From the NCBI GenBank assembly GCA_947179485.1, contig OX359246.1:22320001-22384000 (forward strand): a DNA stretch of 64,000 nucleotides. The letters run 5' to 3'. Numbering within the stretch: the first letter of the stretch is position 1; each line of letters starts with the position of its first letter. Made by a program: the position numbers and the translations under genes. This document shows positions 1 through 64,000 of this stretch, one piece after another. The notes beneath the pieces were generated by a model. That model worked only from the letters and a program-made list of their open reading frames with translations, ran no database searches and had not been told where the DNA came from. This DNA comes from Allacma fusca (taxonomy: Eukaryota > Arthropoda > Collembola > Symphypleona > Sminthuridae).

Positions 1-269
1 GGAAAGTTTGGGGAAGAAGCCATGCAGGACCCACGGAGAGAAAAAGTTGGTGGTAAAGATAAAGAACGATTTATTTGGTAATCTACTAGACTTGTTCAGA
101 CAAGTCATGAGACTTAATGCGGAAAAGCAAAACTTTTCCCCGGACTTTATATATAAGTTAGGGATATATTTATGTATATGTGTAAATGGGGAGGAAGCAA
201 AACAAAAGGAGCAAGTGTGAAGTGAGACACCTGCTCACTTTCCTCTGTCTTTACTTGAGAGAGAAGTTC

Positions 270-325
270 CAGTAGCTCTCTCTCACTCTCTCTCTCTCAC
301 TCTCTCTCTCACTCACTCTTTCCCA
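270..325. repeat. CT microsatellite, interrupted
   Basis: Mostly CT dinucleotides with CA interruptions. A similar tract lies at 611-661. Confidence 0.85.
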
Positions 326-610
326 GAGACTCCAGACACAAGGAAGAAACACCCTCACACTTGTTCCAAATCATTTACGACCGTTCCTTCTTTTTTTTTT
401 TACACATAGAAGTATCTACAGACAGTCTCTCACGTAAAACATAGCCTCAGCCGGTCTCTTCACCTCCCTCCCTAATTCAGCCTCCTTGTAATAGGTCCCT
501 GTAAATTGTGTAGATTGTGTGGTAAAAAATATATGAAAACTTTTCACTACTCCTTTTATCAACCCGACGCTGTAGTAGTCTTACTTTCCAATAGTTTTGA
601 CAAGTAACTT

Positions 611-661
611 CCCTCTCTCTTTTTTCTCTCTCTCTCTCTCTTTTCTCTCTCTCTCTCTTTC
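611..661. repeat. CT/T-rich microsatellite
   Basis: CT runs broken by short T runs. Read on the minus strand it gives a spurious Arg/Glu-rich ORF at 477-746. Confidence 0.85.
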
Positions 662-2067
662 TGTATCTCCACAAGCAATAAGAGTAGTGCTTAGCTCCAC
701 TTCTTAGCGTAAAATACTTTCCTATCACCCTGGACTCTCTCCACAAGCGTACTTACTAAGGACTTAACCCTTTTAAATATACCTATTCAACACTCGACCC
801 ACTATTGATAAATCTCCCAGATCCGCTCCCCAAACATGGACCAATGGCTTTACTACATCCCTTTTCTTCCAAATCTTCAAGGCTTACCTCTTTTTCCCAG
901 CTTTCCTGCTTCTTCCGCTCCTACAATTCCCGCCTTGTACACTTGGATCTGTACCCCTGCCAAGCCAAGTGTACGAAAATGTCTTCCCTTTTGACACAGC
1001 CGACATTTAAAAAAAAAGCAGTAACACTTTAATGTAAATCTTTGGAAACGTCCCACTGAAATATACATATTCAAAATATGTGAATTGTAAAGAATTGTCT
1101 CTAAAAAAAATTAACAAACAATTAAAAAAAATCCAGATTTGAAAGCTTTGAAATAAAATCTTGAGTGATAATTTGAGGGAAAGTTTTTGATTTGAAATAA
1201 GATCGATTAGAATTCAGAATTGCTAGAAAGTGGGGAATAGTAGAAGCCATTAAAATCCGCATGATCCTATGAAATTGAAAAATCTGTCTTCAAAGGGTTG
1301 GGAGATGAGGAGATGAGATCCGTATAGAGGGAAGTAATTAATTAAAATTGAAATTCCAACAATTCTCTGTCCTCACCCTCCCCTCATTCCCCCCCCCCCG
1401 CCCTCAATCCTACGCACGGTCATATGCAAAGAAGTTTGAGCATTCACCTGAGGTCCTGGGATTGTGTAATAGTTTTTGTGGAAGTGAATGCGGGAGCTCT
1501 TGAGCAAGAGAGAGCAACATAACCAAGGGAGGAACAGAGAGTCTAGAGTAGTCCCTCTGACTCAGACAAAAGTAGTTTTAATTAAGCGTTTCCTCAAGTT
1601 TAAACTTTTATTTGACTTTGTCACCTCAAGGTTTCCTCCTCACACTTTCTCTCCCACTCTCCCCCAGTCACATACTTACTTTCCCTAATATAATTCTTCC
1701 TTTTGAGCCTTTGTTTTACCTCAAAATGTTCTCTCTCCATTGGAATGGCTCACATGCGGAAAGACTCTATTAGGGGATTTCCTATTCCATACTCTCTTGA
1801 AGAACTTTATGTGTCGGAAGTGTCTATGGAGGTTTTTGGAGGTTCATATGTAAAAATCCCTGGGAGAAAATGAACCCCCTCTCCTCCTCAACTGCTCAAC
1901 TGCAAATAAAAAGGCTCTTTCACTTTTGTACATTGTCAAGTTAGCCTTTCATAAAAGTACGGGGCCTTGTATGTGAAATAATGAAGCTATTCAAAGTTTG
2001 TTAGGAATTGAGTCTCTCTCTCTCTCTCTGTATGAGGAGAGAAGTCCCTGTAATTTCCTTCCCACTC

Positions 2068-2121
2068 TTTTCTCTCTTTCACTCTCTCGCTCTCTCTCTC
2101 TTTCACTCTCTCTCTCCCTCA
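2068..2121. repeat. CT microsatellite, interrupted
   Basis: CT repeats with CA and CG interruptions. A shorter CT run lies just upstream near 2011-2030. Confidence 0.85.
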
Positions 2122-2869
2122 TCACACCGCTAGACTCTTCTCTTAAGAGAAAAAACTTGAGGATGGTTCACACAAACTTTGCCCCCTTTATTTCCAGGAT
2201 TTATTCAAAACTTAAGATTTTCCCGCCAAAATTTTATTACTTTGCACGCAAAGCAAATTTGGTGCTCCCAGGTCAAATTTTAGTGTTTTAGGGGTAAAAA
2301 AAAGGAGATTTTGAATTTTTTGGAGTATTTATTACTCTCAGGATTTTTAAATAATTGTTTTTGCGAAGAGTGTGCGTCTACGTAATTTTTTGTAGGAAAT
2401 TTTCTGGAGGATTTGGAAATAGAGGAAATGATAGGAGACACCTGGTAGAGGAATATCTGTAGTTGTCCAATTTGAGATGTCACTTCTCTTTAATATTGCT
2501 CCCAGCTCTGAGGAAAGCTCTCTTTGTAAATTTCCCTATCCTTTTCTCTCTCTCTCTCTCATGCCCTTAACTTTACTACCTTGTAATTACATTTCCTTTA
2601 TTATTCAGTCCTCACTCGGCCCAATGTGTAGAGTCGGCTCTCCCTGGCACGCCCGGTAATAGTTAGCGTAATTTTGAGCATTAACTTAAAATTCTATTAG
2701 GCCATTCCATCTTCCAACTGTCTCCGAGAGTACTCTTCCCTATTGCGGACATTTCCCTTATAAATGTAAGGGAATATACATAGATGTATTTTCTATAGGT
2801 AGCAAGTCATCTGGAAACAATTTCTAGAGAATTTTATCTCCTCTCTCTCTCTTTATATATGTATGTACA

Positions 2870-2889
2870 TGTGTGTGTGTGTGTGTGTA
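2870..2889. repeat. GT microsatellite
   Basis: About ten GT units following an ATATATGTATGTACAT tract. Confidence 0.9.
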
Positions 2890-3098
2890 TGGTATTACCT
2901 CCAGGGCTCCTTAGATTCATTACTGGAGCACATCTGCCCTGAATTTTTTATTGCGAAATATTACCCCAGATTTATTCTCCCGTGGACATATTTACATACA
3001 TGGGGAAAATATTAAACTTGTCTTTATTTTTACGGGCATTAATGTGGTAGAGGATTTTTATTTTTCAAACCTATTACTACTAGGAATTGTCTTAGGAC

Positions 3099-3126
3099 GG
3101 AGAGAGTAAGAGAGTTAGAGAGAGAT

Positions 3127-3174
<48 letters not shown>
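3099..3174. repeat. GA microsatellite
   Basis: Interrupted GA repeat, with the purest block at about 3134-3166. Confidence 0.9.
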
Positions 3175-3904
3175 CCCTTGAAATGCATAAAGTTTTTTAG
3201 GAAATTTTATGGCGGGAGATGTGTGAGAGCCCAATTTTAATTAAAGATAAGGCTCTCCGTTAAAACTTTATGGGGATTCCCCCTGGCTTGGGAGATGCAA
3301 AAGTGGGGATGCAAAATGCCAATTTAAACTTTTTATTGCGTCTTTTTGCTCTCCGAAATAAGTATAACATTTCCTGGCCATTTCCTTTTTGTTCCTTCCC
3401 AGGTGCTCACGCGGGGACTCATTGTAAGGGGAGAAGACTTGAGTGAAAATTTAAGGATTTACAGGACTGACCATAAAAACGAATATAAAATCTCTGAATC
3501 ATTGGGACATTTCAGAGAAGTCCGGAAATGTCTTTAGTTTCCCTTGCTATTTTCATGAGGTTGACTTTAAATGAAGCAGTGTTCACTTTTAGTATAGGGC
3601 TTTAATTCTCAATGGGTCATTTTTGAGTTATAAGCACTTTTGTGGGGCGGGTAAGGAGCCAATGGGAGCAGCTGCAGAGGAGCTTGATGACAAGTCTGTT
3701 CAGTGATTTTAAGCGTAAGCAGTCCATTATTTACTGGAGAGGCTCAATTTTGATTCTTAACATTTTGCATATAATTTAATTAAATGTTTTAATTTTGAAC
3801 ATGAAATGAACTGGCTCTTTAAATGAGTCACTTCATCTCTGAGAAATTTGAATCAGCAAAATAAATACCCAAAAGAAGCTTTGCAATGAAGCTGGAAAGA
3901 TTAA

Positions 3905-4090
3905 GAAAATAATTATTATTATTGGAGCTACAAAATTAACAGAATTATTATTGGAGCTACAAAATTAACAGAATTATTATTGGAGCTACAAAATTAAGAA
4001 TAATAATTATTATTGGAGCTACTAATTTCAGGAGAATAATTTAAGCTACAAAAATAAGTCAAATAATTGGAGCTACAAAAATTAGCGGAA
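3905..4090. repeat. 29-bp AT-rich tandem repeat, decaying
   Basis: The core GGAGCTAC recurs at 3924, 3953 and 3982 (29-bp spacing, three near-identical units). It then continues at 4015, 4043 (altered) and 4069 with irregular spacing. The rest of each unit is AT-rich (ATTATTATT and AAAATTAA). Confidence 0.85.
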
Positions 4091-5186
4091 TTTGATTCAG
4101 TGCGTACCACAAATGCTAATAATTAACAATGGGCTATTTGAGTTTTGAATCTGTATTTTTAAGCCTCGTCGAAAAGCCCTGTTTACTGCTAAATTGACTT
4201 CAAGTCAGATTCAGTTATTTGATTATTCTCCGCAAATGTTTATTCATCAAACCAGAAGTTGGTTTTGAGGAAGGCTTTTAATTGCAAATTTAATTTTCCC
4301 TTTGGGCCTTCCAATTGAGCAAGCAATTTAAATTCTGGGCTGTATATCCTCACCATGCCGAAGTAGCGTATAGTATACGTTGGTCAGGGAATCGTAACGA
4401 AAACTTTTTAACGGGCAATTGTAATTTGGAGCTACACACACTGAGAATGGATGCTAAATGTTATGCAAGGTTTTTAGGGAGGAAGTTTTAGCACTTTTTC
4501 AGGTTTTTCACTCCGCCTGGCAATTGAGGAGACTGTATGGGCGAGAGCGTGAGAGAGGAGAAGTTTGAGGAGTACCTACACGTAATGGAAATGATAAGTA
4601 AACATGAGGAATGATTGCTCTAACGTATACTTGAGTCCCGAATCAGACGGACTTTCAGAAGTGAGTTGCGGTTGGGTTTTGGGAGGAATTAAATCCATGG
4701 GATTGGATTAAAATCCAGAATTGTGATGCAATCTGCATAATTTCCATGCAAACTTATGGAAATCATAATGATAGCGTATTTCGTGTGAGAAGGGTTCTGA
4801 AGTATACGTTCCTCTGTCTGGGTTCTGACTGCGTATACAAAAATATATGAGGGTACAGTAAACCCTTGTTGTAGATACTAGAAGAGTAACATTCGAAATG
4901 ACAGTTTCTCACTTTCCCACAAATTTTTAGGTTCAACTAAGAGCTTGCTATTTGAAGGATTTTTATTTTACTGGCAATTTTGTACAAGGCAGTGAAAGTC
5001 TGTTAAAGGGGGGTTTGACTGTAAGGCAAGAGAAGCGAGACTTATATTTACTCTCCCTGGATTAAGATATTATCTCCATAGTGGATATATGTATATTCGT
5101 TCATTAGAAAATCTCGTGTAAAAAAGTTTTTTCCCTCGAACCGATTGGAATGTTTAATTCCTTTCTGTGTTGTAGAAATTATTCGA

Positions 5187-5190
5187 ATAT
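5187..5190. repeat. Target site duplication, left copy (ATAT)
   Basis: ATAT directly precedes the left LTR and is repeated directly after the right LTR (33888-33891). A 4-bp duplication of alternating purine/pyrimidine sequence is typical of Ty3/gypsy elements, especially the errantivirus-like group. Confidence 0.85.
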
Positions 5191-5773
5191 TGTTATGTAT
5201 GGTATTACCCGGATATTGATGTTGTGTGGGTAATACTACTGTAGCCTAGGTTCGGGTGTTCCATCCCCTGAATTCCTGGAATCCGATGTTGTTGGAAACG
5301 CATGAATAAATGGAACTAATGAATTCTGTGTGTAGTTCGTTTTTATAATTTATTGAGCCGATTTATTGTTCCTATACTGATACAATTTACACTGAACAAT
5401 TAACATTTAACACAAATAGAATTTGAAGTCTGAATCTCTTCTTCTCATGAAATCTCCCGATTTCATGTCGCCCCGCTTGCTACCTGTGGAGATCCATCCC
5501 GGAGGGAATGGACTCTAGGTGCGACTCCTCTTGATGTTGCTTGCTTGAAGTCGAGATTAGAACTTGTACTTAATCTACGTATCTTAATCTAAATCTAATC
5601 TTATCCTATTCTTAGTTTATTGTTTATTAAATAATCTGAATCATTTCCTTTCCTTTACTTATGATTATGTTAGGTCAGCGTTTGGTCTCACGTAGCCTCT
5701 GCTTACGACCTTCTAAACTATTTGCTGACTTAGATTATGCTTATTCTACTCTATTTATAATATATCCGTAACA
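5191..5773 (-). repeat. 3' LTR of the giant retroelement
   Basis: A 583-bp direct repeat of 33305-33887; a by-eye comparison finds no difference. In sense orientation it starts TGTTACGG and ends CATAACA. It lies next to the polypurine tract and is therefore the downstream LTR. Several AATAAA polyadenylation signals occur in the sense strand, for example at 5349-5354 and 5362-5367. Confidence 0.97.
5362..5367 (-). terminator. Candidate polyadenylation signal in the 3' LTR
   Basis: AATAAA on the sense strand, with a second copy 13 nt downstream at 5349-5354. The equivalent sites in the 5' LTR are 33476-33481 and 33463-33468. Which one is used is unknown. Confidence 0.5.
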
Positions 5774-5783
5774 TTCCTCTTCT
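5774..5783 (-). other. Polypurine tract (plus-strand primer site)
   Basis: The sense strand reads AGAAGAGGAA directly against the 3' LTR, the expected place and composition for the RNase H-resistant primer. It fixes the orientation of the element. Confidence 0.85.
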
Positions 5784-8368
5784 GGGTAATTGTCGACCTC
5801 GACAATGTCATCTGTCGAAGTTCAAGTTCATGTTACTTTGTAATTATACTAATGTTTTTTATGTTACCTTACTTTGTAGCTATATGTTGGTCGTTATATT
5901 GACTTTGTAGCAAGGTCGTAATGGTATTCATGGGTATTTGTTGTTAAGGCATTTTATACAATTTATCATACATGTTCATCATCATATGTGTGTATACTTT
6001 TGTAATGCTGTACAATATTTGATGGTGTTACTGTTTGTATACTTACGTCTGATAATCAACCATTTTCATCCTTTCATCATTTGCATATACACTATTTACA
6101 TGGAATACATCGTTATTTACATCATTATTTAATTTGATTTCTATTGTTATTTATCGTATCTAAGATTAGAAACATCGTAGCAGAATTGAAAATTTTGTAC
6201 ACATGTTTTGAAAAGAATTTGTTTGTAAAACTGTCTTGACTGCTCTCCAAACATATGAGGAAAGATCAGCAAAGATTACTTGAAGGTAGATATGAAACTA
6301 TTGACTCTTGTTTCTATTCTCATTTGATTTCTAATTTTCTCTGATATTGAATACTAGTTGTTGAAACATTGTGACTACTGTCAGTTACTGCTATTATTAG
6401 GGTAGTGGCCTAATGTATTTTTAAAGGTGTATTTTAATTATTAAGCTTGTAAGGTCCCGTGAGTTTCCTTGTAAAACAATTTAACATGTCACAGACAAAT
6501 CGTTGTGGGGAAAATTTTGTCAAAAACTATGATTGCTCAATATCACTATCAACGGTTTGAAGTGACGGTCTTGAGCGCAGTAGTGTCGCTCTTAAACACA
6601 ATTATTTGAAAAACCGACGCTGAAACCTCCTGAGGTCTCTACAGAAAGTTTGAAGAATCTTTTTATTTTCGCCTGTGAAGTATTTGAGTTGTTTTTCGGT
6701 GGCTAAATTAGGAATTATGTCCTTCTCATGCACAACTGTTGGCAATTTCACCAAATGTGAAAACATCGTGCTCCATGAAGTTCTGTAAGTGGTTCTTACT
6801 ACTCCATAAGACATAAAATCATATTGTACCGTGAACTATTTCCTCAACTGAGATCTGAATGTATTTTGGCGATAATCATAAATATATATATATATACCTT
6901 GATCTGTAAAAATCCTATTTGATGAAATGTGTCGAATTCGTAAGTTAAATTTTCTGTTTAAAAAAATTCCTTTCAGAATTGTGTTTTCTTAATATAATTT
7001 TTGTCTTGGGAAACTATGGAATTTATCAAAGCTAATAAGACATTTGATCTTTTAAGATTTAAAACTGATCCTTTTTATTGGATAAACGAAGTGAATTTAA
7101 TGATTCCGTAAACCTTTTGTCATCTATGATGTGTATTCGCACAGATAGCTTCCGTCTTAGACTTTCAACTCAAAATTGTAAAAAGATGTCAACACTGTTT
7201 GCAATGTGATTCTCGTTGCCTCTTGCACCTCTCGATTCACATTGGACTAGTTTACAACTAACAATCAAATATATCCATTACTGTAATTTTCTTACTTTTT
7301 ATATTTTTATTTAAAGTTCCTCCTACCTATTCGTGGTATATTTTTGTTTATTCTTCTGGTCCCTAGATCATTCATGTAGGCCCTTGGAATAGGTGAAGGT
7401 CCTTGCTCTCAAACGACATTTGGATCTTTCTGATCGGGGCACGTTCATGTCAACTTTTATTTGAAATGCGAAACAATTTTGCAAGTAAATAATTTAGTAA
7501 AAGAACCTGTGTTACAGAAATTCTTTTGAAAGAATCTATCCTTCGGACTTCTGTTTTACTTAGTCTGTCTTTCTAGGTACCTAAAATATTAGCACGTCTA
7601 GGTAAATAGATTTTGTTGAACTGAAGTTAAAAGGTAAACTGATCCTGATCGTAGAGAACTTGCTTATACAGGGTTCTGATTTTTGCTGGAAATTTTGGTA
7701 TCCCGCTCATCCCAAACGATGAGTAGGTTAGAAATTTAATTTTATCCTTCTCATATGGAGTTAAATGACCTAATAAGTCACAAGGCATTACAATCATCAC
7801 TCATTGGCTGTTGAGTGAACAAGCCTCAAGGAATTATGATATTGCCTAAAATTTTTGTTAGAACTGAACCTTATCTTGAAACATTTTTCGTCTCGTTAAC
7901 AAATCAGTGTTTGTTTTGAAAACACAGCCTGACTTGATAGTGTTGATGTCTAATAAAAACCTAATCACTGGAATCAATGAGGTGAAAAGGAAATTGGAAA
8001 GAAAATGGATAATGAATCCATCGAGACACGAAAGATATATTGATTTGAATCACAATCTTTAGACTTTTCTTCTTTTACTCCTATTGGGGATCTGCCTCTT
8101 TAACTAAATTGAACTGCTCGTTCGTTATTTGAACTTTTATTATTTTCATTGCGTTTTTATATTTTTTTGTTGTATATGAACTTGATTTTCTGTCTTTTCT
8201 CTTCCTAACCTTATTCTACTTATAACTACTTATCCTATTATTTTGCTAATACTATCTTATAATTAATAAATATTTTTGAAAATATTTTTCCATACAATTT
8301 TTATGGTTTTGCGTATTTTTCTTCTTTATTTTCTTTCTTGCGTTGTTTCCTTCCCGGTTGGGTCGGTG
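5774..8368 (-). other. Long 3' region of the retroelement, no clear gene
   Basis: About 2.6 kb of AT-rich sequence between ORF4 and the polypurine tract. The only notable sense ORF is 6602-6814 (70 codons, no recognisable features), which I do not call. The motif ACTTTGTA recurs three times near 5835-5910 on the plus strand. A 3' region this long is unusual for Metaviridae and may hold RNA signals. Confidence 0.7.
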
Positions 8369-9115
8369 TTATAGTTGTACGGTTGCTCTGGTTGTGTGTC
8401 GGCTGGCTTGTTGTTGTGTATTGGGCCTCACAATTCTGCATCCGACTAGCTGCTCTATAGAATTTTGGACTAATGCCTGCGTGTCTGCAACATTGTCTAA
8501 TTCTCTCTCATTCGGTTTTTGTTGGTCTGTTTTTCTTTTCTTCATTCGAATTCGGTATAGTATTACTGTGAATATAAATATCACTACTGTGGTAATACAA
8601 CCGAATGAACTAATAATGACTACGGTGTAATCCGTGTCTGATGTTGGAACCTCATTGGATTTCCAATCTATTTCGTTGAATTGTTCCATCCATGGTGGTC
8701 TGCTATCCCTCAGCATCGTGGGCTGTTGATTTTGTATGAATTGGGGTTGTATAAGTTGTTGTTGGGGTTGTAGTAGAGCCATTTGTTGGTTCCTCTCCAT
8801 GATTCTCTGGGCTTCTACGTTTGGGTCGTTCGGGTCATACTGCACTACGGCTAGTTTCCCGTCATCTTTGTGGTGTAGTATGTGTACTATTGGGTCCTTT
8901 TGTGATAGCACTGATGCTGTGATAGCTCCGCTTCCGACGGTTATGGCTGGTACCATGTAATTTGCGAACCATTTTCCGACTTGAGTTCCTAGGGCTGCCA
9001 TCAGTGGTCCTTGCCATGGTTCTGGACTTGGTTGTGCTATCGGCCTGGTTTCGGAAACGTCCATTGCAATTAGAGTTATTGCAAGGCTCAAAAGAATATA
9101 CCACTTGTATTCCAT
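8369..9115 (-). CDS. ORF4: small type I membrane protein, env-like topology
   Basis: This ORF encodes 248 aa from the first ATG (9115); the frame is open further to a TTG at 9166, but ATG is the likelier start and its context (AAGGATGG) is good. Residues about 1-20 form a signal peptide (YILLSLAITLIAM). The lumenal part contains a Gly/Ala-rich amphipathic stretch near residues 50-75 and a Gln-rich stretch (about 105-130). A strong transmembrane segment (VVIISSFGCITTVVIFIF) is followed by RIRMKKRK and a tail of about 50 aa. This is the topology of a single-pass surface protein. No family was recognised, and neither a furin site nor a disulfide-rich ectodomain is visible, so it is not a standard retroviral Env. 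It is the last gene before the 3' region and is probably expressed from a spliced RNA. Confidence 0.8.
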   Translation of the reverse strand: MEYKWYILLSLAITLIAMDVSETRPIAQPSPEPWQGPLMAALGTQVGKWFANYMVPAITVGSGAITASVLSQKDPIVHILHHKDDGKLAVVQYDPNDPNVEAQRIMERNQQMALLQPQQQLIQPQFIQNQQPTMLRDSRPPWMEQFNEIDWKSNEVPTSDTDYTVVIISSFGCITTVVIFIFTVILYRIRMKKRKTDQQKPNERELDNVADTQALVQNSIEQLVGCRIVRPNTQQQASRHTTRATVQL

Positions 9116-9678
9116 CCTTGGAAACTTTGTATCTATTTTTGGTTCCGTATTTTTGAGTAGCCTCAAGTATTTGAGCTCTCCGTGGGGTTTGAGATTATAA
9201 TGAGTACTCTGGTTTAAGAGTCTCTTATTTATATCTGTATATTGTTTGTGTTTTCATCTTCCGATTGCGAAAGAGAATTCTTTTTCTAATTCCGATGTTG
9301 TAATCCGTATGTCCCACTTCCGGTGACATAATCTTTGTTAGTATTTTTATCCTATGAACTCTATGAAATGTGTTAGTAAGTAATTATTTTTGTTTTGTTT
9401 TCTATTTTTGTAATTATTTTTATTTGTTTTTCATTTCTAACTATTCTGTTATGGTGATCATTATGTAACATCCGCCGTAATCCCGATGGTTGATGCTACA
9501 TAAGATCTTAAAAATGTTTTATCGTAGATCATCTCTTGCGAAATAATCTGCACTTTACATTCCCTTCGGGAATTTCTTCCGTCATCAGGTAATTTGGCTT
9601 CTGCTTTCCCCGCTAGTTCTCCTTCTCTTTATACCGTGACCTGGATGGAATGGTCAGGTTGTTATCCTCTGTGACGTC
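9116..9678 (-). other. ORF3-ORF4 intergenic stretch with candidate splice acceptor
   Basis: 563 nt without an ORF of note. On the sense strand, CTCTTAAACCAG (AG at 9210-9209) is a plausible acceptor, and the next AUG downstream is the ORF4 start at 9115. Confidence 0.5.
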
Positions 9679-12600
9679 CTAATCGTCTTCCTCGGACGGC
9701 CCTCTGAGGGTGCCTGTCTCCTCCTCTCCTTCCGCTAGTGTTCGGAATGATATGACTGCGAATCTATTCTCGGATAAAATCTCCGGGTCCCATGTTGCCC
9801 GTTCCGATCTTTCCCATAACTGATCCATTAACCTTCTGTGCTCCACAGGGTTTGTTATGGAAAGATAGCTGGATCTTTGTTGTGTCACTGGGTCTCTCCT
9901 GAGTTCTTCCTGAATAAAATCATGTCCAAGGTCTCGAAAAACTATTTCGATTCCTGTTCGACCTCTGAGGGTTCGTATGAGATTTATTATATCGGGTTCA
10001 TCTGGTCTTCCATCAATGACAACTGATCGCCATTGGGGTGTTTGGAATCGATCTATAGCGCTTGGTACCATATATATTGGTGTTATTCCTGGTCGTCTTT
10101 CATTTCTTGGTGATAAATGATATGGTTTGTAACTTGGTCCGTCTCCACGGTTGCTAATTTGCTCCCGAATCCTGTGAAAATGTTCTCTTTGCCAGATTCG
10201 TATCGTGACAAGTTCGTTTAGGTCTCTGAAAGAACCTGTTCTCCGGGGTTGTCTTAGGGTGGCTACTCCTCCTTTTAGTTTTCTAGCGTATAGGGTAGTT
10301 GGCTTTTGGCCTTCCCCTGCTAGTTTCATTGCGAATATCCAGTCTTCCCATTGTCCTAGTTCTTCTTCTATGTCGTCTATTGGATTGGGTTGACTTCTGC
10401 CGCTTTGGTTCATCGCTCCAAATTGTCGCCACTCCTGAATTGCCTCGTCCTGATGATAAAGAGTTATGAGCCTTTCGGTCATACTCGCAAATTCTTGAAA
10501 ACTTAGCATGTGTATAGGTATACTTGCTAGTTGCTGTAAAGCTTTCTCTCCACGTCCGGTGATGGCGTCTCCTCTCAGTAGGAAACTATTTATCCATATT
10601 TCTTGCTCTCGCCAGGTTGGCTGAGTTCCTATGTCAAACCACATCTGAGTAATCAATCTGCGTAGCTCGGTTCCCGTGAGCCCTTGCATTACTCCTTGAT
10701 GTTCCCGACATGTTAGGTATGTTGGTACTTGGTGATTGTCAATACCTCTTTGACCATTGAACAGTGTTGTCCAAAGTCTCGGTATCATTTCCCCTGGTGA
10801 GATGTTCATGTCTCCTGCCATCGTTTCCAGACGGGTGTTTTCCATTGGTACGTTTCTTCGACTTTGCCCGTATAGGATGAGCAGGTCTCGCTCCCTTGGG
10901 TCTAGTCTGCGATAATCTGTGGGATGGTCCATTGCATCATACAGCAATGCCCTTCTTTCCCGGATTAATTCTCCGTGATTGTTGTAGTCTATTCCTGCCT
11001 GGTGTTCGGCGTATTCTATATTTGATTCGTGAGCATCTGTTCTAGGTTCGCTTAAAGTGCTAAGCGCCCTTCGTAACTGCTCGAGTCGTAGTTGAGGTGG
11101 TTGGGTGGGTTGTTGGTGGATGTCAAGTCTCTCAATAAATGTCTCCCTGTACATTCTGTTGAGCCATCTCACTAGATTTTGCTCTGGACTGTTGGTTGAC
11201 CGGTGTGAGATATTATATGTTGGAAATCTCTCTGGGTCGATGGTAGATTTCTGGTAACAATGAGGACACATGGTGGATCTTTCCCTGGTGTCCATGTTGT
11301 TGCTGAAGTAGTTCGTTCTCCTGGAGTACTGCGCTTCTATCTGGCTGTGGCGTTCGTCTCCGGATATATCTTCCATCACTTGGTCCGGGAATCTTGGCGG
11401 TGGTGAGTGGTCCAATGGGTCATTGGCCCTTTCTACCATCTTTTTCACTTGAAGTCGTACCGGATCCAGTTGGCTGTATAACTGTGTCTTGTTTGGGTTG
11501 GTAAAGATGACCATTTCCGCATCCTCATCTTCCCAACTTGGTGCTACCATCCATCCACGGAGTCCTATGTAAAATGATACGTGAGCTAAATCAACGAATC
11601 TTACATCAGGTGAGTCGGGTTGTGCCAGTGGGTCTTCCGGTGCTGGAGCTGGTGGGTTTTTCTGGCGTTCTTCCTTAAACTCCACCTTTCGTTGACGTTG
11701 TCTAGCTCGTCTGGACTTCATTTTGTCTTCAATGGGTGGTATAGGTTGTCCCGTTATCGTGGATGGTCCGGGTGACGGTGACCTTGATCCTCGTCTGTCC
11801 CTTGTATCGTTAAATATTACAGTCCTAATGGGTGAGTATACTCTAACCCTGGGTCGTTCAATTTCTGGCTCTGGACCTCGTCGTCGTCCTCTATACTGGA
11901 ATGTACAGTTTGGAGCGTTGTCTCTTCCATACAACCTGTCCAACTCGGGTCTACTCCTTCGGATGTATTGTACCGGAATGTCCTTTTGTCTTTGCCAAGC
12001 TTCATGTGCTGCTAACTTGGTCTTTGGTCGTACGGGTGGCTTATGGCCATGTTTGAGTGGGCAGTATTCGCATCTGGTCTGCACCCACTTACTGTCTGTC
12101 TCATTGTCGGACGAACTATCTACTTGATGTTCCAATGGTGGCTTTTCTTCGTCGTCTAAGACTTCTTCCTTGATTACGTTCAATGATGTTCCGGCTCCTT
12201 CTTCTTGAGCTTCCATAGCTTGTTCCGTTGGCACAGCCGGTTCCTCTTCTGAAGCCAAAACCGGTCCTTCTGCTCCCTCTGTCCTTCGTGGGTGGCTTCT
12301 TCCGGGGTCACTCTTCCGTATTGGATCCTGGTTCCCTCCGAAGTCCATTCCGACGGACGTGCCAATATAGATTACCATTCTGAGGGTAAATCGTACAAGC
12401 TGTTGAATAATCCCTGTAGGTCTTCCTGACGATGAGTGAGCCTCCTCTTCCTCGATTCGTGCCAGCATAAGCTGTAGCTGTTGTTTTAAGAATTGTTTGC
12501 TATAACTGACGGGTGACCATGCGTTGGTCGGTCCTACGAATGCATCTCGCCTCTGCCGTTCTCTGGCTGCTCGTTCGGACGTTCGCTGGAAGAGTGGGTG

Positions 12601-15600
12601 GGTTTGTGAGACGTTGGCGTGTGCCTTTGTCTCCCATCCCTTGAGTTCTTCTTCTTCGAGATGGTCAACTCCGTTGTATACGTGTGGTATGAGCAAAACT
12701 ATCGTCCAGTTTGCTTCTGTGATTGTCGTTGCTAGTGCGAAGTGTACAACTTCACCTATTGCAATTTCCTCGGTGGGGTGAACATAGTCTTCCCCTTTTG
12801 TAATACTGTGAGGGTTGTTTTGCATCTGGCGTTGTAGGTTATTTATCTGGTCTTTTGCCAAGATACTCCGCCTGGTGCGTTTATGTATGGTTTTGAGTCC
12901 CAAAATTTGGATGACTTTGTCAATGAATTTCCCGTATTGTATTTCATATTCCTTCCAAATTTCGTATTTGGTTTGTAGTGGTAGCTGGATTGGTTTTGTT
13001 ATTAAGTCCATTGCGACTGACTGTAAAGTTCTGGTCGTTAGATGGTAACCGTCACGTATTGCTTGTGACATTAACCAAATAGCTTGCGGTAATTTCCGTT
13101 GGTCTCGAATTTTCTGTCTTCGTTCCTCTTCCTCCGAGGTGGGTTCAGGAGCATGTCGTCGCACTCTCCCGTTTTCAGATTCTTCCTCTTCCACTTCCTT
13201 GCCTAAAGCTTGATTCCATACTTTGGCTACAGAAGTTTCGTTGAGGTAATGAGCCTTCCTTTGGATATCATCTGGTAATGCTATTAAATTCGGAGATATT
13301 TCTGTTGCTGTTAGATCTTTCTTAAGAAAATCTTCTAGTTCTTTTTCCTCACTGGCGTTGACGGGCATTATCATCCAGATGGGTCGTTGGTCTGGTAGTT
13401 GGGACTCAATGAGTACCCAGTCCTGTGGTATTTTGACTGTTTTGAGTGGTTTATTCCATCTCCTGACTGCTTCTAGGATTGAGCTGGTATAGACTCCTAC
13501 TATGACCATTCCCGTGGTACACATGCCTACGGCTCCTGCTACTCCTCGTACTACTCCATTCTGCCAGAGTCGGTGCGCTGTGGCTGAGCCGAAACCTTGG
13601 TACCGTACGGCTGAATTTCCGACCGGTGGGCAATCCCGTTGGCCGTAAGGGTCATAGTGTCCGATTTCCTCTGAGTCTTCCTTGTTTTCAAAGTCTAGGC
13701 TGACATGGTCAAAGCCTCTTGGACTGGTTAGATTCTTGGTTTCCAATCGGGTCCACCACTGGTAGTGTGATGCCCGGGTTATTGGATATGGTCCGTAGTG
13801 TCCCGTCAATTCCTTTCTCAAGGTTGATTGTCCTACAGCAGATGTAATTAAACCGAACATTAATAAAAATGATAACCAACTGTTACCGAGGTAAGGTATG
13901 GGTCCTCCTCGTCTTCCTCCTCCTCCACGTCCCATTTCCGGCGTGTGAGGTGGCGTTTGAATTGATGAGGTTGACTGTCTTGGTTCCTCGTCGTCACTGA
14001 GGATGACGGTTCCGTCCTGGGGTGAATTGGCAAAATCAGCCAATGAAAGCTGGTGGTGATTAACAATTTCCGTTGTATCTGAAGTTATTGATGATTCTCG
14101 CTCTTTGGGTCTTCTCTTTGATCTGATCACCTCAAAATCCTCTGAACTACTGCTCTGTTCGTTGTGTTGTTCGGCTATAGATAGCTCGGATGTTGCAACT
14201 TCGACGTTTTGTGCTGGTGAGGGTGGCATTTCCGTTGCCATTCCTGTTGGGTTTGCAGTTTCTGGACCATTTCGCTTTTCCTGAGCGAGCAAACGCTCTA
14301 GCTCTCCGGATGTAGCTGTTGACGTTGGAATGTTCGTTGGTTCAAAATGTGCTGGAGGTAATTCTCTGGTTTGAAGGTCTATTTTTGACTCAGCACATAC
14401 CAAGTGAAAGTCGTTATCATTTCTCCACTTTATCCATTCCTGGCGGTGGCGTGCTAATTCTTTCATTAATTCTTCCTTTTGCTTTCTCGCACTGTCTGCG
14501 TTGACATTTTGTCTAGCAAGGTTGCGGATGATTTCCCCGAGATCTTTTATTCGGTTTACCATCTCCTCGTGCTTCCCTGCTTTCCTGGAGTCTTCTCCGA
14601 TTTTTAGGATGTTCGACTGCCATTTCGCCGGTGGTTGGGTTGGTGCTGTGTTCTGTCCAAATAGCTCTAAGATAGTCATCTGAGCCTCTTTCTTGACCTT
14701 CTTCTCCTTCTTGGCACGTTTCTTTGCATGATGTTCGCATTCCTGTTGTACCACTGGTCCACTGTCGGTTGCAATTACTTGTCGTACCCTTTTACATCCC
14801 TTTCTACTACAAGTTTGGATGGGTACTGTCTCTTCCTCTTCTGAGTCTGAAGAAGATTCATTGGCGGTATCTCTGTTCGCTGTTGTAGCTGTGTCCGTGG
14901 CAGTTTCCTCGCTCCATAATGTCACAGCCACTGATGGTGGAGTCACTACAGGTACTTCCACTGGTCTCTCTTTTTGAGCGATGCAAACTGCACGCTGTGG
15001 TTTAGGTGGTTCAGTACTAACCGGTATTGTTGGCGGTGGCATCTTTGTGACTGCTGTGTAACTTAAAGCTGGAGCTGCTATGGGTGTTGTTAGTATTGAC
15101 TCCCTCTCCATTCGATCCTTATAATCTTTCGCTGCTGGTGATAGGAATGGTGAAGGTGGTGGGGTTGACTCTCTCCTGCTCCTTGACCGCGCTGGACTGT
15201 CATAGCGGCTCCTTGACCTGTCGTCCTCCCGTCGCTTCTTCCTTTCTGATGACGACTCTGTCTCCCGCTTCCTGGTCCTGCTGTCCTTAGAGCTGTGTCT
15301 TTCCCTCGAACTTTCTCTTGAGCTTCTGTGGTGTCTGCTCGAACTTTCTCCGGTAGTGATGGCCCGCCCGCGGCCTCTCCCGGCTGGTACCATGTGCGCC
15401 GAGTAGGCTGCGAATCTCGGAGGTTCCCTTCGTCGGTCCTCCAAGTTCCCTCGTCTCAGATCGGGTCCATAGTTATCATCAATACGTCTACTGATTCTAT
15501 GGGCTACGTCCTCGACCTGTTCTTCATGTTGCGGTAACCATTCACTGATTTCGGGGATGTTGACCCGGGTAACTCCACAAATAGGGTCGGCTCCCATCAC

Positions 15601-16248
15601 TTTCCGAGATGAGCTTCGACTTGTCTTGCCTCGTTCGTACTGAAGGCTTGGAGTAAATGCCCAGGGGTCATGTTCATAATCTCCCCTTGGATTCTTTTGT
15701 CCGGGCACATCCTTTTCTTGCCTGTAATTTTGGACTAGCCATGGATCATCTGGCTGTCTATTACGTGTTCTACAGATAGGAATCTGTCGTCGTATGGGAG
15801 TGGGATTAAATTCTTGCCCTTTAAAAAGGTAAACAAGATCATCTGGCGCTCGCTCGCCTTTGTCTACTTCCACCTGCTGCTCCGGAAAATTTATTGACCC
15901 GCAAAAGTGCGGTTCTCGTCGTAATATGCGGTAATCTAATGTTAACTCTCTAGGTTTCCTGAGAGCTCCGATTAGTACTGAATGGGTTACGATTTCTCGT
16001 CCATCTCGTCCTTGGATGATAATTCTGTGGGGTAACTTCCCGTCTACTCGGAGAACAACTTCCAGTCGTCCCGTATCTGAGTTTGGTAAGATTTTTGCTT
16101 GTGGTATTTCCACTTCAGTTTGACTCACGTATTGGGTCCAGTAACGTGGTCGATCGTCGTCGTCCCTGTCGACGGCGGGTAGGGCGTCTTGGCGTGGAGT
16201 CTCGTTGGTTCGAGACCCGGATGCACGTGACCCTCTGTTCTCTGACAT
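9679..16248 (-). CDS. ORF3: giant polyprotein with central env-like membrane module
   Basis: 2189 aa. Residues 1-780 are mostly disordered, with an SR/RE-rich block (about 297-370) and a Cys/His cluster (CSRKGC...CEHH, about 478-511). At about 786-804 a hydrophobic segment (WLSFLLMFGLITSAVGQ) looks like an internal signal or transmembrane helix. It is followed by several NxS/T sites, a Gly/Ala-rich hydrophobic stretch (about 898-923), basic furin-like sites (RVRR near 1028, RTRR near 1123, RQRR near 1231) and another hydrophobic segment (about 1281-1303). The remaining ~880 aa contain CxxC pairs near 1390 and 1665 and then a long helix-rich region, with no family recognised. The ATG directly follows a splice-acceptor-like CAG, so expression from a spliced RNA is likely. 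This is env-like by topology, position and cleavage sites only. Confidence 0.85.
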   Translation of the reverse strand: MSENRGSRASGSRTNETPRQDALPAVDRDDDDRPRYWTQYVSQTEVEIPQAKILPNSDTGRLEVVLRVDGKLPHRIIIQGRDGREIVTHSVLIGALRKPRELTLDYRILRREPHFCGSINFPEQQVEVDKGERAPDDLVYLFKGQEFNPTPIRRQIPICRTRNRQPDDPWLVQNYRQEKDVPGQKNPRGDYEHDPWAFTPSLQYERGKTSRSSSRKVMGADPICGVTRVNIPEISEWLPQHEEQVEDVAHRISRRIDDNYGPDLRRGNLEDRRREPPRFAAYSAHMVPAGRGRGRAITTGESSSRHHRSSRESSRERHSSKDSRTRKRETESSSERKKRREDDRSRSRYDSPARSRSRRESTPPPSPFLSPAAKDYKDRMERESILTTPIAAPALSYTAVTKMPPPTIPVSTEPPKPQRAVCIAQKERPVEVPVVTPPSVAVTLWSEETATDTATTANRDTANESSSDSEEEETVPIQTCSRKGCKRVRQVIATDSGPVVQQECEHHAKKRAKKEKKVKKEAQMTILELFGQNTAPTQPPAKWQSNILKIGEDSRKAGKHEEMVNRIKDLGEIIRNLARQNVNADSARKQKEELMKELARHRQEWIKWRNDNDFHLVCAESKIDLQTRELPPAHFEPTNIPTSTATSGELERLLAQEKRNGPETANPTGMATEMPPSPAQNVEVATSELSIAEQHNEQSSSSEDFEVIRSKRRPKERESSITSDTTEIVNHHQLSLADFANSPQDGTVILSDDEEPRQSTSSIQTPPHTPEMGRGGGGRRGGPIPYLGNSWLSFLLMFGLITSAVGQSTLRKELTGHYGPYPITRASHYQWWTRLETKNLTSPRGFDHVSLDFENKEDSEEIGHYDPYGQRDCPPVGNSAVRYQGFGSATAHRLWQNGVVRGVAGAVGMCTTGMVIVGVYTSSILEAVRRWNKPLKTVKIPQDWVLIESQLPDQRPIWMIMPVNASEEKELEDFLKKDLTATEISPNLIALPDDIQRKAHYLNETSVAKVWNQALGKEVEEEESENGRVRRHAPEPTSEEEERRQKIRDQRKLPQAIWLMSQAIRDGYHLTTRTLQSVAMDLITKPIQLPLQTKYEIWKEYEIQYGKFIDKVIQILGLKTIHKRTRRSILAKDQINNLQRQMQNNPHSITKGEDYVHPTEEIAIGEVVHFALATTITEANWTIVLLIPHVYNGVDHLEEEELKGWETKAHANVSQTHPLFQRTSERAARERQRRDAFVGPTNAWSPVSYSKQFLKQQLQLMLARIEEEEAHSSSGRPTGIIQQLVRFTLRMVIYIGTSVGMDFGGNQDPIRKSDPGRSHPRRTEGAEGPVLASEEEPAVPTEQAMEAQEEGAGTSLNVIKEEVLDDEEKPPLEHQVDSSSDNETDSKWVQTRCEYCPLKHGHKPPVRPKTKLAAHEAWQRQKDIPVQYIRRSRPELDRLYGRDNAPNCTFQYRGRRRGPEPEIERPRVRVYSPIRTVIFNDTRDRRGSRSPSPGPSTITGQPIPPIEDKMKSRRARQRQRKVEFKEERQKNPPAPAPEDPLAQPDSPDVRFVDLAHVSFYIGLRGWMVAPSWEDEDAEMVIFTNPNKTQLYSQLDPVRLQVKKMVERANDPLDHSPPPRFPDQVMEDISGDERHSQIEAQYSRRTNYFSNNMDTRERSTMCPHCYQKSTIDPERFPTYNISHRSTNSPEQNLVRWLNRMYRETFIERLDIHQQPTQPPQLRLEQLRRALSTLSEPRTDAHESNIEYAEHQAGIDYNNHGELIRERRALLYDAMDHPTDYRRLDPRERDLLILYGQSRRNVPMENTRLETMAGDMNISPGEMIPRLWTTLFNGQRGIDNHQVPTYLTCREHQGVMQGLTGTELRRLITQMWFDIGTQPTWREQEIWINSFLLRGDAITGRGEKALQQLASIPIHMLSFQEFASMTERLITLYHQDEAIQEWRQFGAMNQSGRSQPNPIDDIEEELGQWEDWIFAMKLAGEGQKPTTLYARKLKGGVATLRQPRRTGSFRDLNELVTIRIWQREHFHRIREQISNRGDGPSYKPYHLSPRNERRPGITPIYMVPSAIDRFQTPQWRSVVIDGRPDEPDIINLIRTLRGRTGIEIVFRDLGHDFIQEELRRDPVTQQRSSYLSITNPVEHRRLMDQLWERSERATWDPEILSENRFAVISFRTLAEGEEETGTLRGPSEEDD

Positions 16249-16441
16249 CTGGTTGAAGATAAAATACTTTGCAGTAATCTGATTTAATGATTGTGTACGT
16301 ACCTACGTATCGGATTCTCCTTCGACCTTGTCGTATGAGGTAACTAATGAGATTTATACGGTCTCCAATCCTGAGATCAATCTCGCTTTGACCAAAACTA
16401 ACACAGTTTGGTATTGTTGTTAGGTATCTGGTGGTACTCAT
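16115..16441 (-). CDS. ORF-X: 108-aa basic protein at the pol/ORF3 junction
   Basis: The ATG is six nt after the pol stop and in the same frame as pol (TGA, AAG, CGG, ATG). It also overlaps the stop of the upstream coiled-coil ORF as ATGA, and the 3' end overlaps ORF3 by 134 nt in another frame. Residues about 20-65 look like a small beta-rich fold (LRIGDRINLISYLI, then RYVGTYTII). This resembles the pattern of the integrase GPY/F module in pol (NIGDTVRVF, then YKGPFVVIE). The last third is Arg/Thr-rich. It could be made by reinitiation, by stop readthrough as a Pol extension, or not at all. The start lacks a purine at -3. Existence as a protein is inferred. Confidence 0.5.
   Translation of the reverse strand: MSTTRYLTTIPNCVSFGQSEIDLRIGDRINLISYLIRQGRRRIRYVGTYTIIKSDYCKVFYLQPDVREQRVTCIRVSNQRDSTPRRPTRRRQGRRRSTTLLDPIRESN
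16249..16264 (-). promoter_or_regulatory. Candidate splice acceptor for ORF3
   Basis: The sense strand reads TTTTATCTTCAACCAG immediately followed by the ORF3 ATG. A pyrimidine-rich tract plus CAG abutting the start codon fits an env-type subgenomic acceptor. Confidence 0.6.
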
Positions 16442-16701
16442 CCGCTTTCAGACTGATCCAAATCTTCTCGTCCTTTGTCTGGTACGAGTTGGGTATCGTC
16501 TACTTTCTCCGGTTTCTTCAGCGCCTCCTTCTTGAGATGTTTTGACTGCTTCTTCAGCTCCCGGATTTCCGCCTGCACTTGGTGAAGCTCCTGCTGGATC
16601 TGTATTCGTCGGTTTCTGAGGATCGCTGAATGTCTCTCGGTGGTCTGACGTATTTGTTCTAATTCTCTCAGGCCTTCTGGGACTGTCTTTCGTGATGACA
16701 T
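16438..16701 (-). CDS. Overprinted coiled-coil ORF 5 (87 aa) in pol tail
   Basis: The ORF is +1 relative to pol and in the same frame as the four other small ORFs upstream. After an N-terminal SSRKT stretch, residues 10-65 are Leu/Ile/Gln/Glu/Lys-rich with heptad-like spacing (IQQELHQVQAEIRELKKQ), followed by an acidic tail. The stop overlaps the ORF-X start as ATGA. An acceptor-like TTTTCTACAG lies about 19 nt upstream of the ATG. The -3 base is T, so the start context is poor. Pol is also open through this region, so this would be dual-coding sequence. Confidence 0.45.
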   Translation of the reverse strand: MSSRKTVPEGLRELEQIRQTTERHSAILRNRRIQIQQELHQVQAEIRELKKQSKHLKKEALKKPEKVDDTQLVPDKGREDLDQSESG

Positions 16702-19700
16702 CCAATGACTTGTCCTCTTCTGTAGAAAATTCTACAGGTGTATTAATGACTTCTGTATGCGTATCTACAGAGTCTTGTCCGTTTTCTTCCACTGGAACTT
16801 CCTGGAACTCTTCGTCCTCTTCTGTAGAATTTTCTACAAGGACTTCTCGTTCCGAGGGTTGTTTGAATTGTTGGCTAGACTGTTTGCTGCTCGAATTTGA
16901 TTTTTCAGAGTATTCTTGACTCTCTCGGTTTGTTCTATCTCCCTTTCCACTCGTGCTATTGCTTCTCTGATCCGACTGCCTTGCGCTTGTAGGCTTTGCA
17001 GTGTTTGTCTCTGAGCTTCGCTGGGTGGGCTTGGTGTTGAGTTCCACAAAGGGGGGCTCTTCCAAGGCCTTTTGCTCATCTGTGTGAAGCAATTGTGTTG
17101 AAATATCCGCCTTTACTGAGGGCCAAGGCACCTCAACTCGTGAAGTCGCTTCTGAAGGTCCTTGATTTCCTGTTTCAATTTCTCCAGGTCTCCCTCTCTC
17201 TGTCGTAGGCGGTTGATTAATTCTCGGTTCTGATCCCGAATTGTAAGAATTTGTCTCTCTACACTCACTGCTGTCGTCCACATCAAGTTCTGTTGGACTT
17301 ATCCCTGAACTACTTAATTTCTTAAGTGTTTTAAAGTCACTTTCGTCAATAAGTGGTTGAGTTTCTTCCTCACCTTCGGATATTACACCTGAGCTATTTT
17401 CAGCTGGTTTATTAAATCCGAAATATCTTCTTTGGCTTTCTGAGTTTCCTGGAGGGTTGCTTTGTGATCTCCCTCGAGTTGTTTCAATTTGTTCAGTATT
17501 TCCTGTTGTTCCGAAATCTGATGTAAAATTCTTTGTTTGAGACGAATTTCGTTCTCCTTTGCCTTGATTAATTGGGCTTGTAATCCCTGGATGATTAGGA
17601 TTAATTCTCTCTTTGTGTGTGTCATCAGTTACTCTGGTTGAACCTCGTCTTGTGATTTCTCCACTTGTGGGCAGAAACTTGACGTTTGAGGTTTTGTTTC
17701 TTGAATTAGCAGTTCTAAGTCTGCGATTCTCTGTTTGATGTACTCTTCCTGAGCTGCGTACTTCCAAATTTTTATTTGGACTAAATTCCTCTGTTGTTTC
17801 AATCCCCTTATCTCGTCCCTGATTTCCTCTAGGGTGTTCATTTACTTTCGAGCGAGTGAAATATGGGTAATTTTTATCTAAAAATTCCCGATTATCTGAA
17901 TAATTTTCTGACGAAAATTCTCTTACTTGTGTACTTGACTGCTTAGTAGTACCTTTTCTTCCCTGAATATTATCCTTGTGTTGATGTGGTCCCTGGTTTG
18001 ATTTCCCTCCTTCACTTGGGGTGATTTGAGAGTGTGAGTAATTTTTGTCACAAAATTCTCCTCTCTGTTGTACTGGCTGAGCTTGGTCACTTGAACTGTC
18101 TGAGTAACTTTCGGATGAAAATTCTCTAGTTATTTCTTCAGTTTGAGCAGGTTGAACTTTAAAAGTCACCTTCTTGCTCGTAGTTGAACTGTTATCTGAA
18201 GTGGTCGAACTCTTAAGAATTGACCGTGGCTGACTCACTATAACTTTTCCACACTTGTTCCAATTTCGTTTTGTTACCAATTCCACTATATCGGAATCTA
18301 AATCGTAACTATACTCGTCCTCAATGTGTTCTCGCTGCAGGCACTTCTTAAGCCTTTCCACATGGACTTTCTGTCTCTTTTTAGAATTCCTAAGGTCTTG
18401 AATGATATAATTGTCTTTGGCTAAAACTTCTATGACTACAAAGGGTCCTTTGTAAGGGTGAAGAAAGCGTTCGCTCTTTCCAACTATCCTGGTCGGTGTA
18501 AAGACTCGCACTGTGTCTCCGATGTTGAATTTAACGAACCTTCTTTTCCTATCATACCAATCCTTACTGTAGTCCTGACGTTCCCTTATCTTAGCAATAG
18601 CTTTTTCTATTCTAGTAGTGGCTTCCTCAGCACTCATAAAATTAGTGTCGACGCTGCTTAAACACAGTTGTAAGTTAAAATCATATATGGGTTGTCGCCT
18701 AAACATCATAAAATAAGGAGTTTCTTTGGTCACGTCATGGTGACTGCAATTGTAAGCATTTATTAGAAACGGTAAACAACTGCACCATAGTGCTTGCTCT
18801 TTTTGAGTATAATGACTCAGCATAGTGCTTATAGTCTGGACCATTCTTTCTATTTGTCCAACACTATTATGTCTTAGTGCTGTAGATGTAGAATGGTTCA
18901 TGCCTAATCGGCGAAGTAATGCTTGAGTGATTTCCGCTCTGAATTCGGATCCTCCGTCACTCAGCAAGTTTTTAAACAGTCCGTATTTTAAAACTACTTT
19001 GTGAAGCAAAAATTTTGCTATCCTGTCAGCAGTTTTATCTGGAATTGCTTCCGCGATCACGAACTTTGAAACATAATCCTGTGCGATTATAATGTACTTA
19101 TTCCCTTTTATGCTAATTTGCATGGGTCCAATGAGATCAATACATAATGCATCTCCTACATTTTCTATCCTGATTGGATGAAGTAGTCCTGCTGGTTTCA
19201 TTCTCATGGATTTAGCTGCTTGGCAACTTTCACATGACATGACATATTTTGCCACTGAGACGTTCATTTTTCTCCAAAAATAATTTTTGTTGAGTCTATG
19301 AAGGGTTTTCTGGAATCCTAAATGTCCTCCGCATAGGATCCCATCATGAGCTTTTGATAGTAGGAAATTTCTAAGTACTCGGGGTACGTATAACTTACGT
19401 CCATCTTTATGTACTATAGTAAGAATCCCTTCTTCATCAATTTCATATCGGCTATACTTTTCTTTGTCCTTCCAATTTAACGTATGCCGCATCTTTATTT
19501 TGTCCATGATGAATAAACAGTCTGGATCGTCCCTTTGCATCTCCTGCATGTTATGTTCCTCTAACATAGTAACTTGCTCTTCATCTTCAAGTATCCTACA
19601 CACAGGCTTGTGTGTGGAAAAAGTATCTTTGCTCCCTTCGCACCCCTGTAGTGCGTGAGCTCCTGGAACAAATTTTATTGCTCTATTTAATGACATGTCC

Positions 19701-22700
19701 TCAGTTTTCTGAGCGTCTTTATTCCTTTGGTCTTCATCCTGTGAAAGACATAGTGAATGTGACGTCTTTTTACTTGTCACAACACCCTGCCCTTTCAGAG
19801 GTTGAATCTTCCATGATCTTCCATCGGTGAATTTAATTTCACCTTCCCGGATATTTTTCCTCAGCTCTTCTACTGTGGTTGCCAGTAGAGAGTAATTATC
19901 CTCATTATCTGGATTCTCTGTGGATATGTACGTATGCGACGGCGGAGGGTTTTTGTTTTCCTCCGACTCGCATGCTGCAGATCTTCGTTGGATATTTTTC
20001 ATCCATTCATCCACATCTTTGGAAATTTTCATCGCCTTGATCCGCTGTGGGGTATCAAGATCCGAATTGTTAGCATATCCTGGACTTTCTGCATCAGGAG
20101 TTTGATCGGTTTTCCTGGCAGATTGTGCAGTGTATGTCTTCAATTGCGAAATAACTTCTTGTTTGAGCTTCCATTCGTCACCTTTTGCTGGCGTTGGATT
20201 CCTCCAAGTTTCTTCAAATGCAAACCATTTCTCCTCATCTGTGGGATCGTGTCCGGATGGAATGTGATTTTCCACACTGAATTTTTCCTGTCTCAGTGTC
20301 GGTCGGTCGCATTCCTTTTGGACGTTCCTATCTTCATCCGTGAGTACCAATTTCTTGGCCTCTGTAGGACTGGCGGGATGGGTGGGCGAGAAAGTTGAGG
20401 ACTTCTTTTGTGTAGTCTCAGCTGCTTGGCTCACCAGATCCGCTGTCTCCTGATTCTTCAATGTTTGATCATGGACTTCCGTATCGGAGTCTACAATTAT
20501 GGCTGGTGGTAGATGTACAGCTTTAGTTTCAGCCTCACCTGCCCCATCCATTGTTGTGAATTCCATTGTACTTCGTGTCATCTGCCCTAGGGATTTTGGT
20601 GAATTAGTGTCAACCTTCCCGTTGGCTGGACTTTGTGACGTTGTTGCTGCCGTTGACTTTGGGGTAGGAGACCAATCAGTCCCCATTCCAATGTCAATGA
20701 TAGTATTTCTGTCAAAATCTTCATTCTCATTTTGAACTTTATCTGGTGATAAAAATTCCTTCATGTCTAGTTCATTTATTGTAGCATTGTGAAGCTCTAT
20801 TTCCTGTATTAGTTTGAGATTTTTCTCGTAGATATACTCATTGGTATATTTCCAGGTATTTTCATCCTCTTGTGGATCATCCTCCCGAAATTCGTGGATT
20901 GTAACGATGTCATCAACGGATAATTTCCATTCTTTGAGCGCTGAGTAGCTGTGTGTTACTTCATTGACACGGCTCTTTACGCTCATTGTATGGTTTTCCC
21001 AATCCGTTTCCTCCAAATTCGGTTGAGGTGCTAAAATTTCCACTTGTGATTTGACTTTACGCCTGGGTTGACCTTTCAATCTTCCTGACCATGGATTTTG
21101 TCGCTGTGGGATTATGGCTTCCTCTTCGTCTGAGGATTGACTTTCGTCATCCGTCCAATATTTTCCCTTATAGCTTTCCCTGGTCGTTAGGCTGGCTGCA
21201 CACGCTGGTGGTGGCATCATTATGTTCCCCTGAGGGATTTGTTTTTGTTCTTCCAAAGCGATTTTGTGCTCTTTGACCGGATCTGGGTCAAATTCAATCA
21301 CTCGGTCCTCTGTATCTTCCAAATCTTCCTTTGTATAGGGTAATGGAGCTCTGGATAGAAAGTCTGCATCCAAGTGTAATGCTCCTTTCTTGTATGTGAC
21401 TTGAAAGTCAAATTCCTGTAGTTTATTTACAAACTTACTTATTCGATGGTTTGGATCTTTTTGTAATCTTAAGTAGCACAATGCTAAATGATCTGATCTG
21501 ATTAAAAATTTTCTCAAATAAAGATATTGTCTGAATTTGCGAACTGCATATACGACTGCTGCTAGTTCTAATTCTGTGACTGAGTAATTCTTTTCTGACT
21601 GGATTAGTGTCCTTGAAGCATAAGCTATTGGATGTTCTCCTCCGTCATCTTGAAGTATACAGCATCCTAGTCCTGAGATTGATGCATCTGTATGTAGTAT
21701 GCAATCCAACTCTGGGTTGAAATGAGCTAGGACTGGCTGTGTCATTAATTTGGTTTTGAGAATGTTGAAGGCAATTGTTGCATCTGCACTCCATTGGAAG
21801 CATCTTATGCGTTTTTGTCCTTCAGATTTTCCTTTACTTCCAATCCATGATTGTGAGATGGGACTAGCAATTTTTGCGAAGTCCTTGATGTATTTTCTAT
21901 AGAAACTGCATATTCCGAAGAATCTTCTTGCTTCTGTTTCAGATTTTGGTATTGGCACATGTCTAATAGCGTCCACCTTTGCAGGATCTGGACTGGTGCC
22001 TTCCCTGGATACTTTGAATCCTAAAACAATTACTTCAAAATATCCGAATTTGCATTTCTTTGGCTTGAACTTAAAGTTCTTGTTGCTGGCTCTTAGCATC
22101 AATTCTTCGAGAGATGCTAATTTGTCCAAAAGATGAATTCCATAAGAGATTACATCATCTAAATATACCATGGCTCCCCTAAATTTGAGTGAGCCCAGCA
22201 TTTGATCTGCTGCTCGCTGAAAAGCTGACGGTGCAATCTTGACTCCCATAGGTAGTCGTTTGAATGCATATAATCCATCCTGTGTGATGAAAGAGGTTAT
22301 AATTTGATCATCCTCGTGTATTAATAGTTGAAAGAAGCCTGACTCCATGTCAAGAGTGTCGAACATTGCAGATTTTCCAAATTGCATAAGTATGTCATCT
22401 ATTCTTGCTAAAGGGTAAACTTGGTCTGTGATGGTTTTATTTAACGCTCGATAATCCACAACTGATCTAAATGTTCCGTCTTTCTTTTTGATGAGAAATA
22501 GTGGACTGCTGTAAGGTCCGTTTACTTCCTTTATTATGTCCGCGTCTAACATCTTTTGTACTTCCTCACGTACTTTTTGTCGCTCCATAGGTGAGCAAGG
22601 GAAAGGTTTTGCCTGAACGGGTGGATTATTTCCCGTATGGATCCGAATGGGATCAATCCACGCTGGTTCTTTCAAATCTCCCTTGTTAAATGCGAAACAT

Positions 22701-23638
22701 TCTGGATATCTTGTCAACAATGCTCGGTACTTAGCTCTTCCTTCTTCATCGAGCTCTTCATTGACGTCGAAACAATCGAGCTGTTCTTGTGTGAGCCTTT
22801 TATGAGCATCACGTAATTGATTGCGTTTAATTTTGATGAGATCAAAATTTTCCTCAGCATGACCTATAGCTGTACGTCCATACATTGTTTGTGGGCATGG
22901 AGCTGGATTGAATACATATGCGAAAGGTTCTTCATTTGGTACTACACCTGCGGCTACTAAAAGTCGCTTGCTGGTGTAAAGCTTTTCTGATGGTTGCAAA
23001 TAAAAATCCTTTTTGATACGTTTTGGAATTTGTATGGGCACTTTCATGTGTCCATAGGCTGGTATTGTGACTGCTTTTTGAGTCCTGCACATCATGTTCT
23101 TCGGTCCTTTGACTTCATAAAATGAAAATATTGACCTGACAAATTCTATGTCGGCCTTCTTCTCTCCGACGTAGAGATGCGTGTCCCTAGTCATTGGAAC
23201 TGTTTGAAATCGGTCGCTCCGTATTTCATTATTCTTGTAATCCAACGTTATTCCGTAGCGTGATAGAAGATCTTCACCTATAATCATTCGTGGCTCTAGT
23301 GTTTCCATTACTAGACCTTTGAATAAAAGTTTTTCACCTTCAATCATCATTGTGAATTTGGTGAGGCAAATTGGTTTTACCAATTCTGCATTAGCTACTG
23401 CTACTCGCAGAGCGCTTGGGACTTCTTTTATTTCCGCACATCTTGGTACTAAGTTTCTTTGGATACAGGATCTTGTTGCTCCTGAATCTAGTAAAGCTGG
23501 TATCATCATACTGCATATTTGCACTTGTAAAGTTGATTTGTTGCCGTTTGATAAACGACATGGGTTGAGATCAATAATTTCTAATTCTTCGTCGTCTTTT
23601 GACTGACTTTCTACTCTAGTTGCTATAATTGCATTCAT
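16448..23638 (-). CDS. pol: ORF2: Pol (protease, RT, RNase H, integrase) with long linker and tail
   Basis: 2396 aa from the first ATG; by -1 frameshifting the frame is entered at 23686, so the true product is probably Gag-Pol. Protease: DSGAT at 51 and MIIGEDLL at 118-125. RT: LDMESGFF with Asp430 and YLDD at 492-495. RNase H: Asp651, Glu689, Asp716 and the DADFLSR end near 757. Integrase: zinc ligands His1431, His1439, Cys1469, Cys1472; catalytic Asp1501, Asp1561, Glu1597; GPY/F module (PYKGPFVV) near 1728-1735. The order and the GPY/F module identify Ty3/gypsy. All catalytic residues are present. Two oddities stand out: about 600 aa of acidic, disordered sequence between RNase H and integrase, and a Ser/Thr/Asn-rich tail of about 600 aa after integrase. 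Residues from about 1933 onward are overlapped by small ORFs in the +1 frame. Confidence 0.97.
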   Translation of the reverse strand: MNAIIATRVESQSKDDEELEIIDLNPCRLSNGNKSTLQVQICSMMIPALLDSGATRSCIQRNLVPRCAEIKEVPSALRVAVANAELVKPICLTKFTMMIEGEKLLFKGLVMETLEPRMIIGEDLLSRYGITLDYKNNEIRSDRFQTVPMTRDTHLYVGEKKADIEFVRSIFSFYEVKGPKNMMCRTQKAVTIPAYGHMKVPIQIPKRIKKDFYLQPSEKLYTSKRLLVAAGVVPNEEPFAYVFNPAPCPQTMYGRTAIGHAEENFDLIKIKRNQLRDAHKRLTQEQLDCFDVNEELDEEGRAKYRALLTRYPECFAFNKGDLKEPAWIDPIRIHTGNNPPVQAKPFPCSPMERQKVREEVQKMLDADIIKEVNGPYSSPLFLIKKKDGTFRSVVDYRALNKTITDQVYPLARIDDILMQFGKSAMFDTLDMESGFFQLLIHEDDQIITSFITQDGLYAFKRLPMGVKIAPSAFQRAADQMLGSLKFRGAMVYLDDVISYGIHLLDKLASLEELMLRASNKNFKFKPKKCKFGYFEVIVLGFKVSREGTSPDPAKVDAIRHVPIPKSETEARRFFGICSFYRKYIKDFAKIASPISQSWIGSKGKSEGQKRIRCFQWSADATIAFNILKTKLMTQPVLAHFNPELDCILHTDASISGLGCCILQDDGGEHPIAYASRTLIQSEKNYSVTELELAAVVYAVRKFRQYLYLRKFLIRSDHLALCYLRLQKDPNHRISKFVNKLQEFDFQVTYKKGALHLDADFLSRAPLPYTKEDLEDTEDRVIEFDPDPVKEHKIALEEQKQIPQGNIMMPPPACAASLTTRESYKGKYWTDDESQSSDEEEAIIPQRQNPWSGRLKGQPRRKVKSQVEILAPQPNLEETDWENHTMSVKSRVNEVTHSYSALKEWKLSVDDIVTIHEFREDDPQEDENTWKYTNEYIYEKNLKLIQEIELHNATINELDMKEFLSPDKVQNENEDFDRNTIIDIGMGTDWSPTPKSTAATTSQSPANGKVDTNSPKSLGQMTRSTMEFTTMDGAGEAETKAVHLPPAIIVDSDTEVHDQTLKNQETADLVSQAAETTQKKSSTFSPTHPASPTEAKKLVLTDEDRNVQKECDRPTLRQEKFSVENHIPSGHDPTDEEKWFAFEETWRNPTPAKGDEWKLKQEVISQLKTYTAQSARKTDQTPDAESPGYANNSDLDTPQRIKAMKISKDVDEWMKNIQRRSAACESEENKNPPPSHTYISTENPDNEDNYSLLATTVEELRKNIREGEIKFTDGRSWKIQPLKGQGVVTSKKTSHSLCLSQDEDQRNKDAQKTEDMSLNRAIKFVPGAHALQGCEGSKDTFSTHKPVCRILEDEEQVTMLEEHNMQEMQRDDPDCLFIMDKIKMRHTLNWKDKEKYSRYEIDEEGILTIVHKDGRKLYVPRVLRNFLLSKAHDGILCGGHLGFQKTLHRLNKNYFWRKMNVSVAKYVMSCESCQAAKSMRMKPAGLLHPIRIENVGDALCIDLIGPMQISIKGNKYIIIAQDYVSKFVIAEAIPDKTADRIAKFLLHKVVLKYGLFKNLLSDGGSEFRAEITQALLRRLGMNHSTSTALRHNSVGQIERMVQTISTMLSHYTQKEQALWCSCLPFLINAYNCSHHDVTKETPYFMMFRRQPIYDFNLQLCLSSVDTNFMSAEEATTRIEKAIAKIRERQDYSKDWYDRKRRFVKFNIGDTVRVFTPTRIVGKSERFLHPYKGPFVVIEVLAKDNYIIQDLRNSKKRQKVHVERLKKCLQREHIEDEYSYDLDSDIVELVTKRNWNKCGKVIVSQPRSILKSSTTSDNSSTTSKKVTFKVQPAQTEEITREFSSESYSDSSSDQAQPVQQRGEFCDKNYSHSQITPSEGGKSNQGPHQHKDNIQGRKGTTKQSSTQVREFSSENYSDNREFLDKNYPYFTRSKVNEHPRGNQGRDKGIETTEEFSPNKNLEVRSSGRVHQTENRRLRTANSRNKTSNVKFLPTSGEITRRGSTRVTDDTHKERINPNHPGITSPINQGKGERNSSQTKNFTSDFGTTGNTEQIETTRGRSQSNPPGNSESQRRYFGFNKPAENSSGVISEGEEETQPLIDESDFKTLKKLSSSGISPTELDVDDSSECRETNSYNSGSEPRINQPPTTERGRPGEIETGNQGPSEATSRVEVPWPSVKADISTQLLHTDEQKALEEPPFVELNTKPTQRSSETNTAKPTSARQSDQRSNSTSGKGDRTNRESQEYSEKSNSSSKQSSQQFKQPSEREVLVENSTEEDEEFQEVPVEENGQDSVDTHTEVINTPVEFSTEEDKSLDVITKDSPRRPERIRTNTSDHRETFSDPQKPTNTDPAGASPSAGGNPGAEEAVKTSQEGGAEETGESRRYPTRTRQRTRRFGSV
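16834..17079 (-). CDS. Overprinted coiled-coil ORF 4 (81 aa) in pol tail
   Basis: +1 frame of pol, stop TAG. Residues about 20-65 have coiled-coil character (RIREAIARVEREIEQTERV), with a Pro-rich N-terminus and an Asn-rich end. The ATG is directly preceded by TTGCTTCACACAG, an acceptor-like sequence abutting the start just as for ORF3 (AG at 17081-17080). This is the small ORF with the clearest possible route to expression. Confidence 0.5.
   Translation of the reverse strand: MSKRPWKSPPLWNSTPSPPSEAQRQTLQSLQAQGSRIREAIARVEREIEQTERVKNTLKNQIRAANSLANNSNNPRNEKSL
17113..17283 (-). CDS. Overprinted coiled-coil ORF 3 (56 aa) in pol tail
   Basis: A short ORF in the same +1 frame of pol, ATG at 17283-17281 and stop TAA at 17115-17113. 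Almost the whole length is coiled coil (INRLRQREGDLEKLKQEI and onward), ending in CLGPQ. It lies between two in-frame stops near 17314 and 17299 and the start of the next small ORF at 17079. The start context is weak (T at -3). Confidence 0.4.
   Translation of the reverse strand: MWTTAVSVERQILTIRDQNRELINRLRQREGDLEKLKQEIKDLQKRLHELRCLGPQ
17383..17625 (-). CDS. Overprinted coiled-coil ORF 2 (80 aa) in pol tail
   Basis: +1 frame of pol. It starts one codon after the stop of the preceding small ORF (TAA CTG ATG), an arrangement that would suit termination-reinitiation or stop readthrough. Nearly the entire 80 aa is heptad-like and rich in Leu, Ile, Gln, Glu and Lys (for example EIRLKQRILHQISEQQEIL). 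No zinc-binding or membrane features. The ATG context is weak (C at -3). Confidence 0.45.
   Translation of the reverse strand: MTHTKRELILIIQGLQAQLIKAKENEIRLKQRILHQISEQQEILNKLKQLEGDHKATLQETQKAKEDISDLINQLKIAQV
17629..17841 (-). CDS. Overprinted coiled-coil ORF 1 (70 aa) in pol tail
   Basis: The first of five small ORFs in the +1 frame of the pol tail; its ATG directly follows an in-frame TAA. Residues 3-50 are coiled-coil-like (LEEIRDEIRGLKQQRNL, then YIKQRIADLELLIQE). The last 20 aa are polar and include one Cys. The overlapped pol frame here is Arg/Thr/Ser/Asn-rich and looks unstructured. The ATG has T at -3. Confidence 0.45.
   Translation of the reverse strand: MNTLEEIRDEIRGLKQQRNLVQIKIWKYAAQEEYIKQRIADLELLIQETKPQTSSFCPQVEKSQDEVQPE
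17842..18130 (-). repeat. Four-fold degenerate repeat in the pol tail
   Basis: Pol carries four related motifs of the type (R/G)EF-x-x-(E/K)-(S/N)-Y: REFSSESYS, GEFCDKNYS, REFSSENYS and REFLDKNYP. At the DNA level each begins GAATTTT. They are spaced irregularly just before the overprinted small ORFs. Function unknown. Confidence 0.6.
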
Positions 23639-23658
23639 TCTTTCTTGGATATCTTCAG

Positions 23659-26600
23659 TTACTGGGGGTGCGTCCCCCTCTGTGAGTTTCCCGACGGATA
23701 TGGGCTAGATTGTCTTTTGTGTGGGCAATTTCTCCTCAGGTGGCCCATCTCTCCACATCCGAAACACTTTAGGTCGGTTTGAGTGGATTCTAGCGCCAAT
23801 TGTCCCGGTATCGGTTGTGACTGCTCCTGGCGGTCTGGTTGATTTCTCCAAGAGTTGTTTCTGTCATTGCTTTGGCTGTTTCGGTCCCTGGAGTTAGTTC
23901 TACTCCTGTTGTTATTGTTATTGTACTGTTGGGGTCGCTGACCTCCTTGGTTATTGTTTGGCTGATAACCCTGGTTCTGGTAACCTTGTGGGTTGGCCTG
24001 AATTTGCTGCATGCCAGGGTTGGCGTACCCTGCATTTTGCCCTTGACCGTATCCTTGTTGAGGTACGTATCCTTGAGATGGTCCATACCCTTGGGTAGGT
24101 GCATAACCTTGAAATGGTGCATAACCTTGTTGTGGTGGGTATCCTTGATTCGGATTAAACCCTTGGGGTGGCATAAAGCCTTGAGTTTGATTAAATCCTT
24201 GGCTGTTATAGCCGTTGTAGGATTGATTGTATCCTTGGTTCATCTGTTGGTCATTCCACTGACGATTTCCCTGATTGTTAGGGTTGTTGTTGTAGTATTG
24301 TCGGTTCGGACTTTGTCTGGGTCCGAAATTTTGGTTCCGCTGCGGGTAACCTTGGTTGTTGGAGCTGTTGCCATCATTTCTGTACTGAGGCCTACTCCTG
24401 TCTTGATTATTGTAGAATCTCTCAGGTGTTGGAGATCTACCTCGGTTCCCATAATTTCTTCGGTCATCATACCCTTGGTTGTTACGTCCCCTGTCCGGGT
24501 AGTTGTTATTGTTACTGTAACCTGGGCTGGAATTCCGTGAGTTGTTGAAGTTTCCCTGACCTGGACTTCGTCCCCGTTGGTCATTAGGTCTATTCTCAGG
24601 TCTCCGATAGTCCTGTTGTTCTCTCACTGCAGCTATTTTCACTACAGTTGTTTCCGCTGGAACGGGTTTCATTCCGGAGGTTAATTTCTCCAACATTTCT
24701 TGGACTTTGGCAAATCTTGTCTCAATAGATTCCGCGCCGTCCGTCTTTCGGTCTTCATCATACTGCTTGATTCCCTCTATGAAATCTGCTACAGTCCCTG
24801 CTGTCCATCCTCGGCAGAAAACTATGTATTCGGATGTTAAACCTGCGCGTAAGAGTCTGATTTTCTCCAGTTCGGGCATAAATCTGTCGACTCTATTGAT
24901 TAGTGCTAATTTCGCATCTATGTATGCGCATGGATCTTCATCCGTATTCATCTTTCGCTTTTCCATTAGTGTACGTATCATTTGGTCGGTGATACTGTAC
25001 CTTATTAAAAATTCCTCCCTGAATTCGTCCCAGTTAATGGTGTCGTAGGGTAGTTCCTCATGTAATCTTCGTTCGGCAATCCAATTTCTGATCCAATCCC
25101 TGACGGGTGGGTCAAAGATGATCTGTACGTATTGCATCCTAGTTATGATGGTATCTCCTCCGAACCTGTTGGTTTGGAGTTCGGCTGTTGCGAAAGCTGT
25201 CTCTGGGTCATCTACACCCGGTTTGAATTCTACTTTGGGAAACATGAGGGCGGTCATGTCGTCGTCCAGATGTCTCCTTGGAATTATTCGTACTTGTTCT
25301 TGGTCTGCAACTTCCTCAATACGTATTCCCTGATTGCGATTGAGTGGTACGTATGGGTTGATGATGTTAACGTTGACCTGGTTGAAGAAATTATTTCTGT
25401 TCACAATCTGTCTATTCCTCCAGTTGTCGAAGGCTTCGAAGTCGTGAGGGTTACTTGAGTTGCTACTACTGGAGCTGGATGATGAGCTACTTCCTCCGGA
25501 ACTTCCGGGGTCACTCCTTGCTCTCTGTCTGCCTCCAATGTGTCTACCTCCTCTTGAGCCTCCTCGACCTGGATTTGACCTTTGTTGAGATGGTCGCTGA
25601 TTGTGGGAGTTATTGTTATTAGCTCCTCGTGGCTGGTTTCCTCTCCCGGACCCACTTGGTCCTGGGCCTGGTGGTCTGGGTCGGTTATTTCCAATTTGAC
25701 GGCGTGCTCGTAAGGGTTTACGTCTCTTTCTGACTTGAGTGAGTACAACTTGAGTTTCCGGACTAAGGTCTCGAAGTCGGATTCTTGGGAAGAAGTGGGT
25801 TTCTCCGGTATTATCCACAAATCGGACTTCCTCTTGTATTTCTTCGTCTCTTTCTATTGCCCTGAACGCTGCGTCGTAGGCGTCGTCTATCGAAATTCTT
25901 ATGGTAAATTGACCTGGTACTTCCGGGATAATGAAGTCCTCTTCGTCAACTCCAATAAAGATGTGCTCTGTCTCTACGCTAGACTGTGCACTGCTATGCT
26001 GACCACTCTCACGTCTCGGAGTGTCTCTCTGTATTACCTGCTCTTCTTCTTCCTCGCTGGACGTGTCACTCAAGATTTCTACGTTAGGGTCGTGAAGTAA
26101 TCTATTCAATGCCTCTTGGTGGTCGTGTTCGTTCTCGATGTTTTCCAAGAAGCCTGGTGGTACCCTTTGTCTGCGAACGCCGTTTGGTAAACTGATGTGT
26201 CGATGGTAAAGTCTAAAATTAGGTGCGATGTAGCTGGAGATCTGCCCGGGATCTAAAGATCTTCGGGTAATTATATTCCAGAAGGTAAATATCGGGTGTT
26301 CACTCAGAACAATTTCTTCGTGTTCAGCTCTTGTGGCTGCAAATGCTTCAAAGTTTGAATCCCTTGCGGGTCTGAACCTTCGTTGTATGATACCGTCCCT
26401 TCTGTTGTAATAGATCAGGCGTCTCACTTGACCTGTCCAAGTCGCTTCGTTTTCTACCCCCTGGTTTCTGAATCTGTCTTGTTTTCTCGCGATCTTAGAG
26501 TACTGACGTACTGTTATTCTGCTTGGTACTAACTCGTCTTCGGTTGCTTCGTTCTCGCTGGTGTATACTCTGCCACTTGGTCCTGTCCAAATGTTAACTC

Positions 26601-29600
26601 CGTATTGTAAGTCGTCAAGCCAACTGACTTTATCTTGACTTGTGGTTGGAGTTGTTGTTACTCGAGATGGTCCCGCTACTGCTGAATTTGGTCTGACGGG
26701 GACAGCTGGAGCTGTCGGTGTCGTTGGTCGGTTTGCTGACCTAGTTATGAACCTTCCGGTTGGTCTAGCTGGTACTGCAAAAGTCGTTGCTGCACGTGTC
26801 GTAGATGCAGGTGTTGCTGTCCGTGACCTTAAGGTGTCACCTTGGACGTACGACTCGTTGCTTCTGGATGTCTGTTCCGAAGGTGGTGGTTGTGGTGCTG
26901 TTACAAGCTCCCCACCTTCTATGATGGTCCTGTCGTTGTTGGTTGCTCGTTGCAGGATGTCTCGACCTCGTAAACTGTGGCGGTGTATACCTGTGCGTCC
27001 TATCGGTAGGCTGTTGTATAACGAGCCTCTCGGTGATTGATAGATGGTAAATCTGTCTTGGGGTCTAAATGCCTGATAGTAAGTACCTGTGTCAGAATTT
27101 CTGATGGTATTTGCGATAGTCAATGACGGATTCTGTTCCCGTAGTTGTCTCCCTACTTGCACCAATGTTCTTAAAGCTGTTTCACTAACGTCAAGTGGCG
27201 GTGCTCGCAACGCGTGCACGGGTGGGTGTACGTAGATTCGACCTCCCGGAGACTGGTAAACTCGGTGTACCAGTTGGTCGTTGTTGGTTGCCTGGGTGGA
27301 ATCTGTGTTGACGTACAGTTTTGTTGTTGCTAAATCTCTCTTAACGTTAGCCTGCGATGTACTACCAATTTGGGTGGTCTCGACCTCCTCAGTCGGTGTT
27401 TCCAAATCGTCCTGGGTAGGTTGTGGCCTAAATTGTAGGTTAGGTTGAGTTGGTCGATTCCTTGGCGTATTTTCCGTTGAAACCTGTCTATTCTGACTGG
27501 TTGGTGAGACGTGTGCTGGGTTGATTTGCTGTGTTATTTCGTGAGAGTTGCTGTGTCGGCTTGACTGTCCTCTGTCACCTGTTGCGGGTGTTGAGCGACA
27601 GGAATTACTGGACCTCGGGGTCACTCTCGGTTGTGCCGTAGAGCTCCCTGTTGGCGTCTGATTACCTGTCTGGACTGTGGGTGATGTAGTGGGTGCTCTT
27701 GGGCTACCCTTCTGTATGGCTGTCTCGCAACGGCTGTTGCTTGGTCTCTCACGTGTCGTAATCCCTTGTGGACTGATTCTGGGATTTAAGTTGCTGTTCT
27801 CCTCAGCACTATTTACCCTGTAATGTCTTCTCACCGATTTCTGGAAAAGTTGTGACCTAGGTGATGAGTAATCTACCTGGTTACTGTCCGTCACCTGGTT
27901 ACTTGGTCTGAGATGGTCACGATCGGAGTTACTCGACTTCCGATTTCGAGGGGTTGTTAGACCTGTTTGAAGTGTCGCTGAGGCTATTGCCTGGGCTATA
28001 GCCTTGTTGATTGAGCTTGAGCGGGTATTTAAGCTTTCGGGTGAAATTCTTCGTGACGTAACGGGTTGTACTGTAGGTTCGCCTGAGATGGTCCTTAGCG
28101 TAGATCTAGATGCTGGTTCTAATAAACCCGTAACCGGATTCCGTGTTACTGGTGGGTTTCGTTGTTCGTACCTAAGGTACCTGCTAATGATGTCGTCAGC
28201 ACTGGAGTCGATTACACTTTGTTGGGTGGTCCCGTTGTTATTTGAATCTTGTTCTGGACCTGGCCTACTCTCGTCGCTGACTCGTCTTTCTTGTCGTGGT
28301 TGACCAAATTCTAGATTTTCGCTAAGTCTTCCGGATTGTATCACGGTTGTGTACCTAGGTGTATCGTTGAAGAAAATCTGGCTATCCTGGTGTGCCTGGT
28401 GACTTCTCAACGACAATACCCGGTGCTCTAAAAGGTTTCGGATGACGTCTGTGGGGATGAAAATGTTGTCCCTGACGTTCCGACCGTACTCGAAGGCACG
28501 TGTACGTAACACTTCCCTTTCTTCCCTATTCGGATCTCTGTTGTTGTCCCGTCTGTGGGTGACTTCAGCTAATCTAAGGAAAAAATGTGTCCACTGGACT
28601 GTACCTGTATAAAGATTTTGAGCTAACCTGTGATACACCTCTATCAGTTGTCCTTCCAATCCTCGAACTACCAGAAAATTTTCCACTGAGTTCCGTTGGA
28701 AGCCTGCGGTGGTCACTAATTGTTGAAACGATCCCGCTGGTACTATCACACCTGTACCTGTCACTAATTGTACGAAATTTTCTTCCACTCTTTGGATGTT
28801 ATCTTGCCCTTCTCTGATCGATGGTAACTGATCCTCGACTGGGCCTTCCTGTTCTGTAGACTCAGACACCCGGCTGAGTGTCCTTTGAAAGCCTACGTCT
28901 CCTCTATTGGAGAATCCTGGAGATGGTCTTGATAGAAACCTGTCTCGTACAAGTTGTTGTATGTCTGGTTGTTGAGAAACTGTTGTATTTGACTGTGAAG
29001 CCTTACGGTGGTCACTGATGCTTAAATTTGATAACTGTTGATTTAATTGAGTAGTGACCTGGTCACGATCACTCCCTATACTGTTATTAGTACGTGGCAA
29101 TCCTGTTGGTGAGTCACCTTGTTCGCTCTGTTCAGTTGACTCGTCCGATTGAGTTATTGCTAAATTGTCCCTAAATGATGAGTGCGTACTGAGATTTCCT
29201 GGCTGGATAATCTCTGGTGTACTTGTTGCTATAGCAATTGGTCTATTGGAATCCTCCAACTCATCCAATTCCGTTGAGCTTTGCTGATTAACCTGTTGTT
29301 CTGTTTGTCCAGTAGCTTTTCTGCACATTCCTTGGCTTTGTACATCCTGTTGGGATTGTACACTCGTATCTTGAGGAATGTCTCCGTTGCCAACTGGGTT
29401 TGTCAGGTTGCTGACAACCACATTGTTGGGTGATTCATTGGTCACATCTTCCATCTCACTTTCTGGAGTTGCGAATCCTTGCTCGACTTCCTCTACGCTT
29501 GTATGATTGCTTCCAGGATCCGTGATGATTTCAAATGATGACGTGGCAGCGCTACTAGTTGGTCTTTCCTCAGGTTGATTGAATTGCGACAGGATTTCCT

Positions 29601-30225
29601 TAATCGTGGGGTCAGCATCGTGACTGACAAAAACCATGTCTCCTCTAGCATTTAGCATGAATTCGCCTGTGGTTTCAACCTCCTGGTCTTGTTGGACCTG
29701 TTGGCCCTCCAGGTTGGTTACCTCGAGGTCGCGTAATTCTCGTTGCATCGCTAGTCTATGGAGATTCTGTCCTTGCACCACCTTTGTTTTTGAAAACTTT
29801 GGTGTTTGTGCTGTCGATACTGTTGGTGTTCGTTTAGGACTGGTTGCCGTACCTGTTGCAGGTGTTGACACCGTGTCCAAGAACACATCCATGCTTTCAT
29901 CATTATTGTCAGGATTATCTCCGTGCCCCATGGCCTGCGAGCCCGATGGACTTTGTGCAGATAATGCCAGGGTTGTACTGCCGGATTCTTCCATGACTGT
30001 AGATGTCGAAGCTGAAGATGTTGAAGAGAGGTCTACACCTGCCGTTGCTGTATTAGCTTTGGCTTTCGCTGCTTTCTTCTCCTCTTTCCTACGGGCGAGG
30101 ATTTCCTCCAAGCCTGTTTCATTCTGTGGCACTGGGCCTGCAGATCGCGTAGTCCTTCGAGATGGTATTGAAGGTGCAGGTGGTGGTTCCCTTCTTGATG
30201 GATGTTGGTTCTTTTCGGGTTCCAT
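23659..30225 (-). CDS. gag: ORF1: giant Gag with capsid region, QGY-rich stretch and CCHC knuckle
   Basis: 2188 aa, ATG 30225. Residues 1 to about 1600 are mainly Ser/Thr/Gln/Asn-rich and disordered; they include three similar short motifs of the type Y-x-S-P-x-G-x-x-Y near 1000, 1065 and 1225, and a Ser run near 1590. About 1660-1843 is a typical Ty3/gypsy capsid (Retrotrans_gag-like) helical region (FREEFLIRYSITDQMI). Then comes an Asn/Arg/Gly-rich segment, a prion-like block of about a dozen QGY/QGF units (plus-strand 23990-24240), and a zinc knuckle CFGCGEMGHLRRNC (CX2CX4HX4C) about 25 residues from the end. Usual Gags of this group are 300-600 aa, so the N-terminal extension of about 1,600 aa is exceptional. 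It ends 21 nt before the pol ATG and contains the frameshift site. Confidence 0.95.
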   Translation of the reverse strand: MEPEKNQHPSRREPPPAPSIPSRRTTRSAGPVPQNETGLEEILARRKEEKKAAKAKANTATAGVDLSSTSSASTSTVMEESGSTTLALSAQSPSGSQAMGHGDNPDNNDESMDVFLDTVSTPATGTATSPKRTPTVSTAQTPKFSKTKVVQGQNLHRLAMQRELRDLEVTNLEGQQVQQDQEVETTGEFMLNARGDMVFVSHDADPTIKEILSQFNQPEERPTSSAATSSFEIITDPGSNHTSVEEVEQGFATPESEMEDVTNESPNNVVVSNLTNPVGNGDIPQDTSVQSQQDVQSQGMCRKATGQTEQQVNQQSSTELDELEDSNRPIAIATSTPEIIQPGNLSTHSSFRDNLAITQSDESTEQSEQGDSPTGLPRTNNSIGSDRDQVTTQLNQQLSNLSISDHRKASQSNTTVSQQPDIQQLVRDRFLSRPSPGFSNRGDVGFQRTLSRVSESTEQEGPVEDQLPSIREGQDNIQRVEENFVQLVTGTGVIVPAGSFQQLVTTAGFQRNSVENFLVVRGLEGQLIEVYHRLAQNLYTGTVQWTHFFLRLAEVTHRRDNNRDPNREEREVLRTRAFEYGRNVRDNIFIPTDVIRNLLEHRVLSLRSHQAHQDSQIFFNDTPRYTTVIQSGRLSENLEFGQPRQERRVSDESRPGPEQDSNNNGTTQQSVIDSSADDIISRYLRYEQRNPPVTRNPVTGLLEPASRSTLRTISGEPTVQPVTSRRISPESLNTRSSSINKAIAQAIASATLQTGLTTPRNRKSSNSDRDHLRPSNQVTDSNQVDYSSPRSQLFQKSVRRHYRVNSAEENSNLNPRISPQGITTRERPSNSRCETAIQKGSPRAPTTSPTVQTGNQTPTGSSTAQPRVTPRSSNSCRSTPATGDRGQSSRHSNSHEITQQINPAHVSPTSQNRQVSTENTPRNRPTQPNLQFRPQPTQDDLETPTEEVETTQIGSTSQANVKRDLATTKLYVNTDSTQATNNDQLVHRVYQSPGGRIYVHPPVHALRAPPLDVSETALRTLVQVGRQLREQNPSLTIANTIRNSDTGTYYQAFRPQDRFTIYQSPRGSLYNSLPIGRTGIHRHSLRGRDILQRATNNDRTIIEGGELVTAPQPPPSEQTSRSNESYVQGDTLRSRTATPASTTRAATTFAVPARPTGRFITRSANRPTTPTAPAVPVRPNSAVAGPSRVTTTPTTSQDKVSWLDDLQYGVNIWTGPSGRVYTSENEATEDELVPSRITVRQYSKIARKQDRFRNQGVENEATWTGQVRRLIYYNRRDGIIQRRFRPARDSNFEAFAATRAEHEEIVLSEHPIFTFWNIITRRSLDPGQISSYIAPNFRLYHRHISLPNGVRRQRVPPGFLENIENEHDHQEALNRLLHDPNVEILSDTSSEEEEEQVIQRDTPRRESGQHSSAQSSVETEHIFIGVDEEDFIIPEVPGQFTIRISIDDAYDAAFRAIERDEEIQEEVRFVDNTGETHFFPRIRLRDLSPETQVVLTQVRKRRKPLRARRQIGNNRPRPPGPGPSGSGRGNQPRGANNNNSHNQRPSQQRSNPGRGGSRGGRHIGGRQRARSDPGSSGGSSSSSSSSSSNSSNPHDFEAFDNWRNRQIVNRNNFFNQVNVNIINPYVPLNRNQGIRIEEVADQEQVRIIPRRHLDDDMTALMFPKVEFKPGVDDPETAFATAELQTNRFGGDTIITRMQYVQIIFDPPVRDWIRNWIAERRLHEELPYDTINWDEFREEFLIRYSITDQMIRTLMEKRKMNTDEDPCAYIDAKLALINRVDRFMPELEKIRLLRAGLTSEYIVFCRGWTAGTVADFIEGIKQYDEDRKTDGAESIETRFAKVQEMLEKLTSGMKPVPAETTVVKIAAVREQQDYRRPENRPNDQRGRSPGQGNFNNSRNSSPGYSNNNNYPDRGRNNQGYDDRRNYGNRGRSPTPERFYNNQDRSRPQYRNDGNSSNNQGYPQRNQNFGPRQSPNRQYYNNNPNNQGNRQWNDQQMNQGYNQSYNGYNSQGFNQTQGFMPPQGFNPNQGYPPQQGYAPFQGYAPTQGYGPSQGYVPQQGYGQGQNAGYANPGMQQIQANPQGYQNQGYQPNNNQGGQRPQQYNNNNNRSRTNSRDRNSQSNDRNNSWRNQPDRQEQSQPIPGQLALESTQTDLKCFGCGEMGHLRRNCPHKRQSSPYPSGNSQRGTHPQ
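23664..23692 (-). promoter_or_regulatory. Programmed -1 frameshift signal (gag to pol)
   Basis: The sense strand carries G GGA AAC in the gag frame (23692-23686), a canonical X XXY YYZ slippery heptamer of the type known from simian retrovirus gag-pro. A 7-nt spacer (TCACAGA) follows. Then comes a hairpin of five G-C pairs with a 5-nt loop (GGGGG ACGCA CCCCC, 23678-23664). A -1 slip places ribosomes in the pol frame, which is open from there to the pol ATG, and bypasses the gag stop 27 nt from the heptamer end. Confidence 0.85.
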
Positions 30226-30349
30226 ACCTGTAAACGTCCTAACTTTTTCTTGATGGGCTGAAAAATGCTAAGGCGTTTCGTAGAGTTTGGTTTTATGAAT
30301 TTGTTTTGACGGTTGTGAGAGTTCTTCTGTCAAATTCAATCCTGAAAAC

Positions 30350-30811
30350 CTTCTTAAAACTTATGCCAAATTTTAACTTAAACCGTTTCCTAAAATTTTG
30401 CCTTGTATGCCTATGCTTATGTAACCCTAATTGTTAAACTTAATTTGCCAATTGGTGATGATAACTTGGAGAGAAAAAAATTTTTCTGTGCTTATAACCT
30501 AAGTGTTCAATCCCTGAACATCCCTAACCTTAGCTGTGAATCGTCTTAAAACTTAATCCCTGTAATTTTAACGTTTCTAATGAGTACCTCCTGGTGTTAC
30601 CACCTGAATTTCCTTAAAACCTAAACTTTCTAATCTTAATTTCCTTTAAAACTTAATCCTTTTAAACCTAGACTGTCGTAAACTTAATTTCCTTAAGACT
30701 TAATGTCCTTTAAACTTAAACTTCTCTAAACTTAGTCTCCTTAACCCTATCCTCCTTAAAACTTAATGCCCTTAATCGTACTCACCTTAAAACTTAACCC
30801 TCTTAAACTTA
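30350..30811 (-). repeat. Degenerate ATTAAGTTTTAAGG array in leader
   Basis: The plus-strand core CCTTAAAACTTAAT recurs in about 15 degenerate copies over roughly 460 nt, directly upstream of gag; clear copies are near 30353, 30544, 30646, 30755 and 30785. Spacing is irregular. Function unknown. Confidence 0.7.
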
Positions 30812-30873
30812 CTTATTTGCAATGGCTAGTTGCGTCTAACTCCTTAAACTATCAGTCTTTTAGTCAATCAACA

Positions 30874-32634
30874 CTCCTCACATTCGGGCCGGTGTTGCCT
30901 AAATTCCCTAAATACTCCTGTAATGATTCCCAGAATTAATAAGGACTGTATTCCTCGCTACTAATTACCCTTCTGTCCCAAAGGATATGTTTCGCGTCCT
31001 AATTCGTACCTAAGAACTTCCTTGAACCGATCCTACCATCAGCAAGGCTTGTATCTGCTGTAGACAGCAAAAACTGAAAGCACCAGAATTTACTGAATTC
31101 CTATCCCTATAACCAACTCTCAAAAACCATGAGCCTGTGGTTTCTTATGCCAATTCTCTCTACTCTAGCAAAATCCTTCGAGAATGGCTAATCTTATGAT
31201 GCACTCAAAACCATGAGTCATCTATGGAAGAAGTAATAAATATGAAAGTCCCTATGTATGGCCATAGCTGGAAACCGCATACATAGATTTTAAAGTGAAC
31301 ATCCGTGCTTTGGAATGTCCCCTGTTATCCTATCCACTAAACCATGGACCTCCTTACTAGTAATAGTCATTGCTGTTACCTATCCGCTAGCTCGGGCACA
31401 TTACAAACATATACCTATATCGGTGCGTCAATCATAGCCTCTCCGATTACCTCTAGTAGGTCACAGGCTTATCGGTACTTTTGTCGGCACTCCATCCGAT
31501 CACCTCCGTGCTTGGAATGACTCGAACCCTACTAAACCATAAGGTCCCTCATAATCTTCCTAGCCTCTCGGATTCTACGTGTACTAAAACTTATACACAA
31601 CAATGATTCCGCTCACATTTCGGCCCTTGAATCCCTAAACTACGTAGATGAGAATTTTCTTATATGTATGCTTATGTACTATGCCAATATGTCCACGCTC
31701 AATGTACCTCGGCCCTTTGGACTAAATTTTGTTCAAGCCTTAATTAAACTGTCCTAATCACCTCGGCGCTCATATTCGGCCCTTCCGAACAAATTTTGTT
31801 CACCTTACATACTATAATCTTTAGATGGTCTGATCTACCTATGCTCTCTAACTGAGCTATATAGGTTTTGATTTGCAAAATGACTAACTGAATTCTGATA
31901 TGCTCCGTGCTCACATTCGGCCTTCCGGATTGACTTTTGAAATCCTAATATTTGCCAAAACCATGACAAATTATGTCCTAATTACCCAGCGCACAAAACG
32001 GCATTTCTGGTAGAGATGGAAAGATGGAAGAAGAAAAGAAGTTGTGTGAAAAGTTTATGATAGATCCTATTGTTACCCGTGTAAACCTACACGTCAGGTA
32101 AAGAAAGTAATTTTCAGCGAAAGGGTTTTAATTGGGTTTTGCCACCTTGCCATGGGGCTCTTAATTACGTAATTTGGAGATAAAGACTTTAAAGGCATTT
32201 GCGCTCAGTAACGGCCCTTCAAATGTACTTATACTAGAAGGAGAAAGATGTAGAGAAGGAAGAGAGTGAAAGATTATTTTCGAGTTATTTACTGAAAAGA
32301 TAGATCGTATTTTGCTTTAAACTAAGCTTGGAAAGTGAATTTTGAGAGTCTTGTAGCAATAAAAAAAAATGTCCGAATTTAATGAAAGATTTTAATTATG
32401 TTTTGGGTTCCTATCCCCTAGCCTGGGGTTTCCCAAAACTTTGAAAAGTAATTTGAAGAGTTAAAAGAATTTCAATGCTCAAAAAAACGGCCTTTTTGAA
32501 ATTAAGAACTTAAAACTTACGAAGAGAAAGATTGCTATTATACTGCGCTCAATTAACGTCGGCCCTTCAGCCGGAATAGTACCCTTTACAATACGAACAC
32601 TGTTTATGCCTCCGCTCACAACGGCACTTAAGGC
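30874..32634 (-). repeat. Ten dispersed copies of a GAAGGGCCG...TGAGC motif
   Basis: On the plus strand, GCTCA followed within about 2-12 nt by CGGCCCTTC or a close variant occurs near 30874, 31609, 31694, 31764, 31904, 31987, 32201, 32474, 32544 and 32612. The motif halves are far better kept than the sequence between the copies, which suggests a selected RNA or DNA element. Confidence 0.7.
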
Positions 32635-33267
32635 GTCTAAAAAGATAGGAGAAGACTTATTTTACTGGAAGAAGCTAATTTTGGTGAAAATTTATTATGC
32701 ACACACACCTACTATGTACTCTGAAAACCACAAAATACATATACATATATGAGCAATTTTCTAATTTAAACATATGATTTGTACCTAAACTCTGGTTAAT
32801 TACTCCTGAATATTAGCTACGCCTCGTAACTACATGACAAAATCAATATGCTCCTAAACATGAAATTCATGAACCTTAAAGAAAAATTGTCTTACCTTAT
32901 TGGACGTCCTCTTCCCTCAATTTTCCGGTTTGGAAAGAGTCCCAATTTCACTGGTCACTTAAAATAATATTTCAGGCCTAAAAAATAGTTCTTTTTCTAG
33001 TGCCGCACTAGGACTTCTGAACTGTTATTTGAATCCGCGCGTGATGATAATGGCCAAATTTTCTTTCTTGAGGTAACATTGTTGCATGTTATGACTGCCT
33101 TTCACGAGAAGTTTCGGGTGGCCCTGGAGAGAAATGAAACATTTTCTCCTTATCGAGCCCCATACTTCCATCTCATGAATTTTTGGAAACCGCGACCGTA
33201 CTTGCTACAAAGTTGGTCTTTGTTTCAGGGTCATCCGCAGGTCCCCGACCTACGGATCCTCCGGGTC

Positions 33268-33276
33268 CTTACCAAA
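33268..33276 (-). promoter_or_regulatory. Candidate major splice donor in leader
   Basis: The sense strand reads TTTG then GTAAGGAC (GT at 33272-33271), a good match to the animal donor consensus. It lies 32 nt inside the 5' LTR, where retroviruses and errantiviruses place their env donor. Likely partners are the acceptors before ORF3, ORF4 and possibly gag. Confidence 0.5.
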
Positions 33277-33304
33277 TAAACCCGAAGGCCTGGCAGAAAC
33301 ATCA

Positions 33305-33887
33305 TGTTATGTATGGTATTACCCGGATATTGATGTTGTGTGGGTAATACTACTGTAGCCTAGGTTCGGGTGTTCCATCCCCTGAATTCCTGGAATCCGA
33401 TGTTGTTGGAAACGCATGAATAAATGGAACTAATGAATTCTGTGTGTAGTTCGTTTTTATAATTTATTGAGCCGATTTATTGTTCCTATACTGATACAAT
33501 TTACACTGAACAATTAACATTTAACACAAATAGAATTTGAAGTCTGAATCTCTTCTTCTCATGAAATCTCCCGATTTCATGTCGCCCCGCTTGCTACCTG
33601 TGGAGATCCATCCCGGAGGGAATGGACTCTAGGTGCGACTCCTCTTGATGTTGCTTGCTTGAAGTCGAGATTAGAACTTGTACTTAATCTACGTATCTTA
33701 ATCTAAATCTAATCTTATCCTATTCTTAGTTTATTGTTTATTAAATAATCTGAATCATTTCCTTTCCTTTACTTATGATTATGTTAGGTCAGCGTTTGGT
33801 CTCACGTAGCCTCTGCTTACGACCTTCTAAACTATTTGCTGACTTAGATTATGCTTATTCTACTCTATTTATAATATATCCGTAACA
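33305..33887 (-). repeat. 5' LTR of the giant retroelement
   Basis: 583 bp, read as identical to 5191-5773, starting TG and ending CA with 5-bp inverted ends TGTTA/TAACA. The sequence just inside it (TGATGTTTCTGCCAGG) does not begin with TGG, so no ordinary tRNA 3'-end primer site was identified. Confidence 0.97.
33866..33873 (-). promoter_or_regulatory. Candidate TATA box in 5' LTR
   Basis: TATAAATA on the sense strand, 14 nt from the start of the LTR. This is unusually close to the edge, so the U3 would be very short if it is used. An initiator-driven, TATA-less promoter is an alternative. Confidence 0.35.
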
Positions 33888-33891
33888 ATAT
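33888..33891. repeat. Target site duplication, right copy (ATAT)
   Basis: Matches 5187-5190. Removing the element and one copy gives a plausible empty site, ATTCGAATAT joined to GAGAAAATATG. Confidence 0.85.
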
Positions 33892-36771
33892 GAGAAAATA
33901 TGTGGGGAAGGGGTTGGGGGAGTAAGTTTGGGAGGGAAAATAATTCAGAAGGAATTCAGGGAATATTTCCCTGATGAGGATCACACACAGCACCTATACC
34001 GTCTGAGTGTGTGTGTAGTTTTATTAAAGAGAGGAAAAAGTCCTAGAGAGGTATGACTGCTGTTGGGGATGAGGATCCTCCACATCGGGAGATGAGAGGT
34101 AAACGTGACTACTTGTGTGAGGGAGTTTTAGGGAGAGAGAGAGAGTTTTCATATTTTGTGGCATAGGAGCAGCAGCATGGAGGAGAAGCAGCAGCAGCGG
34201 CCCTCCATTGCAATATACAGTTTTTGGACGTAAGGAATCAAAAATCTGTCGTCTGTCAGCCGTGAAATGAATTTGCATAACAAATTACGCTCCGCGGATC
34301 GGAATTTCACTCACACACATTTTCACACAAGCCCCAAAACTCTACCCCATGCGAGAGGCACACATGGAAGGAGGCACGGGCTGGACTGAATTAACATATG
34401 GCGTTCAAAGTCTCCTCTGTCTCCCAGCCAGCCATGAATGAAATCTCCATATGATGAGTAGGACCATTTATCTTCTTGAGCTTATCAATCTTATCGTGCA
34501 TTTCATATCAACCCTTCCATCGATTCTAACTTTATTTATTTGCAAGCTGGAAGACAGTAAGTTACTTGCTATTGTGGGGGCATACACACACACACACACA
34601 CACACATACACACACACAAGCACACAGGAACACACAACCAATAAGCCTTACCGTTTCTATGGCAGTCAATTACATACATGCGGGTGCGTATTAGGCGCGG
34701 GAAAGTCAACCAGCAAATTGTGCCCAGCACCAGCACTATTTTGCAACTTTTCCAAGACAATGGGAATTCATGACTGTAGTTCCTTGTATGGTGCCTTTAG
34801 AATATTTCCACAAAGACTACAAATCAAATTCACTGATAGTGTCGTCGCGGTAAATATGCTATTTCAGATTTTTGAACCCGCAATTCTGACAGTTTGAATT
34901 ATTCAATCTCTCTCAACTGAGTTATTTCGGAATTTTAAAAACCAACCTCTCTCAACTGAGTTATTTCGGAATTTTAAAAACCAGCCTCTCCCAACTGAGT
35001 TATTTCGGAATTTTAAAAACCAACCTCTCTCAATTGAGCTATTTCGGAATTTTAAAAACCAACCTATCTCAACTGGGCTATTTCGGAATTTTAAAAACCA
35101 AAGCTGAAGGTATGAGATTGTAAGTCGTTCAATCTCTCTTAACTGTTATTTCAGGATTTAAAAAACAAACGCCTGTTAGCTAAATTATATCGATGTTTTA
35201 ATAACAAGTCTCTCTCAACTGAGTTATTTCGGATTCTTTAAACACAATCTCTCTGAACTGAATTATTTCGGAATTTTTAAAACCACTATTACGAGTTAAA
35301 CAGAATCAATCTTTTCCAACTAGGTCTTTTCAGACTGCAACAATCTAAACATACATTACAGATGCAATTCAAGCTGTCCTTATAATTTATAATCGTACCA
35401 ATGTCCTGAGCTGAACTATTGTGTTTCCGTTTTGACGGCGTGCTCTCTACTTAAACCAGTTACTAAAAGCACGGACCTCGACCCAGATTGCCACTCCAAG
35501 TTAAGGATGCCTGTCATATAAAACACATTAAAAATCCGACTTTTCCATGGTCCCACAGTAGCCCTGTACAAGCCAGGTGTTAGTAAATGTTTGGACACCA
35601 AGATGGATTAGGAAATTAATCTCCTTCCCAAATCAGACATTGATATGATAATCAGATGCCAGATTTGAAATGAATTGGTAACAGACCCCGAATCTTAATC
35701 CAACTCCAAACTTTCAAACTTGCTCTAAAAGTAGATACATATGTACGTGGAAGGTTATTTACAGCAGGTCTCTAAGAGCACCTCTAAATTGTGACGGTGT
35801 GTGTGTGTGTGAGGCTCAGGAAACCTTGAAACCTGGAAGGATTTTGAATTGGAGGTCTCAGCGGAGCCCTTGCACTACTAGATATTTTCCCTCTGATCCG
35901 TAACGAATTTCTTTAATTCAATTGGATAAGACCCAGCATTGTTTTTGAGGATATAGGGAGGGAATGAGAAAAGTAAATTGTTTGATCTCACCCCTGGAAA
36001 CAATTCAGAGAGAGAGAGAGAGGGATGAAAAGGAGAAGGGAAAAAAAGCAAGTGATAAAATAGAATTACATGAATTTATATTTGTCACGAAATAACGAAA
36101 CAAGGGAGGAAGATGAAATTTAAAATAGGAAACGTGAGGTTTAAATCCGTTCGTATCCTTCCGGTCTAAACGGAGTCCCTACCACTCTATGGAGATTCCT
36201 CTCATGAGAGCCAAGCCCGAGTGGGAATATAACCTGAAGAAAATAATAAAGTGAAGAGCTGCTGAGTACTTGGCAAAAAGATCCTCACAACAAACATATA
36301 TTCCTCCCGTCTTTTCCCACTCCACAAAAATGTAAAAGCAACTTTACGAAACACACAGACAGACAGAGAGAGAGAGAGAGAGAGAAAGAACGAGGAGCGT
36401 AAAAAGAAGAAGCCGGAAAAGAATATAAACGTGTAAGATAATAGAATGGCATGCGAGAGCAATAATTTGAGGCGAGCCAGGAAAGTTAAACGGGAAACAG
36501 AGATGCGATTCCCAGGGGCTCACTAAAGATGCGAACGAGAAAATTCACAAGACTTCACCGTTTCCTCGTCTATCTTCCCGTCTCCTCTCCTCCTCCTCCT
36601 CTCCTTTCCTCCTCCTCTCTCATACCCCAACACCTCTCCAATTTTACACACACTTCTCATTTCCAGGAACGAAAAAGTCATTCCAGTTTTTAAAATGCCC
36701 TAAAAAATCCCATGATTTGGACCTTCACCACTCAACTCTTTCCTCCCCTCCACAAGAAATAAATATACACA
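33892..36771. other. Right flank, host DNA without recognisable genes
   Basis: No convincing exon. Contains a CA microsatellite at 34584-34618 and a 39-bp minisatellite. The short ORFs present show no domain or splice-site support. Confidence 0.6.
34906..35100. repeat. 39-bp minisatellite, five units
   Basis: The core CAACTGAGTTATTTCGG recurs with exact 39-bp spacing (AACTGAG or variants at 34915, 34954, 34993, 35032, 35071); each unit ends TTTTAAAAACCA. More diverged copies continue irregularly to about 35290. Confidence 0.95.
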
Positions 36772-37287
36772 AACATCCCTAGTGGTCGGATCGATTCAAT
36801 TTGATTCGAATTTTTCAATTTGATTCAATTTGAAGCTTGAATTGAATCGAAAAACCGATTTTCGATTCAATTTGCCCCAAAGCAATTCAATTCGATTCAA
36901 TTCACTCAGTGAATCGAATTGAATCGTAAATCGAACGATTCAATTGGGAAAATACAAAATTTTCCTTATGTTACTGGAGTGTCGTATACATATTATAAAG
37001 GGTATAGTAAAAGCTACGCTAAAATAACAAACGTTGTGGTATAAATAGAATTTGGACTTTGAATATGCGGAAAAAAAGTACCCGTGCGCAGCCGAAGCGG
37101 TTTTGATGAATTGTTTGGATTGCAATTCACATGATATGATTCGATTCAGTTCAGTACCCAAATCGAATCATTCGATTTGGTTTTGCTGCAAATCGAATCG
37201 AAATACTACTGAATCGAATTGAATCGAATCGAATCGAATCGAAAATTTCCAATTCTGAATTGAATTGGTCCGACCACTAAACATCCC
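36772..37287. mobile_element. Non-autonomous hAT-type MITE with 8-bp target duplication
   Basis: The element is 36780-37279 (500 bp), flanked by perfect 8-bp direct repeats AACATCCC at 36772-36779 and 37280-37287. Terminal inverted repeats start TAGTGGTCGGA at both ends and run into imperfect ATTCAATT-rich arms; the interior is full of GATTCGAATC-type palindromes. An 8-bp duplication with TAG/CAG-type ends fits the hAT superfamily. No transposase is encoded, so it would depend on an autonomous element elsewhere. Confidence 0.9.
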
Positions 37288-39611
37288 CAAGTACAATCAT
37301 AAACCATGCAAATCCTCCTTCCTACCTGCATACATACAAAAGTACAGTGTCCACACCCCATACAATAAACCCCCTTTAAAAATTTTCCCACAACAAGTGC
37401 AAGCGAATAACACTAGAAATCCTCATTTGACACCCATGACATTTCTCTCCTCACACAAGGTCTCTTTTCATTTTGCGGAATGAATCCTCCCTCTCACAAG
37501 GAACATGCACTGTATCCCTATGTAATTACAGACCTGAATTTTGTTTTCCTCTGTCTTCAAACCCTCACACTTTCTCTCCGCCCAACAAAGTCTCATCAGC
37601 TGGGCGGCATATGACACACGTGAAAAATTTTATCACCGGAAAGTCGCCAGACGCTCCTCTGGACCAGCTCCACAGTATACAGTATACGAGCACAATCATA
37701 GGAACCTCCATGTAATACTAAAATACTCGCCAAATCTCCCTTATTTATGGGACCGCTAAAATTTTGCACACAAAATGAAAATTGCTTCATAAAAATTAGA
37801 CTGAAATTTGAGACCGGGCCGGAATGTTCGTTAAAACGGCCCTAAAGTTCACCATAAAACTGTTAGGGACGCTTTTTGCTATAAAAATCATCCCAGAGGA
37901 TAGTTCCCATACAATGTTGCCAAATACCATGTTATTTTCCACCCGCAATTTTTCCAATCCCCAAAAGAATTTTCTCTTCTATAGAAAAAATACATATCTG
38001 GAATGATTCCAATACATTTATAATTATTAATTACATTTAATTACTCAAGGAGAAAAATTATTGCTGGAACTGACTGAACCCCTGAAAATTGTCTCCCCTA
38101 CAAAAAGTAATTCTTTCATGTGGGAATTTTCCCATAGGGAGAGTGTCTATAGTTAAAGTTTCGATTCTTAATTTAAAAATGAATGGGAAACCAATCCTGA
38201 TCCTATCCCAATGCAGTGTAGAAGCTCAAGGATTAATTACTCCTTGGACATTCTCGGTTGACTGGAATTAAATCCAGTAATTAGTTATGATTTTGGTGGA
38301 ACTGTTACTGTATGGATGGAACAAAACAGGGGACACATGATTTCATATGCCACAATTGTCTCCTTACAGGGAATATTATGCACATAATTATATAAGGGAA
38401 GGGTGGAAAGCCAGTGTTCCGAGAGATTTGTCCTGGAATTGAGGGCCAACTCGAAGGGATAATTTAATATAAACTTCAGTCCTTATACTCGGATTTAATT
38501 GTACGTACAATCATCCCAGAGGGAAATATATACAGACAATAGTACACTATATATCCCCTCCACCTTCCAAAATTAAATATAGAATAATAATTTGGGGACC
38601 GTGGAGAAATCCCTGGGGCCCCGTGTTTGCGTGTGGAGTTGACAAGCTGTCAATGTGTGGAATAATTCCGACACCTTGTCTGTAATTAAGGTTTGGAGGA
38701 GCGTCATTCATCCTCAGTGATCGGAATAATTACTGTTTCCTCACACACTGTCCGGCCAGGCATAATTGATTTACAGGGGGACTCTTACTACAGGCCCTGA
38801 TCCTTTTTACAGGGCTTAGAATAAAAATCTTCCCAAGCCCCTGTCTCTTCTCAACTTCAATAGAATTATTTCTGTACAAAATCAATCCATGAGCTCTGCA
38901 TACATATACAAACGTGCCCTATTTATAAAAAAGCTTTGCTCTCTGTAATTATACAAAAATTCTTTTTCTTACATTCTCATGTAAGACTGCTAATTTCCCT
39001 CCTAACATATTACAAGAGCAATCACATGTTGTGTACTGTCCCTGTGTATACTGTCACTGTGAGGGATTCCCTTAGTACAAGGATTTCCCCTATGTAGTGG
39101 TAGTGACAAAAATAATTCACATTCCTCTTTGAATTTCCGTCCTGACAAGGAGTGGATTTTCTATTACTAAGAGAAATTTCTCGGGTATATTAGGATAGAG
39201 GATAGCTACATACGTATAGCAAAATAGCAGGGCTGCACTGTTTTGGAACCAATTCCCAGTACAGGGTATAGTAGGAGCAATAACGTAGATTATTTTGACT
39301 GGGGCCTGAAAGGTTTATCATGATTATTATTGTGGAGCTATGGGTTGTACTACAAGCAATAATAATTATTGTACTGTCTTGAGGAGAGCCGTGAGAGGCC
39401 TTCCTGTTTTTATCCTGTTTATGGCCTCAATTTGAAAGTGTACGGAGAGTTGGAGCGGATCCAAATCCAGGTTGACAAGCTCAATTTTTTCCTCTAATCT
39501 TATCCATTTAGTTGTGAGCATGTAAATTATCCGAGTGAGCCCACAAGGCTTGACTTTCCTCCAGAGTTCCCTTCCATAAAGTTAACCTCACTCCCCATAG
39601 TCATGGCTCTG

Positions 39612-39661
<50 letters not shown>
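39612..39661. repeat. CT microsatellite, 25 units
   Basis: Uninterrupted CT for about 50 bp. Confidence 0.95.
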
Positions 39662-39665
<4 letters not shown>

Positions 39666-40260
39666 ACATCATGCTTGAGTAGTCAAGAGCAAGAAACAAA
39701 CACTAATGGAAAAACCACAACATTTGTATTGAAGTCACAACAACCGTAATACAATCTGCTCCCTGCCTCTTTTGAAACACATACTTTTGAGGTTCTTATA
39801 TATGTATGTGGTTCAGGGGCCTATGACTATGTATGTACATACATATGTGTTTGTATGAAGATCCTCATATGGAGAAACTATTACGTGAGACAAATTATAT
39901 GGGATTTGCATATATACATACACGCTCTACTACTATTTTACATACATCCTGCGAGAGTACACATCCATACACGAGAGTACATGAGGAGTACAAGCATCTG
40001 CATTTATTCCCTAACTCACACGTAGAAAACGTAGGGATTTTATTACGGATATGGAGATAGTTGTGAGCTGAGAAATCCCTCGTACCTTTTGCAATCCACA
40101 CACTCCGCCACTTCCCAGAGAGAGAGGTTTCTTCTCTCCAAGTACCTTCGAAAAGTGCGAGAATGCTTGTTATGCCCCTCGTTTGGTTTACAAACGATGG
40201 GTCTCACTACACATCAATACAGTTTCTACACATACACATACAAACACACACATATTACAT

Positions 40261-40285
40261 ACACACACACACACACACACACACT
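40261..40285. repeat. AC microsatellite
   Basis: About 12 AC units within a wider CA-rich stretch (40230-40300). Confidence 0.9.
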
Positions 40286-43200
40286 ACAAACACACACGAG
40301 ACCATATCATCCTCCTCTTGAGTGAAACCGAGACAGAGGGGCAGGAGATGAGTACAGCCATGGGATGAGCAAATGAAGGGGAAGAGTCTCGTACAGATGC
40401 AAAACAAGAGCAAGAAATGTTATCTCCACTCTGTTATGCGAAACTCTATGAAAACCACATGTGAGTCTTAAAAACTAATGGTAAATGCTTCACGTATGTA
40501 TGTGAATATGATGTAAGTTACTATTTTTTTCCTATACCTACGAATTTTGATGTACATACCTCAAAAAGGAATGTTATTTGTATAGTAGCAATTTTGCATT
40601 TGTTTTTATAGTGTCAATATAAATATGTGTATGAAAATTGGGGCAACGTTTCCAAATTCACGGTGAAAATTAAATCAATTTTTTGTACTGTTTTAGAATT
40701 TTCCCCTAAAAATCGCTAGAGCCTGAATTTGTATTTACTGTTGAATTTTTATGCTTTCTGGGGTTTTGTACAGTTTTGTGAAATTTGTGTGGGAGCAATT
40801 TAACTGTGAAGGTATTAAAATAAGGGTATGAAGGTCAATGCTTCAATACTGGATTTGAGGCTCAAATGTGGGTAAAACCGTTAATTAATCTTAACAAGGA
40901 GCTTGGTTTGAATTTCGGGAAAATTTTGGGTTCATTAATAATAAGTGGCTCTTATTTGGGATCAGGGATCTGATTTGTATTGTGGGTCCGTGGATGATTT
41001 GTGATCAGCCTTGGGATGGTTAAAGGTATAGAACCACAAAAGTAGGGACTATGTAATAAACATTTAGGATAGAGAAATCTTCATGTTATTTCATGGGGGG
41101 AATAATTATGTAGATTTTGTTCGTACAAAAATATTCCCAATGTTTCCCTTGGTTCTGATCTGGGCTGAGCTCTTGATGAAGACTCGGGACTCTAACCGCA
41201 GAGTCGGTGCAAATTTCTGAAATCAAATGAACCTTTTGCCTTGATTGCTTCAAACCACAAAGATGTGTTCTCATTTCTTGGGATACCAGTTGCAATCTCA
41301 TGTATTTTTCCAAGACTACCAAGCTTCGAGTATTTGTACAGAGAATTGGATTCTCAACTGGTTTACAAATATTGGGGATTGTACATATTAAATCAGCTTG
41401 CTAACCTGTACTCGAGGAGTTTGTTTTGGAGGGCAAATTTTTGTTGAAACCATAATGCTAAATTTTCTCCTTGCAAGAAGAGGATGAGTGTGATTCTGTA
41501 ATTTTTGGGGGTACTCTATACTACTGAACTTATGACAAGAGATCACTGTACCACTGTGCTACAATTTATTGAAGTTCTTTTATTTTTTTTATTAAATGAA
41601 ACATTTATAGAACGATGATTTCAGCTTTCAAATAAAAAAAACGGAGCAAATGCCAATACATTAACCTGGTGAAAGGTGAATTTTGTACAGCTCTTGAACT
41701 CAATAAAGAGACAAAAATCAAGTGCGTCCGAGCTGATGAATTATTTTGGTATGAAATTCAGCGATCAAATTATGCACGTAATGAAAAAAACTAATTCATA
41801 AGTTTCGTGTGGAAGAAAGCGGATTTTTATAACGAATACATTTGGTCAATTTTAATTTATTTGTAGAAGCTTTTGCTCCTCTGGGCAAACTTTCAAATAA
41901 TTGTTTTTTTTCTTTTAGGAAAGCTGGGAAGATTCTCAAAAAAATGTGGTAAAGGAAATCTTACAAATCTGAACATCCAAAGCACATCATGATGGAGTTT
42001 AGCATTGGGGTTAAATGCTGGGTCATAATTAAAACTACAGAGAATACATACATACTTATTGAAGCGTGTCGCCCAATTGTTTAGAACCAAGTGGAATCGA
42101 CATTGAAAATGCAGTATGACATTACAACGTGGTAAATAAATACACCTTCAGATTAAACCTTGAGCGTATTACATTAAACTAAAAATTAATTTAAAATGCA
42201 AAATATTTTACTATATGGATATTTAAAAAGTACAAGACTATAATAAAATAAACTCAACCTGTTTTAGATTCATTTATAAAAATCCACAGATTCAGGAAAA
42301 ATTCAAAACCTCATTAAATTTCCAACGATAATATTTCCCTAAGAATAATAATAATAATATTATTATTTTATGCATTTCCCAACTAAATCAATGCTAAAGT
42401 CAAAACTTTGAATCCATTCACAAAATTGGTATGCTCAGCCTGTAACTCCTCTGACAGTCTTAATATAGTGCACTGAAACTTCCGCACGTTCCCTACAAAA
42501 TATCCCACATTTTCCACTCCCATCCTCTTAATTTCACGGAGGGAGAAACTTTTCTGTTTGTTTTTCTCCCAACTTGGGAATATTTCATCAACTATAAGTT
42601 CTTCCCTGTATCATTTCCAAACCTATACCTTAAAATACAGCCTGCCTATCCTCTCAGCCCAATACCCCGCATTAGCTCACACTCCCTCCTCCTATAAGAT
42701 CCCCACTCTCTTAACACAATTTAATTTATAAGAGAGAAAATTCGGGATACATCTCACAATGCCCCAGTTTGAATTCCTATCCTTACAAACCCATCCCATC
42801 TTTTTTTCAGAGGCTTAATTTTAATCCTTAAAGTAATAATTATTTAAGAAAGACAGTTCCGCATCAAATCCTTTGATACAATAATTATTTTCATACATTC
42901 TCCCGAAATGTTTTATTTAAATAAAATAATTCTACGTATATGATTGAAGCTAAATACAGTCACATTTTACCACAATCGTACCTTTTTTACCCTTGGAAAG
43001 TTTTTCCCACATAAGATATTGCAAGAGTAAAATTTATCTAGTATCAGAGTCCTGACTATTACAAAAACCTGCATCGTATATAAAAATCTTCCCAAAATCC
43101 GTTCCTAAATGGATATATTATTTCCAAGGAGAAAATGAAGGGAAGAGCTGATTTTGATTCCTATTCCTGCTATAGTGTAGATCTCCCTACATATAATTAT

Positions 43201-44027
43201 GTATGTACATTGTAGATATAGATATACAGCTCCCTAAAAAGTCAATATGACCGTTCCTTCCAGGACGGGGAAAGGCGGTCTGGTCTCAGTTTTAAAAATC
43301 CGAGCGAGAGACAGAGAAAAGAAATCTATCTTGTGAAATGGAATGAGTTCCGACTAAAATACTCAAAGTGTGTACTCTATGAAGGGAGGGTTCGGAAATG
43401 AGACTTCTCATGGAGTCCGATCACGTTCCTGGGGGTTCGTTAAGATCGCACGGGGTCACGCAGGACTGGGTCCATATCTTGAATCTCACCGTGTGCTCTT
43501 ATATGGCAAAAGAAGTATCTCTCTCTCTCTCTCTACACTCGTCCCTCTCCCTCAATGTTTACCTTCTTACACACGAAGATACCCAAAAGAATTTCAACCC
43601 TCAGAAAAGTAATATTCATTTTCTTTCTCTTTTTTTTTCTCTCTCTCTTTTGCTCTCTCTATTTTTCCCCAGAAAAATAGTACTTGAAAGGAATATGAAA
43701 ATAATAGCAAAAACGATAGAAATCCTACGATTCTGTTTTTATTTTTCTCCTCTGGAAATCTTACATATACAAATACATGGTACGTACATATGTATATGCA
43801 CTTACATTGGAAGGAACTGCCAATGTCATAGGAAAACCCTTTCGTTCCCCCAAAAAAAAACATTTCTCTTTCTCTCTCTCTCGCGCTCTCTTCCCAGATG
43901 GGAGACAAGATAAGTTGAATTTGATCACCTGTTCCAGATAAAATTCCAGGAGCTTCGTACTATACACCCAAAAGGTTATTTTTATGTGAAAGTTCATTGT
44001 TCCGAGGAATTTCTTCATTGAAGGAAC

Positions 44028-44028
<1 letters not shown>

Positions 44029-44059
<31 letters not shown>

Positions 44060-44063
44060 ACTC
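44029..44063. repeat. CT microsatellite
   Basis: CT repeat with one GT interruption. Similar shorter tracts are at 43516-43534, 46018-46037, 46431-46458 and 53258-53283. Confidence 0.9.
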
Positions 44064-47000
44064 TCATCTCCTCTGCGTGGTTCATCATCATTTGGTGGCC
44101 TGAGAAAATTGGATTTTCATGTTCAATGCTAGGGTATATACGAAAGCTCAGAGTTATGACTCAGCTCCAGCCTCACATCACAATCCCATTAAAATTCAAG
44201 TATAAAATTTGGAATGCTGCAACACTGCTCCGTAACTTCCTCGTTGGAAGGTGTTGGGTTAATTAGATTAGTGTAACTATAAGTTTGACTGTATAGGGAC
44301 ATAACATGGACGGGGATTCTCATAGAGAATTTAAAAGCATTGATAAAATGTCCGGGTGATAAAAATGATAGAACCACATTTCTATATATTTTTCTTTTAT
44401 TTTATAATTCTATCAGAGTATATCTCTACCCTCAATTGCAGTGTGCCTCCAATGTATAATTATATTATACTAGAGCCAAGAAAAAATTTAAAAATAATAA
44501 AATCTCATGGGGATTAAATAAAACAAGGTAGTAAAAAAACATAATGAGGCTCTTTACCCACATTTTATGACCGTTCTAATTTAGAAATCCATGTTTTTTA
44601 ACTGAAAGCCAGTTTTGTATTTTGTCTTCCATTTATATTGAAAGGTAAATCTTGCCAGAAATAATCACTTTGTTTATCTCTCCAAGATGGATTTCCCTGT
44701 TGTTTTTTATTTACTTATTTACAGGTGGAGGAATGAGGGAATTGGTAGCAAATTAAAATTTATGTAACAAAAACAACAGCTCTGGTTTGATAGGTGGACA
44801 TTGGAAGAATGGTGTTAGAAATTAATTAATTCACCTGTTGAACCCCAGGCTGGGAAGGTTGATCCGTGTCTTGGATTTAGTACTATTTCAAATCTATGGA
44901 TACATTCAGAGGGGAAATCAAAAGGTGAGAGGTATGAGCCTTGGGTTATACAATTGTAACTCATTTGAAGGAGCTGAGGAAGAGGAAGATAAAATTTTGA
45001 TTTGTTGCCGGAAGGATCTGAAATAGCTGGACAATTGATCCTAGATCTATTAATTTCTATAGAATATTTATATGCAAGAGAGCATTTTGTAAGAGTCAGG
45101 CTTTGCATTCCTTTGCGAGGATCTTAAGATTGGGATTATTTTCTGCGAGATGAGATTTCCGCAAGGTAGAAAAAGATCCATTGGTTTATATTTCACAGCT
45201 ACTGTCGTTCCGTCGGATTCCAGTGAATTCATTAGGCCAGGGGTCTATCCCTGTATTTACAGGTACATACATATAGTTTGCAACCTACTATACGAACATC
45301 CCTGTAGGTATGGATTTACCAGGAGAATTTAATATTGGGGCAAGGTGAGACTATCTGTACAAGTGTCCTACATGTATTATTATACACTTTGGAAACAAAT
45401 ACTCCCGAGCTCTTTTACGAACAGACTATATAAACATACTGCCCAATTTTTCTGTGTACATAACTGATCCTCAACTGGGTTTCATCCCAAGATTTATCCA
45501 TCTCTTATCAAGATTTCCCCTTGAAAAAAAAAAATTGACATGAGCGAACGCCCAGTCCCAGAATTCGGTAGTAACTTCACTTTATATCCCTCCATAAGTT
45601 CAAGACTAGGGGTAAGAGAATAGGCACGGAGCTCTAAAGAGTTGTGTGATCAAGCCTATGTACGTCCATATACAGTAGTCCCTCTCAGAATATCACAGCA
45701 TCTCAAAATCTCAATATGACGGTCCCAAGATATATGCAGTTAGCATTGGAAGAGTCCTGGGATCTCAAAAATGGGTTGTTCTTGGAAGGGGTCCCTTACA
45801 AAGAGAGGTCTCTGTAGCTGGTGTAAGTCCACGTACAACTCATGTGCATAAAAAGGTAAAGACGAAATGTAAGTTTGGAATAAAAAGATGAGAAAAAAAT
45901 CCCGGAGGCTGGAAGTTTACATGCAAACATACTTAAAGGACATGCATTCGTTAGATCCTATTGATCAGCCACCGCCTTTCAGTAAATAATGAAGGAAATT
46001 TTTGTTCGAGACTCACTCTCTCTCTCTCTCTCTCTCACTCCAACAGACAAAACCAACCCCGCACAGTGAATTCCCAATGAGGCAGACTTTAACAACAGTT
46101 CTTCCTCTCTACGTGGATGAAGATTCCCAAAAGAAAAGTGACTACCGTGGAGGAAATATGCAAATCAATCCCAATGAAACATATGGACATGCACTTGTGC
46201 CTCCGTCGTCCTCACAAACCCAACCACTGCCTAATGAACCAACATTTTCAAACAACTTCCTCCACAAAACTTTCCCTTGTAAAAATCTTATTTATTCTCC
46301 ACAAAACTCAAAAAGAGAGACTGCGTCTTGTCTCCTCCAAAATTTGGGAGTCAGTTAGCTCTAAAGAAATTTAATGTCCTCAAATTCAATTAAGCCTTTG
46401 AATACAAGTTTGGAAAAGTATCCCTCTCTCTGTCTCTGTCTCTCTCTCTCTCTCTCTAGAATTCTTCCTCAAACAGTCCGTAACAAAAGGGCCCTTATCC
46501 AGTGTACTCAGTCTTTGAGAGGTATAGTAGCCCCTACAAGGAGCAGATTTAAAATCTATTATTATATTTCTGACACTGGCTGAGATACTAAGAAAAGGTA
46601 CTGAAAATAAACTATAAGTATGTCCTGCTTTTGTTGGGATTTGCGTAAAATTACCAAGTCCCCTGAGGCTATCAGCAGGAACTTTACTTTACACAGATAT
46701 TATGGTCAATTTAGCAAAAAGAAAAATTCAAAGGTATATATAATTATGACTGTACGACTGTATGACTGTTCCTTTGGAATTGATTCGTAAAAAATGATGG
46801 ATGACGTTTCCCAAGCGTTTTTGTATTATTTTTATTCCTCTACAAGAGGAACCCATTATCTCACCCTTTGATTGGCAGCCTCTGTCAACCTGTTTTACCT
46901 CTTGGAAATGTGATCCGTCTTGATCATTGTCCAGCATCTTAGGGAGCACAAATCCCCTGGGATATGTATTTACACGTAGGGACACAAAAGCCTGAGTTAT

Positions 47001-48796
47001 AGGATTAGTCCTGGCAGTATAGTATAAGGTGTCATTTAAATGCATTTTTTTTCAGGGGAACAAATTAGTGCACTTTTGCAAGTTGCATTTTGATCAGGCG
47101 TTCTTCGAGTCACTTGCGCTCATCTCCAGTTTGGAGTTAGTCATCTTGAGTTATCTCCTGTGGGACTTGTAAGGCTGCATTAGCATACATTAGGATGTAA
47201 TTCTCGGAGATTGTGAGAGCCAGTTTTTTCTGACTGAGTGAGTGAGTGAGTGAGTGAGGCTTGGATCGAAGATCAGGTCCAAGACTGACAACTCACTGCT
47301 GCCTATCGGTAGCCTCCGTAATGAGTCACAGGGGAAGTTTCTTTTATTTTTTCATATTTACATTGACTTCAGTGGAATTCATTCTTTATTATAAATAGCA
47401 AGCTTTCGAACAACAACTGTGTTCATCTCCTGGCAGTTTTAATTGTTTTTCTTCTGTGACAGTATTTAAAAAATTCTTTGTTTTGATACCAGGAGTAAAT
47501 GTTGGTTTCCATTTAAATTTCATATCTTCTATAGATACGTCTAAATCCTCTTCGTTACGCCTCTTTTACAAGGGTATCTTCGCAAAGGCCTAGATTTAAT
47601 TAGTACAAAATTTGATCTTTACAATCTTTACCAGGATTTAAATTTTTCTTTTTATAATTTCACACCCTAATTTCGATGATAAAAAAATTGTACTGCTTTT
47701 TCGGGCTACTATTAAAATGTATCTGAAAAGGTGTTTCAAAGTAAAAAATAAAAGTTTATCAAGAGATCAAAAGCCTGAGTGAGGGAGATATTATGTAACA
47801 ATACCCAGGAGTTTTTGTTGTGAGTTAAAACGTTCGCTTTACAAAACACTCCTCGAAAACAGCTCAGAGGGAAACACACGTGGCAGAATCATTTCGTCGA
47901 AAGTCCATTAAAAACATTCAGGCTAGAGCCTACATTGACACTATTGCAACTCCGTGACTGAGTCGAGGGGTGGATGCGGAATGACACTGACCAAAACAAT
48001 AAACTGGAGCGTGTGAATGTCCCTGTTGTGATGTCAATACTCATAAAAGGGAATGGGTCATGATTAGAATTAAGACTGACGTTGGTGTACAAGTGCAACT
48101 GCATCTTGCAATTGTCACGGAGCATATACAGAGAGAGTTCAGAGAGAGAGAGAAAAACTATCCCGGAATTTTATGACCCTCAGAGATAGATACTTCCCTT
48201 GATTATACGTGCTTTTGGGCCTCTGCACATATCCCACCCCAATTGTGACTATACAGTGACCTGTGAGTGATACGACAGGACGTATCTAGCCTAATCGTGA
48301 AAAGCTTTTATTGCTATTTGTTTTTATTATGGGATTCTTTACAATAGCAGATCCCTGTACATGCCCGGATCCCTGATGATAATCTTTGACTGCTGCACTC
48401 AGCTAATCCCCAATATATGAAGCATTCATGGTCCTGACCCTGGTAATCATAAAATTGAGGGTGTTTGAAGAACTTGTCCAATTCCATAAAGTTTCGAGGA
48501 ACTTTGGACCGAAGGACCAAATACGTGTCACTTTTATGACTCGTGCCGCGGAGCCCTGAGGATTGTTCTCTTGACACTTTTGAGGCTCTCAGGCTATCAA
48601 CTGCCCTGACCCCTCTCATCCATCATGTTCCATCAAAGTGAGCATAACGACAAATAATTGGACTTTATCAGGGATAATCTTATTTCATTCATTTCTATCT
48701 CTGATAAGGAGTTAAGTGCTCCCGTCATACTGTACAGCTTCCCTATTCATATTTTTCATTATTGGGTTTTAAGCCTCTTAGCATTTCCTCATTTCT

Positions 48797-48812
48797 CCCC
48801 CCCCCCCCCCCC
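48797..48812. repeat. Poly-C run of 16
   Basis: A homopolymer of 16 C. Its length should be treated as uncertain in any assembly. Confidence 0.9.
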
Positions 48813-49134
48813 TCAAACACCCGCACACAATCATACACTCATCGTTGATACTAATAACAAATTATTGGAGGATTTCTTCTAAAGATGAAATATTCCCTCG
48901 TAACTTCCAGATAACCTTTTCGAATTTGTGGTCTGAATATCTGGAGGATGCAGTGATTGTGTGTATCCTAAAATAAGGATTTGACCAGGACAGTCGTAAG
49001 TATTCAAAGAATAAATACAAATTAACGTTAAACAGGGTCTGTTCCATATTTTAAAATATTGTTATTGCCAGATCTCTCACAGATTATTTTCGAGTCAGTT
49101 ATTCTCAGCTCTGGGGAAAATAGAGGTCACTTAT

Positions 49135-49137
<3 letters not shown>

Positions 49138-49170
<33 letters not shown>
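49138..49170. repeat. GA microsatellite
   Basis: About 16 GA units. Another tract is at 57127-57158. Confidence 0.95.
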
Positions 49171-49172
<2 letters not shown>

Positions 49173-52100
49173 ATTTTTGAGATTTCCTGTAAGGAATGAT
49201 TGGAAATATTCGGGGAATATCTGGAGACTCAAGGAGCAGGAGCTTTATCATTAGCTTGTCAGAGTAATTCCAGCAAGTGACAAGTTGCTAATAAAAAGAC
49301 CATAAAGTGGGAATTGAATGATAGGGACTGAGAGTAAGGGTCTATTTTTATCTGAGCATTTCCTCCTTGTAATAACTGGCTCTGTTCCTTTGGAAAAAGA
49401 CTCTGATGAGTTGGACTGGGAGGGTTTGTACTTCTGTATGTATATATACCATATATAGCTATATCTATGTGTATATATGTGTATGTAGGAAGGACATTGG
49501 CAATAACCACAATGACTATGATCGGAGTTGTACTTCTCAGGATTTATTCCCACTCTTTCCCCTTGATTTGATTGTAGGGAAGGGATGTGTATGGAGAGAA
49601 TGAGAGAGGGAAAAATTGTTATCAGGAACGCTCACATTTTGCCAACAAATCAAAATCGGATCATTTTTTTTTCTCCTAGCATTTCAGACATAACAGTGTG
49701 TATAGTATCTACAGAAAGGGCAGGAGACAGGAGACCTAACTCAGTGCAGTCAATCTGGCTTATTGGGAGCTTATGCCACTTGAAAGTTCACCCCAAATGA
49801 TGTCAATGCATAGGTACAGGGGTCATATATTTGAGTATCTATGAGGACTATACACATTGTATGTACATATATATATATCAGCCAAAATTTTACCCTTGCA
49901 GGAATTACATACAAACACATAAGACTCCTTGTAATAACTATTATGGCATATAGAATGTACCCCTTATCTTGGACAAGCGTCCAGGTTTTACTACATTTAT
50001 TTCCGTGCATACAGTTCTGCAAGCCCAGTCTCTACATAGATCTGTACAGTGTGCCCTTCCTATTAGAGACAACCTTATTTCAAAAAGCAGAGTTTCAAAG
50101 GATTAAAATTATTTAATTTTTTTCCCCTAGAAATTAATTCCCAGGTTGTTGTTTTAAAGACCAAGAGTTGACACTGAATAGGAAATATTTTCGCACAGTT
50201 CTTATTTTAAAAACAGTGGCGCTGCCTTGCTATAAGAGCATCCCTGGAAGATAGAAAATTGGGGATAAAAAGAAACTGTGTAGTAAAAAAAATCAGGGAA
50301 TTAACATTGAGTTAAATGGAACTGCGTTGAATTTTTTCCAATGGGAAATTCCCTTCCTTCCTAAGGATGAGAGGACACTGTATCTACTAAAAGCATGGAA
50401 GTACATACACTCAAATTACGCATCTATATACGATCTCCGTAAATTGAAGGGAACATCCACACACGCAGTAATCACGTATGTACATATGCACATGACGGCC
50501 AAAGACATGAGATATGCTCACAGTGCATTTTCTCGGAGCCCAGGGAGAAGAAATAACCGTAATAGTAATCGACAGCTATTGCTTAAACGCCGCTGAAAGA
50601 CATGACTTGACAAGGAGAAGGAAGCTGGAGAGAAGCAGAAGAAGAAGAAGAAGACGAAGAAGAAGAAGAAGAAGTGCTAAGAATCAAGTCAAACTCCCGT
50701 CCAATTCCTTCCCTCCACAGAAAAAAAAAGAGAAAGAAGAGACTCTGAGAAAAACGGCACTTTCACATCTCCTCAATGGAAGGAACCTTGCCGGAATGAC
50801 GCCCCAAAAGAAGACACACAGTCCGGGAATTGCTGTCCATTCTTCCATTCCCTTTCCCCCCACTAGTTCCCATATATGACTTCATTTTTGAATGACACGG
50901 GAAGGAAAAGGAAATTCAAGGATGAACTCAACAAGGCCGGTGACGGTAACTCCTTTCCAAAAGCATCCTCTTGAATCAAGTCAAACTGACGATCATGTAT
51001 ACACGGGGAACGTCAAGAAATTCAAAGATGACTTTACTCCTCATCCTTTCAAGAGTCTGTGTACTCTCCTGGCACTCAAATCTTGTAAGATTCTCCCCAA
51101 GAAAAAAAAAACAGGTATGTACATAATTATATATCTATAGCCCATATCCTTATAGACATGTTTACGAGGAGTAGATCTTAAAATACAGGGCGCTCTTCCT
51201 ATCGAGGAGGATTCTGTCCCTTTGCCTTCCTTGTATATGTTGAAGGGCTGGGAGAATCTCAGTGCTCTGTAAATGTAATCCATGGTGAGTGAATGTCAAT
51301 AAATGCGAAAGTCATTCCTAGTCTGAGGCTACAGGGTCTGAAATGTAGATTCTAAAGTGCATTTGGGGGAAGATTGCCAAGTGACGTCTAGCCCCTTTAT
51401 AGCAGACGCTAGTTTTAAAATTTCTTCAGGAGGAAACGAGAAATGTTACATTTTATAATTTTTCTTCTGGAGTGAAAGTAAGAATTTTTTTTTCTGCCCT
51501 TAGGGGCTGTCCTTACAGGGAGAGCCCACTGTTACACATGCATACGTTACAGGGATGTGTCATGGACGGGAATGTGTGCTTTATGTTCCTGGATTTTGAG
51601 AAATTTTTCCCCTGAAATTCCATTCGAATGCAAGTGTTTTGGAGGCGAGGGAGGTTCGATCTCTCTCCCTCTTTATACGTCTATGCTCGCCATGCGTCTT
51701 TAACAATAATAAATGTGAGGAGTGTGAGTTAAACACAGTGGTATGAGTATGTATCTAGAGGCTTCTGCACATATGTACATATAGGAGGATGGAAGTACAT
51801 ATACGTACAATCTGCTCAATCAGAGTCTTTGGTGGTTCAACAACTGTCACATTGGGGCCCGGATCCATTGCCCACGTGTAGGTTGTCGTGTAGTACTTTC
51901 CCTTTTGATTCCTACATATATCCATATTTACACAAGGCACGTGACTAGCAAAACTAACAAGGAGCAAACCCACAACACACAGCCCCTGTTCAAATCCTAT
52001 TGAGACTCTTTTAACCAGCCTTTCCCCCTATATTCCGTATAATCTATAACATATAAATAATATAGGGATATACATACGTATCTACTCTCCGACCTCATGT

Positions 52101-55100
52101 GTGTCTACAGTCCTTCCCTATGACAAGTGTCCCTATTTTCCTATACTCTAGTACTGTAATTCCCCTTGGAAATATAAAATCTAGTTGTAGAATCCTTGCT
52201 CTTAAATTTTGTATTTAATTTCATACCTTTTTAAGGACACCATCTATTACCCCAATCCCAAAGCACCCACAGAAATCCTTGCAAAATTGTGTAGATATCT
52301 CACCTTCGCGCGTAATTTAAAGTTAATGTTCCAGAACTCTAGAAATTATTCCTGAGGACCTTTAAGCTTTGACAACATGACAAGATACACAGGAATAAAT
52401 AATAATTTAACCCCTCTGCACTTTTGTTACCCCTGTCCTCTAAGGTGGGGAAATTTCTTGGAGTTGTTGATTTGCTATCAAAAGTTGGGAGATCATTAAA
52501 TATTTGACCTGCACAAAGCACCGAGCTATGGTAATATATATTGTAATTGGAAAAACAAATTAAATTAAATTGGAGATCATGGTATGATGACAAATTTTTA
52601 TTTGCAATTGTAATAAATATTTTCCTCTCTGGACGCATTATCTAATGTGTTAATTGTTACAAGTAAAATCCTTCATGGAAAAGTCACAAGCAGTTGTAAA
52701 AATAAATTCAGGGAGGAGAAGCCTCAAGGCTGGACATATTTTAGGAAAAAAGATTTTGAAAGGCAGCCCCAAATATATACGCGTGGATGCGCTCCTGGAA
52801 ATAGTGCATTCATTCACTTGCCGCATTTTAGTAATTCAGTGCGTGTGTGTCTACCTATATATATGTAATGTGTATATGAGAAATTGGGAGTATTTTATAT
52901 CGGATTTTTCCCTCTCAATATCCCTCAGCGTATTGGGCTCGCAGACTGTTGGTTTTGCTCGAGTTAGGAGTAGATTGGGGAATTGACAATTCACACTATT
53001 GACAAAGATCTTGGGGATGGGAAGAAGCTGTGCTGGGCCAGAGCTTCATATTAAGACTGTAGAGATTTCCCTATAGCTCTATAATAATTATATACTTACA
53101 TACAGATCAACTCTGACTATCCAAGGCTGTTATATATTTACACACATGTGTATATAGATAAACGTATAGCTTTTCTCTGTGTGTGTTCAAGTTCTGGGAT
53201 ATATCTGCTCCTGGAAATAATACTTAACCATTGCCTATTATATTTTCCCTCTCTTTTCTCTCCCTCTCTCTCTCTCTCTCACTCTCACTCTCAGGAGTCC
53301 ACATACGGAGGATTCTAATTTCGGTTGGTGTATCCAGGAAATTGGCTAGATTTCCCCCTGAGCTGAGCAAGTGCGAAAATTTATCGCTTACACTTCACTC
53401 TCACACCGGAGTATCGGGAAGCGAGGCTTTTCTTTATAAGCCTTCCCTTTTAATATGTACAGCTCCTCCAAGCTCTCTTCTTCCCTTCTACTGGGAGTCT
53501 CTTCCCCAGTACAAAAAAAAAAGCTAACCTTACCAAAATATACGAAAATATAAATGTACACTCTTTTCCTCCCTAAAGTCCACTCTGGTTATAAAACCAT
53601 CCCAGAGTTTTTCCGATCTGACTTTTAAAAACCAGGAGCTTTTACAATCCTCCAACTTTTGTACTTTCTTAGATTGACCTCTCAAAAATGAGCTCGGGCC
53701 CTGAAGGGAGATTTCCTCACACAAAAGGGTCCGGCACGCTCAGACTTCACTGTCTACTTTGGGATGAATCCCGAAGTTGTGTTTGTACTAGTACTTATGC
53801 GAGTGTTAGAGGCGGGATTGCTTGTATACATATATATGGTGTGAAAAAAACATTTTTTTTTCTTCCTCCTTCAAATCTTCCATCTGTCCAGACACAGATT
53901 CTCTGATATGTTCCCCTTGACTGACTTGCTTATTCTACTCGAGAGGAGCTACAACACGTGAAATGAAGTCTGGATGTGTACATACATATGTCCCTATATA
54001 GAATTTAGGTACCTGGGCGTGGATGTACATATGTATCTACGTGTTGATATTTCTACAAGAAAATCCTACAGAATGTTACGTAAGTACTAAAAACCCGAAA
54101 TCCATTACTAGATGCTTGTTTCCGTCCTGAGCTGTTCCCTTGTAAAAAGAAATATCCTCTCAATTTTTTTTAGTACGATTGACTTCTTACTCGGGAGGAC
54201 CTCCCCAGATGTTTTATTAAACTTTTGAACAAAATTTTATTATTTTAATGTATATTTAAAAATGTTTTTTTTTTGTATCTAAAATATTTTGTGTCTCTAA
54301 TTTCTGAGATTAAGGTTTCAACTCTATACAAATCCAGAATTTAAAAATGTTTTGCAAGGCCCTTGAATTATTAATAAATGATGTTCCAAAGGGAAATTTG
54401 AGATTCAAAGTATTTTTATACTGAGGGTTACAAAAGCTGGGGATTTTTAAAAATATTTGTCATTATCCGTGTGTTTTGATAGCGAAAGTTTTATTATGAG
54501 TCATAGGAGTGTTTCACTTGAAAATAAAATGTTTTGGAAACATTTCTTATTGAATGGAAGCTCAAGCTCATGTACAATTTCTTGTATGTGAGCTCTTGGG
54601 CTCTGTGGCAGTTGAATCGTTACTGGGAACAAGGACACCTTCCAAGGGAAATCTATTTGCTAAGTATGTATAAAAAGCTGTATCACTTGAATGTAAATAA
54701 AGTAGACTCTGGATGTTTTTGAAACATGGACGATTTTTCGTTTACAAGGATATGCTCCTTGTGAGGGTAAAAATTAACATTGGGTTAAATCTAAAAAACT
54801 GTTTGGGGCTCTTGGGAGAGTTAGCTTTATCATAGGTGGGTTCGAAATAGTGGGGGTGCTCTGTAGGTGAAAGCCTCGCCGTCACGGAAGGAACACAGTA
54901 AAGTATACTTTTTGTGGAACCAATTTGTCAAGATAAATGTTGGTGTGATTTCTATCAGGAGCGACTAAAGCCTGACCATGCACATGACACAATCGTCGAA
55001 CCCAAAACATAGACTCCAGCCCATATAAGTCTTATACATGGGAACTGTGTATAGTTATATGAGGAGCCTTTGCGTGACCAATTTTTTCGGGGCTTTTCTT

Positions 55101-56845
55101 TCATTCTCTTTTCCTGTCTCTCTCTCTCTCTCTCTCCCTTTCGCTCTTTCTATATTCCCAAGTGTTAATGAAATTGAATTTTGCAACTCCATAAAAACCT
55201 GGATATCTCAATAGTTACTGCTGGGCCTTGCGTGATCGTATCTTCAACTCTCACTTGTTATTTATGTGCTTGTACATACAGACTCCCGTGTATGGATTGC
55301 ATACATACGATTGTATATGCATACAATGTGTTATATATACGTGTGTAGTTTGTGGTCTCACTAAGGACCACTCCTTATAAAAACATTTTCTCGGGGAGCA
55401 TTTCCTAACACTTGCAGTTACCAGTTACCACAATGCAATTTACCGCTTGAGAGCAGTAGCTATTCTCATTGCCATTGAGTAACATGTTGTGCTTGCATTT
55501 TGAGACCATGCACAGAACTATTTGACCATAGGACTGGATAAAAGGTCCAGGATCTCTTTGAGGGGTCCCCCGTGGCTGGGGGGAGTAATTACTGCAATGT
55601 AAGTACTGACGGGGATTTCTGTAAAGTACGTACTGACGAGTACGGTACTTTATGGGTCGTTGATTAGCATGACCAGTGATGAGCATTAGGTTCATGTATT
55701 GTGTTTTGCATTACTAGATTTCCCTTTGTTTTGCGTAATGTTTGAATAATTACCTTTCTTTACCTTATTTTGCATTTGCATTTATTGTGGGGATCGGAGT
55801 AAGTATGTACTCACGGGTGTTCCGCGAGTCAGTAGGACCGACTCATATTACAGATAAATTGAAGGTTTAATTTTTAAGAATTATTATTATCATGTAATTA
55901 CCCCTATGTGTTTAAATGGGATTTGAAGCCTTGTAGCTCATTATTTGCAATAGTGGTTATTTTTAGGGAAGCACCGCAATTTCCAGGGTATAAATTAATA
56001 CCCTGGAAAATCACAATGCCATTCATTTACTAACCTATTGGCACTTGTAGTATTGAGATCCTCTCAGTCACCACTTCCGTTTTATTTTTGCTGTAATATT
56101 TTGTAAATAATGTACTACGGTGTGGTACACATTATCATAGTCGACTCCGTCGCTAGCGTCTTCTACTGGCCATGTTTGCTTTAAAATATTTATTTTAGTT
56201 ATCCAATTGTTGAATTTAAATTTACTATTGATTGAATTCTTTTTAAACTAAAATGTTACCAATAGAGTTACTAATGGTAAACTAAATTGACATTTCAAGC
56301 TAAGGTGTCATTCTGGATCTAAACCTTGAGCAGACCTGGTGTGTCTGATTCTGTCTCTGATTTCTTCGATTTAACCCCACATTGTACTAATCTTCGATCC
56401 CTTTTACCTACTCTTCCTTATTTTAATTTACTATTATCGCGTCATTATGTACCTACTGATTGTGAGTGCACTTGTCTGGAAATAATCTTAAATGTTGTTA
56501 TACACATCACATAATTGTCTCCGAGAACATATTATTTACCTGCATCCTACGTACATACATATATCTACCTTTGTACAGATATATATTTCATACCTGAGAA
56601 CCTACACAAAACCATGTATCTTTCATTACTGTATTTTCGTAGTGTTAGAGGGTTATCGTTGGGGTTCTCCACTTGTTAACTCTAACCCTTTTCTGACCAA
56701 CCCTATTTTGTATTATTACCTTACCAAACCTATGGGCTTAAAACTAACATTAGAGTAAATCTCAGAAAGACATTTTATTCTCAAAAGACAATTCTCGTGG
56801 AAGAGCCTCTCTTACAAAGAGGCTGTACTTTATGTGCAATCTGTA

Positions 56846-56892
56846 GTAGCAGTAGTAGTAGTAGCAGCAGCAGCAGTAATAGTAGCAGTAAT
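56846..56892. repeat. AGT/AGC trinucleotide repeat
   Basis: Mixed AGT and AGC triplets. No open frame around it supports a coding role. Confidence 0.9.
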
Positions 56893-57126
56893 GGTTGTAA
56901 GAATAAACTGAAAATTCAAAAGGGCTCATAATGCAAAGGCTATGAAGTATCTTGGCTCTCTGCGATGACAGGGAGCAAAGCCCATCCGAAGCTGATCATT
57001 AGCTCGAGACATGCCATCTCCCTCCTCGGAAATGTCCCTCACAAAATGTAAATTCAAATGAAGGTAATTCCTGGCCCAGGTGGTAGCTATACAGTCAACT
57101 CTGTAGCTCTGTATAAAGACCAGACG

Positions 57127-57160
<34 letters not shown>

Positions 57161-58388
57161 AGAGCATCAGACTTGGCAGGATTCATATAACCTCAACTCT
57201 CCTGTGCAGACAAAAGGTGAGCACTTGGTTCGTCAAGATGACTCCTATCTTTGCATACGAACGAGTTGGAAAATTACACATTAATTCATTAAGATGCGAA
57301 CCACCTTCCCTTCCTCTACAGATAATTATGTAATACTTGAACTTGCCTATCATCTCCCCCTATACTCTCAAAGTCCATGGAACGACAAGCAGTTTGGAGT
57401 TAATACCCTACACGAGGCACTTCTCCGAACTTTGGTCATATGCACATTTATGTATAATTACGTATATCTATGTTTGTACTAATAGTGTTGAAGGGGCTGA
57501 GATCTTCATATACAAGGATCCCTCAAGACTCTATAAAACTATATACACTTACAATTAGTACTATAGTAGTAGTGACGCAAGACACCTCCAATCATTACAG
57601 CTGAAGCCAATAGACCTCAAGTCCCTCCTGAGTCTCGAAATTGTTGTGACAAATGTAACCCAATTACAATCCTGAACAAATCTCGATGGACAGATAAGGA
57701 GCAGGAGGGAATAATAAGTAATAAATATCCTTTGACACTTGGACTCACATTTCAAAACACAATTATTATTGCCTCAGCCCCATTTGGAATGAATTAGAGA
57801 GTACAGAGAGTCACCGCAACTGTTTATTCTCTCGCGACTGACAGCCCTGTTAGTTTTTACTGGGACGAGAGCTGAATATTAAATTTTGTTTATGCTCTCC
57901 CAATTATATCCGCATATTTTATCTGGGGATCTTCTACATCTCTAAGTATTGGTAACACCGCAGGAAAATTCCCCTATAACTTTCACAATTCACAACACAC
58001 ATGGCCATATGCACACGTAGATACATACATGTACATATGTATGTAGCTTTGTGTAAAGTTATACAGCTCAGTAAATGTTTGGGATTCAAGTGTGGTTGCG
58101 CATGCTCAATCTCAATTTGACATTTGACTCCTCGTTTGTACAGTTAGATTGGAGAATGTCAAAGTAAATCTTTAATTTACTACAAGGCTTGAATCTCCTC
58201 CTTCGAATACAAATCATCCTCTTGAGTAATGTGTGTATCGGGAAAAAAATTTATTTGGGAAATAAATCCCCCCTTTCAATTTCAATACTGGGTCTGTATT
58301 CCAAGATTTTTTCCCTTCCCCAGGATTTTATAGGTGTACAACTTGACACTTTTATTTTTCCTTTGAAAATAAAGATCAGAGACTTTTT

Positions 58389-58405
58389 AAAAAAAAAAAA
58401 AAAAA
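58389..58405. repeat. Poly-A run of 17
   Basis: A homopolymer of 17 A. It lacks a recognisable retroposon body or target duplication. Confidence 0.85.
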
Positions 58406-61400
58406 CTGAATGTAAATCAAAGGAGTGTTGTAGAAATGATACTATCGCACTGAGACAGCAAAAGTTTATTTTAATACAGTCAACTCTAAATAACAGGGAC
58501 GGGATTCGAATCCTTTAAATAATTTAGGACATAATTTTTTTTTACCTTTACTATTTACTCTAAAAATCATTTTTTTTCTTAATTAAGCGGATGGTCCTGA
58601 AATTCAAAACTGAAGGTGTTCTTGGGAGATGTTTTTATAAAGGGTGTGGACTATGAACTGGGATTTGTATCTTACACCGTCCCTCCCTCCCTCATCCGCA
58701 ATGTCCCAGACAAATTTGCTGTGAAAGGCACAGATGCCTCATTGATCTGTGGAGTTAATAAATTTTGAGAAATGCCTCTGCCGTAGTGTTGGATGATGGG
58801 CTATTAATGTCAGGGTATTTCCGCTCTGACTCAGGCTATCTCCCCAATACATGCTCTCCCGACTGAGGCAATGTCATACGAGAAGATACAGAACCTTACC
58901 ATTAAATTCCACTCCTTTACATATACAGTGGTACATATCTGTACATACGTAAATTATATACAACCTTCAGTAAGAAATTCCTATGTTAGAGGAATTGTTG
59001 ATAAAAATAACGGCTCTGGAGAAATAAACCAATCAGAGATTGTTAAGACTAACAAAATACGTTAAATCACAATACATTCATCTGATAGCTTTTCCCGAAT
59101 CAAATCTATAAAAAAAATGTCACATTTTTCACAAAAAAATTACAATAAAAATTGCAAATGCAAAGGACTTTTCCTTAATGCTATAATTTTGTCTCACTGT
59201 GCCCCAAAACATTTTTCATAAATATAACTCTCCACAAAAGATTCTTCTTATCCTTGGATGTTTCGCAAATTTCAACAGGGATCAAATATTTAACAAGCAT
59301 AACCCCCAAGCATAATTTTATCGTCTCACTTTGCCCCAAAAAATTAGGAAGACTCCTTCAAGCACGCTTCCGCTCCTCTACAAAATTGAGGCTCTGGCAC
59401 GTGGGACTGATCCCTTTGGAAATGTTTGGAGAGAGAGAGAAGTGCTGGAAAAATTAATATGATACAACTGGCGTGCCGGCTAAGTTTTGTTGCATGCGGA
59501 TGATGGCGTTGGAGGAGAAGAAGAAGAAGGGAAAAGGAAATATTGGGGATGTGTGTTTCCAAAGGAAAATGAAAATGGCCGAGTGAGCACCTAATAATTC
59601 CACCTTTATTTCCGGCGGCTCTCCTGCCTCCCATAAGCATATGTACGTACGTGTACATATATGGGAGGAAAGATAGGACAAGAGAAAGGAAAAGCCCCAA
59701 CTTTACCCGAAGATTGTTCAAGCAGGGAAAATCGGTGGTGCAAGAAGATACAGTGAGCTGGGAAATATGCTATAAGTATATATGTATGTATGTACATACA
59801 TATATATGTATACGCTACAGTCCAATCCTCCTGTACGAAGATCCCATTGAAAAACCTTATTCTATACATCAGGCCTCAAAACTACTTTCACAATTTACCC
59901 AACGCAGGATTCCTTCTTCAATTTTGCATTTTTAAGGGATTTTTTTTTTAAATTTTGGGGGCTTTTATAGGAGCCGTTGGGATGGGTAAGGTCCACTGTA
60001 TAGAGATGTGTAGTGAGAGAGGAGAGAGAGTGTGTGTGTGGAGGCTGAGGAGGAAAGGGAAAAGAGAGAAGTTAGTGGAAAATTCCTCATGAAAGATTGG
60101 TCCATTTATTACAGGCTCAGTAAGTAACATCAATCTACTCTAATTGCCAAGGAAATCCTTCACCTCAATGCCTTTTAGGGACGAGTTACCTCCTAGTTCA
60201 CACTTCCACCCTACCTTGTTATATTTTCAGTGGGAACAATTTCCGAGCCTGGTCCTTCCCTATACAGGGCACTCTCATTGCTAGAGAATGCCCGCTAGAT
60301 CTTCAAAATTTGAGTATCAAATTACCATTTTATCCTATTTTTTTTAACGAACGAAGCAAAAAATGATACCAGGCAATTCAAATTTTTTGTAGAGACAAAT
60401 TAGTTAAAAAGTAAGAATTCTATTGTTTTTGAAGGAGATCGGTTCAAACGTTCGACCTCAGAAAATTACATGAGTTCACATAAAAACACTTGCAAGTACA
60501 TATGGATAGAAGCTTTGTTAAGCTTGCGCCATCTATAATTTTTTTGGTTCCTTACATTAAACTGCCTTTTAAATAGACCGGTAGATGTCGCAGGAACTGA
60601 ATTGCGCATGCGTTATTTGAATACGAGTCCTAACGTTTTTTTCAAAATTTTTGTACGCATAACGATTACATGTGGGAGTTTTAATTAAATGTTCAATTAG
60701 TACAAGAAATTTCCTGGGATTTTGTAGAGACAATGTTTTCCAAAAAGGAGGTCCAGGATGACCAGAGGCTACTGTAAACATCCTCCTTTCCCAATAATAA
60801 CCGAAGCGCATATGCAAAGGCTCGAGAATATATACATACAAGGGACGTTTCTGTGTATACACAATTGAAAGCAATTTTTCATTATATATTAGAGAGTGTC
60901 TCTCTCTCTCGTTCCTGAAGAGAAATGGAGCTTCCCGGTGGCCCCTTCGGAATAACTAATTTTGAGGGTATCTTGCTTTTGTGAGAACCATTGCCAGACA
61001 CGGACTGGTAGTATTCCAGATATTGGCTCTGTAATTGCATTACTACTGTGTATAGTTATCTAATATGGGATAATTATTACCCAGGTAATTCCTATCCCAG
61101 GTTTTTAGGGTAAATAAAAGGCACACGAGAGGGACAGATGGATGGAGGCTGTAAAAAATCAATTATTGTCAGAGTCGAAGTAATTGCTGTAGGAATGGGA
61201 GAGGAATGCACGGCAGGTGGTCATCGGTGGCTTTGCTTCCCTTATTTTTTACGGCTCGTTAAATACCTGTAATTAAGTGATGAAGGCACGTGTTGTCGTC
61301 CACAATCCTAGGGTAGCCTATAAATCTCAAATTTCCTCCACATTTTTATCCCCACTCATGTACACAGTGAGCTGGAGGTGTGAAGGACACCCCTGGAAGT

Positions 61401-61965
61401 ATTTCCCCAAATTTGAATGAAGTTACAGCAACACATGTTTTTCCTTTTTTTTGTAAGGGGAGAAATTTATTTTGTAATTTGTTTGCAATGTGTTCGTATG
61501 AGTTTATTTCTTAGAAAAAATTCTTTACAAATTTTTGTAAATTTTACAGTTTTTTTTTTAAATTGCTCAAGACTAGTGTTGTGTAGAAAAATAATTAGAA
61601 ATTAATGCTATTGGAAGGAAATCCCATGTGGGTATTGATACTTGTCATTTTCAGGCAGGAGCAAGTGGAACTTGGGGTTCTTGAATTGGTACTTGGTATG
61701 TTTTTCTAAAAAAAACACATTCAAATTTGAAGTAAATAGAACTGTATTCTTTTAAAAAATATTCTAAAATTTAGAGATGACCCCATTAGACAACATGACC
61801 CCAAATAGGGAAATTAAAATTGCGGGGGGAGAGGTATATGTTTAAATGGTTTTGGTTGGGAAGTAATTGTGGGAATATGTTCGTCGGATTTTGAGGGAAA
61901 ATTTAGAATTTTGAAAAGATAAAATTTTTAAATTTGTTTAAGGAGTTTATGAAGTTTGAACGTAC

Positions 61966-63376
61966 CTGGAATGGCACGAGCTTCCCTAGCGGGTATGGCA
62001 TTGTCGTAGTAGTCTCCAACTACTAATTGGCCGTCGAGGTCGTAGTTAACTACTCGTGGGGGCGGGGCTTGTTGCTTTTTTGTGGGGTTTGGCGAAGGTT
62101 GAGGTTCTTTATATTCGGGGATGCTACGGCCGCCGTATGTTTTGAGGAGTAGCTGAGAGTGTGGTGCGGAAGGGGATTTATTAAAACTTCGGTCTGACTG
62201 GAGCGCATCCTTGTGATGTTTGCGTGGCTCGTGTCCTGGGGGTTTTTTATTTTGGGCAAAGCGACCCCCGGCGGGCTTTTCAGTTGTGCATGGTGGCAAA
62301 TCTGGGTCAGATGGTTTTGGGGTTACTCCTGGTGCTGGTGCGGTTTCGGGTGGTGCTGGTGCGGTTCCGGGTGGTGCTGGTGCGGTTCCGGGTGGTGCTG
62401 GTGCGGTTCCGGGTGGTGCTGGTGCGGTTCCGGGTGGTGCTGGTGCGGTTCCGGGTGGTGCTGGTGCGGTTCCGGGTGGTGCTGGTGCGGTTCCGGGTGG
62501 TGCTGGTGCGGTTCCGGGTGGTGCTGGTGCGGTTCCGGGTGGTGCTGGTGCGGTTCCGGGTGGTGCTGGTGCGGTTCCGGGTGGTGCTGGTGCGGTTCCG
62601 GGTGGTGCTGGTGCGGTTCCGGGTGGTGCTGGTGCGGTTCCGGGTGGTGCTGGTGCGGTTCCGGGTGGTCCGGGGGGAGGCTCCTCTTGCCCAGGAATGG
62701 GAATTGGCGCTAAAATTAATTATTAAATTCCAATAAAAATCTGGTTTTAAAAACGTTTTAAAGTTTTAATAAAAAATTGCTTACGCCTATCGCCTGGTTT
62801 CTTAATTTTGAATTCAAGACAAGTGAACCTGTCCTCCGTCACAGGTACATTAATTTTTTCAAACTCCCTAGTTTTATTACACTTCCCACAATAAATGAAA
62901 CGAACCGCATCTGAAAAATAAATTATTAACAAATGCGTCAATTGTGTTGTTAAATTCCTTACGAATTTTTTCATCCTTTGTTTTTTAATAAAATTCTGTC
63001 AAACCTTCATTGCAACGAGCAAAGCACTGAAATTGACACTGTCCCTCAAAATCCATTAAAGTCTTGGACCCACCTATGGTTGCACATATCGGATTCTTTT
63101 CTTTTGGGCATACACAAGTGCAGTCACCTGCAAGAAACAAATTGACCAACAATTTTAACCTCTATTTTGAAATTAATTTTTGTATTAGAATTATCTTAAA
63201 AAAATTTAATTTCGTGTTTATTTCTATTGAAATTTTTACGTTTCAATTAAATCTACAAGAAATAAATCCTTACGTGAACGATGGTTGTAAACTGCGGCTT
63301 GGATAAAATCTTGAGAGTCAATTAGAACCCATATGTAAAATAAAATAACTTTAAAATGACTTCCTGGCTTATTCAT
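61966..63376 (-). CDS. Secreted Kazal-type protein with Pro/Ala-rich repeat (5' part, four exons)
   Basis: Four exons joined by GT-AG introns, all phase 1: 63376-63274, 63127-63005, 62910-62785 and 62709-61966. Exon 1 encodes a signal peptide (FKVILFYIWVLI). Exon 2 encodes a 40-aa Cys-rich module (CTCVCPKEKNPICA, then further Cys) that fits a Kazal-type inhibitor fold; the C-P-x6-C spacing is typical, but the next loop is about five residues longer than usual. Exon 3 has a CGKC pair and a third Cys. Exon 4 (248 codons) has 16 units of PGTAPAP, then a basic, Pro-rich region ending GDYYDNAIPAREARAIP. It ends in a strong donor (CAG then GTACGT), so the gene continues toward lower coordinates; the next exon was not found. 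Phase-1 boundaries around the Kazal exon are typical of shuffled extracellular modules. Likely secreted; inhibitor activity is inferred. Confidence 0.85.
62331..62666 (-). repeat. 16 x 21-bp coding minisatellite
   Basis: Exact 21-bp units (GGTGCTGGTGCGGTTCCGGGT on the plus strand gives the period) run 16 times without a gap, and only the first unit shows a substitution. In the exon frame each unit encodes Gly-Thr-Ala-Pro-Ala-Pro-Pro. Near-identity of the units points to recent expansion and probable length polymorphism. Confidence 0.95.
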
Positions 63377-64000
63377 TATGAAGTTGAAATTTTCCAGGTG
63401 ACATTTACATGACAACTGTTGTTTTTGAAGCAAAACCTGCTGGGAAAATGCTCTCAATGAATTTATTGTGCTTGATTTGAAATTGTGGGGGAAAATGTTT
63501 ATAAACTTTTAATGGGCTTTCTCTCTAGAGAGTGTCTGCAGCAGTCTTAAATTTTAAACGAATAAGTCTGCTTTAGTCAAATTTCTAATTTTAACATAAT
63601 CAATCATTATTTTATCAATGGTAAGTTAATTACGAGAAATCCAATGGTAATTTGATTGGATTTTCTTTATTTAAATCGCAGGTTTAGCTCTTACGTCTCA
63701 AAATTAAATTTCAATGCAGACCAAACAATGGGGATATTTGAGTCCTTCAAGAACAGAGCTACAAATTACTCATTGTTTTACAAACTCCAGCTTCAAAAGC
63801 CTTCCTTTTCCAATTAGTTACTATGCAAACTACAGCATACAATTTTCTTACTTCATTTCTGTATTTTTAAGGCGTTTGCACAATACAGGTTTTGCAATTT
63901 CGGGTATCTACATGTCATCTTAAAAATTTTCTTCATGAATTCTAAAAATACAGCACATGAACCCGGAAAATAATTTTGAATTATTGTAGATTTTTGTTTT
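63377..64000. other. Upstream region of the Kazal-type gene
   Basis: 624 nt upstream (on the minus strand) of the first in-frame ATG. The reading frame stays open for about 27 codons above the ATG but has no earlier ATG. No clear TATA box was identified, and the 5' untranslated region and promoter are presumably here. Confidence 0.4.

What the first reader, a model, noticed from the sequence alone, without database searches (positions are those of the whole stretch)
5191..33887. A 28.7-kb, intact, very young Ty3/gypsy element
The sequence shows 583-bp LTRs read as identical, a perfect 4-bp target duplication, a polypurine tract and unbroken ORFs of 2188, 2396 and 2189 codons. Known Metaviridae are mostly 5-12 kb; only a few lineages (plant Ogre, planarian Burro) are known to me at or above this scale. 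An animal element with three ORFs this large and preserved catalytic residues is exceptional and probably recently mobile.
Basis: partly seen in the sequence, partly recalled or inferred. Interest (0 to 1): 0.92.

Follow-up and report, generated by a model that had tools for sequence, protein, structure and literature searches.

The report
Giant young springtail retrotransposon family
A springtail genome carries about a hundred near-complete copies of a 28-kilobase jumping element of the Ty3/gypsy kind, with very recent insertions and extra giant genes, at least one of them clearly kept in working order by selection.

Summary
Window 5191-33887 is a 28,697-bp Ty3/gypsy-type LTR element on the minus strand: LTRs identical 583/583, TSD ATAT, polypurine tract, intact ORFs of 2188 (Gag at its C end), 2396 (PR-RT-RH-IN) and 2189 codons. 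It is one of a family: 102 collinear three-ORF copies counted, 52 with all three frames open, plus giant sister families B and C (RT 95% and 90% identical). Nineteen LTR pairs differ at 1 of 11,035 sites, yet LTRs of different copies differ by 0.9-5.8%: recent insertions of many recombining lineages. ORF3 has no relative found outside this genome but is under strong purifying selection (pN/pS 0.10). The gag/pol overlap holds a canonical -1 slippery site plus hairpin, found at 43 of 43 full-frame A and 14 of 14 C places checked, but at 0 of 17 B places. ORF3's RS-rich stretch and Cys/His motif suggest RNA handling (inferred). By layout it is neither Burro nor Ogre. Functions, expression and current mobility are untested.

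The parts
33305..33887 (-). 5' LTR (sense orientation), TGTTACGG...ATAACA, 583 bp
   Evidence: identical to the other LTR
5191..5773 (-). 3' LTR (sense orientation), 583 bp
5187..5190 (.). target-site duplication ATAT, left
33888..33891 (.). target-site duplication ATAT, right
30226..33304 (-). 3.1-kb leader with 40 ATGs; no TGG-type PBS next to the LTR; two donor-like sites
   Evidence: role inferred
23659..30225 (-). ORF1, 2188 codons: about 1700-aa extension, then Gag core and CCHC
   Evidence: a 250-aa piece of the extension is conserved in families A and B
24835..25068 (-). Gag core (ORF1 aa 1720-1797)
   Evidence: Pfam Retrotrans_gag E 0.075, below its cut-off; weak matches to Gag-bearing public proteins (E 3e-4 in a set of 240)
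23719..23769 (-). CCHC zinc knuckle (ORF1 aa 2153-2169)
   Evidence: Pfam E 3.7e-4
23664..23692 (-). candidate -1 frameshift cassette: GGGAAAC, 7-nt spacer, GGGGG-ACGCA-CCCCC hairpin, inside the 46-nt ORF1/ORF2 frame overlap
   Evidence: 157 exact pattern matches genome-wide vs 0 in the control; present at A and C, not B, places
16448..23638 (-). ORF2, 2396 codons: Pol with two large extra regions
23243..23539 (-). protease (ORF2 aa 34-132)
   Evidence: Pfam RVP E 8e-7
22010..22492 (-). reverse transcriptase (aa 383-543)
   Evidence: Pfam E 3e-21; PDB Ty3 7q5b E 4e-102
21410..21793 (-). RNase H (aa 616-743)
   Evidence: Pfam E 1e-31 and 5e-31
19589..21298 (-). insert between RNase H and integrase (aa 781-1350)
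   Evidence: not covered by the 120 listed public hits beyond stray matches; no Pfam match above cut-off; shared with family B at 36-46%
18344..19387 (-). integrase H2C2, core and p58 C-terminal domain (aa 1418-1765)
16451..18268 (-). ORF2 C-terminal extension (aa 1791-2396); last 432 aa open in 20 of 20 copies, pN/pS 0.79
9679..16248 (-). ORF3, 2189 codons, orphan, pN/pS 0.10 over 20 copies
15169..15408 (-). RS-dipeptide-rich stretch of ORF3 (aa 281-360)
   Evidence: 13 RS/SR dipeptides in 80 aa, 0 of 1000 shuffles; also in family C; weak in B (6; 58 of 1000)
14728..14811 (-). C-x4-C-x18-C-x-H-H motif in ORF3 (aa 480-507), kept in the A, B and C sequences compared
16249..16264 (-). splice-acceptor-like TTTTATCTTCAACCAG directly before the ORF3 ATG
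   Evidence: function inferred
8369..9115 (-).
   Evidence: (pN/pS 0.25)
5774..5783 (-). polypurine tract AGAAGAGGAA

Best explanation
This is one copy of a recently active, autonomous giant Ty3/gypsy retrotransposon family in Allacma fusca, here called A, with giant sister families B and C. Most likely cycle: LTR-driven 28-kb RNA; ORF1 makes a Gag with a huge N-terminal extension; a -1 frameshift at GGGAAAC plus hairpin in the ORF1/ORF2 overlap makes Gag-Pol (in A and C; B must do it another way or with a changed site); reverse transcription and integration into ATAT-like sites give 4-bp duplications; recombination among co-packaged RNAs shuffles lineages. ORF3 and ORF4 are probably made from spliced RNAs: ORF3, with its RS-rich stretch and Cys/His motif, would be an RNA-handling factor that keeps or exports the long unspliced RNA, and ORF4 a small membrane protein. 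Shown: anatomy, copy family, recent insertion, selection on ORF3 and ORF4, recombination signal in ORF3, presence of the cassette in A and C. Inferred: frameshifting, splicing, roles of ORF3 and ORF4, present-day mobility. The confidence is for the core claim, not for these inferred steps.
For: Anatomy. Closest solved relative Ty3. Copies: 102 collinear three-ORF copies, 52 with all frames open. LTR pairs: 1 mismatch in 11,035 over 19 pairs; between copies 0.86-5.8% in 171 comparisons. 4-bp TSD in 17 of 19 pairs, 15 of them ATAT. ORF3 pN/pS 0.097, ORF4 0.25. Recombination: 0 of 500 shuffles as low. Cassette 157 vs 0, beside 62 of 66 A places and 14 of 14 C places on C1, C5 and C8. Families B and C.
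Against: No transcript, protein or polymorphism data. The cassette is beside 0 of 17 B places and its hairpin alone is not unusual (z -1.09). No ordinary tRNA-type PBS and no self-priming match of 8-12 nt was found, so priming is unexplained. ORF3's role rests on composition and a motif, the RS stretch is weak in B, ORF3 also has hydrophobic segments, and both structure models were useless (pLDDT 35). ORF2's tail evolves almost without amino-acid constraint (pN/pS 0.79). The LTR sample was chosen for likeness to the window copy.
Confidence: 0.9

Rival explanations
1. Assembly artefact or a chance chimera of nested elements that only looks like one 28.7-kb unit.
For: Reads came from 12-20 kb fragments (PMC10427803 passages) and do not span the whole unit.
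Against: 102 collinear three-ORF copies at similar spacing, 31 of 45 listed LTR pairs spaced 27.9-28.9 kb, own flanks and TSDs, same ORF1-ORF2-ORF3 order in family B and cassette, RT and ORF3 in line in family C.
Confidence: 0.01
2. A known giant lineage (planarian Burro or plant Ogre type) in a springtail.
For: Size and Ty3/gypsy pol; Burro internal region up to 25 kb (PMC6431247 passages).
Against: Layout differs: Gag core at the C end of ORF1, pol in a separate ORF, 583-bp LTRs, no Pfam match for the BIR, BCL2, MATH or ankyrin domains that PMC6431247 lists for Burro. The RT could not be compared with Burro itself.
Confidence: 0.05
3. An endogenous, possibly infectious retrovirus-like agent (errantivirus-like), with ORF4 or part of ORF3 as envelope, entering genomes repeatedly from outside.
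For: Recent insertions of many divergent lineages, recombination, membrane-type ORF4 under selection, ORF3 hydrophobic segments at about aa 784-810 and 899-928 and furin-like sites, ATAT targets, which I recall for some errantiviruses.
Against: No Pfam envelope match; ORF3 aa 801-1300 has only 2 cysteines; rapid turnover of segregating insertions explains the same LTR pattern.
Confidence: 0.2
4. ORF3 is a diverged duplicate of Gag (similar length, helical C-terminal part).
For: ORF1 2188 and ORF3 2189 aa; a capsid-like look of ORF3 aa 1890-1960 to my eye.
Against: No significant BLAST match between them (best E 4); a gag-derived profile scores ORF3 like shuffled sequence.
Confidence: 0.07

Closest known systems
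Ty3 and Metaviridae (Ty3/gypsy)
   Same: LTRs with TG...CA, CCHC Gag, PR-RT-RH-IN order, 4-bp duplication; best PDB match is Ty3 Gag-Pol, E 4e-102
   Different: About five times larger than the usual element (usual size recalled); giant Gag extension, two new pol regions, ORF3 and ORF4
Burro (GYPSM1), planarian giant gypsy
   Same: Giant Ty3/gypsy in an animal, internal region of about 25 kb, many copies (PMC6431247 passages)
   Different: Burro: one 4873-aa ORF1 with N-terminal Gag in frame with pol, several named domains, total over 30 kb (so LTRs of a few kb, inferred); here Gag and Pol are separate frames and the LTR is 583 bp
Ogre, plant giant gypsy
   Same: Extra ORFs and large size
   Different: Ogre owes its size mostly to 1.9-6.5-kb LTRs and has an 11-13-kb internal region (PMC6431247 passages)
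Cer1 of C. elegans (CERV accessory protein)
   Same: A lineage-only accessory ORF made from spliced RNA, needed for export of unspliced RNA, with a possible zinc finger (PMC10309623 passages): a model for ORF3
   Different: CERV is 517 aa; no sequence comparison with ORF3 was made; the role of ORF3 is only proposed
Errantiviruses of Drosophila (recalled)
   Same: ATAT-like target sites, third reading frame
   Different: No recognisable fusion envelope here

Membership tests
Ty3/gypsy (Metaviridae) | Pol order PR-RT-RH-IN | tested here: met
Ty3/gypsy (Metaviridae) | LTRs, 4-5-bp TSD, polypurine tract | tested here: met
Ty3/gypsy (Metaviridae) | Gag with zinc knuckle | tested here: met
   CCHC E 3.7e-4; gag core below its cut-off
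Ty3/gypsy (Metaviridae) | RT-RH closest to Ty3 rather than retroviruses among solved structures | tested here: met
Ty3/gypsy (Metaviridae) | Place within a named clade | tested here: inconclusive
   isolated long branch, stem 1.57, no labelled references
Ty3/gypsy (Metaviridae) | tRNA-type primer binding site beside the 5' LTR (usual, not universal; recalled) | tested here: not met
   sequence after the LTR starts TGATG, no TGG, by eye
Burro | Gag at the N-terminus of a 4.9-5.1-kaa ORF1 in frame with pol | tested here: not met
   definition from PMC6431247 passages
Burro | BIR, BCL2, MATH or ankyrin domains | tested here: not met
   no Pfam match
Burro | RT relatedness | not testable with these tools
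   no labelled Burro sequence among the listed hits
Ogre | LTRs of 1.9-6.5 kb | tested here: not met
   583 bp
Errantivirus | Envelope fusion protein | tested here: inconclusive
   ORF4 and ORF3 hydrophobic segments but no family match

The most novel reading that the evidence does not exclude
A lineage of giant retroelements that solved the problem of a 28-kb RNA genome with its own orphan machinery: an RS/zinc-type ORF3 of about 2200 aa for protecting or exporting the long unspliced RNA, an enlarged Gag for packaging it, and a small membrane protein, ORF4, that may let it pass between cells, so that genomes are seeded by a diverse, recombining pool.
Probability: 0.25. Interest if true: 0.9.

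Novelty: new variant of a known kind. Interest (0 to 1): 0.76.

Why it matters
PMC6431247 (passages) names transcript length, RT processivity and packaging as limits on retroelement size. Here is an animal family with a 27.5-kb internal region, dozens of copies with open frames and signs of very recent insertion, in a species with a chromosome-level genome and unusual inheritance (paternal genome elimination is thought ancestral to its group, per PMC10427803). It makes those limits testable, and it offers a 2189-aa protein family under strong selection with no relative found outside this genome.

Tried and rejected
Rejected or led nowhere: ORF3 as a Gag duplicate. ORF3 domains by Pfam up to E 10, PDB, the large protein set (7979 candidates scored, none at E 0.001). 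Viral contigs with ORF1, ORF2 and ORF3 (no relative; the tool uses a few short patterns, so this is a weak test). Rfam and tRNA scans of the window (none). Self-priming search (no 8-12-nt match). AlphaFold of ORF3 aa 1-230 and 1690-2189 (pLDDT 35, not used for fold search). Ten flank ORFs against Pfam (nothing above cut-off). A first ORF2-tail and ORF4 pN/pS from a DNA alignment was replaced by a codon alignment: ORF4 changed from 0.42 to 0.25, the ORF2 tail stayed at 0.8.
Full report
WHAT IS THERE. The window holds one complete LTR element at 5191-33887, transcribed on the minus strand. The two LTRs are identical over 583 bp and flanked by ATAT on both sides. In sense order: 5' LTR 33305-33887; a 3079-bp leader with 40 ATGs; ORF1 (2188 codons), ORF2 (2396), ORF3 (2189), ORF4 (248 from its ATG); 2.6 kb with no ATG frame over 70 codons; the purine run AGAAGAGGAA; 3' LTR. 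The internal region is 27,531 bp. Pfam finds Gag (weak, E 0.075) and a CCHC knuckle at the very end of ORF1, and protease, RT, RNase H and integrase in ORF2. The best solved relative is Ty3 Gag-Pol, E 4e-102, far ahead of retroviral RTs. Catalytic motifs are present by eye (motif knowledge recalled).

HOST. The genome held for the window has 392,743,791 bases, with contigs of 81.89, 75.61, 66.08, 58.81, 55.59 and 48.06 Mb. The A. fusca genome note gives 392.8 Mb and chromosomes of 81.9, 75.61, 66.08, 58.81, 55.59 (X1) and 48.07 Mb (X2), 80-fold HiFi, QV 58.7 (PMC10427803, passages). The match is by sizes only; no marker gene was checked. The window lies on the 75.61-Mb chromosome (2).

A FAMILY, NOT A SINGLETON. 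The LTR search scored 40 of 283 candidates, 95-100% alike. Searches with 250-aa pieces found, at family-A identity (82% or more for ORF1, 75% or more for ORF2 and ORF3), 119 places for ORF1, 112 for ORF2 and 115 for ORF3 (sorted). Rows used: 146 of 150 for ORF1, 137 of 150 listed (169 found) for ORF2, 148 of 150 listed (151 found) for ORF3; dropped were fragments of the query and one full-length ORF1 match at 69% with 7 stops; a frame with a stop in the match was counted as not open. 102 places have all three in line, and in 52 of these all three frames reach full length (2190/2390/2190 codons). An exact 22-base LTR end occurs 214 times, 0 in the reversed control; of the first 100 listed, 90 form 45 pairs, 31 of them 27.9-28.9 kb apart, and 10 are unpaired. 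ORF4 is also in these copies, plus 28 places at 49-53% (counted by eye). Counts are lower bounds, as the tool says.

SISTER FAMILIES. Family B: ORF1 piece 46-53%, ORF2 insert 36-46%, ORF3 piece 52-58%, RT 94-95%, pol frames up to 2666 codons; 17 collinear places, 2 with all frames open by my thresholds. Family C: ORF3 42-45%, RT 90%, pol frames 2252 and ORF3 frames 2200 codons in several copies; its ORF1 was not seen. All 150 RT places scored (of 1862 candidates) were 90-100%, so more distant RTs were not seen. Between A and B (8 B loci, aa 106-1254 at most) synonymous differences are near saturation (pS mostly 0.5-1.0) along pol, while the RT changes little (pN 0.02-0.10) and the RH-IN insert a lot (pN 0.16-0.49).

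AGE AND DYNAMICS. Over 19 LTR pairs (window plus 18) there is 1 mismatch in 11,035 sites; between copies the LTRs differ by 0.86-5.8%, median 3.8%, 171 comparisons. With a mutation rate of about 3e-9 per generation (assumed, recalled from flies) the mean insertion age is of the order of 15,000 generations. The sample is the best LTR matches to the window copy, so it is biased towards its relatives, though not obviously in age; degraded copies at 75-90% also exist. 17 of 19 pairs have a 4-bp TSD: ATAT 15, ATAC 1, GTAT 1; two of the 17 were read by eye after an end-alignment error. Of the two without, one has an LTR between two internal regions (a tandem array near C1:24.78-24.83 Mb; pol pieces 28,192 bp apart), one has unlike flanks. 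Nearest neighbours change along ORF3 and site compatibility rises with closeness: incompatible fraction 0.388 within 20 sites against 0.477 +/- 0.005 in shuffles, 0 of 500 as low. So recent insertions descend from many older, recombining lineages.

SELECTION. ORF3 (20 of 22 fetched copies; one with a stop and one of other length dropped): pS 0.095, pN 0.0092, ratio 0.097; 0.03-0.21 in 200-aa blocks. ORF4, 19 of 20 copies (one with a changed start dropped, one cut short to 144 codons kept): 0.25, lowest in codons 51-150. The last 432 codons of ORF2: 0.79, yet open in 20 of 20 copies. Ratios are Nei-Gojobori proportions averaged over non-independent pairs. ORF1 and the rest of ORF2 were not measured within family A (no letters left).

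EXPRESSION. ORF1's last 46 nt overlap the ORF2 frame, which is -1 to it. In the overlap lies GGGAAAC in the right phase, 7 nt, then GGGGG-ACGCA-CCCCC, then the ORF1 stop. ORF1 has 9 in-phase canonical heptamers in 2189 codons, so about 0.06 are expected in the 15-codon overlap. The hairpin alone is not exceptional (z -1.09). The pattern GGGAAAC-N7-GGGGG-N5-CCCCC occurs 157 times in the genome against 0 for the reversed control. On C1, C5 and C8, whose lists are complete, it lies beside 62 of 66 A places, 43 of 43 with a full ORF2 frame, and beside 14 of 14 C-type RT places; spacer and loop letters differ between A and C where shown. It lies beside 0 of 17 B places, and 21 of 97 listed matches lie beside none of the three. 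So B has a changed site or another way, which I count against the cassette being essential to the lineage. The arms were fixed by the pattern, so compensatory change was not tested. A -1 frameshift making Gag-Pol in A and C is the best reading; reinitiation at the ORF2 ATG 20 nt after the stop is the alternative. ORF3's ATG directly follows TTTTATCTTCAACCAG in the window; the CAG is kept in 20 of 20 copies: like a splice acceptor.

WHAT THE EXTRA GENES MAY DO. ORF3 has no Pfam, PDB or protein-set relative. Its N-terminal part aligns over A, B and C, one sequence each for B and C. It has 13 RS/SR dipeptides in 80 aa in A and 13 in C (0 of 1000 shuffles each), but only 6 in B (58 of 1000), and C-x4-C-x18-19-C-x-H-H in all three. 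With Cer1's CERV as a model (PMC10309623 passages) I propose RNA retention or export. This is a lead, not a result. ORF3 also has hydrophobic stretches at about 784-810 and 899-928, which fit a membrane or envelope role and speak against a purely nuclear one. ORF4 has a hydrophobic start, one TM (about aa 167-185) and a basic tail.

PLACE AMONG KNOWN THINGS. Against 109 of the 120 listed public hits (387 found), the giant RTs (window and three B) form one clade (100) on a stem of 1.57 changes per site near pseudoscorpion elements; the program warns of long branches, so the placement is weak. Best public RT-RH identity 44.5%. A second search (407 hits among 7992 scored candidates, 120 listed) listed nothing closer. 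No listed public hit covers the ORF2 insert or tail beyond stray matches. Papers: the listings show no giant element in a springtail; these are open-licence papers only. The review PMC6431247 (passages) puts Burro's internal region at up to 25 kb. Hence: a Ty3/gypsy element by its core, not a Burro or Ogre by layout, with new genes.

X CHROMOSOMES. Family A is rarer on X1 and X2 than on autosomes: 12 of 114 ORF3 places against 30.6 expected (p 3e-5); 14 of 111 and 15 of 118 for ORF2 and ORF1 (p 4e-4 each).

Noticed in passing
G000 C5 and C9 (X1, X2 by length): Family A is 2-3 times rarer on the X chromosomes than on autosomes (12 of 114 ORF3 places, 30.6 expected, p 3e-5). Hemizygosity or male-line transposition in a species with paternal genome elimination could explain it.
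   Followed up: partly
window 16451-17746 (ORF2 tail): The last 432 codons of ORF2 stay open in 20 of 20 copies but evolve at pN/pS 0.79, unlike ORF3 next to it at 0.10.
   Followed up: partly
window 33304 downwards: No TGG-type primer binding site beside the 5' LTR (TGATGTTTCTGCC...); the same letters stand in five other LTR junctions seen. Priming unexplained.
   Followed up: partly
G000:C1:3534897, 3613454, 10835127, 43262867 and others: 21 of 97 listed frameshift cassettes on C1, C5 and C8 lie beside no A, B or C place in my lists, some with other spacers: degraded copies or further families of the lineage.
   Followed up: partly
G000 family B places: Family B lacks an exact match to the frameshift cassette at 0 of 17 places checked; how it makes Gag-Pol is open.
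   Followed up: no
G000:C1 about 24780000-24830000: Two internal regions 28,192 bp apart share an LTR: a tandem array of the giant element.
   Followed up: partly
G000:C10:60.42 and 60.55 Mb; C1:79.87 and 80.10 Mb: Pairs of copies with the same ORF2 scores about 124 and 230 kb apart: likely segmental duplications.
   Followed up: no
window 62330-62669 and 34904-35282: A 21-bp tandem array (16.2 copies, 99% matches) and 39-bp arrays just outside the element.
   Followed up: no
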